Shown here piece by piece: positions 1 through 64,000 of a stretch of DNA of 64,000 nucleotides. Position 1 is the stretch's first letter. The number at the start of each line of letters is the position of its first letter. The stretch is taken from the NCBI RefSeq assembly GCF_000015565.1, contig NC_008786.1, forward strand, positions 2,294,001 to 2,358,000, in the 5' to 3' direction. The position numbers and the translations under genes were made by a program. The DNA comes from Verminephrobacter eiseniae EF01-2 (GTDB lineage Bacteria > Pseudomonadota > Gammaproteobacteria > Burkholderiales > Burkholderiaceae_C). The notes under the pieces were generated by a model, which was not told the DNA's origin, ran no database searches, and saw only the letters and a program-made list of their open reading frames with translations.

Positions 1-1371
1 CTGACGCACCCGTGGTGGGAGCGCCCCTATGTCGGCGCGGGCGTGCTGCTGTACGACCTGTTCGGCCTCAAGGGCGGGGCCATGCCGCGCCAGCGTCATT
101 TCAGCCGCAAGGGGCTCAAGGCATGCATCGCCTCGATCGACGCGCAGCGCGTGGTCGGCGGCATACAGTATTACGACGCGCTGATGGACGATGCGCGCCA
201 CACCTTGGCCGTGGTGCGCAGCGCCGCAGGCCATGGCGTCAAGGTCGTGACGCGCGCGCCGGTGGTCGAATTCATCAAGGACGGCGCCCAGGTGGCCGGC
301 GTCGTGCTGCGCGACACCTGGAGCGGCAGCCAGCACCGCATCGGCGCGCGCGCGGTGATCAACGCCACCGGCATCTGGGCCGACGAAGTGCAACAGCTCG
401 CCGGCGCCAACAGCTTCAGCGTGCAGCCGGCCAAGGGCGTGCATCTGCTGCTGCGGCCCGAAGCGCTGCAGTCGGACAGCGGCATCCTGGCGCGCGCCAC
501 CGACTCGGTGATCATCGCCCGGCGCTGGTACGGCTACTGGCTGGTGGGCACCACCGACTCGCTGTGGAGCGGCGGCAAAGCGCAGCCGGTGGCCGAAGCC
601 GCCGATGTCGATTACCTGCTGGACAACCTGAACCGCTACCTGGCGCGCAAGGTCGGCCGCGCCGACGTGCTCGGCGTCTACGCCGGCCTGCGGCCGCTGC
701 TCAAGCCGGTGGGCGACAACGCCGACAGCACCAGCGCGCTGTCGCGCGACCACGCGGTGATCGCCGGCCCGCCGGGGCTGACCACCATCGTCGGCGGCAA
801 ATACACCACCTACCGCCGCATGGCCCGCGACGCAGTCGATGCCGCAGTGCGGCCGCTGGGCGTCAGCCGGCCCTCGGGCACCGCCACCTTGCCGCTGGTG
901 GGCGCCGGGCAATGGGCCGCCGTGCGCGACAGCGGCGCGGCGCTGGCGCAGCGCCTGCGCATCACGCCCGCCGCTGCCGGGCTGCTGCTGCAACGCCACG
1001 GCGACCGCGTGCGCGACCTGCTGGCGCTGACCGAAGCGCAGCCCGAGCTGGCGCGCGCGCTGCCGGGCGCCGCGCAGTACCTGGCCGCCGAACTGGTCTA
1101 TGCGGTGCAGGCCGAAGGCGCGCAGACATTGATCGACGTGCTGGTGCGGCGCACCCACCTGTCGATCGAACTGGCCGACGGCGCGCTGGCCCTGGCGCCG
1201 TTCGTCGCCGAACTGATCGCGCCGCATCTGGGCTGGTCGGCGCAGCGCGAGCAGGCCGAGTTGCATGCGTATGAGCGGCTGATCCAGCGCGAGCGCGCCG
1301 CGTTGCAGGCCCTGCACAGCCAGCCACCGACCCCGGCAGCGCCCGCTGCCGGAACACCCGCCACCCGCTGA
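1..1371 (+). CDS. GlpD-family FAD-dependent (polyol/glycerol) phosphate dehydrogenase, 5' partial
   Basis: The reading frame is open from base 1, so the N-terminal FAD-binding Rossmann segment lies outside the window. The visible part begins LTHPWWERPYVGAG, typical of the glycerol-3-phosphate dehydrogenase (GlpD/EryB) family. It continues through the substrate/FAD domain (VINATGIWADEV, then IVGGKYTTYRRMA) into the helical C-terminal domain. Family members oxidise glycerol-3-phosphate or a polyol phosphate such as erythritol phosphate at the membrane, passing electrons to quinone. It is followed after 18 bp by a class II aldolase and then a FGGY kinase, so a polyol phosphate made by that kinase is a more likely substrate than glycerol-3-phosphate. 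That is inference; ordinary GlpD is the alternative. Confidence 0.85.
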   Translation: MTHPWWERPYVGAGVLLYDLFGLKGGAMPRQRHFSRKGLKACIASIDAQRVVGGIQYYDALMDDARHTLAVVRSAAGHGVKVVTRAPVVEFIKDGAQVAGVVLRDTWSGSQHRIGARAVINATGIWADEVQQLAGANSFSVQPAKGVHLLLRPEALQSDSGILARATDSVIIARRWYGYWLVGTTDSLWSGGKAQPVAEAADVDYLLDNLNRYLARKVGRADVLGVYAGLRPLLKPVGDNADSTSALSRDHAVIAGPPGLTTIVGGKYTTYRRMARDAVDAAVRPLGVSRPSGTATLPLVGAGQWAAVRDSGAALAQRLRITPAAAGLLLQRHGDRVRDLLALTEAQPELARALPGAAQYLAAELVYAVQAEGAQTLIDVLVRRTHLSIELADGALALAPFVAELIAPHLGWSAQREQAELHAYERLIQRERAALQALHSQPPTPAAPAAGTPATR

Positions 1372-1389
1372 ACCACAGGACATATATCC

Positions 1390-2100
1390 ATGACATCCAT
1401 GACATCCACGCCACCCACGTCATCTACCGACGAGAACCGGCTGCGCGCCGCCATCGTGCAGCACTGCCAGCGGCTGTCTGGCGCCGGCTTGTCCGCCGGC
1501 ACGTCGGGCAATATCAGCGCGCGCTGCGCGCAAGGCGCCAGCGCCGGCCTGCTGATCAGCCCGAGCGGCGTGGACTATGCCGATCTGCGCCCCGAGTCGC
1601 TGGTCTGGATGGACCTGGACGGGCGCTGGAGCGGGCCGCTCAAGCCCAGTTCGGAATGGCGCTTTCACCGCGACATCTACGTCGCCCGGCCCGAGGCCGG
1701 CGCCATCGTCCATGCCCACCCGACACATGCCACCGCGCTGGCCGTGCAGCGCCTGGCGATACCGGCCTTTCACTACATGGTGGCCGCCGCCGGCGGGCAT
1801 GACATCCGCTGCGCGCGCTATGCCACCTACGGCACCGAGGAGTTGTCGCAGCACGCGCTGGCCGCGCTCGAAGGCCGCCGCGCCTGCCTGCTGGCCAACC
1901 ACGGGATGATCGCCTTCGGCGCCGACCTGCGGCGCGCATTCGCGCTGGCCATCGAGGTCGAGACGCTGGCGCACCAATATCTGCTGGCGCGCGCCACCGG
2001 CACGCCGGTGATCCTGGAGGCGCAGGAAATGGACCGGGTGCTGGAAAAGTTCAAGTCCTACGGCGTCAACGCCCAAACTGCCCCCTCAGCCGCCGCGTGA
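1390..2100 (+). CDS. class II aldolase/adducin family protein (fuculose-phosphate aldolase-like)
   Basis: A 236-residue protein of the zinc-dependent class II aldolase/adducin fold. The substrate/phosphate loop TSGNIS lies at 38-43, SPSG at 57-60, the catalytic-type Glu in SSEW at about 89, HAH at 108-110 and NHG at 170-172, which together give the three metal histidines. Family members cleave a ketose-1-phosphate to DHAP plus an aldehyde, or epimerise a pentulose-5-phosphate. Its start follows the dehydrogenase by 18 bp, and its TGA overlaps the GTG of the kinase, so the genes are translationally coupled. In a kinase-dehydrogenase-aldolase order it would act last and split a ketose phosphate. 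The exact sugar cannot be read from the sequence. Confidence 0.85.
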   Translation: MTSMTSTPPTSSTDENRLRAAIVQHCQRLSGAGLSAGTSGNISARCAQGASAGLLISPSGVDYADLRPESLVWMDLDGRWSGPLKPSSEWRFHRDIYVARPEAGAIVHAHPTHATALAVQRLAIPAFHYMVAAAGGHDIRCARYATYGTEELSQHALAALEGRRACLLANHGMIAFGADLRRAFALAIEVETLAHQYLLARATGTPVILEAQEMDRVLEKFKSYGVNAQTAPSAAA

Positions 2101-3584
2101 ACCACCGCGTCGACCGCCCCGTGAACCAGCCCGCCGGTCACCCCGTGAACCCCGTGACCGATCCCGTGAACGCCCCCGTGGCCGATCCCGTGGCCGACAC
2201 CGGCGCAGCGCTGTTCGTCGGCATCGACATCGGCACCTCGGGCGTGCGCGCAGTGGCCATCGACGCCGCCGGCAGGCAGCAGGGCCAGGGCAGCGCGCCG
2301 CTGGAGCCGCCGCGCTCGGACGGCGCAGCGCGGCGGCAATCGCCCGCGCTGTGGTGGACGGCGGTGCACACGGCGCTGGCCGCCTTGTTCGCGCAAGTCG
2401 CTGCGCGCCGCGTGCAAGCGCTGGCGGTGGATGGCACCTCGGGCACGCTGCTGGCCACCGATGCCGGCGGCCAACCGGTTTCCGACGGCTGGATGTACCA
2501 CGACGCCAGTTGCGCCGACGAAGCCCGGCTGCTGCAACGCCATGCGCCGGCCGAATCGGCCGCGCAGGGCGGCAGTTCCCCGCTGGCGCGCATGCTGCGG
2601 TTGCAGCACCTCCATCCCCGGGCTGCGCGGGTGCTGCACCAGGCCGACTGGATCGCCGGCCGGCTGGCCGGCCGCTTCGGCGCCAGCGACACGCACAACG
2701 CGCTGAAACTCGGCTTCGATCCGGTCAGCGAAACCTGGCCCGACTGGATGGACGCGCTCGGCGTGCGCCGCGACTGGCTGCCGCGCGTGCAGCGCCCGGG
2801 CACGCCGATAGGCCCAGTGGCGCCGCAACTGGCCGCCGCTTTCGGCCTGCCGCCGCAGGCGTGCATCGTCGCCGGCACCACCGACGGCGTGGCCGCCTTT
2901 TTGGCCACCGGCGCGCAGCACCCGGGCGACGCCGTCACCTCGCTCGGCACCACGCTGGTGGTCAAGGTGCTGAGCAGCGCGCCGGTCTTTGCGCCGGCCT
3001 ACGGCATCTACAGCCACCGCCTGGGCGACCTGTGGCTCGCCGGCGGCGCCTCCAACAGCGGCGGCGGCGCATTGCTGCGGCATTTCAGCGCCGAGCAGAT
3101 GGCGCAGCTGACCCCCCGGCTGCGGCCCGACGAACCCACCGGCCTGGGCTACTACCCGTTGCCCGCGCCCGGCGAAAGGTTTCCGGTGCACGACCCGCAC
3201 TGGCCTTCGCGCACCACACCGCGCCCGGCGGACGACGCGGTGTTTTTCCAGGCGCTGCTCGAAGGCGTGGCCGATGTCGAACGCATGGCTTTCGAGCGCA
3301 TCGCCGAACTGGGCGCACCGTACCCGCAGCGGCTGTTCACGGTCGGCGGCGGCGCTGGCAACAGCGCCTGGAGCCGCCTGCGCGCGCGCAGGCTCGGTTG
3401 CGCCATGGCCACGCCGGCGCATGAACAAGCGGCCTGCGGCGCGGCGCGGCTGGCGCGTGAGGCCATGGCGCGGCGCGCGTGTGGGCAGGCCGAGCCGCCG
3501 GCGCAGTCGGCGCGTGGAGATGAAGATCGGGCGCGGCGGGCGCGCGACGATGCGGCGCCGGCGCGCCGGGGAGCGCCGGCATGA
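2097..3584 (+). CDS. FGGY-family carbohydrate kinase
   Basis: A 495-residue FGGY kinase that would phosphorylate a sugar or polyol with ATP. The N-terminal phosphate motif is VGIDIGTSGVRA at about 40-52. Later come AGTTDG and SLGTT in the first half and the adenosine motif TVGGGAGNSAW near 415. The GTG start at 2097 overlaps the aldolase stop. The first 37 residues before the fold are an odd Pro/Val/Asp-rich stretch encoded by a 12-bp tandem repeat holding several in-frame GTG codons, so the true start could be downstream. The C-terminus is Arg/Ala-rich and overlaps the next gene by 4 bp. By context the substrate is a polyol or ketose whose phosphate goes to the upstream dehydrogenase and aldolase; identity is unknown. 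Confidence 0.85.
   Translation: MNHRVDRPVNQPAGHPVNPVTDPVNAPVADPVADTGAALFVGIDIGTSGVRAVAIDAAGRQQGQGSAPLEPPRSDGAARRQSPALWWTAVHTALAALFAQVAARRVQALAVDGTSGTLLATDAGGQPVSDGWMYHDASCADEARLLQRHAPAESAAQGGSSPLARMLRLQHLHPRAARVLHQADWIAGRLAGRFGASDTHNALKLGFDPVSETWPDWMDALGVRRDWLPRVQRPGTPIGPVAPQLAAAFGLPPQACIVAGTTDGVAAFLATGAQHPGDAVTSLGTTLVVKVLSSAPVFAPAYGIYSHRLGDLWLAGGASNSGGGALLRHFSAEQMAQLTPRLRPDEPTGLGYYPLPAPGERFPVHDPHWPSRTTPRPADDAVFFQALLEGVADVERMAFERIAELGAPYPQRLFTVGGGAGNSAWSRLRARRLGCAMATPAHEQAACGAARLAREAMARRACGQAEPPAQSARGDEDRARRARDDAAPARRGAPA
2141..2198 (+). repeat. 12-bp in-frame tandem repeat at the kinase N-terminus
   Basis: Four 12-bp units of the form CCCGTGRMCGMY run from 2151 to 2198, preceded by a partial unit at 2141. 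They encode a PV(T/N/A)(D/A)-type tetrapeptide repeat and bring several in-frame GTG codons, each a possible start for the kinase. The repeat lies before the conserved kinase fold, so changes in copy number should be tolerated. Confidence 0.75.
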
Positions 3585-4459
3585 CGCGCTGGGCCGCAGG
3601 CTTGGCGGAACTGGCCCCGCATTTCGACGGCTTCGTGCTCGACCAGTTCGGCGTGCTCCATGACGGCCAGGCGCCATACCCCGGCGTTGCCGACGCGCTG
3701 CGCCAACTGCGCGCCCATGCCAAGCGCGTGCTGGTGCTGAGCAACTCCGGCAAGCGCGCCGCGTACAACCGCCAGCGGCTGGCAGGCTTTGGCATCACGC
3801 CCGGGCTGTACGACGACCTCATCAGTTCCGGCGAACTATGCCGGCAGATGCTCGCGCGCCGCGACCGCGCGCCCTGGGCCACGCTGGGCCGGCGCGTGCT
3901 GCTGCTCGACCCCGGGCAGGACCGGCCGCTGATCGACGCGCTGGCGCTCGATGCCGTCGATAGCGTCGAGCAGGCCGACTTCATCCTGCTGGCCAGCCTG
4001 GCCGACGGCATGCAGCCGGCCAGCCTGCAAGCGCTGCTCGACGCGGCCGCAGCGCGCCGCCTGCCGCTGGTCTGCGCCAACCCCGACCGGCAGCGCCTGA
4101 CGCTGCATGGCATAGCCCCCGGCAGTGGCAGCGTGGCCGCGCATTACGAACAAATGGGCGGCATGGTGGTCTGGGTGGGCAAGCCGTATCCGCTGATTTA
4201 CGCCGCCTGCCGCGAGCGGCTGGCCGGTCTCGGCGCCGAGCGCATCTGCGCGCTCGGCGACTCGATCGAGCATGACCTGCTCGGCGGCAGCCGCGCCGGG
4301 CTGGCCACCTGCTTTGTCGCCGGCGGCCTGCATGCGCAGGACTTCGAGCGCGCCGGCGCCGCGAACCGCGCTGCCGAACTGCAACGCCTGCTCGCGCTGC
4401 CCGCTGCCCATGGCGCGCCCGCGCCGGCCTGGGCGCTGCCGCGCCTGCAATGGAGCTAG
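3581..4459 (+). CDS. HAD-superfamily class IIA hydrolase (sugar-phosphatase type)
   Basis: 292 residues with HAD-IIA landmarks. The nucleophile motif DQFGVLHDG has Asp at 21 in place of the usual DxDGT. Motif II is SNSGKR at 54-59, the Lys of GKPYP is at 201, and the acidic motif GDSIEHD starts at 226. This matches the uncharacterised TIGR01459-like HAD-IIA group, expected to dephosphorylate a small phosphorylated metabolite in the cytoplasm. It overlaps the FGGY kinase by 4 bp and ends the operon. Its TAG stop is the CTAG target of the mobile repeat that begins at 4457, so the original C-terminus may have been longer; the last about 20 residues are low in complexity. The substrate is unknown. 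Confidence 0.85.
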   Translation: MTRWAAGLAELAPHFDGFVLDQFGVLHDGQAPYPGVADALRQLRAHAKRVLVLSNSGKRAAYNRQRLAGFGITPGLYDDLISSGELCRQMLARRDRAPWATLGRRVLLLDPGQDRPLIDALALDAVDSVEQADFILLASLADGMQPASLQALLDAAAARRLPLVCANPDRQRLTLHGIAPGSGSVAAHYEQMGGMVVWVGKPYPLIYAACRERLAGLGAERICALGDSIEHDLLGGSRAGLATCFVAGGLHAQDFERAGAANRAAELQRLLALPAAHGAPAPAWALPRLQWS

Positions 4460-4621
4460 TGTCGCGTCACCGATCAGATGTCGTAGGCTGCGCGCAGCCA
4501 TCGGAGCGCAGCGCAAGGCGCATCGCGCAGCCCATACCGAGCTGTATTGGCAAGCGATGCAACGCCGCGATGCGCTTCGATGGCCAGCGCGGACCGACAG
4601 ATGATCGGTGACGCGACACTA
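4457..4621 (+). mobile_element. 165-bp MITE-like repeat, family 1, copy 1
   Basis: The first of seven copies. It is bounded by inverted termini TAGTGTCGCGTCACCGATCA and the complement ending in CGCGACACTA, and carries no open frame of its own. The TA at each end fits a TA target duplication as in IS630/Tc1-mariner elements. It sits at the 3' end of the HAD gene and supplies that gene's TAG stop. The body contains GC-rich inverted repeats such as GGCTGCGCGCAGCC. The stretch 4622-4739 after it holds no gene that I can recognise. Confidence 0.85.
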
Positions 4622-4739
4622 GTGGTAGTCAAGCCCATGGGCGGCTACAACGCATTGCGGGGGCAACTGCCGTTGCGAACATCCGGCTGCAAGCACCACT
4701 TCTTCCCCCAAGCGCACGCCGGCGAGGACGCATCCAGGC

Positions 4740-6257
4740 TCAGTGCTCTTCCTGGGCAGGGCCTCCTTCATGGGACGCAAAGGCCTGCGCGACGATGGCC
4801 TCGATCCGGCTCAGCTCCTTTGCGGAGAGGACATAGGCCACTTCTTTGGCCGTCTTGCGCTGCTCCGGCATTCTGTTGTTGTTCCGGTGGATCCATTGGA
4901 TCAGCAGATTGATCGTCCGGTTCGGCAGGTCGAACTGCTTGTCGATACGCTCATAGGCCAGATCGTAGGCCTGAAGGTACTGCGCCTCATCGACAAGGGA
5001 CTGCTGCAATGCGACACGCGCGCATCGGGTCACGAAGGCCGCGGCATGGGCCCCCGACCAGTGGGCATAGACCATCGGCGTAGAGCGGAAGTCGAAGACG
5101 AAGTCTCCGTCGCCGATGAACTGCACGTCCCACAGCGCACGCGCCGGTGTGCTGAAGCGCTCCAACGCAGCCAGGTACCTCCGCTCCTCTTGCTTCATGG
5201 CCACCGACAGCGGCAGGATGGCCGGGCTGCCCTTCACGTCCGGCAGCGCCCCCTTCATGTGCAGGCAGTGGTGCGCCAGCAGCCGCGAGAGCCGGCCATT
5301 GCCGTCCATGAAGGGGTGGACGAAGACGAAGCCGAAACTCACCAGCGCCGCCTTGATCAGCGGAGGAACGTCGTCCTTGGCGTTCGCCATGCGCATCAGC
5401 CCGTCGATCAAGGGCAGCATGTGCTCCGGCGAAGGTGGAACATAGCGGACGGCCAACGCGCCGCGCCCGCCACGCTGCAGCCAGTTCTGGGTACCGCGCA
5501 AGCCCCTCTCTGCCCGCAGAGGCGAGCTGATGACGGCGTTCTGCAGTCCGACCAGGTAGCCTTCCGTCAGCGGCGCGCGGTCGCGAAGATGCGCCATCGC
5601 CTGCAGAAACGCCTTTTCCTTCTCCGGGCTCGGCACTTCGTTCTCTATGGCATAGGAGTCGCGGGTCTCGCTGAGGTAGGCCCAGTCCATCACCCGGTCC
5701 ATCAGCGGCTCGTTCTCCGGCGCCGTCGCCCATTCGCGCAACGAGCGCAGGATGGACTCGCCCTCCTGCTCGAGCTCGTCATCGCGCCGAACGACTGGAC
5801 AGAACTCGTAGGGCCCGATGCCGTTGAAATTGATCCGGTACTTCTGGCTGCGCTCCCAGACCTGGCCGGTGAAGTACACCTTCGAATCGAAGAAGTCGAC
5901 ATAGTTGCCCGCAGGCCCCGCCAGCGGCAGATCCAGTTCGACGCCATGGACCTTTTCCCATAGGTAGGCCGCGCGGCGCACGTAGGCGCCCGCCGGCGCG
6001 TCGACGATGGCGTCGACGATGTCCTGGGCCGGCAGCAGCCGCAGCGCCTCATGCAGGATTGCCAATTTCACCGACTCGTGCTTCAGCGCGAAGAGCAGGT
6101 GCGGGAGAATGGAGTCGGTGGCGGGCGCGATCGCCTTGGGTATCGCGATCAGGTCGGCCATCTCCTCCACACGGGTCACTGGCTTGATCCGGGCGGGCTT
6201 GTCCAGTTCCGGCATGCGCAACGGGATCTTTGACAGCAAGAATTCGTACCCGACCAT
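4740..6257 (-). CDS. fic: Fic/DOC family protein (AMP-transferase type, self-inhibited)
   Basis: A 505-residue Fic-domain protein. The catalytic loop HPFMDGNGR (314-322) has the complete HPFxxGNGR motif used to transfer AMP, or another nucleotide moiety, onto a target hydroxyl. About 110 residues upstream, SYAIEN (201-206) fits the inhibitory helix motif (S/T)xxxE(G/N), so this is the class with an N-terminal autoinhibitory helix rather than a separate antitoxin. The C-terminal region resembles the winged-helix tail of many stand-alone Fic proteins. It is a single gene on the minus strand, bracketed by two copies of the 165-bp mobile repeat in the same orientation, which suggests acquisition or mobility. 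The target protein is unknown. Confidence 0.9.
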   Translation of the reverse strand: MVGYEFLLSKIPLRMPELDKPARIKPVTRVEEMADLIAIPKAIAPATDSILPHLLFALKHESVKLAILHEALRLLPAQDIVDAIVDAPAGAYVRRAAYLWEKVHGVELDLPLAGPAGNYVDFFDSKVYFTGQVWERSQKYRINFNGIGPYEFCPVVRRDDELEQEGESILRSLREWATAPENEPLMDRVMDWAYLSETRDSYAIENEVPSPEKEKAFLQAMAHLRDRAPLTEGYLVGLQNAVISSPLRAERGLRGTQNWLQRGGRGALAVRYVPPSPEHMLPLIDGLMRMANAKDDVPPLIKAALVSFGFVFVHPFMDGNGRLSRLLAHHCLHMKGALPDVKGSPAILPLSVAMKQEERRYLAALERFSTPARALWDVQFIGDGDFVFDFRSTPMVYAHWSGAHAAAFVTRCARVALQQSLVDEAQYLQAYDLAYERIDKQFDLPNRTINLLIQWIHRNNNRMPEQRKTAKEVAYVLSAKELSRIEAIVAQAFASHEGGPAQEEH

Positions 6258-6384
6258 CGATCACCTCGAAAAATCTGTAGGGAGCCATGTTTTTTTTGTA
6301 TTTTAGGCTTTCCGAAGAGGATTTTTTATATGTCGTCGTTCACTGGCACCAGCAGCGGACGTCCCCGGCGGGAGATGCGACTTC
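6258..6384. promoter_or_regulatory. AT-rich upstream region of the Fic gene
   Basis: Short gene-free stretch upstream of the minus-strand Fic start. It is distinctly AT-richer than its surroundings (for example around 6288-6335) and most likely holds the Fic promoter. I could not assign clear -35 and -10 boxes. Confidence 0.35.
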
Positions 6385-6549
6385 TAGTGTCGTGTCACCG
6401 ATCAGATGTCGCAGGCTGCGCGCAGCCATCGGAGCGCAGCGCAAGGCGCATCGCGCAGCCCATACCGAGCTGTATTGGCCAGCGATGCAACGCCGCGATG
6501 CGCTTCGATGGCCAGCGCAGACCGACAGATGATCGGTGACGCGACACTA
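6385..6549 (+). mobile_element. 165-bp MITE-like repeat, family 1, copy 2
   Basis: Same orientation and near-identical sequence to the copy at 4457, with TA at both ends. With that copy it brackets the Fic gene. It sits between the Fic promoter region and the 3' end of the sugar permease gene. The remaining bases up to 6594 show nothing recognisable. Confidence 0.85.
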
Positions 6550-6594
6550 CGCTGGGGTAATGGGTTTCAATCATGCGAAGAGAGATGAAGTCGT

Positions 6595-7638
6595 TCAGTG
6601 CACTGCGGCCCCGCGCCGCGTCAGCTTGGCCTGCAGCACCACCACGGCCAGCAGAAACGCCCCGCGCACGATGGTCTGCCAGTAAGAACCCAGCGTCAGG
6701 TGCGGCCCGTCGGTGTAGCCGTTTTCGAAATTGATCATGTTCAGGATCACGGCCAGTAGCAGTACGCCGGTGAGAGTGTTGAGGATCGAACCTTCGCCGC
6801 CGGTGAGCAGCGTGCCGCCGACGACCACTGCTGCAATGGCAATCAACTCCCAGCCCGCGCCTTCGGTCGGGGAACCCGAGGTTTGCGCGGCCAACAGGAC
6901 GCCGGCCAAGCCGGCCAAGGCACCCGACAGTGCGTAGACCGAGACCTTGATCCGCTCTACCGGCAAGCCCATCAGACGCGCGGCTTCCTCGTTGCCACCG
7001 ACCGCCAGCACACCGCGGCCGAACCGCGAAAAACGCAAGGCCAACGCGCCCAGAGCGAAGGCCAGACCGGCAATCCACACGGGCACTGGCACACCCAGCA
7101 GCACGCCGTCTGCCAACTGGTCAAAGCCGGTCTCATAACTGATGGCGACGGTTTCTCGATTGGAGATGGCCAAAGCCAAGCCGCGCGCCGCAATGAAGGT
7201 GCACAGCGTGACGACGAAAGGCATCAGCTTGAATCGTGCAATCGCGATGCCGTTGAACAGGCCCGCCAGCAAGCCTGCGGCCACGCCGCCCACCATCGCC
7301 GGTATGACACCGTGGTGTGACAGTTGGGCAGCGACCACGCTCGCCAGCACCGCCACCGTTCCCACCGATAGATCGATGCCGCCGCTCATGATCACAAATG
7401 CCATGCCGATGGCGATCAGGCCGAACTTGGACGTGCTGGCCGACAAGAACGCGATGTTCTGTGTCCCCAGAAATTCGTCGTAGCGAAGACCGCCGAACAG
7501 AAGGAGCAACGCCAAGGCTGCCAGCGCACCCTGCGACTGGATGCGTCGCTTCCAGACGGAGGGCTCCTGTGTCGGCCTTGCAACGGGCGACACACAGGCT
7601 CCCTCTTGTGACGTGCTGCTGGAAGACTGCAAATTCAT
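6595..7638 (-). CDS. sugar ABC transporter permease (YjfF-like)
   Basis: A 347-residue integral membrane permease of the RbsC/BPD_transp_2 family. It has the MSGGIDLSVGT motif after the second hydrophobic segment and AVGGNEEAARLMG in the cytoplasmic coupling loop. An uncleaved polar N-terminus of about 35 residues precedes the first membrane helix. It is the last gene of a minus-strand operon: binding protein, ATPase, permease, permease. Two different permeases with one ATPase is the arrangement of the E. coli galactofuranose importer YtfQRT-YjfF. The proteins probably form a heterodimeric channel. It lies 24 bp after the stop of the first permease. Confidence 0.88.
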   Translation of the reverse strand: MNLQSSSSTSQEGACVSPVARPTQEPSVWKRRIQSQGALAALALLLLFGGLRYDEFLGTQNIAFLSASTSKFGLIAIGMAFVIMSGGIDLSVGTVAVLASVVAAQLSHHGVIPAMVGGVAAGLLAGLFNGIAIARFKLMPFVVTLCTFIAARGLALAISNRETVAISYETGFDQLADGVLLGVPVPVWIAGLAFALGALALRFSRFGRGVLAVGGNEEAARLMGLPVERIKVSVYALSGALAGLAGVLLAAQTSGSPTEGAGWELIAIAAVVVGGTLLTGGEGSILNTLTGVLLLAVILNMINFENGYTDGPHLTLGSYWQTIVRGAFLLAVVVLQAKLTRRGAAVH

Positions 7639-7662
7639 CGTGAGTTCTCGATCGTCCGGCGT

Positions 7663-8661
7663 CTACTTGCCGCGCCGCTGCAGAATCACTGCCAACAGGA
7701 TGATCGTCGCCTTGGCGATCAGTGCGTACTCATCGGCCACCCCGTGAGCAAGCAGGGTGTAGTCGAGTAATTGGATGGTCAGTGCTCCCAGCAGCGTGCC
7801 GAAGATGTCGACCCTTCCGCCGGAAAGCAGCGTGCCGCCGACGGCCACCGCCGCAATGGCGTCCAGCTCGATGTTCAGACCGATCTTGGCGGGGTCGGCG
7901 GCCGAAATCATGGCTACGTTCATCAGGCCAGCCAGTCCGGCCAACGCTGCGCAGGCACCATAGGCGATCAGCTTCACGCGGGCCACCGGCACGCCGGCAA
8001 GATGCGCTGCCCGCGGATTGCCCCCCACGGCCAACAAGCGACGCGCGAACAGCGTTCGGCGCACCACCCAGGCCGTGACAGCGACCACTGCCGCCATCAC
8101 CCAAGCCTGGGTCGGCAGGCCGAGCAGATTGCTGCGCAGCCATTCCAGCCGCTCGGGCGCAAAGGTCCGCAGGTTACTGTTCGTGAGCATTTCTGCGAGG
8201 CCGCGGCCGGCGATGAATAACACCAGGGTGGCCACGATGGGTTGCACCCCGTAACGTGTGATCAGCAGACCGTTCATTCCGCCGAACGACGCCGCAGCCA
8301 GCAAAGGCAATGTAAGTGCCGCCAGCAGTGCCACGCCGGGCTGCGCGAGTGCGCCCGAGTCTTGGGTCAGCAGAACTGCGGCCAGCGTGCCCGCGAACGC
8401 CGCTACGGCGCCCACCGAGAGGTCGATACCTGCGGTGGCGATCACCAGTGCCATGCCCATCGCCACCACGACAACCTGCGCCACCTGCGAGAGATTGATG
8501 GTCAGGGTTTGCAGTGTCAGGAAGTCGCGTGTGAACAGTGCGTTGAACGCAAGCAGCGCCACCAGCGCAATCAGGGTGCGCCCACCCTTCAACCAGGCCC
8601 GGCCGCGACGCTCGGCGCCGTTCGTAGCCAGCGGGGCTGTTGCGGGTGCCGATTCAGCCAT
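7663..8661 (-). CDS. sugar ABC transporter permease (YtfT-like)
   Basis: 332 residues, RbsC-family permease. It has the ATAGIDLSVGAVAAFAG motif, the coupling loop AVGGNPRAAHLAG and many hydrophobic helices. It overlaps the ATPase gene by 8 bp (8654-8661), indicating coupled translation, and is followed by the second permease. It forms the membrane channel of the YtfQRT/YjfF-type importer together with its neighbour. Confidence 0.88.
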   Translation of the reverse strand: MAESAPATAPLATNGAERRGRAWLKGGRTLIALVALLAFNALFTRDFLTLQTLTINLSQVAQVVVVAMGMALVIATAGIDLSVGAVAAFAGTLAAVLLTQDSGALAQPGVALLAALTLPLLAAASFGGMNGLLITRYGVQPIVATLVLFIAGRGLAEMLTNSNLRTFAPERLEWLRSNLLGLPTQAWVMAAVVAVTAWVVRRTLFARRLLAVGGNPRAAHLAGVPVARVKLIAYGACAALAGLAGLMNVAMISAADPAKIGLNIELDAIAAVAVGGTLLSGGRVDIFGTLLGALTIQLLDYTLLAHGVADEYALIAKATIILLAVILQRRGK

Positions 8662-10213
8662 GTGCCACCTCCTGAATTCCCGCCTGCGCCGGCGCAGCCG
8701 CGTTAGCCGTTCCGTTGGCCATCGCTGCCATCACGGCACTTTCGTTGATGTCGTCGCCGGTCAGCTCGGCCACTGTGTGGCCATCGCGCAGCACCGCCAC
8801 GCGGTCGCTGGCAGCGACGAGTTCTTCCAGTTCGCTGGCAATGATCAAGACCGACAGCCCTTGCGAATCGGCCAGCCCGCGAATCAGTTCGAGGATCTCA
8901 GCCTTGGCGCCGACGTCGATGCCTCGCGTGGGCTCGTCCAGCAGCAGCAGATCGATGCCGGCGGCCAGCCAACGCGCCAGCAGCACCTTTTGCTGATTGC
9001 CGCCAGATAATTCCCGAATCGGCTGGTCCGGCCCAGCGCAGCGGATGCCCAGCTTGCGGATGAATTCTTCCGTGATCTCGTGCTGCTTGCGGTTATCAAC
9101 GATGCCCAGTCGCGCCAGGCGGGGCGACAGAACAAGGCAAAGGTTTTCGCGGATCGACAGGTCGGCGATGATGCCCTCGGTCTTGCGGTCTTCCGACAAG
9201 AAGGCCACGCCGCGGGCAATGGCGTCGGCCGGCTCGTCCAGCTTGACCAGCTTGCCCTTGATTCGGATCTGCCCCGCATCGACCGCATCGGCGCCGAACA
9301 CCGCGCGCGCGAGCTCGGTGCGGCCCGAGCCGAGTAGCCCCCCCAAGCCAACAATCTCGCCGCGCCGCACGGTGACACTGGCATCCTTCACACGCGTGCC
9401 GCTGCGCAAGTGCTGGACGCCCAGCACCTCAGGCATCGATGCATCGGGACCGGCTCGGCGCGTGCCCTGCAACACCGACAGCTCTTTGCCAAGCATGGCG
9501 GCGACCAGATCCAGCTTTGGAAAGCCCGCCATCTCGCGCTCGGCCACTGTCTGTCCATCACGCATGACGGTGATGCGGTCGCACACGGCGTAGAGCTCAT
9601 CCAGCCGGTGGCTGACGAACACGACCGAAACGCCATCGGCCTTGAGTTTTCGGATCACGCCAAACAAGGTGCTCACCTCGGTTTCGTCCAGCGACGAGGT
9701 GGGCTCGTCCATGATGACCAGCTTGGCGCGCATGCTGACGGCGCGGGCAATGGCCGTCATCTGCTGGGTGGCGGTGTTGCACGACCGCAGCGGCCGGCTG
9801 ACATCGACCGACATGCCAAAGCCCGCCAGGATGCGTGCACTCTCGACTTCCACATGGCGCCAATCGATCAGGCCGAAGCGGGTGGGCTCGCGACCGAGAA
9901 AAATGTTTTCGGCGACCGAGCGTTGCGGCACCAGATTGAGCTCCTGGTAGATCGTGCTCAATCCAGCGCGCTGCGCCGCAATGGGAACTTTGAAATCGAC
10001 CCCCTTGCCATCGAACACGATGGTCCCGGCGTCGCGCGCGTAGGCACCTGTCAGGATCTTGATCAGCGTGGACTTGCCGGCGCCGTTCTGTCCTATCAGG
10101 GCATGCACCTCGCCACGGCCTACGCACAGCCGGCTCTGGCGCAGAGCCGGCACGCCGCCGAAGGCCTTATCGATGCCGCGCATCTCCAGCAGCGGCGTCC
10201 GGGGGGCGTTCAT
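8654..10213 (-). CDS. sugar ABC transporter ATP-binding protein (YtfR-like, two ATPase domains)
   Basis: A 519-residue tandem ATPase of the CUT2 (RbsA/MglA/YtfR) class. The first half has Walker A GQNGAGKST near 40, and VIMDEPTSSLDE as Walker B. The second half has a degenerate Walker A (GLLGSGRTEL), signature LSGGNQQKV and LLLDEPTRGIDVG. I chose the ATG at 10213, which begins MNAPRTPLLEMRGI; the frame stays open upstream but that part is not conserved. It energises import with both permeases and lies 19 bp after the binding-protein gene. Confidence 0.9.
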   Translation of the reverse strand: MNAPRTPLLEMRGIDKAFGGVPALRQSRLCVGRGEVHALIGQNGAGKSTLIKILTGAYARDAGTIVFDGKGVDFKVPIAAQRAGLSTIYQELNLVPQRSVAENIFLGREPTRFGLIDWRHVEVESARILAGFGMSVDVSRPLRSCNTATQQMTAIARAVSMRAKLVIMDEPTSSLDETEVSTLFGVIRKLKADGVSVVFVSHRLDELYAVCDRITVMRDGQTVAEREMAGFPKLDLVAAMLGKELSVLQGTRRAGPDASMPEVLGVQHLRSGTRVKDASVTVRRGEIVGLGGLLGSGRTELARAVFGADAVDAGQIRIKGKLVKLDEPADAIARGVAFLSEDRKTEGIIADLSIRENLCLVLSPRLARLGIVDNRKQHEITEEFIRKLGIRCAGPDQPIRELSGGNQQKVLLARWLAAGIDLLLLDEPTRGIDVGAKAEILELIRGLADSQGLSVLIIASELEELVAASDRVAVLRDGHTVAELTGDDINESAVMAAMANGTANAAAPAQAGIQEVAHG

Positions 10214-10232
10214 GCTCACTAGAAATGATCGA

Positions 10233-11195
10233 TCAGTAGCCGTCGGCCATGTTGGCTTGAGCGTTGCTCTTGTCGTAGAACTTGTCTTCCACCTTGACCC
10301 AGCCCGGAATTTTTTCGCCCCTGGCGTACTTCCTTGCGGTCTCACAAGCGATGGGGCCGAAGAACGGGCTGGACTGGACGGTGGCGCCCATCTTGCCGGA
10401 CGCGATCGCAGTCAGCGCGTCCCGGGTGCCGTCGATCGACACCACCACCACATCCTGACCCGGCTTCTTGCCGGCCGCTTCGAGCGCCGAAATCGCACCG
10501 ATGGCCATCTCGTCGTTGTGCGCGTAGACGGCGGTGACGTCCGGATGGGCCTGGAGCAGGGTCTGCATCACCTGGCGGCCCTTGTCCCGGGAAAAATCAC
10601 CGGACTGGGAAGCGACAATCTTCAGCCCCGTGTTTTTGGCGATCACGTCGTCGAAGCCCTTCTTGCGGTTGTTGGCCGGCGATGAGCCGGTGGAACCTTC
10701 AAGCTCGACGATCTTCCCTTGGCCCTTCGACGCCTTGACCAACCATTCCGCGGCGCGGCGGCCCTGGTCGACGAAGTCGGAACCGATGAACGTGACATAG
10801 TCGACGCCTACCTTGGCGAGCTTGGGATCGACATCGCGGTCGATCAGGATCACCGGGATGCCTGCCTTCTTCGCCTTCCTCACAGCGGGGATCAGTGGCT
10901 TTTCCTCGCGCGGGGCGAGCACGATCAAATCCACCTTCTGGGCGATCATGCTTTCCACGTCGGCCACCTGTTTGGCCGCCGAGCCGGCCGCATCGGTGTA
11001 GACAAGGTTCCAGCCGCAGGTCTTGGCTACATCCTGCATCGACTTGCTCTCCGCAATGCGCCAGGGATTGTTGCTTTCGGTCTGGGCAAAGCCGACCTTG
11101 TAGGTGTCCTTCTGCTTCAACTTGGGCAATTCGGCGTAAGCGGAGACTCCGAAAGTGGCGGCCAAAGCAATTGCGGTCAACGAAGCGAAACGCAT
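10233..11195 (-). CDS. sugar ABC transporter periplasmic binding protein (YtfQ-like)
   Basis: A periplasmic binding protein of about 320 residues, from the ATG at 10250-11195 region reading MRFASLTAIALAATF with a cleavable signal peptide ending near VSAYA. The body has the type I sugar-binding fold (PBP_like_4): KVGFAQTESNNPWR, VYAHNDEMAIGAI and VVVSIDGTRDAL. The motifs NRKKGFDDVI and SQSGDFSRDKG are close to those of E. coli YtfQ, the galactofuranose-binding protein. First gene of the import operon. The 129-bp gap upstream (11196-11324) is AT-rich near 11285-11310 and presumably holds the promoter, regulated by the adjacent LacI protein. The ligand is likely a furanose-form sugar, by family only. 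Confidence 0.88.
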   Translation of the reverse strand: MRFASLTAIALAATFGVSAYAELPKLKQKDTYKVGFAQTESNNPWRIAESKSMQDVAKTCGWNLVYTDAAGSAAKQVADVESMIAQKVDLIVLAPREEKPLIPAVRKAKKAGIPVILIDRDVDPKLAKVGVDYVTFIGSDFVDQGRRAAEWLVKASKGQGKIVELEGSTGSSPANNRKKGFDDVIAKNTGLKIVASQSGDFSRDKGRQVMQTLLQAHPDVTAVYAHNDEMAIGAISALEAAGKKPGQDVVVVSIDGTRDALTAIASGKMGATVQSSPFFGPIACETARKYARGEKIPGWVKVEDKFYDKSNAQANMADGY

Positions 11196-11324
11196 GACGA
11201 CTCCAGTGAGATAAACAAAAGGGACAAAAGGGGGGAACCGTCCCCACAACCGGCCGGCTCATATTTCCGGATTCAGCCAAGTTTACTCATTGAATATTAA
11301 TAATAAACAAGGGAAATCACTTAG

Positions 11325-12428
11325 TTATGAATCTCCGCGTTCGGAGACTGACTGGCGCTGGACCAACGGACAGTCCATCTTGATATGCCGCAATCCGGCA
11401 GCGCCATCGGTCCCGTTGGCTTCCTCGATCAGCCGCTCGACCGCCCACTGACCCATCGCGAAGTTCGGAAGCAGCACCGTGGTCAGCGGTGGGTGCGCGT
11501 GACTGGCGGCCTCCTGGTCGTCGTAACCGAGCACCGACACATCGCCCGGCACCGCCAAACCCAAGGCTTTGATGGCCTCCAGCGCACCCAGCGCCATCGG
11601 ATCGTTGGCGCAGAAAATGGCCGTCGGCGGGCGCTTGAGCTGCATCAGCGCGGTGGCGTGCTCGAAGCCGGAGCCGCTCATCCAGTCGCCGTCGCGCACC
11701 AAATCGGGGTCGAATGGCAGGTCGGCCGTGGCCAGCGCTTGGCGGTAGCCACGCAGGCGATCGCGCGCTGCATCCATCCAGGGTTCACCGTTGATAAAGC
11801 CGATCCGGGTATGGCCGCTTGCGATCAGGTGCTCGGCTCCCGCGAATCCGCCGCCCACTTCGCCGGGAACCACGCTGGACCGGCGGCGCAGGCGAGTCGT
11901 GCAGTTCAGCAGGACGCACGCCAGGGGTCCGGTCTGCAATGCGCGCGGCAGCTCAACCTCGCGCGTGAAGATCGTGGCGTACACCACACCCAAGACCGCC
12001 GGATTGCCCAAAGTCGCCTCCACGATGGCGTCCTCCAACTCGTGGTCGCCGCCGGTCACCTGCACCGACAGCAGGCAGTTGTGCTCCCAAGCCGCGGTAC
12101 GCGCGCCGTCGATGCTCAGCGCCGGATGGGGCGATGTGGAAATTTCATCGGCGATATAGACCACCATGTTGCGACGCGCCCCGCCGGCTGAAGGCGGCGC
12201 AGCAGGCAGGCGGGTCTTGCGCCGCGGCAACTCGTAACCAAGCTCGGCCGCAACGGCAAACACTTTGTCGCGGGTCGCCTGCGCCACCTTGGCGCCGGTC
12301 ATCTGGTTGAGAACCAACGAGACCGTGGATTGCGACACGCCAATTTTTTGGGCGATATCGGTCATCGTCGGGCGCTGTTTGGGTCTGGCGGTAGTGCTGT
12401 CGTTTTTATTCACGACGCCATTATTCAT
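11325..12428 (-). CDS. LacI-family transcriptional regulator
   Basis: About 367 residues from the ATG at 12428. The N-terminal helix-turn-helix is TMTDIAQKIGVSQSTVSLVL at about 21-40, with the hinge helix after LGYELPRR. The sugar-binding core (PBP type I) includes ASGHTRIGFING, FCANDPMALGAL and VSVLGYDDQ. LacI proteins repress catabolic genes and are released by the sugar. It lies between the importer operon and the divergent dioxygenase/epimerase/lactonase genes, so it probably controls both. A much longer upstream extension of the frame overlaps the dioxygenase gene and was rejected as spurious. Confidence 0.9.
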   Translation of the reverse strand: MNNGVVNKNDSTTARPKQRPTMTDIAQKIGVSQSTVSLVLNQMTGAKVAQATRDKVFAVAAELGYELPRRKTRLPAAPPSAGGARRNMVVYIADEISTSPHPALSIDGARTAAWEHNCLLSVQVTGGDHELEDAIVEATLGNPAVLGVVYATIFTREVELPRALQTGPLACVLLNCTTRLRRRSSVVPGEVGGGFAGAEHLIASGHTRIGFINGEPWMDAARDRLRGYRQALATADLPFDPDLVRDGDWMSGSGFEHATALMQLKRPPTAIFCANDPMALGALEAIKALGLAVPGDVSVLGYDDQEAASHAHPPLTTVLLPNFAMGQWAVERLIEEANGTDGAAGLRHIKMDCPLVQRQSVSERGDS

Positions 12429-12524
12429 GCTGCCGATGCATCCATCTAGGTAATAACCCGATGGTGCACAAGAAATATGAATCATAAAGTTGAGGGTCTG
12501 AGCTAATATCAATTCGGAGTTCGC

Positions 12525-13322
12525 ATGCGCTATACTTCTGCCCAACACGACGCCTTTGCGCGCGATTTCAATCGCGACAGCCTCGTCATCCTGCGCAACC
12601 ATATCCCGCGAGACAAGCTTCAGCGTTGGCGGGAAGCCTTCCAGCCTCTGCTGGACGCGGGCATCGAGGCCGAACGCGGCAAGCCCAACCGAGGCGCAGA
12701 GCGCTACTACGTCACCTTGCCATTTGTCCCGCCGTTTGCCGACCCTGAGATTTACGAGGACCGCGACATCCTGTCCATCATCGAGCGCGTGGCCGGTCCG
12801 GAGCCGGTGCTGTGCCAACTGGCAACCGACACGCCACTCAAAGGATCCGACTACCAGCTCTGGCATTCCGATACGCCACCGCTGTTCCCGGAACTCAATG
12901 ACAACGACACGCCCTCGTTCCAGTTGGCGGTCAACTTTCCCTTGTGCGATGTCACCGACGACAACGGTCCGTTCGAAACCACCTTCGGAACACACCGGAT
13001 GAACAAGACGGAAGTGATGGCAGGGTTGAATGACGGTTCGCTGCCAGTGCATTCGCTGAAGATGGCGCTGGGCGATGTGATGATCCGCGACGTGCGCGCC
13101 ATCCACCGCGGCACGCCCAATCGCACCGAGACACCACGACCGATGGTGGTACTGGGCTACAGCCGCCGCTGGCTGCATCGTCCAGAGGTGCACATCCGCG
13201 TGCCGCGCGAGGCGTGGAACATGCTGTCGCCGATTGGTAAACAATTGCTGCGCAACAACCCGATCGTGGATGAGGCGAACCTGCGCCAGGAAAGCGAAAG
13301 CTACCGCACGTTCGCATACTGA
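12525..13322 (+). CDS. phytanoyl-CoA dioxygenase (PhyH) family Fe(II)/2-oxoglutarate oxygenase
   Basis: 265 residues with the double-stranded beta-helix oxygenase signature: the iron ligands HSD (His114, Asp116) and the distal AIHRGTPNR (His194), followed by Arg residues able to bind 2-oxoglutarate. Family members hydroxylate small molecules. A CGGAG ribosome site precedes the ATG. It is transcribed divergently from the LacI gene (96 bp apart) and is followed after 14 bp by an aldose epimerase, so it probably oxidises or deoxygenates a sugar or sugar derivative brought in by the importer. This family is an unusual member of a sugar locus, and its substrate is unknown. Confidence 0.8.
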   Translation: MRYTSAQHDAFARDFNRDSLVILRNHIPRDKLQRWREAFQPLLDAGIEAERGKPNRGAERYYVTLPFVPPFADPEIYEDRDILSIIERVAGPEPVLCQLATDTPLKGSDYQLWHSDTPPLFPELNDNDTPSFQLAVNFPLCDVTDDNGPFETTFGTHRMNKTEVMAGLNDGSLPVHSLKMALGDVMIRDVRAIHRGTPNRTETPRPMVVLGYSRRWLHRPEVHIRVPREAWNMLSPIGKQLLRNNPIVDEANLRQESESYRTFAY

Positions 13323-13336
13323 ACCAACGGCGCACC

Positions 13337-14272
13337 GTGGCGCAAGACTTCATTGAACTGACGGCCGGCGAACTGCGCCTGGGCCTGAGTCCGACGGTGG
13401 GCGGCTCCATTGCGCACTTCAGCCGCGAATGGCGCGAGGCGGGTGCGCTTCGCCGGACGCACTGGCTGCGTCCGGCCACAGTGCAGAGCATGCTGAGCGG
13501 AGAGCCGCTGGGCATGGGCAGCTTCCCGCTGGTGCCATTTTGCAATCGCATCCGCAATGGCTCGGCGATGTTCGCCGGTCGGGAGATCCGCATGCGCCCG
13601 AACCATCCGGGCAGTGATTCGCCGCATCCACTGCACGGCATCGGTTGGCAGCGCCCCTGGCGCACGGCTGCGGCTTCGAACACGCAGGCGACCTTGCAAT
13701 TGGCAGTCGAAGCCGATGCCCAATGGCCGTGGTCGTTCAGTGCGTCGCAGACTTTCAATCTCTCCACCAACGCGCTGACGGTGTCGATGGCAGTGACAAA
13801 CCGGGACACCGTGCCTATGCCGGCCGGCATCGGGCATCACCCTTACTTTCCGCGCGACGACCGGACCCGCATCACAGTGCGCACCAGAGCGATGTGGGAA
13901 GGCGACCAGGACGTCCTGCCGGTCGCATTGTCAACCCATGAGGCAGTTGCCCGCTTGGCAGGTGGCACTGCCGTGGCGGATCTCGTGCTGGACAACAACT
14001 TCACCGGCTGGGGCCGCGAGGCGTACATCGAATGGAGTGACGATGCGAACGGGCCAGCGCGGTCGCTGGTGATGCGAGCGCAGGCCCCCTTGGACTTTTT
14101 CGTGCTGTACAGCCCGTCGCGTGCGGACCACTTCTGCGCAGAGCCGGTCAGTCAGTGCACCGATTGGGTCAACCTGCGCGCCGAGCATTCTGCAGCGGAC
14201 CTGGGCGGCGCCAGTTTGGCGCCGGGCGAAACGCTGGTCGCCGAGTTCGCTTTGCTGCCTCGCTGGAGTTGA
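13337..14272 (+). CDS. aldose 1-epimerase family protein (GalM-like)
   Basis: 311 residues, galactose mutarotase fold, GTG start. Substrate-binding NR is at 70-71, HPLHG has His100, GIGHHPYF has His167/168, and the catalytic-base Glu is in CAEPVSQ at 269. These enzymes interconvert alpha and beta anomers of aldoses. It sits between the dioxygenase (14 bp) and a lactonase start (2 bp), which suits a route of anomerisation, oxidation to a lactone and lactone hydrolysis. It is about 30 residues shorter than classical GalM, as is usual for the YihR/YeaD-like branch. Confidence 0.85.
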   Translation: MAQDFIELTAGELRLGLSPTVGGSIAHFSREWREAGALRRTHWLRPATVQSMLSGEPLGMGSFPLVPFCNRIRNGSAMFAGREIRMRPNHPGSDSPHPLHGIGWQRPWRTAAASNTQATLQLAVEADAQWPWSFSASQTFNLSTNALTVSMAVTNRDTVPMPAGIGHHPYFPRDDRTRITVRTRAMWEGDQDVLPVALSTHEAVARLAGGTAVADLVLDNNFTGWGREAYIEWSDDANGPARSLVMRAQAPLDFFVLYSPSRADHFCAEPVSQCTDWVNLRAEHSAADLGGASLAPGETLVAEFALLPRWS

Positions 14273-14274
14273 GC

Positions 14275-14449
14275 ATGTCCTTCCTCTATTCAGCTCTGGA
14301 CGCGCGCTTCCACCGACTGGTCTTGCCGAACGCCGAACTGGAGTGCCTGTATGAAGGCGGCCGCTGGCTGGAAGGCCCGCTGTGGCTTCCCGACAGCGGG
14401 CAACTCCTGTTTTCCGACATCCCGAACGATCAAGTCCTGCGAAGGGTGC
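14275..14449 (+). pseudogene. SMP-30/gluconolactonase family protein, truncated by mobile repeat
   Basis: The frame starts ATG two bases after the epimerase stop and encodes about 58 residues of an SMP-30/gluconolactonase N-terminus. The typical early motif LECLYEGGRWLEGPLWLP leads into LLFSDIPNDQVLRR. Full-length members are about 290-300 residues of a six-bladed propeller. At 14450 the frame runs into a family 1 repeat, followed by a transposase remnant, and no downstream lactonase blades are found. The gene is dead unless the remainder was moved elsewhere. Loss would remove the lactone-hydrolysis step of this sugar locus. Confidence 0.85.
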
Positions 14450-14614
14450 TAGTGTCGCGTCACCGATCATCTGTCGGTCTGCGCTGGCCATCGAAGCGCA
14501 TCGCGGCGTTGCATCGCTTGCCAATACAGCTCGGTATGGGCTGCGCGATGCGCCTTGCGCTGCGCTCCGATGGCTGCGCGCAGCCTACGACATCTGATCG
14601 GTGACGCGACACTA
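14450..14614 (-). mobile_element. 165-bp MITE-like repeat, family 1, copy 3
   Basis: Opposite orientation to the copies at 4457 and 6385. Inverted termini with TA at both ends, inserted in the lactonase gene. It directly abuts the IS630-type transposase remnant, the only possible mobilising enzyme that I see in the window. Confidence 0.88.
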
Positions 14615-14664
14615 GTGGATCATAACGTTTAAATAGATAGTAAATTACCTCCTTGGAGGACACG

Positions 14665-15236
14665 ATGAACTTGACCGAAGCCGAAATCATGGAACTGCGC
14701 CAGCAAGCCAATGGAAGGGCCGTTCGAGCGGATTTGGCGCGTCGTGCGCGTCTGATCTTGCTGCTTGCCGAGGGACTGACCTGGAGCGCCATCAGGGCCA
14801 AGCTCGATTGCAATGACAGCTACATTGCTCTCTGGAGCAAGCGCTTTGCCGCAGACCGTTTGGCAGGCTTGTTTTCTCGCCTGCCGGTCGCCAGCGCTAC
14901 AAGGTCACCGACCGCCTTGAGGCGCGTGTGCTGGCGCGCACGACCAAGCACAAGCCCGCCGATGGTTCCACGCACTGGTCCACGCGCAAGCTCGCTGCCG
15001 AACTTGGTGGCGACATTTCGCACATGATCGTGTCATGGCCCAACCAGGTTGAGCTGTGGTTCGCCAAGATCGAGCGCGACGTGATCGCTCGCGGCGTATT
15101 CACCTCGGTACCCGATCTCAAGAGAAAGCCCATGCGCTACATCCGCAAGTACAACGAGCAAGCCAAGTCCGTGCAGTGGAAGTACTTCGACCCCACTCGG
15201 AGGATTACTCCTTATTCAATCATTACAGACAACTAG
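14665..15236 (+). pseudogene. IS630-family transposase remnant
   Basis: ATG at 14665 after the ribosome site TTGGAGGA. The N-terminal helix-turn-helix region of an IS630 transposase is recognisable (LARRARLILLLAEGLTWSAI, then FAADRLAGLF). A frameshift near 14885 moves the homology to another frame (RQRYKVTDRLEARV, HKPADGSTHWSTRKLA, GDISHM). That runs straight into the C-terminal motif SWPNQVELWFAKIERDVIAR, so roughly the central half carrying the DD residues of the DDE triad is deleted. Ends at TAG 15236. Inactive. Outer ends of the IS could not be defined with confidence; 14615-14664 and the few bases after 15236 probably belong to it. Confidence 0.88.
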
Positions 15237-15238
15237 CC

Positions 15239-16393
15239 ATGCGATTCCTGACAGACCCGCCGGCCGTCCGGCGGCTGGCCCAAGCCTCGCAGCGCCTGGG
15301 CAGCGATCCGCTGCTGATACAGGCAGCAGGCGGCAACAGCTCCATCAAGGAGCAAGACTGCCTGTGGGTCAAAGCCTCCGGGCTGTGGCTGCGCGATGCG
15401 CTGCAGCGGCCGATGTTCGTGCCGGTGTCGCTGTCGCGGGTGCGCGCGCTGGTGGCCGCCGGCGCAGCCGACCCGGTGGGGCCGGCGCTATTGCACGCGC
15501 AAACCGCCGCCGGCCTGCGCCCCTCGATAGAAACCACGCTGCATGCGCTGATGCCGCACCGGGTGGTGCTGCATGTGCATTCGGTCGATGCCATCGCCTG
15601 GGCCGTGCAACCCGGCGCGCAGACCGCGCTGGCCGCGCTGTTGGACGGCATCCGCTGGGGTTGGGTCGACTACCACCGGCCCGGACTGCCGCTCACGCGC
15701 GCGGTGGCGCAACGGCTGGCGCAGCCGCCGATGGATGCGTCGTCGGCACAGCCGCCGGAGGATGGGCTGCCCGTGCCGCCGCCAGTGGATGGGCTGCCGG
15801 CGCAGCGGTCGGTGGATGCGCCGCCGTCGATCGATGTGCTGCTGCTGGGCAACCACGGCCTGGTGGTGGGCGGCGCTTCGGTGCTGCACGCCGAGCAACG
15901 ACTGGCCGAGGTCGCAAGCCGCCTGCGCCGGCCCGTGCGCGCCGCGCCCGCTGCCGATGGCGCCGGCCTGGCGCTCGATGCCGCAGCCACCGGCTGGCGG
16001 CTGCCCGGCAACGCGCGCGGCCATGCGGTGGCGACCGACCCCGTGAACCTGGAGCGCGCCGTGCGCGGCGTGCTCTATCCCGACCATGTGGTGTTCCTCG
16101 GGCACCAGATGAGCGTCGCCCCCGCTGCGCTGGCGCGTGGCGGGCCGGCGCTGAGCGACTGGCTGCGCGCGCAACGCCGCAGCGCGGGGCCGGCACCGCT
16201 GATCGCCGTGCCCGGGCGCGGCGTTCTGCTGCGCGACGACCTGTCCGAAGCCGCGTGCGAAATGCTCACCTGCCTGGCCGATGTGTTGCAGCGCCTGCCG
16301 CCGTCCGGCGCGCCGGTCTACCTGCCGGACGAGGAAGCCCAGGCCCTGGCCCACTGGGAAGCCGAGCAATTTCGCCAGGCGCAGGCGCGCTGA
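15239..16393 (+). CDS. class II aldolase/adducin family protein (RhaD-like)
   Basis: A class II aldolase-type protein of about 384 residues from the ATG at 15239. It has AAGGNSSIK at 29-37, LWVKASG at 42-48, Glu98, HVH at 112-114 and the GNHG histidine at 206. The C-terminal portion includes YPDHVVFLG and LPDEEAQALAHWEAEQFRQ. This resembles the aldolase part of long rhamnulose-1-phosphate aldolase/dehydrogenase proteins. The fold is interrupted at about 161-195 by a Pro/Asp-rich stretch from a degenerate 24-30-bp tandem repeat. It starts 2 bp after the transposase remnant, so its original promoter and upstream partners may have been lost. Its last about 195 bases are duplicated at 18993-19179. 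Confidence 0.8.
   Translation: MRFLTDPPAVRRLAQASQRLGSDPLLIQAAGGNSSIKEQDCLWVKASGLWLRDALQRPMFVPVSLSRVRALVAAGAADPVGPALLHAQTAAGLRPSIETTLHALMPHRVVLHVHSVDAIAWAVQPGAQTALAALLDGIRWGWVDYHRPGLPLTRAVAQRLAQPPMDASSAQPPEDGLPVPPPVDGLPAQRSVDAPPSIDVLLLGNHGLVVGGASVLHAEQRLAEVASRLRRPVRAAPAADGAGLALDAAATGWRLPGNARGHAVATDPVNLERAVRGVLYPDHVVFLGHQMSVAPAALARGGPALSDWLRAQRRSAGPAPLIAVPGRGVLLRDDLSEAACEMLTCLADVLQRLPPSGAPVYLPDEEAQALAHWEAEQFRQAQAR
15728..15830 (+). repeat. degenerate 24-30-bp in-frame tandem repeat inside the aldolase gene
   Basis: About four imperfect units, each with a core like CAGCCGCCGRTGGATG, encode QPPMD/QPPED/PPVDG/SVDAP variants. They form a surface insertion just before the NHG metal-binding strand. 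Frame is kept because unit lengths are multiples of three. Confidence 0.6.
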
Positions 16394-17078
16394 TCCTGCA
16401 TCGGGCCAAGCCCCCCGCCCGCCGGATGCCGGGGTGCCCGAACCCGCCTGCGCAAGCCCATCGGCGCAGCGCATGGCACATCCCCCGGCCGCCGCCGAGG
16501 CCGGTTTCCGCGTGCCGCGCCGGAGCAGTGCGCGCAAATGCCCAGAGCGTGTAGCGGCCCGCTCCGGGCGGCGCCACGGCCTCGCCGGGGGTGGTCCGGC
16601 CATGCCTGCGGGCGGCGCCGGCTTGCTTGCCGGCGCTGCCGCGCCCGGTTTTGGGCGTCCGGTTTTGGCCTTTGCCATCTGATCCGTTCAGCGCTGCGCT
16701 GCTTGGCCGGGCTGCTGCTGCGTCGTTGCTGGCACGTTGGCCCGGCGGCTTTTGCTCGAAGGGTCAGGGTCGAACGGATCGGGCGCTGCCGCTGGCAGAT
16801 CGGGCACTGCCGTTGGCAGTGGTCTGCGCTGACCGGATTTCTGACGAATGGTGGTAGTTTTCCTAATGGTTGGATATCAAATTGATACAAATTGGTGACA
16901 CAGAAAATAGTCTTACGGACTACGTAACATCTACACTTTGGACATTTCCAGTTGTCAAAGATGTCACGCCGCTGCCGAGCAGAAAAGGGACATCACCGAC
17001 ACGCTTGCGCTGTGGTGCCGACCACGGCGGATGACCGGAACCCCATCAATCCCCTCATCCTGACGAAAGGAAAACACC
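16394..17078 (+). promoter_or_regulatory. long leader region upstream of Ig-like protein A
   Basis: A 685-bp stretch without a gene. The first part is GC-rich and degenerate, matching 19180-19735 in unit B. Two 13-bp palindromes (CTGCCGCTGGCAG at 16786 and CTGCCGTTGGCAG at 16807) lie 21 bp apart, about two helical turns. From about 16860 the DNA turns AT-rich (TTGATACAAATT near 16882) and probably carries the promoter. A hairpin at 17007-17030 and the ribosome site GAAAGGAA precede the ATG at 17079. Confidence 0.5.
17007..17030 (+). promoter_or_regulatory. conserved leader hairpin, copy A
   Basis: Inverted repeat GCGCTGTGGT-GCCG-ACCACGGCGG, 10-bp arms with a 4-base loop, about 50 bases before the start codon. 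The matching site in unit B (19874-19897) is a perfect 10-bp hairpin in otherwise diverged sequence. It may act in mRNA stability or as a protein site; role unknown. Confidence 0.5.
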
Positions 17079-18476
17079 ATGCCTGCCAGCACGACTACCG
17101 ACACAACAGCACCCAGTGTCACGATCGAAATCGACAAAGAGCGCCTCACCGCTGGCGAAACCGCCACCGTCACCATCACCTTTAGCGAGATTGTCACCGG
17201 CTTCAATACCAGCGCCACGAGCGGTTCCGTCATACTCGCCGACGCCAACGGCACTCTGAGCAACCTGACGCAGGACGCAACCGACGGCAGAATCTGGAGA
17301 GCCACCTTCACGCCCACGGTCAACCTGTCCAACACCCGCAGCCAACTTCGGCTGAAGTTGGACGGCATCACAGATAGCCGCGGCAACGCCGCCAGTGGTC
17401 TGAGCGCAGCCCGCAGCTACATCGTCGACACCGCAGCCTTTGTCATCAACAAAGCCACGGTGGAGGACAAGCAGTTGATCTTGCGCTACAGCGATGAAAC
17501 CACGCTGGACCCGGACCAGGCACATAACGCGCCCAACGATGCCTTTGTGGTGATGGTCGATGGTGTGCGCAACGATGTCGCCGGCGTGGCCGTGGATGCA
17601 GCGGCCAAGACCATCACGCTGACGCTGGTCAACGCCGTGCGCGGGGGCCAGCGGGTGACCGTCGCCTACAACGACCCCAGCACCGGCAACGACCAGCAAG
17701 CGGTGCAGGAAGCCGGCACCGGCAGCACCAGCGGCAAAGACGCGGCCAGTTTCGCGGCCATGCCGGTGGTCAACCTCCTCGGCGAGCCTCCACCCGAGCC
17801 TCCGCCCGAGACGGAGTCCAGCAGCAAAGGCGCCACGACGAATACGTCGGACTCCGGTCGCAACAGCGGCGCGTCGAATACGTCGGACTTCGACAGCGAC
17901 GGCCTGTCCAACGCCCAGGAGGACCTGGCCCCCGGCCTGCTGCGCTCTGATGGCTCGGCCGGCATGGCTGGCGACGGCAACGGCGACGGCATCAAAGACA
18001 GCCAGCAGATCGCCGTCGCTTCGACCCGCGACCAGACCCTGGTGGCCGGCAGCCAGGACGGCAAGCTGATCCCCGGCAGCAACGCGCGCATTACCGAACT
18101 GGTGCGCAGCGATGCCCCGACCAAGCTGCCCAAGGGCATGGAGATGCCGCTCGGCCTGACCTCATTCAAGGTATCGCTGGCCGAAGGCCGCAGCACCGAG
18201 AGCTTCAGCCTGTACGTAGATTCGGCGCTCGGCGCCAACGGCTACTGGGTCAAGAACAGCGCCGGCACCTGGGTGAACCTGGCCAGCGAACCCTACGGCG
18301 GCAAGGTGAGCAGCGAAGGCGGGCGCACGCGGCTGGACTTTCAGATCCAGGACGGCGGCCAGTACGATGCCGACGGCCAGGTCAACGGCAGCATCAGCGC
18401 GCCCGGCGCCGTGGCGAAGATGCCGCTGTCCATCATCGGGCAGACGGCGCCCCAGGGCGATTCGCTTTGGTTCTGA
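17079..18476 (+). CDS. Ig-like / SWM-repeat / choice-of-anchor surface protein A
   Basis: A 465-residue modular extracellular-type protein. Residues about 10-125 are a bacterial Ig-like domain (ERLTAGETATVTITFSEIV). 126-235 is an SWM/SwmB-type repeat (LILRYSDETTLDPDQAHN, VTVAYNDPSTGND). A Pro/Glu/Ser linker and a thrombospondin type 3-like calcium loop (DFDSDGLSNAQED) follow. From about 320 there is a C-terminal choice-of-anchor-type domain (STESFSLYVDS, RTRLDFQIQDGGQYDADG). There is no N-terminal signal peptide, and the protein ends in a short aromatic tail (SLWF), which suggests type I secretion; no secretion genes are in the window. A paralogue lies 1.5 kb downstream. Function unknown; adhesion or matrix roles are typical. 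Confidence 0.8.
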   Translation: MPASTTTDTTAPSVTIEIDKERLTAGETATVTITFSEIVTGFNTSATSGSVILADANGTLSNLTQDATDGRIWRATFTPTVNLSNTRSQLRLKLDGITDSRGNAASGLSAARSYIVDTAAFVINKATVEDKQLILRYSDETTLDPDQAHNAPNDAFVVMVDGVRNDVAGVAVDAAAKTITLTLVNAVRGGQRVTVAYNDPSTGNDQQAVQEAGTGSTSGKDAASFAAMPVVNLLGEPPPEPPPETESSSKGATTNTSDSGRNSGASNTSDFDSDGLSNAQEDLAPGLLRSDGSAGMAGDGNGDGIKDSQQIAVASTRDQTLVAGSQDGKLIPGSNARITELVRSDAPTKLPKGMEMPLGLTSFKVSLAEGRSTESFSLYVDSALGANGYWVKNSAGTWVNLASEPYGGKVSSEGGRTRLDFQIQDGGQYDADGQVNGSISAPGAVAKMPLSIIGQTAPQGDSLWF

Positions 18477-18585
18477 TTCCGTTGCCAAATCATTCGTGAG
18501 CGCGAAGGCGGAGCGCAGACAGTACGAATGCACGGCAAGCGGCGCCGACAAAGTGCACAAGTGCACGGATGATTCAGGAATGGAA
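18477..18585 (-). mobile_element. 109-bp MITE-like repeat, family 2, copy 1
   Basis: Starts exactly after the TGA stop of Ig-like protein A. Imperfect 15-bp inverted termini TTCCGTTGCCAAATC and the complement of TTCCATTCCTGAATC (11 of 15 match). It is flanked by TGA on both sides. Unit B of the duplication has the same flanks joined (GGTACTGAGGGCACTGAGG) without the element, so a precise insertion with a 3-bp target duplication is directly visible. The rest of the tail to 18763 (except this element) is the shared duplicated sequence, without genes. Confidence 0.8.
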
Positions 18586-18763
18586 TGAGGGTTCTGCGGG
18601 TTGCGCAGGCGCCCAATGCCGATGCGCGGCAACCCGCCTGGAAAGTCCGGCGCAATGCGCTGCGCGGGGATAGGCCCGATCGCGTTGCGCTGGCAGACCC
18701 GACGGGCGATGACGGCGGCACCGCGCCTGCGTTGCCGCCGTTCGATCGTTGGCGCTGCCAAGC

Positions 18764-18927
18764 CAGTGTCGCGCCACCGATCATCTGTCGGTCTGCGCTG
18801 GCCATCGAAGCGCAGCGCGGCGTTGCATCGCTTGCCAATACGCTCGGTATGGGCCGCGTGCTGCGCCTCGCGCTGTGCTCCGATGGCTGCGCGCAGGCTA
18901 CGACATCTGACCGGCGATGCGACATTG
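18764..18927 (-). mobile_element. MITE-like repeat, family 1, copy 4 (diverged)
   Basis: Most diverged of the seven copies: termini CAGTGTCGCGCCACC and GCGATGCGACATT instead of the consensus. Inserted in the tail of duplication unit A. The corresponding place in unit B (about 22570-22582) lacks it. The tail continues to 18992 and then joins unit B. Confidence 0.75.
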
Positions 18928-18992
18928 GCGCCCAATCGCCTGTGCCGCCGCCATTGCACGCTCGATCGGCCCATGCCGTTGCATATTCCATC

Positions 18993-19179
18993 GATCGCCG
19001 TGCCCGGGCGCGGCGTTCTGCTGCGCGACGAGCCGTCCGAAGCCGCGTGCGAGATGCTCACCTGCCTGGCCGATGTGTTGCAGCGCCTGCCGCTGTCCGG
19101 CGCGCCGGTCTGCCTGCCAGACGAGCAAGCCCAGGCCCACCGGGAAGCCGGGCAATTTCGCCAGGCGCAGCCGCGCTGA
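18993..19179 (+). pseudogene. duplicated 3' fragment of the class II aldolase gene
   Basis: About 62 codons matching the C-terminus of the aldolase ending at 16393. Both copies carry GRGVLLRD, EAACEMLTCLADVLQRLP and the final FRQAQ. The fragment ends in TGA (19177-19179). It lacks a start and the catalytic core, so it is not functional; it marks the left boundary of the duplication. Confidence 0.85.
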
Positions 19180-19335
19180 CCCTGCATCGGGCCAAGCCCC
19201 CGCCACCGGATGCCGGCGCCCAAGCCTGAACCCGAACCCGCGTGCGCAAGCCCGTCCGCGCAGCGCACACCACCTCCCCACCTAGGCCGCTGCCCTGCCG
19301 GTTTCCGCGTGCCGCGCGGACCGGCGCACGCAAAT

Positions 19336-19383
19336 GCCAAGAAGCCAAGAAGCCAAGAGGCCAAGAGGCCAAGAGGCCAAGAG
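19336..19383 (+). repeat. 8-bp tandem repeat GCCAAGAR x6
   Basis: Six perfect-length 8-bp units (two GCCAAGAA then four GCCAAGAG). At the matching position in duplication unit A (about 16535) only a single related unit is seen, so the array expanded after the duplication. Confidence 0.85.
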
Positions 19384-19873
19384 CGTGCTGCGGCCCGTTC
19401 CGGTCGGCGCCACGGCCTCGCCGCAGGTGACCCGGCCATGCCCGCAGACGGCGCCGGCTTGCTTGCGGGCGCTACCGCGTCCGGTTTTGGGCGTCCGGTT
19501 TTGGCTTTTGTCATCTGATCCGTTCAGCGGTGCGCTGGGCCGGGCTGCTGCTGCGTCGTTGCTGGCGCGTTGGCCCGGCGGCTTCTGCTCAGAGGTCAGG
19601 GTCGAACGGATCGGGTGCTGGCAGACCGGGCGCTGCCGCTGGCAGATCGGGTAACTGCCGCTGGCAGTGGCCTGCGCTGGCCGGTCTGCTGCCGGGCCGG
19701 TGCGGGCCGGGCGGGGGGTGTTTTTTCCCCTGGGTCGATGGAGATCAAATTGATGTAACATGTGATCCAAATTGCTGTATTTTGGAATTCGTTTTCGCTA
19801 ATCTTTGGCCGTTCCTGATGGTCAAAGCCGTTGCATTGCAACCGGGCAGAAAAGGGACAGCACCGACACGCTT

Positions 19874-19897
19874 GCGCCGTGGTGCCGACCACGGCGC
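19874..19897 (+). promoter_or_regulatory. conserved leader hairpin, copy B
   Basis: Perfect 10-bp inverted repeat GCGCCGTGGT / ACCACGGCGC with a GCCG loop, about 55 bases before the start of Ig-like protein B. The same element precedes protein A with one changed arm base on each side of the stem. Confidence 0.55.
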
Positions 19898-19951
19898 ATG
19901 ACCGGAACCCGATCGATCTCCTCATCCTGACTCCTGACGAAAGAGGGCACC

Positions 19952-22400
19952 ATGGCCTTGACTGACCGCATCAGACTGATTGACGACCGCACGCTGACAA
20001 TCGGCGAAACAATGGAAATCCGCTTCACATTCGACATTTCCGTCGATGACAAGCGCGAAAACGCTGTGGGGGTAGAGAGATATCAGGCCAATGGCCACAT
20101 CAGGGACGATTGGCGGTACACGCGCAGTGAAGGCCAGTGGTGTGCCACCTTCATCCCCGACCGGGAAACAGAGGTCACCGGCAACCGAATCCGCTACAAA
20201 GTCACCACCGCCTTTACTGACAGCAACGGGCGCCGTTATGAGGCCAAGGAGGTGCTCAGCGACACCTTCGACATTGACACCAAGCGGCCCACTCTCGTGG
20301 GCACCCCCACGATCGATAACCCCAACTTAACCAGCGCCAACCAAGTAACCACCATCACCTTTGCCTTCCACGAGCGGATAAATCAGACCACCTTCACAAC
20401 GGATGACCTGACGATAGCGCCGGGCAGGGGCACGCTGGAGAACCTGCGCACCACCGACAACGGCATGACCTGGCGGGTCGATCTGAGGGCCCCGGTGAAC
20501 CTGGCGCCAAACACCGACGCGAAGGGCCTGCAGATCGGGGTCAACATGTCCGGCCTCAGCGATATCGCGGGCAACGCGGGCGCGTTCGGCGACGCAATCC
20601 ACCTCGTCACCTACAACATCGACACCAAGCCGCCCGATTCCACCATTGTCGTTACACCCAACCCCGTCACGAAAAACAACCGCCAGGTCACCGTCACCAT
20701 CACCTTCGACGAGGCAGTCACCGGCTTCACGGTAGACAACATCGATTTCAGCAACGCCAATGTCACGCCCTATGGCAGCAACCGGATAGGAGCGCTGAAC
20801 AGCTCAGCCGACGGCCGCTGCGGGCATCGAGGATGCCACCAACACCATCAGCCTGCGCAACCTCGATACCATCCGTGACGCCACAGGGCACGCCGCAACG
20901 GGCAACCACACCAGCGGCAACTACGAGATCGACACCCAGGAGGCCTATCTCACCAGCGCCATGTTTGACAAACAGCGCCTCACCGCTGGCGAAACCGCCA
21001 CCGTCACCCTCACCTTCAACGAGAGCGTCAGTAACGTCACCCAAGGCACCTTTCAAATCCCCAACGGTTCTGTGAGCGACCCGACGCCGGTTGCCGGCTC
21101 CAACAGCCGCATCTGGACAGCCACCTTCACCCCCACGGCCAACCTGTCGCGCACCAGCAGCTCGATCAGAATAAATCTGGACGGCATCGGAGATCGCGTC
21201 GGCAACATCAGCACGGGTGCCGTGTCATTCAACAACTCCATCGTCATCGACACCAAGGTCTTTGCCGTCAACGACGCCACGGTGAACGGCAGGCAATTGG
21301 TATTGCGCTACAGCGATGAAACCACGCTGGACCCGGAGCAGGCACATAACGCGCCCAACGATGCCTTTGTGGTGCTGGTCGGTGGCGTGCGCAACGCTGT
21401 CACCGGCGTGGTCGTGGATGTAGCGTCCAAGACCGTCACGCTGACGCTGGCCAACGCCGTGTTCCGGGACCAGCCGGTGACCGTCGCCTACAACGACCCC
21501 AGCACCGGCGACGACCTGCAAGCGGTGCAGGAGGCCGGCAGCGGCCACGACGCGGCCAGTTTCGCAGCCAGACCGGTGACCAACCTCAGCCCGGCTCCGG
21601 CGGAAACGGGGACGGGAACTGGCACGGGGACAGGGACTGGTACGGGCACGGGTACTGGGACGGAGACGGGTACGGGCACGGGCACGGAGACTGGCACGGG
21701 TACGGGTACGGGTACGGGCACGGGCACGGGTACGGGCACGAACAGAACGAACCCCGACCGTCGTAAATCACCCAAGTACTTTGACGACGATGCGTCGACG
21801 CGGGACTCCGACCACGACAGTGTGCTCAACGTCCAGGAGGAACTGGCCCCCGGTCTGCTGCGCCCCGATGGTTCGGCCGGCCGGGACGGCGACGGCAACG
21901 GCGACGATGTCCAGGACAGCCAGCAGATCGCCATCGCTTCAACCCGCGACCAGACCCTGGTGGCCGGCAGCCGGGACGGCAAACTGATCCCCGACAGCAA
22001 CGCGCGCATCAGCGAAATGGCGTTCAACGAACCCCCCGCCAGTCAGCCCAAGGGCATGGAGACGCCGCTCGGCCTGACGCAATTCAAGGTCGGCCTGACC
22101 GAAGGCCGCAGCACCGAGAGCTTCAGCCTGTACGTAGACACGGCGCTTGGCGTCAACGGCTTCTGGGCCAAGGACGGCACCGGCACCTGGGTGAACCTGG
22201 CCAGCGAACCCTACGGCGGCAAGGTGGCCAGCGAAGGCGGGCGCACGCGGCTGGACTTTCAGATCGAGGACGGCGGCCAGTACGATGCCGACGGACTGGC
22301 CAATGGCAGCATCACCGCCTTTGGCGCCGCAGCGAAGATGCCGCTGTCCATCGTCGGGCAGGCGCAGCCGCAGGCCGAGTCCAATGGCTTTTGGTACTGA
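19952..22400 (+). pseudogene. Ig-like / SWM-repeat / choice-of-anchor surface protein B, frameshifted
   Basis: The paralogue of protein A with more Ig-like domains. The first frame (19952-20878) encodes about three Ig-like domains: a diverged first one, then TLVGTPTIDNPNLTS..., then VTVTITFDEAVTGF. Near 20805-20820 homology jumps frame between SSADGR and AGIEDATNTISLRNL, with roughly 10-15 residues missing, consistent with a small deletion. The second frame continues through the fourth Ig domain (KQRLTAGETATVTLTF), an SWM repeat (LVLRYSDETTLDPEQ), a Thr-Gly tract, a calcium loop (STRDSDHDSVLNVQEE) and the choice-of-anchor domain, ending GFWY. A GTG or ATG re-start in the second frame (ATG 20961) could still make a 479-residue product similar in layout to protein A. 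Confidence 0.8.
21606..21740 (+). repeat. hexanucleotide ACGGGN tandem array encoding a Thr-Gly tract
   Basis: 45 codons, almost all alternating Thr and Gly (ACN GGN), with Glu in place of Gly at a few positions. It lies between the SWM repeat and the calcium loop, where protein A has only a short Pro/Glu/Ser linker. Gain or loss of 6-bp units keeps frame, so the array would change linker length rather than switch the gene off. Confidence 0.9.
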
Positions 22401-22900
22401 GGGCACTGAGGGTTGCGCAGGCGCCAATGGCTGATGCATGTCAACCCGCTGGAAAGTCCGGCGCAACGCGCCGCGCGGGATGAACCCCATCGCGTTGCGC
22501 CGGCAGATCCGGCGGGCGATGACGGCGCCGCGCCTGCGTTGCAGCCGTTCGTTCGTTGGCGATTGCCAGGAGGCCAGCGCCCGATCGCCTGTGCCCACGT
22601 ATTGCACGCTCGATCGGCCCATACCGTCTCGCATATGCTGGCAGTGATCTGTCCAGCAGCCAATGGCCTGAGCGTAGCTTTGCGCAGGTATGGACGAACG
22701 TGTGCTGCCTTGCGGGGGCCAAAACGGAAAACGGTTTGCCAAGATGACTCGGCAGTCAGTAACTTGGAGGACACCATAAGTCGATGGGCTGTTCCATTTT
22801 GTTCCATTGCTCCCCCGAAGCTGCCAAGAAAAGACCAGCCCGGGATCGCGTCAGAAAACGGAATTCAAAGCACGCCAAGCCGAAATCAGTGCTGTGCCCA
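22401..22900. other. gene-free tail of duplication unit B and flanking DNA
   Basis: 22401-22640 is the duplicated tail described above. 22641-22900 is unexplained. A frame there is open but shows no conserved features. AACTTGGAGGACAC near 22758 resembles the ribosome-site region of the IS630 remnant (CCTTGGAGGACAC at 14650), so an older transposase remnant is possible but not demonstrated. Confidence 0.4.
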
Positions 22901-22995
22901 TTCCATTCCTGAATCGTCCGTGCAATTTGCCGGCGTCGCTTGCCATACATTCGTACTGTCTGCGCTTCGCGTGCACGAACGATTTGGAAATGAAA
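22901..22995 (+). mobile_element. 95-bp MITE-like repeat, family 2, copy 2
   Basis: Left terminus TTCCATTCCTGAATC, right terminus GATTTGGAAATGAAA. It ends exactly at 22995, immediately after (on the minus strand) the TGA stop of the VapC gene at 22996-22998. The flanks are CCA on the left and TCA on the right, a near-match to the TGA target duplication of copy 1. Confidence 0.8.
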
Positions 22996-23418
22996 TCAGC
23001 CATTCCAGGGGTTGAGGACGATCACGCCTGTGAATCTGAAATCGCCCACATTGCGGGTGACCACCGTCATGCCATGCACAAGGGCCGTTGCCGCGATGAG
23101 TGCATCGCGCTCGCCGCGCTTGTCGGGCACATGCAGCCGGGCGCAGCGCCGTGCCACGGCGGTATCGACAGGCAGGGTGCGGTCGGAAAATTCGGGCAGC
23201 ACCTGCTGCTCCAGCCACGAGCGCAGCATGGCGCCCTGGGTCGCGTCCTTGCGCTCGATCGACGAAACGCCAAGCGCCAATTCCATGATGGTGATGGCCG
23301 ACACAAAGAGGTCGGCGGCATCGACGCTTTGCGCCCATGCCGTCACGCCCGCATCCGCCTTGCCAAGCCGCACCTTGCGTAGTTCGGACACTACGTTGGT
23401 GTCGAGCACGTACATCAT
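22996..23418 (-). CDS. vapC: PIN-domain ribonuclease toxin (VapC/FitB type)
   Basis: 140 residues. The first PIN acidic motif is MMYVLDTNVVSE (Asp6), followed by ITIMELALG (Glu of the second motif), RDALIAATAL (third Asp) and TRNVGDF (fourth Asp). These four acids bind the metal that cuts RNA, often initiator tRNA or rRNA loops. The ATG overlaps the antitoxin stop by 4 bp, giving the usual antitoxin-then-toxin order. The stop codon abuts a family 2 mobile repeat. The pair follows the sugar operon on the same strand but probably uses its own promoter. Confidence 0.92.
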   Translation of the reverse strand: MMYVLDTNVVSELRKVRLGKADAGVTAWAQSVDAADLFVSAITIMELALGVSSIERKDATQGAMLRSWLEQQVLPEFSDRTLPVDTAVARRCARLHVPDKRGERDALIAATALVHGMTVVTRNVGDFRFTGVIVLNPWNG

Positions 23419-23669
23419 GAGAAATCGACCGGACGGCTTTGGATGGCTGCACGCGGTGGCCCAAACCCGATGGTGGCGCTGCCCGGCATGGCCAGCGCGT
23501 CGGCGATATTGCGCCGCTGCTTCGTGAGTTGCTGATAGTCGGCAAAGCTCAACAGCACATGGGCGGGTTTGCCCCGGTCCGTGATGAACACCGGCCCCCG
23601 GTCTGTGGCCCGTTTCGCCTCGCTCGCCCCCTGGTTGAACTCGCGGCTGGATAGGGTAGTGATGGTCAT
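23415..23669 (-). CDS. Phd/YefM-type antitoxin
   Basis: 84 residues from the ATG at 23669. The N-terminal Phd/YefM DNA-binding region MTITTLSSREFNQGASEAKRA is followed by GPVFITDRGKPAHVLLSF and the YQQLTKQ segment. The C-terminus would neutralise the PIN toxin encoded just downstream. It normally represses its own promoter, here in the 111-bp gap to the SorC gene. A longer upstream frame exists, but the family start is this Met. Confidence 0.9.
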   Translation of the reverse strand: MTITTLSSREFNQGASEAKRATDRGPVFITDRGKPAHVLLSFADYQQLTKQRRNIADALAMPGSATIGFGPPRAAIQSRPVDFS

Positions 23670-23780
23670 GGCGCGCCTCGCATGTCCGAATGGGGTAGAA
23701 ACGTTACTACAACTCTCGGGCAGGGGCAAGAATTTTCGTTGCACGCGGGCATACCTGTTCAAGCCCCCGCGCTGCGCGCA

Positions 23781-24782
23781 TCAGCCCCCGCGCTGCGTGG
23801 TCGCGTCGTTCAGGTGCAGCACGGCGATGGCGTTGCTGGCGGTGGTCGCCAGCGTGTCGATGGTGCCGGTGCGCAGCGCGCCGAGCATGGCCGTGACCTT
23901 GCTCGATTCGGCGGCGATCGCGATCACGTTCGGGATGCGGCGCAGGTCGTTGGCGCTCAGGCCGATCACGCGGTCCTGTATCGGTGTTTTTGCCGGCTGG
24001 CCGTGGATGTCGATGAAGTCGTAGCCCATCATGTCGCCGACGGTGCCGGCGCGCTTGGCCTGGCTGATTTCCTGCGCGCTGAACCAGCCCATGCGCACCA
24101 TGTTGCTGTCTTCGCTCATGTCGCCGATGCCGACCAGCGCCACATCGGCCCGGCGCGCCTTGTCCAGGCTCTGGCGCACGGTGTCGTTTTCCAGCAGCGC
24201 GCTGCGCACCGCCGCGTCGTCGATCATGGCCGGCGCGTACAGGGTCTGGCTTTCACCGCCGAAGCGCGCGGCCAGCCGGCGGCAGATATGGTCGGGGTTC
24301 ATGGTCTCGCCGCCCCGGTAGCTGCCGCCGATGGCGCAGACGAAGGTGGCCGCGCGGCGCGTGGCGCTCATCGCGTGCTCGCTGACCGCGCTGACGTTGC
24401 GCCCCATGCCCACTGCGACGATGGCGCCGTCGCTGAGGTTGCGGTCCAGCCAGGTCGCCACCAGGCCGGCCAGCAATGCGCGGCATTTGTCGGGGTTGGC
24501 GTGGTCTACCGACAGCAGCGCGCGGCTGATGCCGAAGTGGTCGATCAGTTCGCGCTCCAGGTCGACCGTGAGCGTCGGGTGGTGCCTGACGCGGATCTCG
24601 ACGATGCCCAGGTCCTGTGCCCGCTTGATCATGCGGCCCACGGTCGCGCGGCTGATGCCCAGGCGGCGCGACAACTCGTCCTGGGTTTGCCCGTCGATGA
24701 AGTAGAGCGTGGCCAGGCGCGTCAACTCCTCGGTCGACATGCTCGGGGCGGCGCTGCGGGAACGGGTGGCATCGGTCGTCAT
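23781..24782 (-). CDS. SorC/DeoR-family sugar-binding transcriptional regulator
   Basis: 333 residues. The N-terminal helix-turn-helix LATLYFIDGQTQDELSRRLG, ISRATVGRMIKRA is at about 23-54. The C-terminal sugar-phosphate-binding domain resembles the SorC/CggR fold (VAVGMGRNVSAV, CAIGGSYRGG, ALVGIGDM, GLSANDLRRIPNVIAIA). Such proteins sense a phosphorylated sugar. It is the last catabolic gene of the minus-strand locus, 61 bp after the isomerase, and likely controls the divergent promoters at 29789-30089. Confidence 0.9.
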   Translation of the reverse strand: MTTDATRSRSAAPSMSTEELTRLATLYFIDGQTQDELSRRLGISRATVGRMIKRAQDLGIVEIRVRHHPTLTVDLERELIDHFGISRALLSVDHANPDKCRALLAGLVATWLDRNLSDGAIVAVGMGRNVSAVSEHAMSATRRAATFVCAIGGSYRGGETMNPDHICRRLAARFGGESQTLYAPAMIDDAAVRSALLENDTVRQSLDKARRADVALVGIGDMSEDSNMVRMGWFSAQEISQAKRAGTVGDMMGYDFIDIHGQPAKTPIQDRVIGLSANDLRRIPNVIAIAAESSKVTAMLGALRTGTIDTLATTASNAIAVLHLNDATTQRGG

Positions 24783-24843
24783 ATACGCCGCATGGCGCGG
24801 TCACACAGGTCGTGCCGGCCCCGGCGGGGGCCGTGCCGGGGGG

Positions 24844-25323
24844 TCAGCCGCTGTCTCCGGCCTGCCGCAGCCGCTGCTCATGCGCTGCCAGCGCGTCGAG
24901 CTTGGGTTGCGAGCGCGGCCCGGCAACATACTGCGCGGCCAGGAAGGTCTGCACGATGCTCTTGGCCAGTTCGATGCCGATCACGCGCGCGCCGATGGTG
25001 ATGATGTGCGCGTCGTTGCTGAGCGCGGCGCGCTCGGCGCTGTAGGTGTCGTGCGCCTGCGCGGCGCGGATGCCCGGCACCTTGTTCGCTGCAATCGCCA
25101 TGCCGATGCCGGTGCCGCACAGCAGCAGGCCGCGCTCGGCCTGGCCGCGCGCGATGGCCTGCGCCACCGCGATGCCGATGTCCGGGTACAGCACCGGCTG
25201 GTGGTCATGGGTGCCGAAGTCCGTCACCTGGTGGCCCTGGGCCAGCAATGCGGCCTTCAGGCAGTCTTTCATGGCGTTGGCGGCCTCGTCGCAGCCGATG
25301 GCGATTTTCATGGGGGTTTTCAT
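24844..25323 (-). CDS. RpiB/LacAB-family sugar-phosphate isomerase (candidate erythrulose-4-phosphate isomerase)
   Basis: 159 residues, RpiB fold: KIAIGCDEAANAMK, the catalytic Cys in LLLCGTGIGMAIAANK (Cys69), GIRAA and IGARVIGIELAK. Two histidines of ribose-5-phosphate isomerase B are missing. The GCDH motif is GCDE, and the HND motif whose His helps open the furanose ring is SND. A tetrulose phosphate cannot form that ring, so the change suits a four-carbon substrate, as in the DerI/EryI-type isomerases of threitol and erythritol pathways. The ATG overlaps the SDR stop by 4 bp. Function is an inference from context and residues; pentose isomerase remains possible. Confidence 0.85.
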   Translation of the reverse strand: MKTPMKIAIGCDEAANAMKDCLKAALLAQGHQVTDFGTHDHQPVLYPDIGIAVAQAIARGQAERGLLLCGTGIGMAIAANKVPGIRAAQAHDTYSAERAALSNDAHIITIGARVIGIELAKSIVQTFLAAQYVAGPRSQPKLDALAAHEQRLRQAGDSG

Positions 25324-26084
25324 TGCACGGTGTAGCCGCCGTCGATCAGCAGGTTGGCGCCGGTGACCATGCCGGCGTGGCCGCTGACCAGGTACAAAAT
25401 GGCGGCGGCAATTTCATCGGGCTGCGCGAAGCGGCCGACGGGGATTTTTTTCTTCATCGCCTCGCCCACCGCGCCGGACCAGGCCTGCTTGCCCAGCGCG
25501 GTCTCGACCACGGTCGGCGAGACGGCGTTGACGGTGATGCCGTAGGGCGCCCATTCGATGGCCAGCACCTGGCCCATGGCCACCAGCGCGGCCTTGCTGG
25601 CGCAATAGGCCGCATGGCGCTCCAGCGCCACCACGCTGGCCTGCGAGGCCAGGTTGACGATGCGGCCACGGCCTTGGCGTTGCATCACGCGGGCTGCGGC
25701 ACGCGCGAGCAGGAAAGGCGCCTTGAGGTTGATGGCCATGGTCTTGTCCCAGTCGGCCTCGGTCGCTTCCAGCGCCGGCGCGAGCAGGCCCACGCCGGCG
25801 TTGTTGACCAGGATGTCCAGGCGGCCGCTGACCGCGACGGCCTGCGCCACGGCCGCCTCGATCGCGTCGGAGCAGGTCACGTCGCAGACCAGGCCGACAG
25901 ACTGCGCGCCGGCCCCGGACGACAGGCGCTGCGCCACCTGCTGCACCGTCGCGTCGCGGTCGAGCAGCACCAGCGTGGCGCCTTGGCGCGCAAAGAGTTC
26001 GGCCACCGCCAGGCCGATGCCTGCGGCGGCGCCGGTGATGACGGCGGTTTGGCCGTCGAGCTTGAATGCCTGTTCGAAATGCAT
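25320..26084 (-). CDS. short-chain dehydrogenase/reductase (candidate polyol/threitol dehydrogenase)
   Basis: 254 residues, classical SDR. The cofactor motif TGAAAGIG is at 17-24, with Asp42 after the second strand favouring NAD+. NNAG is at 94-97, and the catalytic residues are Ser147, Tyr160 and Lys164 (YCASK). The C-terminus is LLIDGGYTVQ. In this operon it lies between the importer and an RpiB-type isomerase and opposite a dihydroxyacetone-kinase-type gene, the gene set described for D-threitol use (threitol to erythrulose). It should oxidise the imported polyol to a ketose. It follows the binding-protein gene by 42 bp. Confidence 0.88.
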   Translation of the reverse strand: MHFEQAFKLDGQTAVITGAAAGIGLAVAELFARQGATLVLLDRDATVQQVAQRLSSGAGAQSVGLVCDVTCSDAIEAAVAQAVAVSGRLDILVNNAGVGLLAPALEATEADWDKTMAINLKAPFLLARAAARVMQRQGRGRIVNLASQASVVALERHAAYCASKAALVAMGQVLAIEWAPYGITVNAVSPTVVETALGKQAWSGAVGEAMKKKIPVGRFAQPDEIAAAILYLVSGHAGMVTGANLLIDGGYTVQ

Positions 26085-26126
26085 GTGCGTCGCCTCCGTT
26101 GGGCCGTTATTTGCCGTTATTTGCCG

Positions 26127-27137
26127 TCATTTGCGTTGCGCCAGCAGCGCGTCGGCGTTTTGCAGCGTGATCGGGGTCCACGGGATGTTGTAGGCCCGGG
26201 CCGCGCCGTCGTCCCATTGCAGGCCGGCCGCGCCGTACTGCGCCCACATGGCCGAGCGCGGCTTGTAGCTGGCGCCGATCAGCTTGCGCAGCAGCACGTC
26301 GAGCGCCCCCTGGGACTGCGCGCTGGCGTCTTGCAGCACGCTGGCCATGATGCCGGCCTTGACCGCGCGCACTGCATCACTGACGCCGTCGATGCCGGCG
26401 GTCGGAATGGTCTTGGGGTCCAGCCCCTTGGCCTTGACCGCCTCGATTGCGCCGAGCGCCATCTCGTCGTTTTGGCCGATGATGCCGTTGATCTTGCCGG
26501 CATGCGCGGTGAGCCAGTTCTCGGTCAGCGACAGCGCCTCGGCGCGCGACCAGTTCGCGGTTTTCATTTCCAGCACCTTCACGTTCGGGTATTTGGCCAG
26601 CACGCTCAGGTTGCCCTGGCGCCGCTCGACCTGCCCCGACTGCCCGATCGGGCCTTCGAGGATCACCACGTTGCCCTTGCCGCCCATCGCATCGACGACC
26701 GCCTGCGCCTGCATGGCGCCGGCGATCACGTCGTTCGAGCCGACATACGACAGCAGTTTGTCGCTGTTGACGCGGCCGTTGGAGCCGACCACCGGGATGT
26801 TCGCCTCGGCCGCCTTGGACACCGCATCGGCGCCGGCCTGCAGGTCGATCGGCACGAACAGGATGCCGTCGTACTTTTGCGTGATCATGGTCTCGAACTG
26901 GTTGTTCTGCGTCAGCGCGTCGTACTTGCCGTCGAACACCGTGAGCTTGACGGTGCCGTCCTTGACCAGCGGGTGCTTTTTCAGCGCATTCACCCATAGC
27001 TGCGCGAATTCGGCCTTCAGGCCGTACACCGCAGCGCCGACCTTCCAGGTTTTCTTGGCCTGCTGGGCCAGCGCAGGCCCGGTGGCGGACAGGGACAGCG
27101 CCAGCGCCAGCGCGGCCAGTCGGATGATGGTTTTCAA
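26127..27137 (-). CDS. sugar/polyol ABC transporter periplasmic binding protein
   Basis: About 336 residues, RbsB-like (PBP type I). I chose TTG at 27137, reading LKTIIRLAALALALSLSA: AAGGAG lies 8 bases upstream and this start gives a clean signal peptide cut after GPALAQQ. The frame extends further up but is Pro/Arg-rich and unlike a leader. Body motifs are GILFVPIDLQAG, VVGSNGRVNS, IGQNDEMALGAIEA and TAGIDGVSDAV. It binds the substrate for the permease and ATPase encoded upstream in the operon; by context a tetritol or other small polyol. Confidence 0.88.
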   Translation of the reverse strand: MKTIIRLAALALALSLSATGPALAQQAKKTWKVGAAVYGLKAEFAQLWVNALKKHPLVKDGTVKLTVFDGKYDALTQNNQFETMITQKYDGILFVPIDLQAGADAVSKAAEANIPVVGSNGRVNSDKLLSYVGSNDVIAGAMQAQAVVDAMGGKGNVVILEGPIGQSGQVERRQGNLSVLAKYPNVKVLEMKTANWSRAEALSLTENWLTAHAGKINGIIGQNDEMALGAIEAVKAKGLDPKTIPTAGIDGVSDAVRAVKAGIMASVLQDASAQSQGALDVLLRKLIGASYKPRSAMWAQYGAAGLQWDDGAARAYNIPWTPITLQNADALLAQRK

Positions 27138-27245
27138 CTCGTGCTCCTTGGGTTGGGGGATGGTTTTTCGGGGGGGGTATTGCCGGGGGCCTTGCCGGGA
27201 CACTGACGGGGCAATGCCGGGACAGTGCCGGGGCAATGCCGGGTC

Positions 27246-28274
27246 TCAGCCCTGCTGCTTGCGCGACACATCGAGCAGCACGGCCACCACGATGATCACG
27301 CCCTTGATGACCTGCTGGTAGTACGAAGACACGCCCAGCAGATCCAAGCCGTTGTTGATGACGCCGATGATCAAGGCCCCGACCAGCGTGCCGCTGAGCG
27401 TGCCGACGCCGCCGCTCAGACTGGTGCCGCCGATGACGACGGCGGCGATCGCGTCCAGCTCGTAGGCCACGCCGGCCTGCGGCAGCGCCGACGTGGTGCG
27501 CGCAGCCAGAATGATCCCGGCCAGCGCCGACAGCAGGCCCGAGATCGCATACACCCAGAAGATCACCCACTTGGTGCGGATGCCGCTGGTGCGCGCGCTT
27601 TTCTCGTTGCCGCCAACGGCGTAGATGTAGCGGCCAAAGGCCGTGTACTTGAGCACGAACCAGAACAGCCCGAAGGTGGCGGCCAGAATCAGCACCGGCA
27701 CCGGCAGACCGCCGATCATGCCCTGGCCGATGAAGCGAAACGATGGCGCCAGGCCCGCGATCGGCATGCCGTCGTTGTAGATGAAGGTCAGGCCGCGGGC
27801 CACGCTCAACATGCCCAGCGTGACCACGAAGGGCTGCACCGACAGCCTTGCCACCAGCGCGCCGTTGAGCATGCCGAGCAGCAGCCCGGCGCCCAGTCCG
27901 CCAGCCAGCGCCAGCGCCAGGCTGACGTTGTCGCCGCTGACGAAGCTGGCCGCCACCAGCCCCGAGAACGCCAGCAGCGAGCCTACCGACAGGTCTATGC
28001 CCCGGGTCAGGATGACGCAGGTCATGCCGATCGCGAGGATGGCGTTGATCGAGGTCTGGCGCAGCACGTTGACCCAGTTGCCCCAGGTCAGGAAGCTCTC
28101 TTGCGCGATGCCAAGAACCACGCACAGCACGGCAAAGGCGATGAAGATGCCGTAGTCGGCCAGCAGATGGCGCCAGCGGCGCGCTGGCCTGGCGCTGACC
28201 GCCGGCGCCTGCGTGGCCTGTGATGCAGCCAGTGGCGTGGCCGGCGGCGAGGTGGGCGGCGTGGACATGGACAT
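27246..28274 (-). CDS. sugar/polyol ABC transporter permease (RbsC-like)
   Basis: 342 residues, membrane permease of the RbsC family. A polar N-terminus of about 40 residues is followed by many hydrophobic helices, ILTRGIDLSVGSLLAFSG and the coupling loop AVGGNEKSARTSG. It lies 17 bp after the ATPase stop and 108 bp before the binding-protein start. It forms a homodimeric channel in a CUT2-type importer. Confidence 0.9.
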   Translation of the reverse strand: MSMSTPPTSPPATPLAASQATQAPAVSARPARRWRHLLADYGIFIAFAVLCVVLGIAQESFLTWGNWVNVLRQTSINAILAIGMTCVILTRGIDLSVGSLLAFSGLVAASFVSGDNVSLALALAGGLGAGLLLGMLNGALVARLSVQPFVVTLGMLSVARGLTFIYNDGMPIAGLAPSFRFIGQGMIGGLPVPVLILAATFGLFWFVLKYTAFGRYIYAVGGNEKSARTSGIRTKWVIFWVYAISGLLSALAGIILAARTTSALPQAGVAYELDAIAAVVIGGTSLSGGVGTLSGTLVGALIIGVINNGLDLLGVSSYYQQVIKGVIIVVAVLLDVSRKQQG

Positions 28275-28291
28275 GGTGGGGCGTAGGCATC

Positions 28292-29788
28292 TCAGGATGC
28301 CAGGTGCAGCAATTGTTCTTGCGTGGCGTCTGCGACCGCAACGACTTGTGCCAGCCGGCCTTTATTGAAGATGGCGATGCGGTCGCTCAGGGTCAGCAGT
28401 TCGGGCGCTTCGGACGAGACCACGATCGCCGCGCCACCCTGGGCGGTGAACTGCCCGATCAGCGCATAGACCTCGCGTTTGGCGCCTTCATCGATGCCGC
28501 GCGTAGGCTCGTCGCACAGCAGGCACAGCGGATCGGTCGCCAGGCAGCGCGCCAGCACCACCTTTTGCTGGTTGCCCCCCGACAGGCCCGAGACGGCCAT
28601 GCGCGGCGTCGCCAGTTTGATGCGCAGGCGCTCCACCATGCGGGCCACCAGCGCGCGCTCGCGGCCGCGCCGCACCACGCCGGCGCGGGTCAGCGCCGGC
28701 AATGCCGCCAGGCTCACGTTGTCGGCCACCGACGCGGTCAGCACCAGGCCGGTGGCCTTGCGGTCCTCGGTCACCAGCGCCAGGCCCCGGCGGATGGCCT
28801 GGTGCGGCCGGCCGGCCGGCAGGATCCGGCCCTCGAGCCGAACCGAACCGCTGTCGGGCGCGGTGATGCCGTAGACGCAGTGCAGAAACTCGCTGCGACC
28901 CGAACCCATCAGCCCGTAAATGCCGAGCACTTCGCCGGGCGCGACCTGCAAACTGATGTCGTCGAACTCGCCGGCGCGGCCCAGGCCCTGGACCGAGAGC
29001 AGCGCCGGCGCGCTGCTGCCCGTTGGCTGGTGCGCGCTGGCGTGCAACTCGCGCCCGACGATCTGGCGCACGAGGTGGCGCCGGTCGATGTCGGCCAGCC
29101 TGCCGGTTTCGACGAAGTCGCCGTCGCGCAGCACCGTGTAGCTGTCGGCGATGGCGAAAATCTCCGACAGCCGGTGCGAGACATAGATCACGCCCGCGCC
29201 CTGGGCCGTGACCCCACGGATGGCCTGGAACAGCGTTTGCGCCTCCTGCTCGCCAATGGCCGAGGTAGGCTCGTCCATGATCAGCACGCGGCTGGCATGG
29301 CTGAAGGCTTTGGCGATCTCCACCAATTGGGTCTGCGCCAGGCTCAGCCGGTGCATCGGCGCGCGCGGATCGATGCCAAAGCGCAGCCGCTGCAACAGCG
29401 CGCCGGCCACGGCGAACAGCCGCTTGTAGTCGATCATGACGCCGGCCTTGCGCGGCTCGCGGCCGAGAAAGATGTTCTCGGCCACGGTCATGCCCGGAAT
29501 CGGCGAAAGCTCCTGCGTGATGATGGAAATCCTGGCCGCCAGCGCCTCGGCCGGGCTGGCGAAATCGACCGCAACGCCGTCCACCTGCAGCGTGCCCGCG
29601 TCGCGGCGCAGCAAGCCCATCAGGATGTTCAAAAAGGTCGACTTGCCCGCGCCGTTGCCGCCGCACAGCGCATGCACCGAACCGGCCCGCAACGCCAGAC
29701 GCCCGTCGCGCAGGGCCGCAACGCCGTTGAAGCTCTTGGCGATGCCCTGGGCGTGGAGCAACAGCGGGGCGGCGGGGGAGGCAGGCAT
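28292..29788 (-). CDS. sugar/polyol ABC transporter ATP-binding protein (RbsA-like)
   Basis: About 498 residues with two ATPase domains. First half: Walker A CGGNGAGKST, LIMDEPTSAIGE. Second half: degenerate Walker A GLMGSGRSE, signature LSGGNQQKVVLA and LLCDEPTRGIDEG. The ATG at 29788 (MPASPAAPLLLHAQ) begins just before the conserved fold. The first loop reads CGGNGAGKS rather than the common GENGAGKS. First gene of the minus-strand catabolic operon and divergent from the kinase gene. Confidence 0.9.
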   Translation of the reverse strand: MPASPAAPLLLHAQGIAKSFNGVAALRDGRLALRAGSVHALCGGNGAGKSTFLNILMGLLRRDAGTLQVDGVAVDFASPAEALAARISIITQELSPIPGMTVAENIFLGREPRKAGVMIDYKRLFAVAGALLQRLRFGIDPRAPMHRLSLAQTQLVEIAKAFSHASRVLIMDEPTSAIGEQEAQTLFQAIRGVTAQGAGVIYVSHRLSEIFAIADSYTVLRDGDFVETGRLADIDRRHLVRQIVGRELHASAHQPTGSSAPALLSVQGLGRAGEFDDISLQVAPGEVLGIYGLMGSGRSEFLHCVYGITAPDSGSVRLEGRILPAGRPHQAIRRGLALVTEDRKATGLVLTASVADNVSLAALPALTRAGVVRRGRERALVARMVERLRIKLATPRMAVSGLSGGNQQKVVLARCLATDPLCLLCDEPTRGIDEGAKREVYALIGQFTAQGGAAIVVSSEAPELLTLSDRIAIFNKGRLAQVVAVADATQEQLLHLAS

Positions 29789-30089
29789 CGGAATCGGGGT
29801 CGGGGTCGGAAATCGGGGTCGAAATTCGCTCTTTGTGTGAGCAATTACGCGACTGGTGAGCGAATGCGTCAACCTGGGGAAAACCCATGGGAGCAGCGCC
29901 AGCCCACCATGTGCCGGAAAAATCCCCATGAAATCAACGATCTTCAGGCCGGCACCGCTCTTTCAGCGCGCTCAGGCCGGGCATTTTCAGGCATTGGCCG
30001 CTTGGCAGCCGATCGACAAGCCATTACATTCAACCAAACTTTGAACAAATGAAACAGACAACCAACAGACAACCCATAGGAGACCTGCC
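29789..30089. promoter_or_regulatory. divergent promoter/operator region of the tetritol-like locus
   Basis: A 301-bp gap between the importer operon and the kinase gene. Near the importer start are short GGGGTCGGAAATC repeats. Three related 8-bp half-sites follow: ATTCGCTC at 29824, GAGCAATT at 29839 and GAGCGAAT at 29858; the first and third are perfect complements. They are reasonable binding sites for the SorC-type regulator. The kinase side is AT-rich (30020-30050), with a GGAG ribosome site before GTG 30090. Confidence 0.45.
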
Positions 30090-31928
30090 GTGCCGTTGAA
30101 TCGTGTCATCAACAACCCCGACCATGTGGTCGAAGACATGCTGGCCGGGTGGTTGCTCGCCCATGCCGACACGGTGGTCGCCACCGACAACCCGCGCGTG
30201 CTCCGGCGCCGCGCGGCGCCGCAGGCCGGCAAGGTGGGCGTGGTCACCGGCGGCGGCTCCGGGCATGAGCCTGCGTTCCTGGGCTATCTGGGCGATGGCC
30301 TGTTGGACGCGGTGGCCATCGGCGAGATTTTTTCCTCCCCCACCGCTCGCAGTTTCATGGACGCGATACGCGCGGCCGACGGCGGCGCCGGCGTGGCCTG
30401 CCTGTACGGCAATTACGCCGGCGACAACATGAACGTGCAGTTGGCCACCCGGATGGCCGAACGCGAGGGCATCACGGTGCAGACCGTGGTTGCCAACGAC
30501 GATGTGGCCTCCGCCCCCCGGGGCGACGAAGGCCGCCGCCGTGGCGTGGCCGGCGAGATACTGATGTGGAAGGTGGGGGCGGCCAAGGCGGCGCAGGGCG
30601 GCTCGCTGGCCGAGGTGATCGCCGTCGCGCGCAAGGCCATCGAGCACACGCGCAGCGTCGGCATCGGCCTGTCGGCCTGCGTCATCCCGGCGGTGGGCAA
30701 GGCCAACTTCACGATCGAAGCCGGCAGCATGGAAATGGGCATCGGCCACCACGGGGAACCCGGCGTCGCCGTGTGCGCCACGGCCAGCGCGGCGCAGATG
30801 GCGCAGCAGATGCTCGACATGGTGCTGCCCGACCTGCCCTTTGGCGCCGGCGACCGCGTGGCGGTGCTGGTCTCGGGGCTGGGCGCCACGCCGCTGATGG
30901 AGCAATACATCCTCTATGCTGAAGTCACCCGGCGCCTGCAGGCCGCCGGCATCACGGTCGCGTTCAACAGGGTCGGCAACCTTTTCACGTCGCTGGAGAT
31001 GATGGGCGTGACGCTGACGTTGATGAAGCTCGACGATGAATTGCAGGCTTGCCTTGGCGCTGCGTGCCAATCGGTGGGTCTCGCCCTGCGCCCATCAGGT
31101 TCGGCACCGTACCCATCGGCAGGTTTCGCGCCGCAGCCATCGGCCGCCTTGGCGCCGCACCCGCCGGCAGGCTTGCCGGTGGCGGGCGCCGCCATGCGGC
31201 AGCAGGCGGGCCTGGCGGCGGCCACCGGGCCAGCCGCCAGGCCCCAGCCCGGCACCGCCCGCAGCGTGCAGGGGCCGGCGCTGGACATGGCCCGCTGCGG
31301 CGCTCTGGTGCGCGAACTGATAGATACCATCTGCGCCCATCGCCAGTACCTGAGCGAGATCGACGGGTTGATCGGCGATGGCGACCACGGCATCAACATG
31401 AGCAAGGGCTTTGCCGGGTGCGGCGAGCGGCTCGACCGGTTGGGCGAGGCCGAGGCGCTGCAATTGCCCAAGGCGCTGGAGCAGTTGTCGCAGGCGCTGA
31501 TGGACGACATCGGCGGCTCCATGGGCCCGCTGTACGGCCGCTTTTTCATGGGCTTCGTCAGCACGCTGGAGCACCATGCGCAGCTCGACGCCGCCCTGTT
31601 CGGCCAGGCGCTGGCCGCCGCAGTGGCGAACGTGCAGGCCATGGGCAACGCGCAGCCGGGCGACAAGACGCTGATCGACACGCTGGTGCCGGCCTGCGCC
31701 GCCTACCGCCAGGCGCTCGAAGAAGGCCGGGACTTCGCGCAAGCGCTCGATGCCATGCGCGACGCGGCCGAAGCCGGCAAGGAATCCACGCGCGCGCTAC
31801 AGGCGCGCGTAGGCCGCTCGGCCCGGCTCGGAGCGCGCTCGATCGGCGTGCTCGACGCGGGCGCGAGCTCCTGCTTTTTGATCCTGCAATCGATGGCGCG
31901 CTCGCTGCAGCGCCAACTGTCGGCGTGA
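30090..31928 (+). CDS. dihydroxyacetone kinase family protein, DhaK-DhaL fusion (candidate erythrulose kinase)
   Basis: 612 residues, GTG start after TAGGAGACC. The DhaK domain (1-330) has VVTGGGSGHEPA at 51-62 and the substrate-binding His in GHHGEPG (221), which forms a hemiaminal with the ketose. The DhaL domain (about 395-600) has the Mg-ATP aspartates in IGDGDHGINMSKGF and GSMGPLYG. This is the ATP-dependent kinase type. The linker holds a four-unit 8-residue Pro/Ala/Ser repeat. In M. smegmatis such kinases phosphorylate D- or L-erythrulose; with the SDR, isomerase and importer opposite, that role fits here. Dihydroxyacetone is the alternative. Confidence 0.88.
   Translation: MPLNRVINNPDHVVEDMLAGWLLAHADTVVATDNPRVLRRRAAPQAGKVGVVTGGGSGHEPAFLGYLGDGLLDAVAIGEIFSSPTARSFMDAIRAADGGAGVACLYGNYAGDNMNVQLATRMAEREGITVQTVVANDDVASAPRGDEGRRRGVAGEILMWKVGAAKAAQGGSLAEVIAVARKAIEHTRSVGIGLSACVIPAVGKANFTIEAGSMEMGIGHHGEPGVAVCATASAAQMAQQMLDMVLPDLPFGAGDRVAVLVSGLGATPLMEQYILYAEVTRRLQAAGITVAFNRVGNLFTSLEMMGVTLTLMKLDDELQACLGAACQSVGLALRPSGSAPYPSAGFAPQPSAALAPHPPAGLPVAGAAMRQQAGLAAATGPAARPQPGTARSVQGPALDMARCGALVRELIDTICAHRQYLSEIDGLIGDGDHGINMSKGFAGCGERLDRLGEAEALQLPKALEQLSQALMDDIGGSMGPLYGRFFMGFVSTLEHHAQLDAALFGQALAAAVANVQAMGNAQPGDKTLIDTLVPACAAYRQALEEGRDFAQALDAMRDAAEAGKESTRALQARVGRSARLGARSIGVLDAGASSCFLILQSMARSLQRQLSA
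31086..31181 (+). repeat. 24-bp in-frame tandem repeat in the kinase interdomain linker
   Basis: Four 24-bp units encode LRPSGSAP, YPSAGFAP, QPSAALAP and HPPAGLPV. They lie exactly between the DhaK and DhaL domains, so they lengthen the flexible linker without touching either active site. Confidence 0.75.
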
Positions 31929-31976
31929 TGCTGCCGGCGTGCTGCCGAGCCAGCCTCGTCCACCGGAAGGAACCCC

Positions 31977-32693
31977 ATGCCTGCCATTGAAATGGAAGCC
32001 GTCGTCTTCGACATGGACGGCGTCCTGATCGACTCCGAAGTCATCTGGCGCCAGGTGCGCACCGAGTTTTGCGCCGAAAACGGCATGTGCTGGAGCGCCG
32101 CAGACCAGGAATCGACGATGGGCTGCAACACCGCGATGTGGTCGCGCATCATGGTGCAGCGCCTGCAACTGCGCGCCAGACTGGGAATGGACGAGGCCGC
32201 CATCGCGCGCGAAATCAAGGCGCGCCTGCTGAGCAAGTACCAGGCCAGGCTGCCCGAGCGCGAGGGTGCGATTGCCGCAGTGCAGCGCGTTGCGACGCGC
32301 TACAAGGTGGCGCTGGCCTCGGGCTCGCCGAACGACATCGCGGCCCATGTGATGCGGGTGACGGGCCTGGACCGGGTGTTCCTGGCCGCCACCTACGGCG
32401 ACGATGTGGCGCAGGGCAAGCCCGCGCCCGACATTTACCTGGACGTGCTCAGGAAAATCGGCGTTGCACCGCAGCACGCGCTGGGCGTGGAAGATTCAGG
32501 CAACGGCATCCGCTCGCTGCACGCCGCCGGCATGGGCATCATTGCCGCGCCCGGCCCCGAGTTTGCGCTGACCGACGAGTTGCTCGCGCTGGCCGACGGG
32601 TGCATTGGATCGATGACCGAATTGAGCCTGGACATGGTCCGGGACATAGGGCATCGGCGCGCCGGGCGCCTGCGCAGTCGCACGCCCGGATAG
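31977..32693 (+). CDS. HAD-superfamily hydrolase (beta-phosphoglucomutase-like)
   Basis: 238 residues, HAD subfamily IA. The nucleophile motif is VVFDMDGVLIDSE (Asp11, Asp13), motif II ALASGSPND, Lys in QGKPAPDIY and the acidic VEDSGNGI. Cap domain sits at about 20-90. It likely dephosphorylates a sugar or polyol phosphate, either to limit toxic accumulation or as a pathway step. It follows the kinase by 48 bp on the same strand, preceded by GGAAGGAA, and converges on the ppsR gene. Substrate not determined. Confidence 0.85.
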   Translation: MPAIEMEAVVFDMDGVLIDSEVIWRQVRTEFCAENGMCWSAADQESTMGCNTAMWSRIMVQRLQLRARLGMDEAAIAREIKARLLSKYQARLPEREGAIAAVQRVATRYKVALASGSPNDIAAHVMRVTGLDRVFLAATYGDDVAQGKPAPDIYLDVLRKIGVAPQHALGVEDSGNGIRSLHAAGMGIIAAPGPEFALTDELLALADGCIGSMTELSLDMVRDIGHRRAGRLRSRTPG

Positions 32694-32710
32694 CGCGGGC
32701 TTTTCGGCCT

Positions 32711-33532
32711 TCAGTACACCAGCCGCTCGGGCCGAAGCTCCTGCAAGATGGTGGTGGCGATTTCTTCGATCGATTTGGTGGTGGTCGACAGCCAGCGGAT
32801 GCTCGATCGGCGCATCATGGCCTCGGCCCCGGCGATTTCTGCGCGGCAGTTGTCCAGGCTGGCATAGCGGGAGTTCGGGCGGCGCTCGTTGCGGATTTCC
32901 GCCAGCCGCTCGGCCTGGATCGTCAGGCCGAAGATCTTCTTGCGGTGCGGCTCCAGCGCCGGCGGCAGTTGGCGGCGCTCGAAGTCCTCCGGAATCAGCG
33001 GGTAGTTGGCGGTCTTCAGGCCGCATTGCATCGCCAGGTACAGGCTGGTCGGGGTCTTGCCGCTGCGGCTGACGCCGACCAGGATCACGTCGGCGCCGGC
33101 CAGGTCGTGGTGGCTCTGGCCATCGTCATGCGCCAGGCTGAAGTTGATGGCCGCGATGCGGTCGCTGTATTCCTTGCTGTGGCTGGCGTCGCTGAAACGG
33201 CCCACACGGTGGTGCGACTTGATGCCCAGTTCCTGCTCCAGCGGGTGCACGAAGGTGCCGAACATGTCCAGCAGCATGCCTTGGCAGCCGTCTTGCAGGG
33301 TCTTGAGCACTTCCATGTTCACCAGCGTGGTAAAGACGATGGGCTTTTTGCCTTCCACTTCGCCGCAGTGGTTGATCTGCCGCACGGCCTGGTGGGCCTT
33401 GTCCACGGTGTCGACGAAGGGCAGGCGCACATGGCGCGGTTTCATCTCGAACTGGGCGAGGATGGCGTTGCCGAAGGTCTCGGCGGTGATGCCGGTGCCG
33501 TCGGAGACGAAAAATACGGTGCGCGAGTGCAT
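32711..33532 (-). CDS. ppsR: PEP synthase regulatory protein (bifunctional kinase/pyrophosphorylase)
   Basis: 273 residues, DUF299/PpsR family. ATG at 33532 ([18 protein letters not shown]). The nucleotide-binding loop is [15 protein letters not shown]. It inactivates PEP synthase by ADP-dependent phosphorylation of a Thr next to the catalytic His, and reactivates it with phosphate. It is divergent from ppsA with 239 bp between, the standard arrangement in this group. Confidence 0.95.
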
Positions 33533-33771
33533 GCAATTCCTTGGGTTCAAAGCCTTGGCCGATGCCCCGGCCCGGCGCCGGCCGCCGATGGCGGAGCCTA
33601 CAATCGGCACGAATTATCCCTGCCCCGCATTCTCGCCATGCACCCCCGCATTCTCACCATGCACTGCGCCACACCAGCACAACGACAAAGCCGCAGCCCG
33701 TGCATGGCCGCCCGCCCCCGGTGTGCCAGGGGGCGGCGCGCAGACCCGGTTTCAACTTCTGGAGTTTTTCC

Positions 33772-36177
33772 ATGTCTGCACTTTTCAGCCCGACCGCCCT
33801 GGTCGTACCGTTTGAAAACCTGAGAATGACCGATGTCGAGGCCGTGGGCGGGAAAAACGCCAGCCTCGGCGAGATGATCTCGCAGCTACCGCAGGGCGTG
33901 CGTGTGCCGACGGGCTTTGCCACCACGGCCCATGCGTTTCGCGAATTCCTCAAGCACGGCGCGCTGGCCGAGCGCATCGATGCCAGGCTCAGCCGCCTCG
34001 ACACCGAGGACATGCGCGCCCTTGCGGCTGCGGGGGCCGAGATTCGCGCGCTGGTGCAAGCCCAGCCCTTCCCGGACGAACTGCGGCAGGCGCTGGCCAG
34101 CGAATTTGCCCGGCTCAGCGCCGGCAACCCCGGCGCATCGTTTGCCGTGCGCTCGTCCGCCACCGCCGAGGACCTGCCCGATGCCTCATTTGCCGGCCAG
34201 CAGGAGAGCTTTCTGAATGTGCTCGGCCTGGACGAAGTCATGCACAGGATGAAGCAGGTGTTTGCTTCGCTGTACAACGACCGCGCCATCTCCTACCGCG
34301 TGCACAAGGGCTTTGCACATGCCGGCGTGGCCCTGTCGGCCGGTGTGCAGCGCATGGTGCGCTCCGACCTGGGCGCGGCCGGCGTGATGTTCACGATCGA
34401 CACCGAATCCGGCTTTTCCGACGTGGTGTTCATCACCAGCAGCTACGGCCTGGGCGAGACGGTGGTGCAGGGCGCCGTGAACCCCGACGAGTTCTACGTG
34501 CACAAGCCCATGCTGCGCGCCGGCAAGCAGGCGCTGATCCGGCGCAACCTGGGCAGCAAACTGGTGCAGATGGTGTATGCCCAAGAGCAGACCCGGGGCG
34601 GCCAGCGGGTCCGGACCGTGGAGGTGCCCGCCGAGCAGCGCAACCGTTATTCGCTGACCGACGCCGAGGTCGGGCAACTGGCGCACTACGCGCTGGTGAT
34701 CGAGCAGCACTATGGCCGCGCGATGGACATCGAATGGGGCAAGGACGGCAGCGACGGCCTGCTGTACATCCTTCAGGCCAGGCCCGAGACCGTCAAAAGC
34801 CAGGCCAAGGGCCAGGCCGAACTGCGCTACCAGCTCAAGGGCCGGGGCGCCGTGCTGGCCGAAGGCCGCGCGATTGGCCAGAAGATCGGCACCGGCCCGG
34901 TGCGCCTGGTGCACAGCATTGCCGACATCGGCCAGGTCCAGCCCGGCGATGTGCTGGTGACCGACATGACCGACCCGAACTGGGAGCCTGTAATGCAGCG
35001 CGCCAGCGCCATCGTCACCAACCGGGGCGGGCGCACCTGCCACGCGGCGATCATTGCGCGTGAACTGGGCATCCCCGCCGTGGTCGGCTGCGGCGACGCG
35101 ACCGGGCGCCTGAAAGACGGCATGCTGGTCACCGTCAGTTGCGCCGAGGGCGACACCGGCCGCATCTACGACGGCCTGCTCGACACCGAAGTGACCGAGG
35201 TGCCGCGTGGCGCGATGCCGGCCGTGGCGACCAAGATCATGATGAACGTCGGCAACCCCCAACTGGCGTTCGACTTTGCCCAGTTGCCCAACGACGGCGT
35301 GGGCCTGGCGCGCCTGGAGTTCATCATCAACAACAACATCGGCGTGCACCCGAAGGCCATTTTGGACTACCCGCTGATCGACGCCGACCTCAAGCAAGCC
35401 GTCGAATCCGTGGCCCGTGGCCATGCCAGCCCGCGCGCGTTCTACGTCGACAAGGTCGCCGAAGGCGTGGCCACGATTGCGGCGGCGTTTTATCCCAAGC
35501 CGGTGATCGTGCGCCTGTCGGACTTCAAGAGCAACGAGTACCGCAAGCTCATCGGCGGCAGCCGCTACGAGCCCGAGGAAGAAAACCCGATGCTCGGCTT
35601 TCGCGGCGCGGCGCGCTACCTCAGCGAGGACTTCGGCGCCGCCTTTGCGATGGAATGCGAGGCGCTCAAGCGCGTGCGCAACGACATGGGCCTGAGCAAT
35701 GTGCAACTGATGGTGCCCTTTGTGCGCACGCTGGCGCAGGCCGAGCGCGTCACCTCTTTGCTGGCCAGCCACGGCCTGCAGCGCGGGCAGGACGGGCTCA
35801 AACTGATCATGATGTGCGAAGTGCCGAGCAACGCCATCCTGGCCGAGCGGTTTTTGGCGTTCTTCGACGGCTTTTCCATCGGCTCGAACGACCTGACCCA
35901 GCTCACGCTGGGCCTGGACCGCGACTCGGGCCTGGAACTGCTGGCGCAGGACTTCGACGAGCGCGACCCGGCCGTGCAAGCGCTGATCCACCAAGTCATC
36001 CAGGCCTGCCTGGCGCAGGGCAAGTACATCGGCATTTGCGGCCAAGGCCCCAGTGACCACCCGGACTTTGCGCAGTGGCTGGCCGACGAGGGCATCTCGT
36101 CGATCTCGCTCAACCCGGACAGCGTGATCGCCACCTGGCACCAGCTTGCAAGCCGCGCGCAGCCACGGGCAAGCTAA
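33772..36177 (+). CDS. ppsA: phosphoenolpyruvate synthase
   Basis: 801 residues from ATG 33772 ([17 protein letters not shown]). The N-terminal ATP-grasp domain has [10 protein letters not shown] and [14 protein letters not shown]. The central swivelling domain has [15 protein letters not shown] with the phospho-His, and the adjacent Thr regulated by PpsR. The C-terminal TIM barrel has [10 protein letters not shown] and [11 protein letters not shown]. It makes PEP from pyruvate, ATP and water for gluconeogenesis, consistent with growth on C3-C4 products of the polyol pathways nearby. The start is preceded by CTGGAG. Confidence 0.96.
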
Positions 36178-36221
36178 GCACTGGCCCAAGCCCCGCCACT
36201 GGCCCGCTCAGGCAACCCCCG

Positions 36222-36575
36222 ATGATGCTGCCCCCGCCCGCAGACCAGCCCGACAGACCCATGGCAAGCCCGTTCCCGCCCGAACTGCACGATGTGCGCC
36301 ATCTCTGGCTCAAGGCCGGATTGCTGCTGCTGTGGGCGCTGGTGTCGTTTGGCGCCAGCTACTTCGCCCGGGATTTGCAGACCCTGGTGCTCGGTGTCTG
36401 GCCGCTGGGCTACTGGATCGTCGCCCAGGGCGCGGTGCTGGTGTTCATCGCCATCGTCGTGGTTTACGCTTGGGCCATGAACCGCTTCGAGCGCCAGGAT
36501 CAGCAGCGCCAGGACCATCGGCGCCAGATGCCGGAGCCAGCGCCCGGCAACGCCGATCACCCCCATGGCTGGTGA
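36222..36575 (+). CDS. DUF4212 small subunit of a sodium:solute symporter
   Basis: About 117 residues. A polar N-terminus is followed by two membrane helices at roughly 32-50 and 58-83, ending in a Gln/Arg-rich tail, as in the small partner of TIGR03647/TIGR03648-type sodium/solute symporters. It overlaps the large subunit start by 11 bp. ATG at 36222 and 36225 are both possible, and the conserved part begins near MASPFPPELHD (36261). Such pairs import acetate or other short acids in several proteobacteria; the substrate is not certain here. Confidence 0.8.
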   Translation: MMLPPPADQPDRPMASPFPPELHDVRHLWLKAGLLLLWALVSFGASYFARDLQTLVLGVWPLGYWIVAQGAVLVFIAIVVVYAWAMNRFERQDQQRQDHRRQMPEPAPGNADHPHGW

Positions 36576-38673
36576 GCACGGCTCCGGTAGCGTGGCGGGC
36601 GACCGCGCCTACCTGTGGCGGCTGCACCGCATCCTGGCGCTGTATGTGGCCGGGGTGCTGGGCTTTCTGGCGCTGATGGTCTGGGCCGAGCGCCAGGGCC
36701 TGTCGCGCCACTGGATCGGCCCGATCTTCCTGTTCGTCACGGTGATGGTCTACGCCGCCATCGGCGTGTATGGCCGCACGACCGACCCGCAGGACTACTA
36801 CGTCGCCGGGCGGCGCATTCCGCCGATGTACAACGGCATGGCCACCGCCGCCGACTGGATGAGCGCCGCCTCCTTCATCAGCCTGTCCGGGGCGCTGTAC
36901 CTGCAGGGCTTTTCGGGCACGCCGGGACATGCGGGCGGGCTGGCCTATCTGCTCGGCTGGACCGGCGGCTTTTGCCTGGTGGCGATGCTCATCGCGCCGC
37001 AGTTGCGGGCCATGGGGCTGTACACCGTGCCCGACTTCTTTGCGGTGCGCTTCGGCGGGCGCTGGCCCCGCATCATCGCCGCGCTGGCGGCCGTGCTGTG
37101 CTCCTTCACCTATGTGGTCGCGCAAATCCATGGCGTCGGGCTGATCGCCTCGCGCCTGACCGGAGTGCAATTCGAGATCGGGATCATGCTCGGCCTCGGG
37201 GGCGTGCTGCTGTGCTCGTTTCTCGGCGGCATGCGCGCGATCACCTGGACGCAGGTGGCGCAATACGTGGTGCTATTGCTGGCGTTCATGATCCCGGTAT
37301 CGTGGCTCGCCTACAAGCAATTGGGCAACCCGCTGGCGTTTCTGGTCTATGGCCAGCAGATCAGCAAGATTGCCGGCCTGGAGGCGCAGCTGATGGACTC
37401 TGCGGCCGAGCACCAAGTGGTGCAAACCTATCTGCAGCGCGCCGAGGATCACCGGCAGCGGCTGCAGGACGTGCCGGCCGCGCTGGCGCTCGAGCGCGAA
37501 AAGCTGCATCAGCGCATCCGCGCGCTGCGCGCCCAGAACGCAGATGTGGGCCTGATCATCGCGGCCAACCGCGAACTGGCGGCGCTGCCCCGCGACGCTG
37601 ACGCGGCACGCGCGCGCTGGAGCCGCGAGATGCAGGAAAACTACGAGCGCGCGCGCCCGTTGGGCGGCCTGCCGGCGCACAGCCAGGCCTATCCGGGCGA
37701 CCCCGATGGCACGCCGCAGGAGCAGCGCGACTACGAACTGGCGCGGCGCAACTTTCTGGCGCTGATGTTCTGCCTGATGGTGGGCACGGCGGGCTTGCCG
37801 CATCTGCTCACCCGCTACTACACCGTGCCCTCGGTGGCGGCGGCACGCGCATCCGTGGGCTGGTCGCTGTTCTTCATTGCGCTGCTGTACCTGAGCGCCC
37901 CGGCCCTGGCCGTGCTGGTCAAGTTCGAGGTCATGCAAAACCTGGTGGGCAGCAGCTTCGCGACGCTGCCGAACTGGATCGCGCAATGGGCGCGGATGGA
38001 CAGTTCCTTGCTGTCGGTGCAAGATGTCAATCGCGATGGGCTGATCCAGTTGGGCGAAATCCGGCTCGGCACCGACTTGATCATGCTGGCCACCCCGGAA
38101 CTGGGCGGTCTGCCCTATGTGGTGTCGGGCATGGTGGCGGCCGGCGGCTTGGCGGCGGCGCTGTCCACGGCCGACGGCCTGCTGCTGACCATCAGCAATG
38201 CGCTGGTGCGGGACCTGTATTTTCAGGGCCAGCAGCGGCAGGCCTCGCCCGAGCAGCGGGTGATCCTGACCAAGTTCACGCTGCTGCTGGTGGCCTTGAC
38301 GGCGGCCTTCGTCGCGGCGCTCAAACCCTCGGCGATACTGACCATGGTGTCGGCCTCGTTTTCGCTGGCGGCATCGGCCTTCGTGCCGGTGATGGTGTTG
38401 GGCATCTTCTGGCGCGGCACCACCCGGCAAGGGGCGGTGGCGGGCATGTTGGGCGGGCTGGGTGTTACGGTGTACTACATGTTGTCACTATTGTCGCACT
38501 TGCCTATGATGCGGGTCTTGCCCGATGGGCTGTTGCCCGACGGACTCTGGTTCGGGATCGAGCCGATTTCTGCGGGCGTGTTCGGTGTTCCTTGTGGACT
38601 GCTGCTGACCGTGCTCGTGAGCTGGATCACGCGGCCGGCTGAGGCGCCGCCGCGTATCCGCTGCAAGACGTAA
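36565..38673 (+). CDS. sodium:solute symporter large subunit (SSS family)
   Basis: 702 residues, many hydrophobic helices, SSS fold. It has DYYVAGRRIPPMYNGMATAADWMSA (kept here as landmarks GRRIPPMYNG and ATAADWMSA) and SFLGGMRAITWTQVAQY. A hydrophilic, probably coiled-coil insertion lies at about 265-390 (LQRAEDHRQRLQDVP, LEREKLHQRIRALRAQN) between helices. This makes it longer than simple family members. It acts with the preceding small subunit and overlaps it by 11 bp. Confidence 0.85.
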   Translation: MAGEHGSGSVAGDRAYLWRLHRILALYVAGVLGFLALMVWAERQGLSRHWIGPIFLFVTVMVYAAIGVYGRTTDPQDYYVAGRRIPPMYNGMATAADWMSAASFISLSGALYLQGFSGTPGHAGGLAYLLGWTGGFCLVAMLIAPQLRAMGLYTVPDFFAVRFGGRWPRIIAALAAVLCSFTYVVAQIHGVGLIASRLTGVQFEIGIMLGLGGVLLCSFLGGMRAITWTQVAQYVVLLLAFMIPVSWLAYKQLGNPLAFLVYGQQISKIAGLEAQLMDSAAEHQVVQTYLQRAEDHRQRLQDVPAALALEREKLHQRIRALRAQNADVGLIIAANRELAALPRDADAARARWSREMQENYERARPLGGLPAHSQAYPGDPDGTPQEQRDYELARRNFLALMFCLMVGTAGLPHLLTRYYTVPSVAAARASVGWSLFFIALLYLSAPALAVLVKFEVMQNLVGSSFATLPNWIAQWARMDSSLLSVQDVNRDGLIQLGEIRLGTDLIMLATPELGGLPYVVSGMVAAGGLAAALSTADGLLLTISNALVRDLYFQGQQRQASPEQRVILTKFTLLLVALTAAFVAALKPSAILTMVSASFSLAASAFVPVMVLGIFWRGTTRQGAVAGMLGGLGVTVYYMLSLLSHLPMMRVLPDGLLPDGLWFGIEPISAGVFGVPCGLLLTVLVSWITRPAEAPPRIRCKT

Positions 38674-38896
38674 ACCGGCACCGGACCGGGCTGTTGGAAC
38701 GACTGGCAGCCCCGCCAATGTCCAGCCCCATTCGGTCGGGGGCGGAACAGGAGACTCGTGTTTTCCGGAAGGCATGAAACGATGCCTGAGCGTGTTGCGA
38801 TGTCCGGCGCAGGGGCGGGTGTTTCAATCCCGTACATCAGTGCTTCTGATGCATCCCTTGCGCGGGTACTCAACGGTTGTTTTGCGAGGGGGTACC

Positions 38897-39352
38897 ATGG
38901 TTCTCATCAAAACCCAGGCCGGGCAAGAGGCGCTCAAGAACCGGCACGGCAGTTTGAGTTCGCGCCAGCGGTCGGCCTTCATTTTGTTTGACGGCAAGCG
39001 CAGCATCGATGAAGTTCTGGGCGCGACCGTCGCCATGGGCATCACGCAGGGCGATGTCCAGGCCATGATGGACGCGGGACTGCTGGTGCCGCTGCCGGAG
39101 CAACCGCCGGCGGCGGTGCCTGCCACCGCGCCACCGGAGCAAGACCCGGGGCGCTCGCCGCCGCAGCGCTACCAGGCGGCCTACCCGATCGCCGCCGAGT
39201 TGACGGCGCGTCTGGGGTTGCGCGGTTTTCGCCTGAACCTGGCGGTCGAGGGGGCCAGGAGCTTTGACGATCTGGCGGCGCTGGCCCCGAAAATCCGGGA
39301 GGCCGTAGGCGCTGCCCAGTACGAACCGCTGGACAAGGCGCTGTTTGACTGA
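38897..39352 (+). CDS. conserved hypothetical protein
   Basis: 151 residues from ATG 38897, ribosome site GAGGGGG. The N-terminal half looks like a small winged-helix or PilZ-adjacent module (GQEALKNRHGSLSSRQRSAF, FDGKRSIDEVLGAT). A Pro/Ala linker is followed by an alpha-helical C-terminal part (YPIAAELTARLGLRGFRLNL). Similar small proteins are common in Comamonadaceae, but I do not know a function. Monocistronic. The 223-bp gap before it (38674-38896) shows no gene. Confidence 0.7.
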   Translation: MVLIKTQAGQEALKNRHGSLSSRQRSAFILFDGKRSIDEVLGATVAMGITQGDVQAMMDAGLLVPLPEQPPAAVPATAPPEQDPGRSPPQRYQAAYPIAAELTARLGLRGFRLNLAVEGARSFDDLAALAPKIREAVGAAQYEPLDKALFD

Positions 39353-39489
39353 ACCGCCTCCGGTTTCAGCGCAGACCCATGCCAACGGGCACCGCCCCGA
39401 AGCCGGGCAGGCCACGGAACCGGCCTTGCCAAGCCGCCGGCCACATGCAGGCGCCGCCGGCGGCGCGCAGGGGCAGGGGGCGTTTCACA

Positions 39490-39807
39490 TCAACCTGCTT
39501 CCACCTTCTTGGCCTGGCTGGCCACCCAGCGGGTGGCGAAGGCTTGCACATCGTTCAGCCGCTTGAGCAGATCGGCGCCCGAGGGGGTGATGGTGTAGCC
39601 GTCGCTGCCATGGTCGACAAAGCCTGCGGCGCGCAGTTCCTTGAGGCGGGTGTTGAGCGTATTGGGGGTGATGCTGCCCACGCTGTCTTGCAGCAGACGA
39701 AAGGTTTGGGGATGACCGTCCTTCAAGGCCCACAGCACGCGCAGCGCATAGCGGCATTCGAGCTTTGCGAACAACTGGTTGATGGCGGTATTTTCTTTGG
39801 AGCTCAT
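39490..39807 (-). CDS. HxlR-family winged-helix transcriptional regulator
   Basis: 105 residues. The HxlR signature is CRYALRVLWALKDG, TFRLLQDSV, SITPNTLNTRLKELRAAG and the wing GYTITPSGADLL. Unusually for the family, the early Cys is in KLECRYALRV, which could be redox-sensitive. The protein likely represses its own gene and a divergent neighbour. The neighbouring DNA now holds only a LysE-like pseudogene. Confidence 0.88.
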   Translation of the reverse strand: MSSKENTAINQLFAKLECRYALRVLWALKDGHPQTFRLLQDSVGSITPNTLNTRLKELRAAGFVDHGSDGYTITPSGADLLKRLNDVQAFATRWVASQAKKVEAG

Positions 39808-39911
39808 GGACGCTTCTCCTGGCGCAAGTATCAGGGTCGGTGCTCAGTGCGGGTGGTCGCCTGCACGGCACTGCCGGACACGCTGCCACTTTGCAGCGCG
39901 AAACCTATTTT

Positions 39912-39972
39912 GCTACAAGTTTGGTAGCTCAAAATGCATGATACATATACGCTGGCACGATATTATGTATCA
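39912..39972. promoter_or_regulatory. inverted repeats upstream of the HxlR gene (candidate operator)
   Basis: Two palindromes lie about 105-165 bp upstream of the HxlR start: GCTAC-N7-GTAGC (39912-39928) and the perfect 9-bp pair TGATACATA / TATGTATCA (39939-39947 and 39964-39972). The region is AT-rich in a GC-rich setting. Either may be the HxlR operator. 39973-40109 shows no gene. Confidence 0.45.
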
Positions 39973-40109
39973 GACTGTTGTGGGCGTTTCATGGTTTGGG
40001 ATGGCATGCAGACAGCGGCGTGCGGCGCTGGCGGCAACGGTGCAACCCATCGGGCACGGCCCCGGGCATTTGGAAAATAAGCCGGTCAAAATCTTCCGTA
40101 CAGTGCGCG

Positions 40110-40153
40110 ATGAGCGCCGCGCGGCCGCCCGAAGGCGAAGCTGCTCCACCAGT
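40110..40153 (+). repeat. family 3 (AARPPEG) repeat, truncated copy
   Basis: Begins ATGAGCGCCGCGCGGCCGCC and ends CCACCAGT like the copies at 48760-48820 and 55465-55588. It lacks about 21 bases between two CGAAGGCG direct repeats, so it probably arose by slippage deletion. It supplies the start codon and N-terminus of the LysE-like gene. Confidence 0.65.
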
Positions 40154-40246
40154 GGGCCACGAATCCGTCATTTCATGCTGCCTTGCGCTTCTCATCGCTT
40201 CCATCGTCCCGGCGATGCTTTGGGCTTTGGCCACCGGGGCCAATGA

Positions 40247-40310
40247 TTTCATTCCTGAAACATCCGTGCACTTTGTCGGCTTCGCGTTCACGAACGATTT
40301 GAAAATGGAA
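40247..40310 (+). mobile_element. 64-bp MITE-like repeat, family 2, copy 3 (internally deleted)
   Basis: Left end TTTCATTCCTGAAAC, right end GATTTGAAAATGGAA, preceded by TGA and followed by TAA. It lacks the central part present in the 95- and 109-bp copies. It interrupts the LysE-like gene. Confidence 0.75.
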
Positions 40311-40881
40311 TAAGGGATGGCTGGCGTGCGGTATCGCAGGGATCGGCAATGCCATCGCCTCGACGGTTCAGGCCATCATTGCCTGGTTGGTGATTTCCGA
40401 AAGCGGCATGGCTTCAGCGACCGCCTGGCTGGCCAACCAATATCCCGGTGCCGCCTGCACCATGTATCCGGGAGTGACGCTGCTGCGCGTCAGGCATTCT
40501 GGTGCGCTCGGCGGTAATGGCAATGCAAGCGATATGGCCCCCTGACCCATTTGCAAGAGGGCTTCATGTTTGCCCCCTTCAACCCGAAAGCCCTGTTGTT
40601 TTTTGCCGCGCGGTTGCCGCAATTCATCGATCGGCGCCAAATCGGGATGCAAAATCTGCTGCTGATTTTCAACCCGATAGGGCAGATTGCCAGCGCCTGT
40701 TTCATGGCGTATGCGCTGGCCGGTGTCGCCATCAGGAAAATCCTCGGCAAATCAAGGCATGGCGGCAAGGTATTGGGTTTGTCGATCGCCATGGCCGGTG
40801 TGGCACTGCTGTCGGGTCGCCCCCTTTTGCGGTGTAAGCCCGCAGCGCAGTGCCCCAAGGTGGCAAGGATGGAAATGAAGC

Positions 40882-41046
40882 TAGTGTCGCGTCACCGATC
40901 ATCTGTCGGTCTGCGCTGGCCATCGAAGCGCATCGCGGCGTTGCATCGCTTGCCAATACAGATCGGTATGGGCTGCGCGATGCGCCTTGCGCTGCGCTCC
41001 GATGGCTGCGCGCAGCCTACGACATCTGATCCGTGACGCGACACTA
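40882..41046 (-). mobile_element. 165-bp MITE-like repeat, family 1, copy 5
   Basis: Inverted orientation, like the copy at 14450. Inserted at GCTAG at the 3' end of the LysE-like remnant and 44 bp upstream of the CoA-transferase start, so it may influence that gene's transcription. Confidence 0.88.
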
Positions 41047-41090
41047 GGAATGTCCGGCCCACAGCGCGCAAAATCCCGTATCGTTGCCCC

Positions 41091-42332
41091 ATGACTTGCA
41101 CACCCATCGCGCCCACTGCTGCGTCTGGCGCAGCGCAGGCTGACCGCCGTCCTTTGCCCCTCGATGGCCTGCGGGTCGTGGAATTCACGCACATGGTGAT
41201 GGGGCCTACCTGCGGCATGGTGCTGGCCGATCTTGGTGCCGAGGTCATCAAGGTCGAGCCGGTCGATGGTGATCGCACGCGCCATCTGCTGGGGTCGGGG
41301 GCGGGCTTTTTTTCGATGTTCAACCGCAACAAGAAAAGCATCGCGCTCGATCTGCGCAGCCCCGAGGGGCTGGAAGTGGCGCACAAACTGGCGGCATCGG
41401 CCGATGTGGTGGTGCAGAACTTCAAACCCGGGGTGATGGCGAAATACAGGCTCGACTACGCTGCGCTGAGTCCGCGCAATCCGCGCCTGATCCTTGTGAA
41501 CCACAGCGGCTTTTTACCCGGGCCTTACGAGCACCGCACTGCGCTCGACGAAGTGGTGCAGATGATGGGGGGCCTGGCCTACATGACGGGCCGCCCGGGC
41601 GATCCGCTGCGGGCCGGCGCCAGCGTGAACGACATCATGGGCGGCATGTTCGGCGCCCTCGGGGCCATCGCGGCGCTGATGCAGCGCGGCATCACCGGGC
41701 GCGGGCAGGAGGTGGATTCGGCATTGTTCGAGAACAACGTCTTTCTGGTCGGCCAGCATATGCTGCAGTACGCCGTGACCGGCCAGCCGGCGGCCCCGAT
41801 GCCCGAGCGTATTTCGTCCTGGGCGCTGTACGACGTGTTCAGCGTGAAAGACGGCGAGCAGATATTTTTGGCGGCGGTCAGCGATGCACAGTGGCTGGCG
41901 TTTTGCGATGCGCTGGGCTTTGCGGACCTGAAGGCCGATCCGCAATTGCTGAGCAACAACGATCGCGTGCGCGCCCGTGCCAGGCTGCTGCCCGAACTGC
42001 GCCAGCGCCTGGCCGAATACAGCGCCGGCGAACTGGCGGCCATCTTCGAGCAACGAGGACTGCCGTTTGCGCCGATCGCGCGGCCCGAGCAACTGTTCGA
42101 CGACCCGCACCTGAACGCGACCGGGGGCCTGGCCGACATCACCTTGCCCGATGGCGAACGGGCAGGGCAGACGGTGCGCACTGCGCTGCTGCCGCTGCGC
42201 ATGGCCGGGCAGCGGCTCGGTGTGCGCTCGCCGCCGCCGGTTCTGGGTCAGCACACCGCTGCCCTGATGGCAGAGCTGGGCTACACACCGGAGCAGGTGC
42301 AGGCCCTGCAAGGCAAGCAGGCCGTGGCCTGA
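41091..42332 (+). CDS. CaiB/BaiF-family CoA-transferase
   Basis: 413 residues, class III CoA-transferase fold: GLRVVEFTHMVMGPTCGMVLADLGAEVIKVE (landmarks EFTHMVMGP and LGAEVIKVEP), FFSMFNRNKKSIALDL, VDSALFENNVF and GLPFAPI. The region ALDEVVQMMGGLAYMTG contains the likely catalytic Asp. The enzyme moves CoA between carboxylic acids by a glutamyl/aspartyl-anhydride route. No neighbouring CoA-pathway genes reveal the substrate. Confidence 0.9.
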   Translation: MTCTPIAPTAASGAAQADRRPLPLDGLRVVEFTHMVMGPTCGMVLADLGAEVIKVEPVDGDRTRHLLGSGAGFFSMFNRNKKSIALDLRSPEGLEVAHKLAASADVVVQNFKPGVMAKYRLDYAALSPRNPRLILVNHSGFLPGPYEHRTALDEVVQMMGGLAYMTGRPGDPLRAGASVNDIMGGMFGALGAIAALMQRGITGRGQEVDSALFENNVFLVGQHMLQYAVTGQPAAPMPERISSWALYDVFSVKDGEQIFLAAVSDAQWLAFCDALGFADLKADPQLLSNNDRVRARARLLPELRQRLAEYSAGELAAIFEQRGLPFAPIARPEQLFDDPHLNATGGLADITLPDGERAGQTVRTALLPLRMAGQRLGVRSPPPVLGQHTAALMAELGYTPEQVQALQGKQAVA

Positions 42333-42436
42333 GCCATGCATCAGGGATGGCGGCCCCCGGCGGCAGGGCCGTCGTAGCGGGGCCGAGCCTGCGTGTTTTT
42401 CACCGTTTGCGCGGCGTGCGTCCGCAGGGGTGCGTG

Positions 42437-44878
<2,442 letters not shown>

Positions 44879-45194
44879 GGAACAACCTCGAAATCAAAAA
44901 CGGACACATGGAAAACATCAGCCGGACACCGCCGGCGCCACCGCTACCGGCGCGGCTGGCAACGCGCAGCTTCAAGGTCTGCGCGCTTTGCGGGCGGGCC
45001 GGCAAGGGGCCTGGGCGATCATTGGGTGTGCAGTCCTTGCGCTGGGCGGGGGTCGGTGGTGAGCCAGTGGTGGGCATTCGTGCGTCGTTTTTCACGGCGG
45101 CCCGGCGTGGGTGCTGCCAGCGTCGCTCTCGCCGATGACAAACCGCGCATTGTACCTTCGAGTACCTTGGGTGTGCTTTCGGATGGCGGGACAC
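44879..45194. promoter_or_regulatory. rpoD upstream region
   Basis: Gene-free stretch between rpoD and the family 1 repeat. GC-rich with scattered short repeats. It presumably holds the rpoD promoter; no clear -35/-10 pair could be assigned by eye. 45359-45423 on the far side of the repeat also holds no gene. Confidence 0.4.
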
Positions 45195-45358
45195 TGGTGT
45201 CGCGTCACCGATCAGATGTCGTAGGCTGCGCGCAGCCATCGGAGCGCAGCGCAAGGCGCATCGCGCAGCCAATACTGAGCGTATTGGCAAGCGATGCAAC
45301 GCCGCGATGCGCTTCGATGGCCAGCGCAGACCGACAGATGATCGGTGACGCGACACCA
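45195..45358 (+). mobile_element. MITE-like repeat, family 1, copy 6
   Basis: Same orientation as the copy at 4457, with ends TGGTGTCGCG and CGCGACACCA in place of TAGTGT/ACACTA. The matching change at both ends suggests either insertion at a variant target or that TG/CA lies inside the element. Located between the MBL hydrolase gene and rpoD. Confidence 0.83.
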
Positions 45359-45423
45359 GCCGGCCCCGGGCGGGTCCCCGGCAGGCGCCAGGGGCGCAGC
45401 AAACTGCAAGCCAGGCCCATCCC

Positions 45424-46356
45424 TCAGGCATTGTGCAGCCACTCGCGCTGGCGCACGGCCGCGCCGGAACGCACCAGATCGTCGACCAGGCTGCTGAGCC
45501 ATTCGGCGGCGGTCTGGTCGGCGAAATGGCGCGCGTGCAACATGTCGAAGTACGGTGTGGCCTGCGCCCAACGGCTGAGCTCGGCCATGGTGATCTGCTG
45601 CCACGCCAGCAACTTGTATTTGAGCAGCACCTTGGCCGCATACAGCGCGTGCTTGGTCGGGTTGCGCACAAAGCCGTCGAGGCGGCGGCGCGCGCCTTCC
45701 AGCGCGCGCGGGGCATCGGCAAACACCGGGCCGTGGCCCGGAATCACCACCCGGGGGGCCAGGGCCTCGATCAGATCGAGCGTGGCGGCCACTTCGGCAA
45801 ATGCCGCGCCGCCGCCGGCCAGTTCGGGGAACACCACGCCAAAGCCGTTTTCCCAGAGCGCATCGGCCGACAGCAGGATGCGCTGCTGCGGCTCGAACAG
45901 CACCACCGAGTGCGGGTCATGCCCGGGGGCGGCATGTATCTGCCAGGGCCGGTTGCCCAGCAGCACGCAGGAGTCGGGCGTGAGCAGCGTGTCGAAGTGG
46001 AACGGCGGGCATTCCTGGCCGGTGGGCGTGTAGCTCAGCGCCTGGGGGTCCCAGTGGCGCACATGGAGCGCCTGCCCCGGTGGAATGGCCGTGCGCAGCG
46101 CTGGCCAGGCGCGTTGCAGCGCGGCATTGCCGCCGCAGTGGTCGCTGTGCAGGTGGGTGTTGAGGATGCGGTCCAGCGGGCGCTCGCCCAGGCTGGCTTG
46201 CACCAGGGACAGGGTTTGTTCGGCATGGCCGCAGTAGCCGGTGTCCACCAGGGCCGTGTCCTGCGGGCCGATGAACAGGATGTTGTTGGCCGACAACCAG
46301 CCGCGTTCGAGGACGGTGATCTCTGGTGTCAAAAGCGCGCGCGGGTCGGTGGGCAT
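45424..46356 (-). CDS. MBL-fold metallo-hydrolase
   Basis: 310 residues. Zinc motif THLHSDHCGG with His68, His70, Asp72 and His73. Further ligands are His146 in PGHDPHS, the Asp in LLSADALWE and the His in IPGHGPVF. The C-terminal helical region (LKYKLLAWQQITMAEL) is typical of glyoxalase II-like hydrolases that act on thioesters or lactones. Substrate unknown. It ends 66 bp from a family 1 repeat. Confidence 0.88.
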   Translation of the reverse strand: MPTDPRALLTPEITVLERGWLSANNILFIGPQDTALVDTGYCGHAEQTLSLVQASLGERPLDRILNTHLHSDHCGGNAALQRAWPALRTAIPPGQALHVRHWDPQALSYTPTGQECPPFHFDTLLTPDSCVLLGNRPWQIHAAPGHDPHSVVLFEPQQRILLSADALWENGFGVVFPELAGGGAAFAEVAATLDLIEALAPRVVIPGHGPVFADAPRALEGARRRLDGFVRNPTKHALYAAKVLLKYKLLAWQQITMAELSRWAQATPYFDMLHARHFADQTAAEWLSSLVDDLVRSGAAVRQREWLHNA

Positions 46357-46643
46357 GGCCGGGAATGCGGGTGTTCGCGGGGGCGGTTGCGGTTGCGGGG
46401 GCAGGCGTCCGGACTGTCCAGCGTACCGCAGACTGCTGCGGCCCGAAGCGCTCCAAAACCCGCATCGGCGCTGCCAGCGCTGCCGATGGCCGGCACGCTG
46501 CGGCCTGCGCTTTGCCGCAGGCGGTGCACGGCCCGGGGGGTGCCATCGAGGTATCGTCGGGCCGCAGCTTGCTGCGTTCCGGCATCCCGATGGCCGGTGC
46601 GCCTATCGATGGGCATCGATGCAGCACAATGGAGAGAAGCACC

Positions 46644-47573
46644 ATGGCGCCCCAATTTGCCGATCTCGATTTGCGGCTGATCCGCGTCTTCCTGGCCATC
46701 GTCGACGCGGGCGGGCTGTCGGCCGCGCAAAGGACGCTCAACGTGGGCCAGCCGACCCTGAGCAGCCAACTGGCGACACTGGAAACCCGGTTGGGCTTTT
46801 CCTTGTGCGCGCGCGGCCGTGGCGGCTTTCAGCTCACGCCCAAGGGCGAGCGTTTCACCCCGATCGCCCGGCGGTTGATCGACACCTTGAGCGACTTCAG
46901 CGCGCAGGCGCACCATCTGGAGCGCCAGTTGGTCGGCAGCCTGAACATCGGCCTGATCGGGTATGCGCCGATCGAGCAAAACCGGCGCATCGCCCAGGCC
47001 ATCGCGCGTTTTCGCCAGCGCGACGAAGCGGTGCGCTTCGTCATCATCGTGCGCTCGCCCAGCCATCTGGAGGAGCAACTGGTCAGCGGGCAAATCCAGG
47101 TGGCGGTCGGCTATTTCTGGCGCCATATGCCGACGCTGGAATACACCCCGCTGTTCTCGGAGCGGCAACTGGCCTATTGCGGCCGGGAGCACCCGCTGTT
47201 CGACCGGGCCGGCCAACTGATGCCAGACGAGCTCTCGGGCTGCGACTGGGTCTGGCGCAGCTACCCGCTGCCCGAAGCGCAGCAATGGCTGCCCGCGCTG
47301 CAAATCACGGCGGTGACCGACAACATGGAGGCGACGGCGGTGCTGGTGCTGTCTGGGCGGCACCTGGGCTATCTGCCGGAGCACTTTGCCGCGTCCTATG
47401 TCGAGGCCGGTTTGCTGGCGCCGGTGAATCCGGCGGTGATGTATTACGACGTGCAGTTCCACATGGTTTCGCGCCGGCGCGAGCGTCTGAACGACATCAC
47501 GCTGGCGTTTCTGGAGGATCTCGGGCAGGCGCATCCGTTGGCGCAAGGCGGTCGTTCCAAGCCCGGAACATAG
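46644..47573 (+). CDS. LysR-family transcriptional regulator
   Basis: About 309 residues. The helix-turn-helix is RLIRVFLAIVDAGGLSAAQ, GQPTLSSQLATLE, followed by the two-part effector-binding domain (GSLNIGLIGYAP, VAVGYFWRHM, GRHLGYLPEHF). I prefer ATG 46644 because GGAGAGAAG lies 6 bases upstream; ATG 46629 is possible. Divergent from the MBL hydrolase gene, which it may regulate. The 287-bp gap between them is otherwise unremarkable. Confidence 0.9.
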   Translation: MAPQFADLDLRLIRVFLAIVDAGGLSAAQRTLNVGQPTLSSQLATLETRLGFSLCARGRGGFQLTPKGERFTPIARRLIDTLSDFSAQAHHLERQLVGSLNIGLIGYAPIEQNRRIAQAIARFRQRDEAVRFVIIVRSPSHLEEQLVSGQIQVAVGYFWRHMPTLEYTPLFSERQLAYCGREHPLFDRAGQLMPDELSGCDWVWRSYPLPEAQQWLPALQITAVTDNMEATAVLVLSGRHLGYLPEHFAASYVEAGLLAPVNPAVMYYDVQFHMVSRRRERLNDITLAFLEDLGQAHPLAQGGRSKPGT

Positions 47574-47746
47574 CCGCATCGCGGCACCGGCCCTGGCCGC
47601 AGCGCGCCGCTGCGCTGCGCTCGGCCAAGGCGATCGATGACCGGTTCGACCCCGCCGGCCCGGGCGGCGACAAGCCCGGCGGCGCGCGGTGCCAGCGGCA
47701 TCGATGACGCGCGCACCACCGGACAACCGGACAGCCCGTCAGTCCG

Positions 47747-48820
47747 TCAGTCCGGCAATGTGGCGGCATCCGTATGGATGCAGCGCAGGCGACGATTCGG
47801 TGCGATTTCGACCATCGGCGGCGGCGCGGCGTGGCAGGCCGCGCGCGCGAGCGCGCAGCGCTCGGCAAAGGCGCAGCCGGGCGGCAGCGCGCACAGGTCG
47901 GGCGGCGCGCCGGCGATGGTCGCAAGCCGCGTGCCGCGTGCCAGCGCGCCGTGCGCGCTGCTCTTGAGCAGTGCGATGGTGTATGGATGGCGCGGCGCGC
48001 CGAGCAGTTCGCGGACCGTGCCTTCCTCGACGATGCGGCCCGCATACATCACGGCGATGCGGTCGGCGATCTCGACGGCGGCGCCGATGTCGTGCGTGAC
48101 GAAGATCACCGACAGGCCGAGGTCGCGCTGCAACTGGCGCAGCAGCAACAAAATCTGGATTTGCACCGTCGCGTCGAGCGCGGTGGTCGGCTCGTCGGCC
48201 AGCAGCAACTGCGGCTGGCAGGCCAGCGCGAGCGCAATCATCGCGCGCTGGCGCATGCCGCCGGACAGCTCATGCGGGTAGGCGGCCAGGCGCCGCTCGG
48301 GACTTGGAATCTGCACGCGCTCGAACAGCGCGAGCGCGCGTTGCCGGGCCTCGGCCCGGGTGACGGATTCGTGGCGGCGGATCGATTCGACGATCTGCGC
48401 GCCGATCGGATAGACCGGGTCGAGCGCCAGCAGCGGCTCCTGGAAGATCATCGACGCGACCTTGCCGCGAAAGTCGGCCAATTCGCGCTGCGACAGCGCG
48501 AGCACGGCGCGACCGGCCACCTCCACCAGGCCGTCGATGCGCGTGCGCCGCTCCGGGTGCAGGCGCAGCAAGGTGCGCATGGTCACGCTCTTGCCCGAGC
48601 CCGACTCGCCGATCAGCGCGAGCACCTCGCCGCGCTGCACTTGCAGGCTCACGCCGCTGATGGCGCGCACGGGTTTGCCGCCGCCGCTGCCGCTGAAGGT
48701 GACGCCAAGGTCGCGCAGCCGGACCATGGGTTCGGCTGAAGCGCCGTTTGCTGCGCTCGCTGGAGTACCTTCGCCTTCGGCTGCGGTATGAACGCCCTCG
48801 GGCGGCCGGGCGGCGTTCAT
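47747..48820 (-). CDS. peptide-type ABC transporter ATP-binding protein (OppD/DppD)
   Basis: 357 residues. Walker A GESGSGKSVTM, signature LSGGMRQRAMIAL, Walker B LLLADEPTTALDAT, and the C-terminal Cys cluster (CALPPGCAFAERC) of the oligopeptide-type ATPases. The first 31 residues (MNAARPPEGVHTAAEGEGTP...) come from a family 3 repeat, and the conserved protein begins at MVRLRDLGVTF, for which ATG 48727 is an alternative start. It overlaps the OppF stop in ATGA. Last gene of a five-gene importer operon. Confidence 0.9.
   Translation of the reverse strand: MNAARPPEGVHTAAEGEGTPASAANGASAEPMVRLRDLGVTFSGSGGGKPVRAISGVSLQVQRGEVLALIGESGSGKSVTMRTLLRLHPERRTRIDGLVEVAGRAVLALSQRELADFRGKVASMIFQEPLLALDPVYPIGAQIVESIRRHESVTRAEARQRALALFERVQIPSPERRLAAYPHELSGGMRQRAMIALALACQPQLLLADEPTTALDATVQIQILLLLRQLQRDLGLSVIFVTHDIGAAVEIADRIAVMYAGRIVEEGTVRELLGAPRHPYTIALLKSSAHGALARGTRLATIAGAPPDLCALPPGCAFAERCALARAACHAAPPPMVEIAPNRRLRCIHTDAATLPD
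48760..48820 (-). repeat. family 3 (AARPPEG) hairpin repeat at the OppD start
   Basis: On the minus strand it begins ATGAACGCCGCCCGGCCGCC, overlapping the upstream stop. The outer stem is GAACGCC (48790-48796) with GGCGTTC (48812-48818). The copies at 55467 have GAGCGCC/GGCGCTC, so both arms changed together and pairing is kept. Confidence 0.75.
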
Positions 48821-49857
48821 GCGGCCGGCCTTTGCCGGCGCTGTTGCGCCATCGGGTGCCCGCTGTCCGGTTCATGGACCAGGCAACTTGCCGCATGTTG
48901 CGCCCCGGCGGCGATGGGCTTGGGCGCGCGCCGGGCGCACACCGGCGCGGCAAGCGCGCAGCGCGGGTGAAAGCGGCAGCCCGTGGGCGGGTCGATCGGA
49001 TTCGGCGGATCGCCCGAGAGCGCTGCTTTCTCGCTGCGCTGCTCCGGGTCCAGCGACGGTATCGACGACAGCAGCGCGCGCGTGTACGGATGCGCCGGCG
49101 CTGCGTACAGCGCATCGACCGGGCCGATCTCGACCACCTGGCCCAGGTACATCACCATGACGCGGTCGCTCATGTAGCGCACCACGTTCAGGTCGTGGCT
49201 GATGAACAGATAGGTCAGGCCGAACTCCGTTTTCAGATCCAGCAGCAGGTTGATGACCTGCGCCTGGACCGATCTGTCCAGCGCCGACACCGCCTCGTCG
49301 AGGATGACCATGCGCGGCTGCAGCGCCAGCGCCCGCGCAATGTTCACGCGCTGGCGCTGGCCGCCCGACAACTCGTGCGGATAACGCTCGGCCAAGCGCT
49401 GCGGCGGCAGCCCCACGCGCGCGAGCAGGTCGCGCGCGTTCGAGCGCGCCGCGCGCCGGGGCATGCCGTGCACCTGCGGGCCGAAGGCCACCGTGTCCTC
49501 GATGCTCAGGCGCGGGTTCAGCGAGGCATAGCTGTCCTGGAACACCATCTGCACCTGGCGGCGGAATTCCTTGAGCGGCAGGTCGCGGCCGCCGATCGCG
49601 CGGCCGTCGAACACCATCTGGCCGCGCGTCGGTTTCAGCAACTGCATCAGCAGGCGCGCGGTCGTGGACTTGCCGCAGCCCGATTCGCCGACCACGCCGA
49701 GCGTCTCGCCCTTCATGACCTGAAAGTCCACGCCGTCCACGGCGCGCACCACGGTGCCGGCGCCGAACGCGGTTTTCTTGAGCGGAAAATGCTTGACCAT
49801 GCCGCTGATGGTCAGCAGCGGTTGCGCCGGTCCGCCGATATCGATGGGTTGCTCCAT
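48817..49857 (-). CDS. peptide-type ABC transporter ATP-binding protein (OppF/DppF)
   Basis: 346 residues. Walker A GESGCGKSTTARLL, QMVFQDSYASLNPR, signature LSGGQRQRVNIARAL, Walker B VILDEAVSALDRS (Ala-Val instead of the common Pro-Val/Thr) and the C-terminal Cys-containing GCRFHPRCALA. It pairs with OppD as the ATPase heterodimer. It follows the permease gene by 15 bp. Confidence 0.92.
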   Translation of the reverse strand: MEQPIDIGGPAQPLLTISGMVKHFPLKKTAFGAGTVVRAVDGVDFQVMKGETLGVVGESGCGKSTTARLLMQLLKPTRGQMVFDGRAIGGRDLPLKEFRRQVQMVFQDSYASLNPRLSIEDTVAFGPQVHGMPRRAARSNARDLLARVGLPPQRLAERYPHELSGGQRQRVNIARALALQPRMVILDEAVSALDRSVQAQVINLLLDLKTEFGLTYLFISHDLNVVRYMSDRVMVMYLGQVVEIGPVDALYAAPAHPYTRALLSSIPSLDPEQRSEKAALSGDPPNPIDPPTGCRFHPRCALAAPVCARRAPKPIAAGAQHAASCLVHEPDSGHPMAQQRRQRPAA

Positions 49858-49872
49858 CGTTTAGCCCTTGGT

Positions 49873-50784
49873 TTAGCCCTTGTTGTCCATCGCCGAACGC
49901 AGGCCGTCGGACAGGAGGTTGAAAGAGATCGAGGTGATGAAGATCATCACGCCCGGCAGCGCTGCCACCCAGGGCTGCACGTAGATCGCGGTGCGCAGCG
50001 TGTTGAGCATCAGGCCCCATTCGGGCTCCGGCGGCTTGACGCCCAGGCCCAGGAACGACAGGCCCGAGGCCAGGATCATCGAGACCGCGATCAGGCCGGT
50101 CGCATAGACGAAGATCGGCCCGAGCACATTGCCCAGCACATGCACCCGCACGATGGTCAAGGGGCCGGCGCCCGAGGCGCGCGCCGCTTGCACGTAATCG
50201 CGGGTGCGCACCTGCGTGGTCACGCTTTCGGCCACGCGCGCGATCTGCGGAATGAACACGATGGTCAGCGAGATCAGCGAATTGACCACGCCCGCGCCCA
50301 GCGTGCCCGACAGCGCGATGGCCAGCAGCACCGATGGGAAGGCGTAGAACACGTCGATGGTGCGCATGATCAGCGTGTTCACCAGGCCGCCGGCATAGCC
50401 GGCAACGATGCCGATGGCCGTGCCCAGCACGAAGGCGCAGAGCACCGGCGTGATGCCAATGAAAAGGGACAAGCGCGCGCCGATGATCAGCCGCGTGAGC
50501 ATGTCGCGGCCCAGTTCATCGCTGCCCAGCGGCAAGCCTGCGGTGCCTATCGGTTTGAGCCGCTGGAGCATCGACGACTGGTACGGGTCTGCCGGTGCGA
50601 GCCACGGGCCGAACAGCGCCAGCAGCAGCAACAGCAACACGACGCTGGCCGCGCCGACCGCGACCGGGTCGCGGCGCAGGCGCAGCCAGACGCTGGCCCA
50701 GTAGCCGCGCTGGCGCCGGGCCGGCAAGGCCGGGGCGGCGCCAGCAGTGGCCGGGCGGGTGGGCATGGTGTGCATGATGGGCAT
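49873..50784 (-). CDS. peptide-type ABC transporter permease (DppC/OppC)
   Basis: About 303 residues from ATG 50784. Cytoplasmic N-terminus, then DPVAVGAASVVLLLLLLALF as the first helix and LGSDELGRDMLTRLIIGAR, the hallmark of DppC-type permeases. The EAA-like coupling loop is YVQAARASGAGPLTIVRVH. It forms the channel with the DppB-type protein encoded 19 bp upstream. Confidence 0.92.
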   Translation of the reverse strand: MPIMHTMPTRPATAGAAPALPARRQRGYWASVWLRLRRDPVAVGAASVVLLLLLLALFGPWLAPADPYQSSMLQRLKPIGTAGLPLGSDELGRDMLTRLIIGARLSLFIGITPVLCAFVLGTAIGIVAGYAGGLVNTLIMRTIDVFYAFPSVLLAIALSGTLGAGVVNSLISLTIVFIPQIARVAESVTTQVRTRDYVQAARASGAGPLTIVRVHVLGNVLGPIFVYATGLIAVSMILASGLSFLGLGVKPPEPEWGLMLNTLRTAIYVQPWVAALPGVMIFITSISFNLLSDGLRSAMDNKG

Positions 50785-50803
50785 GGCTTGGCGGCGGGCC
50801 GCT

Positions 50804-51757
50804 TCAGGAACGCGCGATGCGCGGGTCGAGCAGCGTTTGCAGCACATCGACCAACAGATTGAGCACGACGAAGAACAGCGCCAGCACCAGGATCGTTCCT
50901 TGCAGCAGCGGCAGGTCGCGCTGGAAGATGGCGCTGTTGAGCAACAAGCCGGCGCCTGGCCACGAGAACACCGTCTCGATCAGGATCGAGCCGCCCAGCA
51001 GGTAACCCAGTTGCAGGCCGAGCACCGCCAGCGCCGTGGGCGCCGCGTTCTTTACCATGTGGCGCAGCACACCGGTGTGCGTAAGCCCCTTGGCGCGCAA
51101 GCCGACGATGAATTCCTGCTCCAGAATGTCGGCCACCAGCGCACGCACGGTGCGCGCGATGATGCCCATCGGAATCACCGACATCGTGAGCGCCGGCAGC
51201 AGCAGGAATTGCAGGTGCGCCCAGTCCCAGGCCCAGTCGTTCGAGCCGCTCGGGCCTGCGCCGGTGGCCGGCAGCCACATCAGCTGCGACGAGAACAGGA
51301 TCACCATGACCATGCCGAGCCAGTAGTGCGGCACGCTGACGCCGAGCACCGAGCATATCGATGCCAGGCGGTCGATCCATGTGCCGCGAAAGTAGCCGGC
51401 CAGCAAGCCGAACAGGCAGCCGAACGCGAAGCCGATGAAGGCGGCCACCAGCGCGATCCGCAGCGTGTTGCCCACGGCGCGGAGCACCTCGCCGGCCACG
51501 GCCCGGTTGCTGGCGATGGACACGCCCAGGTCGCCGTGCAGTGCGCGCCAGACCCACATCGCGAACTGCTCGGGCAGCGAGCGGTTCAGGCCGTAGAGCT
51601 CGCGCAACTGCGCCTGCAACTCCGCCGAGGCGTCGGGCGGCAAGATGGCCACCAGCGGGTCGCCGGGCGCGATGTGCATGAGCACGAAGCACACCAGGGC
51701 CACGCCGAGCATGGTCGGCACGGCGTAGATCACGCGGCGCAGGCAGTAGGCGAGCAT
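50804..51757 (-). CDS. peptide-type ABC transporter permease (DppB/OppB)
   Basis: 317 residues starting MLAYCLRRVIYAVPTMLG. It has APGDPLVAILPP in the first periplasmic loop, GLNRSLPEQF, and the coupling loop FIVGLRAKGLTHTGVLRHM. Typical DppB features throughout. It follows the binding-protein gene by 36 bp. Confidence 0.92.
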   Translation of the reverse strand: MLAYCLRRVIYAVPTMLGVALVCFVLMHIAPGDPLVAILPPDASAELQAQLRELYGLNRSLPEQFAMWVWRALHGDLGVSIASNRAVAGEVLRAVGNTLRIALVAAFIGFAFGCLFGLLAGYFRGTWIDRLASICSVLGVSVPHYWLGMVMVILFSSQLMWLPATGAGPSGSNDWAWDWAHLQFLLLPALTMSVIPMGIIARTVRALVADILEQEFIVGLRAKGLTHTGVLRHMVKNAAPTALAVLGLQLGYLLGGSILIETVFSWPGAGLLLNSAIFQRDLPLLQGTILVLALFFVVLNLLVDVLQTLLDPRIARS

Positions 51758-51793
51758 GTGGCCTCGGGGCTGTCGTGGTGCAGGCCCGGGTGC

Positions 51794-53467
51794 TCAGTCC
51801 ATGGTCATCGTTGCGATGTCGATGAACCAACTCCTGGGCTGCACCACGTTCTTGATCTTGGGCGATAGCGCGCGCGGACCCACATCGTGCGCGATCCAGA
51901 CGAAGGGCGCGTCGTCCACGATATGTGTGTGCAGCCTGGCCAGCGCGGCATCGCGCGCCTTGTCGTCGAAACTGGTGCGCGCATCGGCCACCAACTGGTC
52001 GACCTCGGCGTTGCCGTAATAGCCCCAGTTGTTCGACAGCGGCGGGAAAGCCTTGGTGCTGACGAAGCGTGCCATCGCAAAGAACGGGTCCATCGCCGAG
52101 AAACTGACGTTGACCGCGCTGGCGCCGTTGGCTGACGCATCCTTGGCGCCCTTGCGCCAGTTGGTCGAGAGCGTGTTCCATTCGATGACGTCGAACTGCA
52201 CGTCGAAAAAGCACTGCTTGAGCGACTGCTGCGCGAACTCGTTCATCGGCAGCGGCTGCATCTGGCCCGATCCCGAGGCCGATATCTGCACCTTCACCTT
52301 GAGCGGCTTGGCGGCCGAATGGCCGGCCTGCTCCATCAGCGCCTGCCCGGCCTTCGGGTCGTACCGGATGTCGAAGCCGGGCTTGCCGAACCACGGATGG
52401 CCCGGCGACACCGTGCCCTTGGGCTCGGCCATCATGCCGCCGAGCAACTGCTTCATGCCGCTGCGGTCGATGCACAGGTTGGCAGCCTGGCGCACACGCT
52501 TGTCGAGCCAGGGCGAGCCTGCGATGAACGACAACTGCCACGGCCAGACATGCGGCTGCGCGTTCGCGTAGATCTTGAAGCCGCGCTGCGTGATTTGCGC
52601 GCTGGCGTCGGGCGCCGGCGCCTCGATCCAGTCGACCTGCCCGCCCAGCAGCGCAGCGGTGCGCGCGTTGGCTTCGGGCATCGGCAGCAGCACCACCTTG
52701 CCGATCTTCGGCACGCGCCTGGCATCCCAATAGGTTTTGCTGGCGGCCAACTCCAGCCGCTCGCGCGCCACGAAGCGCGTGACCTTGAACGGACCCGTGC
52801 CGGCAGGGTCGGCGGCAAAGGCGGTCCAGGCGGCTTTGGCCTTGTCGGCCGGCGTTGCACCGGCTGCGGCGTCGAACTTCTTGCGCCACTGCGCGGGCGA
52901 GGCCATGAACAGGTTCGTCAGGTTGATCGGCAGGAAGGCGTCAGGCTCGCTGGTGCCGAGTTCGACCGTGAGGTCGTCGATTTTGCGCGCGCTGCGCAGC
53001 GTGGGGATGCGCGATGTGGTCACGCCGACCTGGCTGGCGTCGAACTGCGGCGCGTTCTTGTCGAGCACCTTTTGCACGTTCCACACCACTGCGTCGGCGT
53101 CGAAGGCCGAGCCGTCGTGGAACTTGACGCCGGGGCGCAGTGTGAAGACCCACCGGGTCTTGTCTTTCGCGTCGACGGCCCACGAGGTGGCCAGGCCGGG
53201 AATCAGCACGCTGGGGGCATCGGCTTGCGACAAATCCCACTGCGTGAGCGAGTCGTAGATCGGGATGCCGGTGAAGCGGTTGCCCTCGAAGCCTTGGTCG
53301 GGCTGGCCGAGGGTGCGCGGAATGTCGGCTGCGGTCATCGCGATGCGCAGCGTCTTTTCCTGCGCCAGCGCGGCCGGCGCGGCCAGTGCCAGGGCGGCCA
53401 GCGCGGCCAGCGCGGCGCAGGCGGCCAGGGGTTGTTTCAGGGACGAGGCGGGGGCGGCATGCTGCAC
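51794..53467 (-). CDS. peptide-type ABC transporter substrate-binding protein (SBP family 5)
   Basis: About 557 residues. I chose GTG 53467 (read as [14 protein letters not shown]), with GGAG 8 bases upstream. It gives a long Ala/Leu signal peptide ending near AALAQE. Family 5 motifs: [40 protein letters not shown] and the C-terminal PFVWIAHD. It carries peptides or similar solutes to the permease; this branch includes glutathione and dipeptide systems. First gene of the operon. Confidence 0.88.
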
Positions 53468-53657
53468 ATGGAACTCCGGGGTGTGGGATGACGAAAAACG
53501 GGACAGGAACGGGATGCGCGACGCAGGCGAACGGGGGACGACGGGACAAACGGCTCCGAGCATGATATGTGCCAGCCATAGAGAATGGCCCTCGGCCCGC
53601 CGGGCTGCCATGGGGTATTTCCCGACCCCGAAAAGGCGGCTGGCAAAATCTGCGGCC

Positions 53658-54140
53658 ATGACCTCGCCCGCCAGCACCTCTTGCGCCTGCGTCCCCGCAG
53701 CGGCCCGTCCGGCCCCCCAGGCGCGCAGCGCCTACCGCGTGTTTCGCTGCATCGCCACCCGCTGGGCGGACAACGACATGTACGGCCATGTGAACAATGT
53801 CGTGTACTACGGCTGGTTCGATACGGCGGTGAATGCGCACTTGATCGAGCAGGGTGTGCTCGACATCCATGCCGGCCAGACCATTGGTCTGGTCGTCGAA
53901 ACCCGGTGCAATTATTTTGCCCCGCTGGCCTTTCCGCAGACCGTGGAGGCGGGCATCCGCGTGGCGCGCCTGGGCGGCTCCAGCGTCTGCTACGAGTTGG
54001 GCCTGTTCGCGCAGGGCGCGCCGCTCACGGCGGCGGCAGGCCATTTCATCCATGTGTATGTCGATCGCGCAAGCCGCCGGCCGGTGCCGCTGCCGCCGGC
54101 TTTGCGCGCTGTGCTGCAGGCCCTGGTGATGCCGGGCTGA
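53658..54140 (+). CDS. acyl-CoA thioesterase (4-hydroxybenzoyl-CoA thioesterase-like hotdog fold)
   Basis: 160 residues. Hotdog-fold motif [20 protein letters not shown], in which the Asp before GHVNN is the usual catalytic acid, followed by [14 protein letters not shown] and FIHVYVD. Such enzymes hydrolyse acyl-CoA thioesters (YbgC/4HBT type). The N-terminus to about 25 is Ala/Pro-rich and not conserved. It is divergent from the peptide importer. The physiological acyl group is unknown. Confidence 0.85.
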
Positions 54141-54247
54141 AGCGCCTGCGCCGGATGGGCCGCCGATCGGCCCCCTCGATGATGCCCTACACTGTGCCGC
54201 TTCGTCGTCCGGTCTGCGCTCTTGCTCCCCGAGGGGCCGCCCTGCCC

Positions 54248-55468
54248 ATGATCATCACCAGCTTGCTCGACACCGATCTGTACAAGTTCACCATGATGCA
54301 GGTGGTGCTGCACCAGTTTCCGGGCGCGCAGGTCGAATACCGCTTCAAGTGCCGCAACCCGGGCGTGCAACTGGCGCCATACGTTGCCGAGATCCGGGGC
54401 GAGATCCGGTCGCTGTGCAGCCTGCAGTTTCAGGACGCCGAGCTCGACTACCTGCGCTCGATGCGCTTCATCAAGAGCGATTTCGTCGATTTCCTCGGTC
54501 TGTTCAGGCTCAACGAGAAATACATCAGCGTCGCCCCCCGGCCTGGCGGCGAGATCGATATCTGCATTCGCGGGCCGTGGCTGCACACCATCTTGTTCGA
54601 GATTCCGGTGCTGGCCATCGTCAACGAGGTGTACTTTCGCAACACGCAAAAGGTGCCCGATTTTCCCGAAGGGCGCAGACGGCTCGATGCCAAGATCGCG
54701 CTGTTGCAGGCCGAGGGCCTGGAGGAGTTGAAGATCGCCGATTACGGCACGCGCCGGCGCTTTAGCCGCGCCTGGCATGAGGAGGTCTTGCGCGTGCTGG
54801 TGGCCCGCCTGGGCACGGGCGACCAGTGTGCCGAAGCGCCCGCTGGCCCGGGGCAGTTTGCCGGCACCAGCAATGTGCTGTATGCGATGAAACTGGGCGT
54901 GACGCCGCTGGGCACGATGGCGCATGAGTATCTGCAAGCCTGCCAGGCCCTGGGCCCGCGGTTGCGCGACAGCCAGGTGTTCGGCTTCGAGATATGGGCC
55001 AGGGAATACCGGGGGGACCTGGGCATCGCGCTGTCCGATGTGTACGGCATGAGTGCGTTCCTGCGCGACTTCGACCTGTACTTCTGCAAGCTCTTCGATG
55101 GCGCGCGCCAGGACAGCGGCGACCCGTTTGCCTGGGGCGAGCGCCTGCTGGCCCATTACCGCAAGCTGCGCGTGGACCCGCAGAGCAAGACGCTGATCTT
55201 CAGCGATGCGCTGACGGTGACGCGCACCATCGAGTTGTACCGGCAGTTCCGGGGCCGCTGCCAGTTGGCCTTCGGCATCGGCACCCACCTGACCAACGAC
55301 CTGGGCAGCCCGCCTGCGCATGAGCCGCTGCAAGTGGTCATCAAGATGACGCGCTGCAACGGGCAGCCGGTGGCCAAACTGGCCGACTCGCCGGGCAAGG
55401 GCATGTGCGACGACGAGAAGTACCTGGCCTATCTGCGCCAGGTGTTTGACATCCCGGCGCAGGCATGA
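54248..55468 (+). CDS. pncB: nicotinate phosphoribosyltransferase
   Basis: 406 residues. Starts [18 protein letters not shown], with [54 protein letters not shown] (split here as landmarks GTSNVLYA and GTMAHE), RQDSGDPF and FSDALT. It makes nicotinate mononucleotide from nicotinate and PRPP for NAD salvage. Its TGA stop lies in ATGA, where a family 3 repeat begins. Confidence 0.96.
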
Positions 55469-55588
55469 GCGCCGCCCGGCCGCCCGAAGGCGCTCATACC
55501 GCAGCCGAAGGCGAAGGCACCCCAGTGCGCGCCGCCCGGCCGCCCGAAGGCGCTCATACCGCAGCCGGAGGCGCAGGTGCTCCAGTGC
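55465..55588 (+). repeat. family 3 (AARPPEG) hairpin repeat, two tandem 60-bp units
   Basis: Two 60-bp units in tandem (from about 55469 and 55529), beginning ATGAGCGCCGCCCGGCCGCC over the pncB stop. Hairpin arms are GAGCGCC at 55467 and GGCGCTC at 55489. The units encode AARPPEGAHTAAEGEGTPVR and a close variant in a 74-codon frame ending at 55689; I doubt that frame is a real gene. The rest of the gap to 55705 shows nothing else. Confidence 0.8.
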
Positions 55589-55705
55589 GCGCTGCATGTG
55601 TCAATGGGTGGCCCGGCGGAGTGCGCCGTTGCCGACCCGGCGATGGCTGCGCCCTCTGCACCCTTTTGCACCCCTTTGCACCCCTCTGATGGAGACCAGG
55701 AAACC

Positions 55706-57118
55706 ATGACCCTCCCGCGCGGCCCGCTGGTTGCCGTTTTTCTTGCGCTGCTGCCGGGCATGGGCCGGGCGGCCGATATCGACGGCGCCACGCTGTCCTT
55801 GCTGTGGGGCCTGCCCTTTGCCGGCATTTTGCTGTCGATTGCGCTGCTGCCGTTGTTCGCGCCGATCTTCTGGCACCACCATTTCGGCAAAGTGGCTGCG
55901 GCTTGGGCGCTGGCGTTTTTGCTGCCTTTTGCGCTCTGCTTCGGGCCTGCGGCGGCGGGCACGAGTCTGGTGCACGCGGCCCTGGCCGAGTACATCCCGT
56001 TCGTGCTTTTGCTGACCGCGCTGTTCACCGTGGCGGGGGGCATCTACGTCCGGGGCAATCTGCATGGCAGCCCGGGGCTGAACACGGCCATTTTGGCCAT
56101 CGGGGCGGTGCTGGCCAGTTTCATGGGCACCACGGGCGCGTCGATGCTGATGATCCGCCCGCTGCTGCGCGCCAACGACAACCGCAAGCATGTCGCGCAT
56201 GTGGTGGTGTTCTTCATCTTCATCGTCTCCAACGCCGGGGGGTCGCTGACACCGCTGGGCGATCCGCCGCTGTTCCTGGGCTTTCTCAATGGCATCGATT
56301 TCTTCTGGACGGCGCGGCATATCCTGCCCGAGACGCTGTTCCTGGTGGGCGCGCTGCTGCTCATCTTCTTCGCGCTCGACACATGGTTCTACCACCGCCG
56401 TGAAGAACTGCTGCCGGCCGACCCCACGCCGGACGACCGGGCCATCGGCTTTGACGGCAAGGCCAACTTTGCGCTGCTGGGCCTGGTGGTGGCGCTGGTG
56501 CTGCTCAGCGGCATCTGGAAGTCGCCGCTGTCCTGGCACATTGCCGGCGCGCAGGTCGGTCTGCCCGGCCTGGTGCGCGATCTGGGCCTGGTCCTGGTGA
56601 CGCTGCTGTCGCTGCGCATCACCCCCGCGCAGGTGCATGCGGACAACCGCTTCGGCTGGGCGCCGATGCAGGAGGTGGCCAAGCTGTTCGCGGGCATCTT
56701 CCTGACCATCATCCCGGTGATCGCGATGCTCAGGGCCGGCATCGACGGCCCGTTTGGCGCCATCGTCGCGGCCGTCACGCGCCCCGATGGCCAGCCCGAT
56801 CCGGCCATGTACTTCTGGGCCTCGGGCCTGCTCAGTTCGTTTCTGGACAACGCGCCCACCTATTTGGTCTTTTTCAACATCGCCGGCGGCGACCCTGCGG
56901 TGCTGATGACCCGGCTGGCGCCGACGCTGGCGGCGATCTCGGCCGGCGCGGTGTTCATGGGGGCCAACTCCTACATCGGCAATGCGCCGAATCTGATGGT
57001 CAAGGCCATCGCCGAGGACCGGGGTGTGAAAATGCCCGGGTTTTTTGCTTACATGCTGTGGGCGGGCGCCATTTTGGTGCCGCTGTTCATCGCCATGACT
57101 TTCATCTGGTTCCGTTGA
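55706..57118 (+). CDS. sodium:proton antiporter / citrate transporter-like membrane protein
   Basis: 470 residues from ATG 55706 (MTLPRGPLVAVFLALLPG), preceded by GGAGACCAGGAA. Many hydrophobic helices. Ion-transporter superfamily landmarks are GGIYVRGNLHGSPGLN, FMGTTGASMLMIRPLLRAN and the pair SNAGGSLTPLGDPPLFLGF. LSSFLDNAPTYLVFFN lies in the second half. It resembles NhaD/UIT-type sodium exporters common in Burkholderiales. It is 17 bp upstream of the dehydrogenase gene. Confidence 0.82.
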   Translation: MTLPRGPLVAVFLALLPGMGRAADIDGATLSLLWGLPFAGILLSIALLPLFAPIFWHHHFGKVAAAWALAFLLPFALCFGPAAAGTSLVHAALAEYIPFVLLLTALFTVAGGIYVRGNLHGSPGLNTAILAIGAVLASFMGTTGASMLMIRPLLRANDNRKHVAHVVVFFIFIVSNAGGSLTPLGDPPLFLGFLNGIDFFWTARHILPETLFLVGALLLIFFALDTWFYHRREELLPADPTPDDRAIGFDGKANFALLGLVVALVLLSGIWKSPLSWHIAGAQVGLPGLVRDLGLVLVTLLSLRITPAQVHADNRFGWAPMQEVAKLFAGIFLTIIPVIAMLRAGIDGPFGAIVAAVTRPDGQPDPAMYFWASGLLSSFLDNAPTYLVFFNIAGGDPAVLMTRLAPTLAAISAGAVFMGANSYIGNAPNLMVKAIAEDRGVKMPGFFAYMLWAGAILVPLFIAMTFIWFR

Positions 57119-57134
57119 CAGGAGATTCCTTGCC

Positions 57135-58151
57135 ATGAGCAACAAGCCCCGCATCCTGGTCGCGCGCGCGATCTTTCCCGACATCGTCGACCTGCTGCGC
57201 CAGCACTTCGAGGTCGAAGACAACCCCGATGACATCCTCTGGAACCCGGCCGAACTGGCTGCCAGGCTGGCCGACAAGGACGGCGCCTTCACCACCGGCA
57301 GCCAGCGCATCGACGCGGCGCTGATGGCCGCCGCGCCGCGGCTGAGGGTCGTGGCCAACATGGCCGTGGGCTACAACAACTTCGATGTCGAGGCGATGAG
57401 CGCCGCAGGCGTGCAGGGCACGAACGCGCCCGACGTGCTGACCGAGACCACGGCCGACTTCGGCTTTGCGTTGCTGATGGCCACCGCCCGCCGCATCACC
57501 GAGAGCGAGCATTACCTGCGCGCCGGCCGATGGACCGAATGGCGCTACGACCTGTTTGCCGGCGCCGACATCCACGGCAGCACGCTGGGCATCATCGGCA
57601 TGGGCCGCATCGGCCAGGGCATTGCCCGGCGTGGCGCGCATGGCTTTGGCATGCAGGTGCTCTATCACAACCGCTCACGCCTGGCGCCCGAGTTGGAGGC
57701 GCGATGCAAGGCCCGCTACCTGGGCAAGCAAGAGCTGCTGCGCACGGCCGACCATGTGGTGCTGGTGCTGCCATACACGCCCGAAGCGCGGCACCTGATT
57801 GCTGCGGCCGAACTGGCGCTGATGAAGCCCACGGCCACGCTGGTCAATATTGCGCGCGGCGGCATCGTCGATGACGCGGCGCTGGCGGCGGCGCTGCGCG
57901 AGCGGCGCATCGCAGCGGCGGGCCTGGATGTGTTCGAGGGCGAACCCCGGGTGCACCCGGACCTGCTCACGCTGCCCAACGTGGTGCTCACGCCCCACAT
58001 CGCCAGTTCCACCGTGCCCACGCGCCGGGCCATGGCGCGCCTGGCTGCCGACAACCTGATCGCCTTCTTCGACGGGCGCGGCCCGCTCACCCCGGTGAAT
58101 ACGCCGCAGGCCCGGGCCGCAGCCGCGCGCTCGAGCCAGGGCCTGGAATGA
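57135..58151 (+). CDS. D-2-hydroxyacid dehydrogenase (glyoxylate/hydroxypyruvate reductase type)
   Basis: 338 residues. NAD(P)-binding GIIGMGRIGQGIARR at about 153-167. Catalytic triad: Arg in NIARGGIVDD, Glu in DVFEGEP and His in LTPHIASST. HNRSRL after the second Rossmann strand suggests NADPH preference. It likely reduces glyoxylate or hydroxypyruvate to glycolate or D-glycerate. Ribosome site ACAGGAGA. Confidence 0.9.
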   Translation: MSNKPRILVARAIFPDIVDLLRQHFEVEDNPDDILWNPAELAARLADKDGAFTTGSQRIDAALMAAAPRLRVVANMAVGYNNFDVEAMSAAGVQGTNAPDVLTETTADFGFALLMATARRITESEHYLRAGRWTEWRYDLFAGADIHGSTLGIIGMGRIGQGIARRGAHGFGMQVLYHNRSRLAPELEARCKARYLGKQELLRTADHVVLVLPYTPEARHLIAAAELALMKPTATLVNIARGGIVDDAALAAALRERRIAAAGLDVFEGEPRVHPDLLTLPNVVLTPHIASSTVPTRRAMARLAADNLIAFFDGRGPLTPVNTPQARAAAARSSQGLE

Positions 58152-58218
58152 AACGGCCCGCAGGCGCGTGGTTTCATTTCCCCTGTGGCGGCAAAACCGA
58201 TGGCAAACGGAGTAACCC

Positions 58219-60084
58219 TTGACGACTGACATGCTCATCGTGCTGGCCGCGCTGGCCCTGGCGTTGCTGCTGCTCGTGGTGTGGCTGCTGCTGCGCCGTC
58301 TGCTGCTTGCCCAATGGCAGGCGGGCCTGCAAGCGCTGGACGACAAGGCGCTGGCCACGCAACTGGTGTTCACGAACAAACTGGAGCAGATCGCGTCGGC
58401 GCTGGACGGCAGGGCGTTGGCCACGCATCTGGCGGTGGTCAAGAACGATGGCACGATCGACGCGCTGGCGCGGCAACTGGACGGCTTGACCCAGGCCACG
58501 CAGCAGACGCTGGAGGGCCTGCGCCAGGTCGTGGATGAGCGTCTGGCGCAGGCCGTGGCCGAATCGCGCAGCGGCCGGACCGAACTGCTCGCCGCCTTCG
58601 GCACGTTCGAGGCCAGCCTGGGGCAGCGGCAGATGGCGCTGGGCGCCACGCTGGAGCAACGCTTCGATGGCCAGCAACAAGCCGTGGCGGGCCGGCTGGA
58701 AGAAAGCAACAAGGCGCTGCTGGCGCATCTGGCCCAGGGCCAGGCGGATTCGGCCACGGCACGCAAGGAACTGTCGGACACGCTCACCGGCTTTCGCACC
58801 GAACTGACCACCACCACCGCCGCGCTGGTGAAACAGAGCGGCGAATCGCGCCAGGCCATGGGCGAGAGCGCGGCGCTGTTCGAGCAACGCATCCAGGAGC
58901 GCTTCGAGGCCCTGACTGCCGGCACGCGCCAGACGCTCGACTCGCTCAAGGGCGATGTCCAGGCCCAATTGGGCAGCATGGCGAATGCGCTGAAGAATCA
59001 GTTGGAGGCCAACGGCTTGCAGATCACCAACCAGTTCTCGGTGTTGCAGGACGCCGTCTCGCAGCAACTCGCCGGCCTGGTGCAAGGCAGCGGGCACAAC
59101 GCCGAGCAGTTGCGCAATACGCTCAACGAGCGCCTGGCCGCGATACAGGCCGACAACGCCAGCAAGCTCGAAGCCATGCGCCGCACGGTGGACGAAAAGC
59201 TCCACGCCACGCTGGAGCAGCGCCTGGGCGAATCCTTCAAGCTCGTCAGCGAACGGCTGGAACAGGTGCACAAAGGCCTGGGCGAAATGCAGACCCTGGC
59301 GGGCAGCGTGGGCGACTTGAAGCGCGTGATGACCAACGTCAAGTCGCGCGGCACCTGGGGCGAGATGCAGTTGGGCGCCATCATCGAGAACGTGCTCACG
59401 CCCGAGCAATTCGCCCGCAACGTCAAGACCGTGCCGGGCAGCGACGAACTGGTGGAGTTCGCCATCCGCCTGCCAGGCAAGAGCGACGAACACCCGGTGT
59501 GGCTGCCGATCGATGCCAAGTACCCGGTGGAGCAATACCAGCGCCTGCTGGATGCGCAGGACGCTGCCGACAAGGCCGCCATCGCCTCGGCCGGCAACGC
59601 CTTCGAGACCTCGGTCCGGCTCGAAGCCAGGAAAATCTTCGCCAAATATGTCTCGCCGCCCCACACCACGGACTTTGCCGTGCTCTACCTGCCCACCGAA
59701 AGCCTGTTTGCCGAGGTGATGCGCCGCCCCGGCCTGGTCGAAGCCGTGCAAAACGAATGCCGCGTGATGATCACCGGCCCGGCCAACCTGGCGGCCATGC
59801 TCAACAGCCTGCAAATGGGCTTCAGGACGCTGGCGATCGAAAAGCGCTCGTCCGAAGTGTGGAGCCTGCTGGGCAGCGTGAAAACCGAGTTCGCCAAATT
59901 TGGCGAGGCGGTCGAGGCCACGAAGAAATCGATAGACACCGCCGCCAAGAAGTTTGACGAGGTGGGCGTGCGCACGCGCGCGATACAGCGCCGGCTGCGC
60001 GCCGTGCAGGACCTGCCCGCACCCGGCGCCGACCTGGCGCTGGCCACGGCAGCCCTGCCCGTGCCCGAGGACGAACTGCCGTGA
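58219..60084 (+). CDS. rmuC: DNA recombination protein RmuC
   Basis: About 621 residues. N-terminal membrane anchor at 4-25 (LAALALALLLLVVWLLL), a long coiled coil to about 360, then the RmuC nuclease-like domain: WGEMQLGAIIENVL, VWLPIDAKYPVEQY and a basic C-terminus. RmuC limits inversions between short inverted repeats, which is of interest in this repeat-rich genome. TTG 58219 has GGAG 7 bases upstream; ATG 58231 is the alternative. It overlaps the MFS gene by 4 bp. Confidence 0.93.
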   Translation: MTTDMLIVLAALALALLLLVVWLLLRRLLLAQWQAGLQALDDKALATQLVFTNKLEQIASALDGRALATHLAVVKNDGTIDALARQLDGLTQATQQTLEGLRQVVDERLAQAVAESRSGRTELLAAFGTFEASLGQRQMALGATLEQRFDGQQQAVAGRLEESNKALLAHLAQGQADSATARKELSDTLTGFRTELTTTTAALVKQSGESRQAMGESAALFEQRIQERFEALTAGTRQTLDSLKGDVQAQLGSMANALKNQLEANGLQITNQFSVLQDAVSQQLAGLVQGSGHNAEQLRNTLNERLAAIQADNASKLEAMRRTVDEKLHATLEQRLGESFKLVSERLEQVHKGLGEMQTLAGSVGDLKRVMTNVKSRGTWGEMQLGAIIENVLTPEQFARNVKTVPGSDELVEFAIRLPGKSDEHPVWLPIDAKYPVEQYQRLLDAQDAADKAAIASAGNAFETSVRLEARKIFAKYVSPPHTTDFAVLYLPTESLFAEVMRRPGLVEAVQNECRVMITGPANLAAMLNSLQMGFRTLAIEKRSSEVWSLLGSVKTEFAKFGEAVEATKKSIDTAAKKFDEVGVRTRAIQRRLRAVQDLPAPGADLALATAALPVPEDELP

Positions 60085-61256
60085 ACCGGGCGCTGGCCCG
60101 GTTGATCGCCGGCCAGATCTGCGTGCACGCATGCATGACGGGGATGCGCATGGCCGCCCCGCTGCTGGCGCTGCGCCAGGGCCACAGCGCGGCGGCGGTG
60201 GGGCTGCTGCTGGCGCTGTTCGCGCTCATGCAGGTGGTCCTGGCGCTGCCCGCAGGGCGCTATGTCGACCGCCATGGCCTCAAGCGCCCGATCGGCTATG
60301 CCGTGGTGGTGGCCTGCCTGGGGGCCTGGCTGGCGCTGCTGTGGCCGATCTTTGCGGTGCTGTGCCTGGCGGCGCTGATGACCGGCGGCGCCACCGGAGC
60401 CGCCATCATTGCATTGCAGCGCCATGTGGGCCGCACCGCCGCCCATGACGCGACGCAGCTCAAGCAGGTCTTCAGTTGGCTGGCCATCGGGCCGGCGGTG
60501 TCCAACTTCGTCGGCCCCTTCCTGGCCGGACAGTTGATAGACCACGCCGGCAGCGCCGGCATCGATGGCTTCCGCGCCGCCTTCGCGCTGATGGCCGTGC
60601 TGCCGCTGCTCACCTGGTTCTGGGTGCGCAACGCGGTGGAACTGCCGCCGGTGATTGCCGCCGCAGGCCCGCCGCAGCGCGCCTGGGACCTGATGAACGA
60701 GCTGCCGTTTCGCCGCCTGCTGCTGGTCAACTGGATACTGGCCTCCTGCTGGGACGTGCACACCTTCGCGGTGCCGCTGCTCGGGCATGAGCGGGGCATG
60801 TCGGCATCGGTCATCGGCAGCATCCTCGGGGCCTTTGCGATTGCCGCCGCCGTGATCCGGCTGCTGATGCTGCTGGTGGCCGAGCGCTTGCGCGAGCGGG
60901 TGGTGGTGGCCGGCGCGATGCTGGTCACGGCGCTGCTGTTTGCCGTCTACCCCCTGCTGGGCACCGCGCTGGGCATGGGGCTGTGCTCGGTGCTGCTGGG
61001 CTTTGCGCTGGGCTCGGTGCAGCCGATGGTGATGAGCCTGCTGCACCAGATCACGCCGGCGCACCGCCATGGCGAGGCGCTGGGCCTGCGCCTGATGGTC
61101 ATCAACGCCTCCAGCGTGTTCATGCCCATGCTGTTTGGCTCGGCGGGCACGGTGATCGGCGTCGGCGGCCTCTTTTGGGTGATCGGGGCCGCCGTGGGCG
61201 GGGGTGCGTGGCTGGCCGGGCGCATGGATGAACGCGAGCCGGGCAAGCCGGTGTAG
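60081..61256 (+). CDS. MFS transporter
   Basis: 391 residues, GTG start overlapping the rmuC stop (GTGA). About 12 hydrophobic helices and the MFS loop motif GRYVDRHGLKRP between helices 2 and 3. The central loop carries ERGMSASVIG. Substrate not predictable; drug-type or metabolite exporter are both possible. Confidence 0.85.
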   Translation: MNRALARLIAGQICVHACMTGMRMAAPLLALRQGHSAAAVGLLLALFALMQVVLALPAGRYVDRHGLKRPIGYAVVVACLGAWLALLWPIFAVLCLAALMTGGATGAAIIALQRHVGRTAAHDATQLKQVFSWLAIGPAVSNFVGPFLAGQLIDHAGSAGIDGFRAAFALMAVLPLLTWFWVRNAVELPPVIAAAGPPQRAWDLMNELPFRRLLLVNWILASCWDVHTFAVPLLGHERGMSASVIGSILGAFAIAAAVIRLLMLLVAERLRERVVVAGAMLVTALLFAVYPLLGTALGMGLCSVLLGFALGSVQPMVMSLLHQITPAHRHGEALGLRLMVINASSVFMPMLFGSAGTVIGVGGLFWVIGAAVGGGAWLAGRMDEREPGKPV

Positions 61257-61360
61257 ATCGTATCGATCGCGCAGATCGGGCCGCCCTGGCACAGTGCACA
61301 ATCTGCGCGAGCCCCCGCAACCGTTCATGACCGTCAAGCACGAGGAACAAGGAGCAACAC

Positions 61361-62152
61361 ATGGCGCACACCCTGCACGCTTTGGCCGGATCGGGCCGAT
61401 CAGCCCCCCGCCCGGAACCATCGGCATCGAACCTGGACAGCGACGCCGTGGCGCAGACCAGAATCGAGCTGGCCGCCTGCTTTCAGGCCGCCGCGCGCCA
61501 CGGCTTCGACGAGGGCATCTGCAACCACTTCTCGGCGCTGCTGCCCGGGCGCGACGACCTGTTTCTGGTCAACCCCTACGGCTACGCATTCAGCGAAATC
61601 ACGGCCGAGCGGCTGCTGATCTGCGACCTCGACGGCCATGTCCTGGCCGGACAGGGACAGCCCGAAGCCACGGCCTTTTTCATCCATGCCAGGCTGCACC
61701 GGGCGCGCCCTGCGCTGCGTGCCGCCTTCCATACCCACATGCCGCACGCCACGGCGCTGAGCATGCTGGAAGGCGCGCCACTGCTCTGGGCCGGGCAAAC
61801 CGCATTGAAGTTCTATGGCCGTATTGCGGTCGACGAGGACTACAACGGCCTGGCGCTCGATGCGGCCGAAGGCGACCGCATCGCCGCAGCACTGGGAACG
61901 GCGGATGTGCTGTTCCTGAAGAACCACGGCGTGATGGTCACCGGCCCCGACATTGCCCAAGCCTGGGACGACCTGTATTACCTGGAGCGCGCCGCCCAAG
62001 TGCAGCTCAAGGCCATGGCCAGCGGCCGGGCGCTCAAACCCGTCGCCCCGGACGTGGCGCAGCGCACCTGCGAGCAAATGCGCGCCGGCGACGCACAAAG
62101 CGCACGCGCGCATCTGGACAGCCTGCTGCGGACATTGCGCGGGCACAGCTAG
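61361..62152 (+). CDS. class II aldolase/adducin family protein
   Basis: 263 residues. FDEGICNHFSALLPG at 49-63, Glu102 in QPEATAFF, HTH at 124-126 and KNHG (His189) supply the family's metal site. It belongs to the adducin-like branch often called decarboxylase/aldolase or epimerase. Its TAG stop is part of the TA target at the edge of a family 1 repeat, so the last residues may not be original. An MFS transporter follows after the repeat, suggesting a small sugar-acid locus. Substrate unknown. Confidence 0.85.
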   Translation: MAHTLHALAGSGRSAPRPEPSASNLDSDAVAQTRIELAACFQAAARHGFDEGICNHFSALLPGRDDLFLVNPYGYAFSEITAERLLICDLDGHVLAGQGQPEATAFFIHARLHRARPALRAAFHTHMPHATALSMLEGAPLLWAGQTALKFYGRIAVDEDYNGLALDAAEGDRIAAALGTADVLFLKNHGVMVTGPDIAQAWDDLYYLERAAQVQLKAMASGRALKPVAPDVAQRTCEQMRAGDAQSARAHLDSLLRTLRGHS

Positions 62153-62313
62153 TGTCGCGTCACCGGTCATCTGTCGGTCTGCGCTGGCCGTCGAAGCGCA
62201 TCGCGGCGTTGCATCGCTTGCCAATACGCTCGGTATTGGCTGCGCGATGCGCCTTGCGCTGCGCTCCGATGGCTGCGCGCAGCCTGCGACATCTGACCGG
62301 TGACGCGACACTA
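62150..62313 (-). mobile_element. MITE-like repeat, family 1, copy 7
   Basis: Inverted orientation, termini TAGTGTCGCGTCACC and GGTGACGCGACACTA. Supplies the TAG stop of the class II aldolase gene. 62314-62461 downstream has no gene and probably holds the promoter of the next transporter. Confidence 0.87.
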
Positions 62314-62461
62314 GCCTTTGGCGCAATAGTTGCACGGCTCATCTTGGCCCGCAGCGACCGCCGCACACCCCGATCATCTGTAATCGGTTGTCATCGGGCC
62401 ATCCGGCCATCAGTCCTCCCGGCACGGTGCCTGGAGACCTTCTTTTCGTCAGAGGACGCCC

Positions 62462-63865
62462 GTGTCGACCGCCCCTGTCTCCCCCACGCGCGTCAGCGCC
62501 GCCGCCCGGCTCGAACGCCTGCCGTTTTCCGGGTACCACAAGCTGATTTTCTTCATCATCGCGATCGCGTTTTTCTTCGACTCGGTGGACCTGGGCATGA
62601 TGACCTTCGTGCTGGGGTCGATCAAAGCAGAGTTCGGCTTGTCGAATGCGGCGACCGGCCTCGTTGCCAGCGCGAGCTTCTTCGGAATGGCGCTTGGCGC
62701 GGCGGCTGCGGGCCTGCTTGCCGACCGGTTCGGACGCCGGCCGGTGTTCCAATGGAGCATGGTGCTGTGGGGCGCAGCCTCGTATCTTTGCTCGACCGCG
62801 CAAAGCGTCGATGCGCTGATCGCCTACCGCGTGCTGCTCGGCATCGGCATGGGCATGGAGTTTCCGATCGCGCAGACCTTGCTGTCCGAGTTCGTTCCCA
62901 CCGCAAAACGCGGCCGCCTGATTGCGCTGATGGACGGTTTTTGGCCGCTCGGCTTCATCACCGCAGGGATTTTTGCCTACTTCGTGTTGCCGCAATTTGG
63001 CTGGCGCACGGTGTTCGCGTTGCTCGCGATTCCGGCGGTGTTCGTGCTGGCCGTGCGGCGCTTCGTGCCGGAGTCGCCGCGCTGGCTCGAACACGCCGGT
63101 CGGCTTGCGCAGGCGGACGCGGTGATGCAGCGCATCGAGGCCAAGGTCATGCACTCGGCGGGCGTCACGACGCTGCCGCCCCCATCGGCGCTGGTCGGCG
63201 CCATGCCGGCGCGCCGGCAAGATGCACTGCGCGAGATCTGCAGTGGCGTGTATCGGCGCCGCACGACGATGGTCTGGCTGCTGTGGTTCTTTGCCCTGCT
63301 CGGCTTCTACGGTCTGACATCGTGGCTCGGCGCCTTGCTGCAACAGGCCGGCTTTGCCCTCACGCAATCGGTGCTCTACACCGTGCTGATCTCGCTCGGC
63401 GGCGTGCCGGGTTTCCTGTGCGCGGCATGGCTCGTCGAAAGCTGGGGGCGCAAGCCCACCTGTATCGCGGCGCTGATTGGCGGCGCCGTGATGGCCTATG
63501 CGTATGGCCAGAGCGCGCTGTACGGCGGCAGCATCGGGTTGCTGATCGGCACCGGCCTGGCGATGCAGTTTTTCCTGTTCGGCATGTGGGCGGTGCTGTA
63601 CACCTACACGCCGGAGTTGTACGGCACCGGCGTGCGCGCCACCGGCTCCGGCCTTGCGTCGGCGGTGGGCCGGGTCGGCTCGCTGATCGGCCCCTACGCG
63701 GTCGGCGTCGTACTGCCGACATTCGGCCAAGGCGGCGTCTTCACGCTGGGCGCAATGTCGTTCGGGGTGGCCGCATTCGCGGTGTGGCTGCTCGGAATCG
63801 AGACCAAGGGCGTCACGCTGGAAGCACTGTCTTCGGCCGCAGAGCCGGACGCTGCGGCACCATGA
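62462..63865 (+). CDS. MFS transporter (sugar/aromatic-acid:proton symporter type)
   Basis: 467 residues, GTG start. The motif DSVDLGMMTFVLGSI in helix 1, ADRFGRRPVFQWS between helices 2 and 3, VPESPRWL after helix 6 and VESWGRKPT between helices 8 and 9 are all classic metabolite:proton symporter signatures. About 12 helices. The acidic Asp in helix 1 is typical of the aromatic-acid and niacin branch (NiaP/PcaK-like). Follows the class II aldolase, separated by a family 1 repeat. Confidence 0.88.
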   Translation: MSTAPVSPTRVSAAARLERLPFSGYHKLIFFIIAIAFFFDSVDLGMMTFVLGSIKAEFGLSNAATGLVASASFFGMALGAAAAGLLADRFGRRPVFQWSMVLWGAASYLCSTAQSVDALIAYRVLLGIGMGMEFPIAQTLLSEFVPTAKRGRLIALMDGFWPLGFITAGIFAYFVLPQFGWRTVFALLAIPAVFVLAVRRFVPESPRWLEHAGRLAQADAVMQRIEAKVMHSAGVTTLPPPSALVGAMPARRQDALREICSGVYRRRTTMVWLLWFFALLGFYGLTSWLGALLQQAGFALTQSVLYTVLISLGGVPGFLCAAWLVESWGRKPTCIAALIGGAVMAYAYGQSALYGGSIGLLIGTGLAMQFFLFGMWAVLYTYTPELYGTGVRATGSGLASAVGRVGSLIGPYAVGVVLPTFGQGGVFTLGAMSFGVAAFAVWLLGIETKGVTLEALSSAAEPDAAAP

Positions 63866-63965
63866 GGCGCGGCCGTGATCGCGGCTGCAACCCGCATCGG
63901 CAGCCGGTGGCGGCGATCCCGTTCACGGCCGGCGACCGTTCGGAGGACATGGCCGGCCGGCGGCC

Positions 63966-64000
63966 CTACCAACAGACGTAGCCGCCATCGGCCAGCACGA
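63966..64000 (-). CDS. short-chain dehydrogenase/reductase, C-terminal end only
   Basis: The minus strand enters the window reading VLADGGYVCW and then TAG. This matches the usual C-terminus of SDR proteins (V-x-D/A-GG-Y). Only about ten codons are visible, so the call is tentative. 63866-63965 between the genes shows nothing else. Confidence 0.45.
   Translation of the reverse strand, partial: VLADGGYVCW

What the first reader, a model, noticed from the sequence alone, without database searches (positions are those of the whole stretch)
4457..62313. A 165-bp MITE-like family in seven copies, with TA targets and intact inverted ends
Copies at 4457, 6385, 14450, 18764, 40882, 45195 and 62150 share about 20-bp inverted termini, an unchanged length of 164-165 bp and TA (often CTAG) at both ends, in both orientations. 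None encodes a protein. The near-identity of five copies suggests recent movement. TA targets point to an IS630/Tc1-type transposase as the mover, and an IS630 remnant abuts one copy.
Basis: partly seen in the sequence, partly recalled or inferred. Interest (0 to 1): 0.7.

Follow-up and report, generated by a model that had tools for sequence, protein, structure and literature searches.

The report
CTAG-targeting MITE that inserts inside proteins
A 160-letter jumping DNA hairpin is present in several hundred near-identical copies in one bacterial genome, probably that of an earthworm symbiont, and can sit inside genes without breaking their reading frame, a habit best known from Rickettsia.

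Summary
In detail: seven copies lie where stated. They belong to a family of roughly 350-370 copies, about 1% of a 5.6-Mb genome. Contig lengths (recalled) and a review suggest Verminephrobacter eiseniae EF01-2 and its repeat VeiPR1; probable, not proven.

The element is a non-autonomous transposon of 160/161 bp plus a duplicated TA, mostly in CTAG, which is 18-fold rarer here than base composition predicts. No IS with matching ends was found: several IS630 types and an IS427-like IS share the CTAG target but have other termini. An IS630 mover is plausible, not shown.

One is in dapF, the only copy above the cut-off, absent from 20 of 20 relatives. Ten flanks end on the TAG of the boundary. 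This resembles Rickettsia palindromic elements. (2) Its ~56-nt hairpin core occurs in 40 of 200 genomes of the order, in repeats with other ends where examined.

The parts
4459..4619 (-). copy 1, 161 bp; CTA/TAG flanks; its left TAG (4457-4459) is the stop codon of ORF 3581-4459 (HAD-type hydrolase)
6387..6547 (-). copy 2, 161 bp; CTA/TAC flanks
14452..14612 (+). copy 3, 161 bp; CTAG both ends; one of five places identical over 165 bp among the 40 candidates scored
14612..15236 (+). internally deleted IS630 (group C) that shares the CTAG with copy 3
   Evidence: blastn 97.2% and 94.6% to L046; for the ends of intact members
18766..18925 (+). copy 4, 160 bp, decayed flanks (CCA/TGG)
40884..41044 (+). 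copy 5, 161 bp; CTAG both ends
45197..45356 (-). copy 6, 160 bp; CTG/CAG flanks; lies where synteny with relatives breaks
62152..62311 (+). copy 7, 160 bp; CTAG both ends; its left TAG (62150-62152) is the stop codon of ORF 61361-62152 (class II aldolase)
14503..14565 (+). conserved hairpin core (GGCGTTGC..CCAATA-loop-TATTGG..GCGCCTTGC); also at 4506-4568, 6434-6496, 18817-18878, 40935-40997, 45244-45305 and 62203-62264

Best explanation
A non-autonomous DDE-type DNA transposon (MITE), very probably the repeat called VeiPR1 in Verminephrobacter eiseniae. A transposase supplied in trans, most likely of the IS630/Tc1 type, cuts it out at its inverted ends and pastes it into TA, mostly inside CTAG, duplicating the TA. 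Because the element begins with G and ends with C, each insertion recreates CTAG at both ends, so new copies and ISs land end to end. The common 160-bp form plus the 2-bp duplication adds 162 bp (54 codons) that contain no stop on either strand when CTA is read as a codon, so a copy landing in that phase adds a 54-residue peptide and leaves the gene's frame whole; a copy landing on C|TAG keeps the gene's stop. Shown: copy number, ends, open frames, in-frame positions, absence of the insert from dapF of relatives. Inferred: the mover, cut-and-paste, that the enlarged proteins work.
For: Copy number: 312/315 end matches, control 1/1; 56 copies (52 full length) in an 855,194-base sample, 49 in 791,194 without the window; 108 copies (97 full) in 1,650,194 bases. 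Mean pairwise identity 96.6%, 23 of 93 copies identical to another. Target: TA at both ends in 57 of 97, CTAG at both ends in 49 of 97, TA at one end at least in 81 of 97; CTAG occurs 150 times in 855 kb against 2726 expected from base composition. Three copies end CTAG/CTAC and three CTAG/CTAA: the outer base varies, the inner G or C stays. Tandem pairs: 4 among 97; copies abut IS630 B and C and the IS427-like IS. Frame: 62 of 97 units are 162 bp; of 14 copies with clearly coding flanks on one strand, 11 (in 10 genes) are 162 bp, in phase CTA|G, without stop, frame kept; P = 7.8e-6 against 0.213 expected, 2.9e-5 counted by gene. Examples: DapF, SDR split at its NNAG motif, isochorismatase, solute-binding and TctC proteins, PKS/NRPS; a PD-(D/E)XK nuclease carries two in tandem. 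dapF has one copy above the cut-off; the gap between its two domains is 286 nt against 118-124 nt in 20 of 20 relatives. 10 of 36 coding flanks that read towards a copy stop at its boundary TAG.
Against: No autonomous partner was found: none among the IS ends read, and in 29% of the genome only three solitary ends. A 4-bp CTAG duplication (IS5 type) is not excluded: one copy has GTAC at both ends with its own terminal bases changed to match (L319), 162 bp is the unit in both models, and three repeats with the same core in another genus (G078) have CTAG outside a G-starting end on both sides. TA decay is biased to the element-proximal base (32 changes against 10, counted), which I cannot explain. 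3 of the 14 gene copies do not fit: L084 (170 bp, one stop), L309 (163 bp, frame lost), L093 (162 bp and phase CTA|G, but the far flank reads in another frame). Most copies (80 of 96) do not have coding sequence on both sides by my score. The review gives VeiPR1 as 2.3% of the genome, I find 1.07%. Translation of the inserted peptides was not tested. Another review says that in-frame fusions with intragenic MITEs are not unusual, RPEs being the extreme case (passages).
Confidence: 0.7

Rival explanations
1. The mover is an IS5/IS427-type transposase that duplicates 4 bp (CTAG), the element proper being TGTCGCG...CGCGACA.
For: The genome's own IS427-like IS (836-bp spacing; six near-identical copies) sits in CTAG. 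One copy of the element has GTAC on both sides (L319). Repeats with the same core in other genomes show 3-bp TNA duplications, as recalled for part of the IS5 group: the same TNA on both sides in 13 of 27 loci where both ends were found (4 of 7 in G223, 2 of 5 in G078, 0 of 5 in G217, 7 of 10 same-genus loci; L226, L229 and L238 left out as no fitting pair), and CTAG on both sides in 3 of 5 in G078.
Against: Of eight copies with TA at both ends but not CTAG twice, six differ in the outer base on one side only (three CTAC, three CTAA), as expected for a 2-bp duplication. The IS427-like IS has other ends (GGGCGTGTTAAC).
Confidence: 0.33
2. Genes that carry a copy are dead; the in-frame pattern only reflects that 162-bp copies are commonest and that such genes stay recognisable longer.
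For: Some insertions cut conserved motifs (SDR NNAG, ketoacyl synthase), and three of 14 do not fit the in-frame pattern. The copies were chosen for coding signal on both sides, so that signal is no independent evidence.
Against: Phase alone (1 of 3 expected) gives P = 7e-4 for 11 of 14, 1.6e-3 by gene. dapF is the only copy above the cut-off and is needed for peptidoglycan (recalled); both of its halves align with solved DapF around the insert.
Confidence: 0.25
3. A single-strand hairpin element moved by a Y1/RAYT transposase (REPIN-like).
For: Strong hairpin (z = -10.5 as DNA); a hairpin core in many genomes; copy 1 holds GTAG followed by the palindrome GGCTGCGCGCAGCC, though copy 7 has no GTAG.
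Against: Inverted ends with TA at both sides in 57 of 97 copies and in both orientations are the mark of DDE elements. RAYT genes were not searched for.
Confidence: 0.04

Closest known systems
VeiPR1, palindromic repeat of Verminephrobacter eiseniae (thesis Pinel 2009, not seen; cited in PMC3975124, passages seen)
Rickettsia palindromic elements (RPE; passages of review PMC10969869)
   Same: About 150 bp, multicopy, in frame inside unrelated genes, adding about 50 residues (length inferred).
   Different: Here the ends, target and duplication of a transposon are clear; one family with hundreds of copies; open on both strands; a GC-rich genome; most copies are not inside recognisable coding sequence.
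IS630/Tc1-type MITEs (mechanism of ISY100, PMC2170065, abstract and passages seen)
   Same: TA duplication; CTAG preference (title of Tenzen and Ohtsubo 1991 seen in its reference list).
   Different: No IS630 with matching ends found.
BRE, beta-proteobacterial repeat element (PMC3110155, section 14 read)
   Same: Short repeat of several betaproteobacteria, some copies inside coding sequences.
   Different: About 90 bp, often tandem; one reported in V. eiseniae; its sequence is not in the section read, so identity with the core could not be tested.

Membership tests
MITE | short, no transposase gene, terminal inverted repeats, multicopy | tested here: met
MITE | target-site duplication | tested here: met
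   TA at both ends in 57 of 97; 2 versus 4 bp not settled
IS630-derived MITE | ends match an IS630 in the genome or elsewhere | tested here: not met
   the 18 bases TAGTGTCGCGTCACCGAT in genome contigs only in one Nocardiopsis contig (not followed), none in viral contigs; fragments L055-L057 not read
IS630-type mover | TA target, preferentially CTAG | tested here: met
   shared by the IS427-like IS, so not diagnostic
Rickettsia palindromic element (as a type of behaviour) | in-frame insertion into unrelated genes | tested here: met
   11 of 14 copies in coding sequence
Rickettsia palindromic element | sequence homology to an RPE family | not tested
   no RPE sequence was compared
VeiPR1 | sequence identity to the thesis definition | not testable with these tools
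   name found in one held paper, passages without sequence
VeiPR1 | 2.3% of the genome | tested here: inconclusive
   1.07%; about twice that if both strands of the palindrome were counted (inference)
REPIN/RAYT | short GTAG-footed hairpins with a Y1 transposase | tested here: inconclusive
   GTAG + palindrome in copy 1, no GTAG in copy 7; RAYT genes not searched

The most novel reading that the evidence does not exclude
The ~56-nt hairpin core is a functional module that repeats of different transposase systems carry. It recurs with compensatory changes in 40 of 200 genomes of the order (23 family labels, the window's own included), and where the ends were examined (three genomes outside the genus, and same-genus loci) it sits in elements with other inverted ends (GAGCCTGTTCAA, GGGCTCGTTAATG) and other duplications (TNA, CTAG), so that something about the core, not the ends, makes a repeat succeed. 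In V. eiseniae such a repeat also became a both-strand-open insert that proteins tolerate.
Probability: 0.3. Interest if true: 0.78.

Novelty: new variant of a known kind. Interest (0 to 1): 0.6.

Why it matters
In-frame invasion of proteins by a mobile palindrome at high frequency has been described as a feature of Rickettsia (review passages and the title of Ogata 2002 in its reference list). A GC-rich genome of the Burkholderiales (by name recalled), with clear transposon ends and target and with a dapF that carries the insert and has no second copy above the cut-off, would give a tractable case for asking how mobile DNA becomes protein and whether such elements are shaped to be tolerated. 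The hairpin core shared by differently ended repeats makes it testable what, besides the ends, helps non-autonomous elements spread.

Tried and rejected
Rfam: no family at gathering score in the window; low-threshold matches to one copy are mostly miRNA hairpins far below their gathering scores, taken as chance. Plasmid and phage collections: no match to the element. End plus subterminal pattern in genome contigs: none; 18-bp end: one Nocardiopsis contig, not followed; viral contigs: none. The solitary end at L104:19119 had no match in plasmids or E. coli genomes. Empty sites by DNA for the 40884 and 45197 copies and for L030 failed: in the listed matches the relatives are too distant or rearranged there. 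A first codon model, trained on long open frames of either strand, called at least one known gene on the wrong strand and was replaced. In one search the script read 9 of 20 relatives in a wrong frame or strand, so the DapF alignment shows 11; the domain spacing covers all 20. One search includes 60 stretches chosen for long open frames and is biased; the frame statistics use only, whose extra 40 stretches were chosen for IS density. No shuffled control was run for the covariance search. An attempt to confirm the plasmid by similarity found only shared transposon pieces.

Changed after the one check of this report: counts for (21, not 22, same-genus genomes), the solitary ends (three, not one), the GTAG statement, the wording on the core's ends, and the odds of the best explanation (0.72 to 0.70) and of the IS5-type rival (0.30 to 0.33), because CTAG flanks in G078 had been left out.
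Full report
1. The observation. Five of seven have TA at both ends; two have decayed flanks. The 18-bp end GTGTCGCGTCACCGATCA occurs 312 and 315 times on the two strands of the genome at up to two mismatches, against 1 and 1 for the pattern read backwards.

2. Size and age of the family. In a sample of 855,194 bases (the window, the 31-kb plasmid and 38 spaced chromosome stretches) there are 56 copies, 52 full length, 1.07% of the bases, none of them on the plasmid; this scales to about 367 copies, or 347 without the window, which was chosen for its copies. In 1,650,194 bases (40 more stretches chosen for IS density, 1 kb counted twice) there are 108 copies, 97 full length. Three of the four incomplete copies of the first sample are cut by the end of a stretch. 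Mean pairwise identity of 93 copies is 96.6% and 23 are identical to another. By 18-mer counts with the copies masked, no other dispersed repeat in the sample comes near; the next is a 60-bp minisatellite.

3. Host and name. The contigs are 5,566,749 and 31,194 bases, which I recall as Verminephrobacter eiseniae EF01-2 and its plasmid. A review (PMC3975124, passages seen) says that about 2.3% of its genome is one palindromic repeat, VeiPR1, citing a thesis that I have not seen. It is the only held paper with that name. The identity is probable; the percentage does not agree.

4. Target and ends. In 97 full copies TA is at both ends in 57, CTAG at both ends in 49, TA at one end or more in 81. 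CTAG occurs 150 times in the first sample against 2726 expected from base composition; 67 of the 104 copy ends there are CTAG. Three copies end CTAG/CTAC and three CTAG/CTAA, which fits a 2-bp TA duplication with a terminal G of the element; one copy with GTAC on both sides fits a 4-bp duplication better. Copies stand in tandem (4 pairs among 97) and abut IS630 and IS427-like elements, sharing the CTAG. In the window, copy 3 shares its CTAG with an internally deleted IS630 at 14612-15236.

5. The mover. Genome-wide searches gave 27 places with the IS630 transposase domain (26 over the cut-off) and 7 with DUF4096. The ends that could be read belong to five IS630 types and one IS427-like type; none matches the element. 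Four of the five IS630 types and the IS427-like type use CTAG; group A lies mostly beside TTA or other TA sites. Ends of fragments L055-L057 and L123 were not read. Among CTAG-delimited inverted pairs of 200-3500 bp (at least 13 of 18 bases, pairs between two copies left out) in 1.65 Mb there are 13, none with these ends. Three solitary ends were seen outside copies: L104:19119 (first 12 bases identical, CTAG; seen again in the overlapping L304), L328:3026 (CTAG, between ribosomal-protein and pheS genes by reading) and L303:1632, where the first 14 bases run straight into a stretch that also lies inside the transposase gene of the IS630 at L054. Any of them may be a remnant of the partner or of a copy. 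An IS630-type mover is my first choice, an IS5/IS427 type the rival.

6. Copies inside proteins. The 160-bp form plus TA is 162 bp; read with CTA as a codon it has no stop in 31 (one strand) and 30 (other strand) of 49 copies examined. A search with the peptide scored 150 of 756 candidate places, 147 without stop. In the 1.65 Mb, 96 of 97 full copies had full flanks: both flanks clearly coding on one strand with the frame kept in 12, not kept in 2, on opposite strands in 2, one coding flank in 28, none in 52. Of the 14 on one strand, 11 (in 10 genes, two of them in one NRPS gene) are 162 bp, in phase CTA|G, without stop. With 62 of 97 copies of that length and one phase in three, 21% would be expected: P = 7.8e-6, by gene 2.9e-5, by phase alone 7e-4. 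Both peptide directions occur (7 and 4 of 11).

7. Examples. L095: DapF of 348 residues; solved DapF chains align to residues 4-136 and 215-344, the insert lies in between, and both cysteine motifs can be read. The gene has one copy above the family cut-off (a third, weak match is below it); its domain gap is 286 nt against 118-124 nt in 20 of 20 same-genus genomes, and the 11 relatives that my script read in frame lack the insert. L101: a PD-(D/E)XK nuclease of 992 residues with two tandem copies in frame, not counted in the 14. L106: an SDR whose ..GGLHI / VNNAG.. stretch is split. Also isochorismatase, a family 3 solute-binding protein, a TctC protein, a biotin carboxylase-type protein, ketoacyl synthases, an NRPS and a DDE_Tnp_1 transposase.

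8. Copies on stop codons. Of 192 flanks, 36 read towards a copy with a clear coding signal: 13 run on into it, 10 stop exactly at the TAG of the boundary (one of them reads TAA), 13 stop earlier. Two of the ten are in the window (4459, 62152); both proteins match their families nearly to the end. C|TAG is thus a harmless landing place and CTA|G a tolerated one. That this arises by selection against other phases is an inference.

9. The core. Copies of the element, mostly by bases 54-109, match repeats in 21 of 35 other same-genus genomes and 1 of 24 further genomes of the order. An alignment of 19 cores gives a hairpin with 16 pairs, 7 of them with changes on both sides. A covariance model from it finds 40 of 200 genomes of the order at E up to 1e-5, the window's own included, 28 of 109 genera, 23 family labels by my count of that table. 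No control was run for this search. In three of these genomes (G078, G217, G223) the core lies in elements of mostly 266 bp with other ends, apparently with a second, inverted core-like hairpin. Counting these and same-genus loci, 13 of 27 loci with both ends found have the same TNA triplet on both sides, 3 have CTAG on both sides, and G217 shows no TNA match in 5. A full-length relative of the present element, 74-77% identical, exists once in G034, and one 91% identical to that in G245 (at most 17 candidates scored per genome).

10. Verdict. The window holds copies of a real and recently active MITE, probably already named. In the papers that I could search (listings and a few passages only) I found no statement that it inserts in frame into proteins as the palindromes of Rickettsia do, nor that its core is shared by differently ended repeats across the order. 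One review notes that in-frame fusions with intragenic MITEs are not unusual in themselves.

Noticed in passing
window 48749-48822, 55463-55596; L105:3889: A 60-bp minisatellite (GCCGCCCGGCCGCCCGAAGGCGCTCATACC...) recurs in several places and in tandem; the next most abundant repeat by 18-mer counts.
   Followed up: no
window 14612-15236: IS630 with a ~480-bp internal deletion and both ends kept: a second non-autonomous CTAG element.
   Followed up: partly
window 45197 copy and flanks: Sequence left and right of the copy maps to different places in relatives, a rearrangement point at a repeat.
   Followed up: no
ends of 97 copies, 1.65-Mb sample: The TA of the duplication decays mainly to TG/CA at the base next to the element (32 against 10, counted); cause unknown, possibly a repair bias on CTAG.
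   Followed up: partly
855-kb sample of G000: CTAG is about 18-fold rarer than base composition predicts, and up to 67 of the 150 present are ends of this element, ends shared by tandem copies counted twice.
   Followed up: partly
L042:1380-3438: IS630 group B, a copy of the element and IS630 group C stand end to end, sharing CTAG.
   Followed up: yes
L303:1620-1790: Fourteen bases of the element's end are fused to a stretch found inside the IS630 transposase gene of L054.
   Followed up: partly
window 4459 and others: GTAG followed by the palindrome GGCTGCGCGCAGCC in one arm of copy 1, REP-like; absent as GTAG from copy 7.
   Followed up: partly
window 16201-18179 and 18993-22097: A duplicated block around an Ig-like/SWM-repeat gene (17079-18473), with a short-period tandem tract at 21589-21752.
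   Followed up: no
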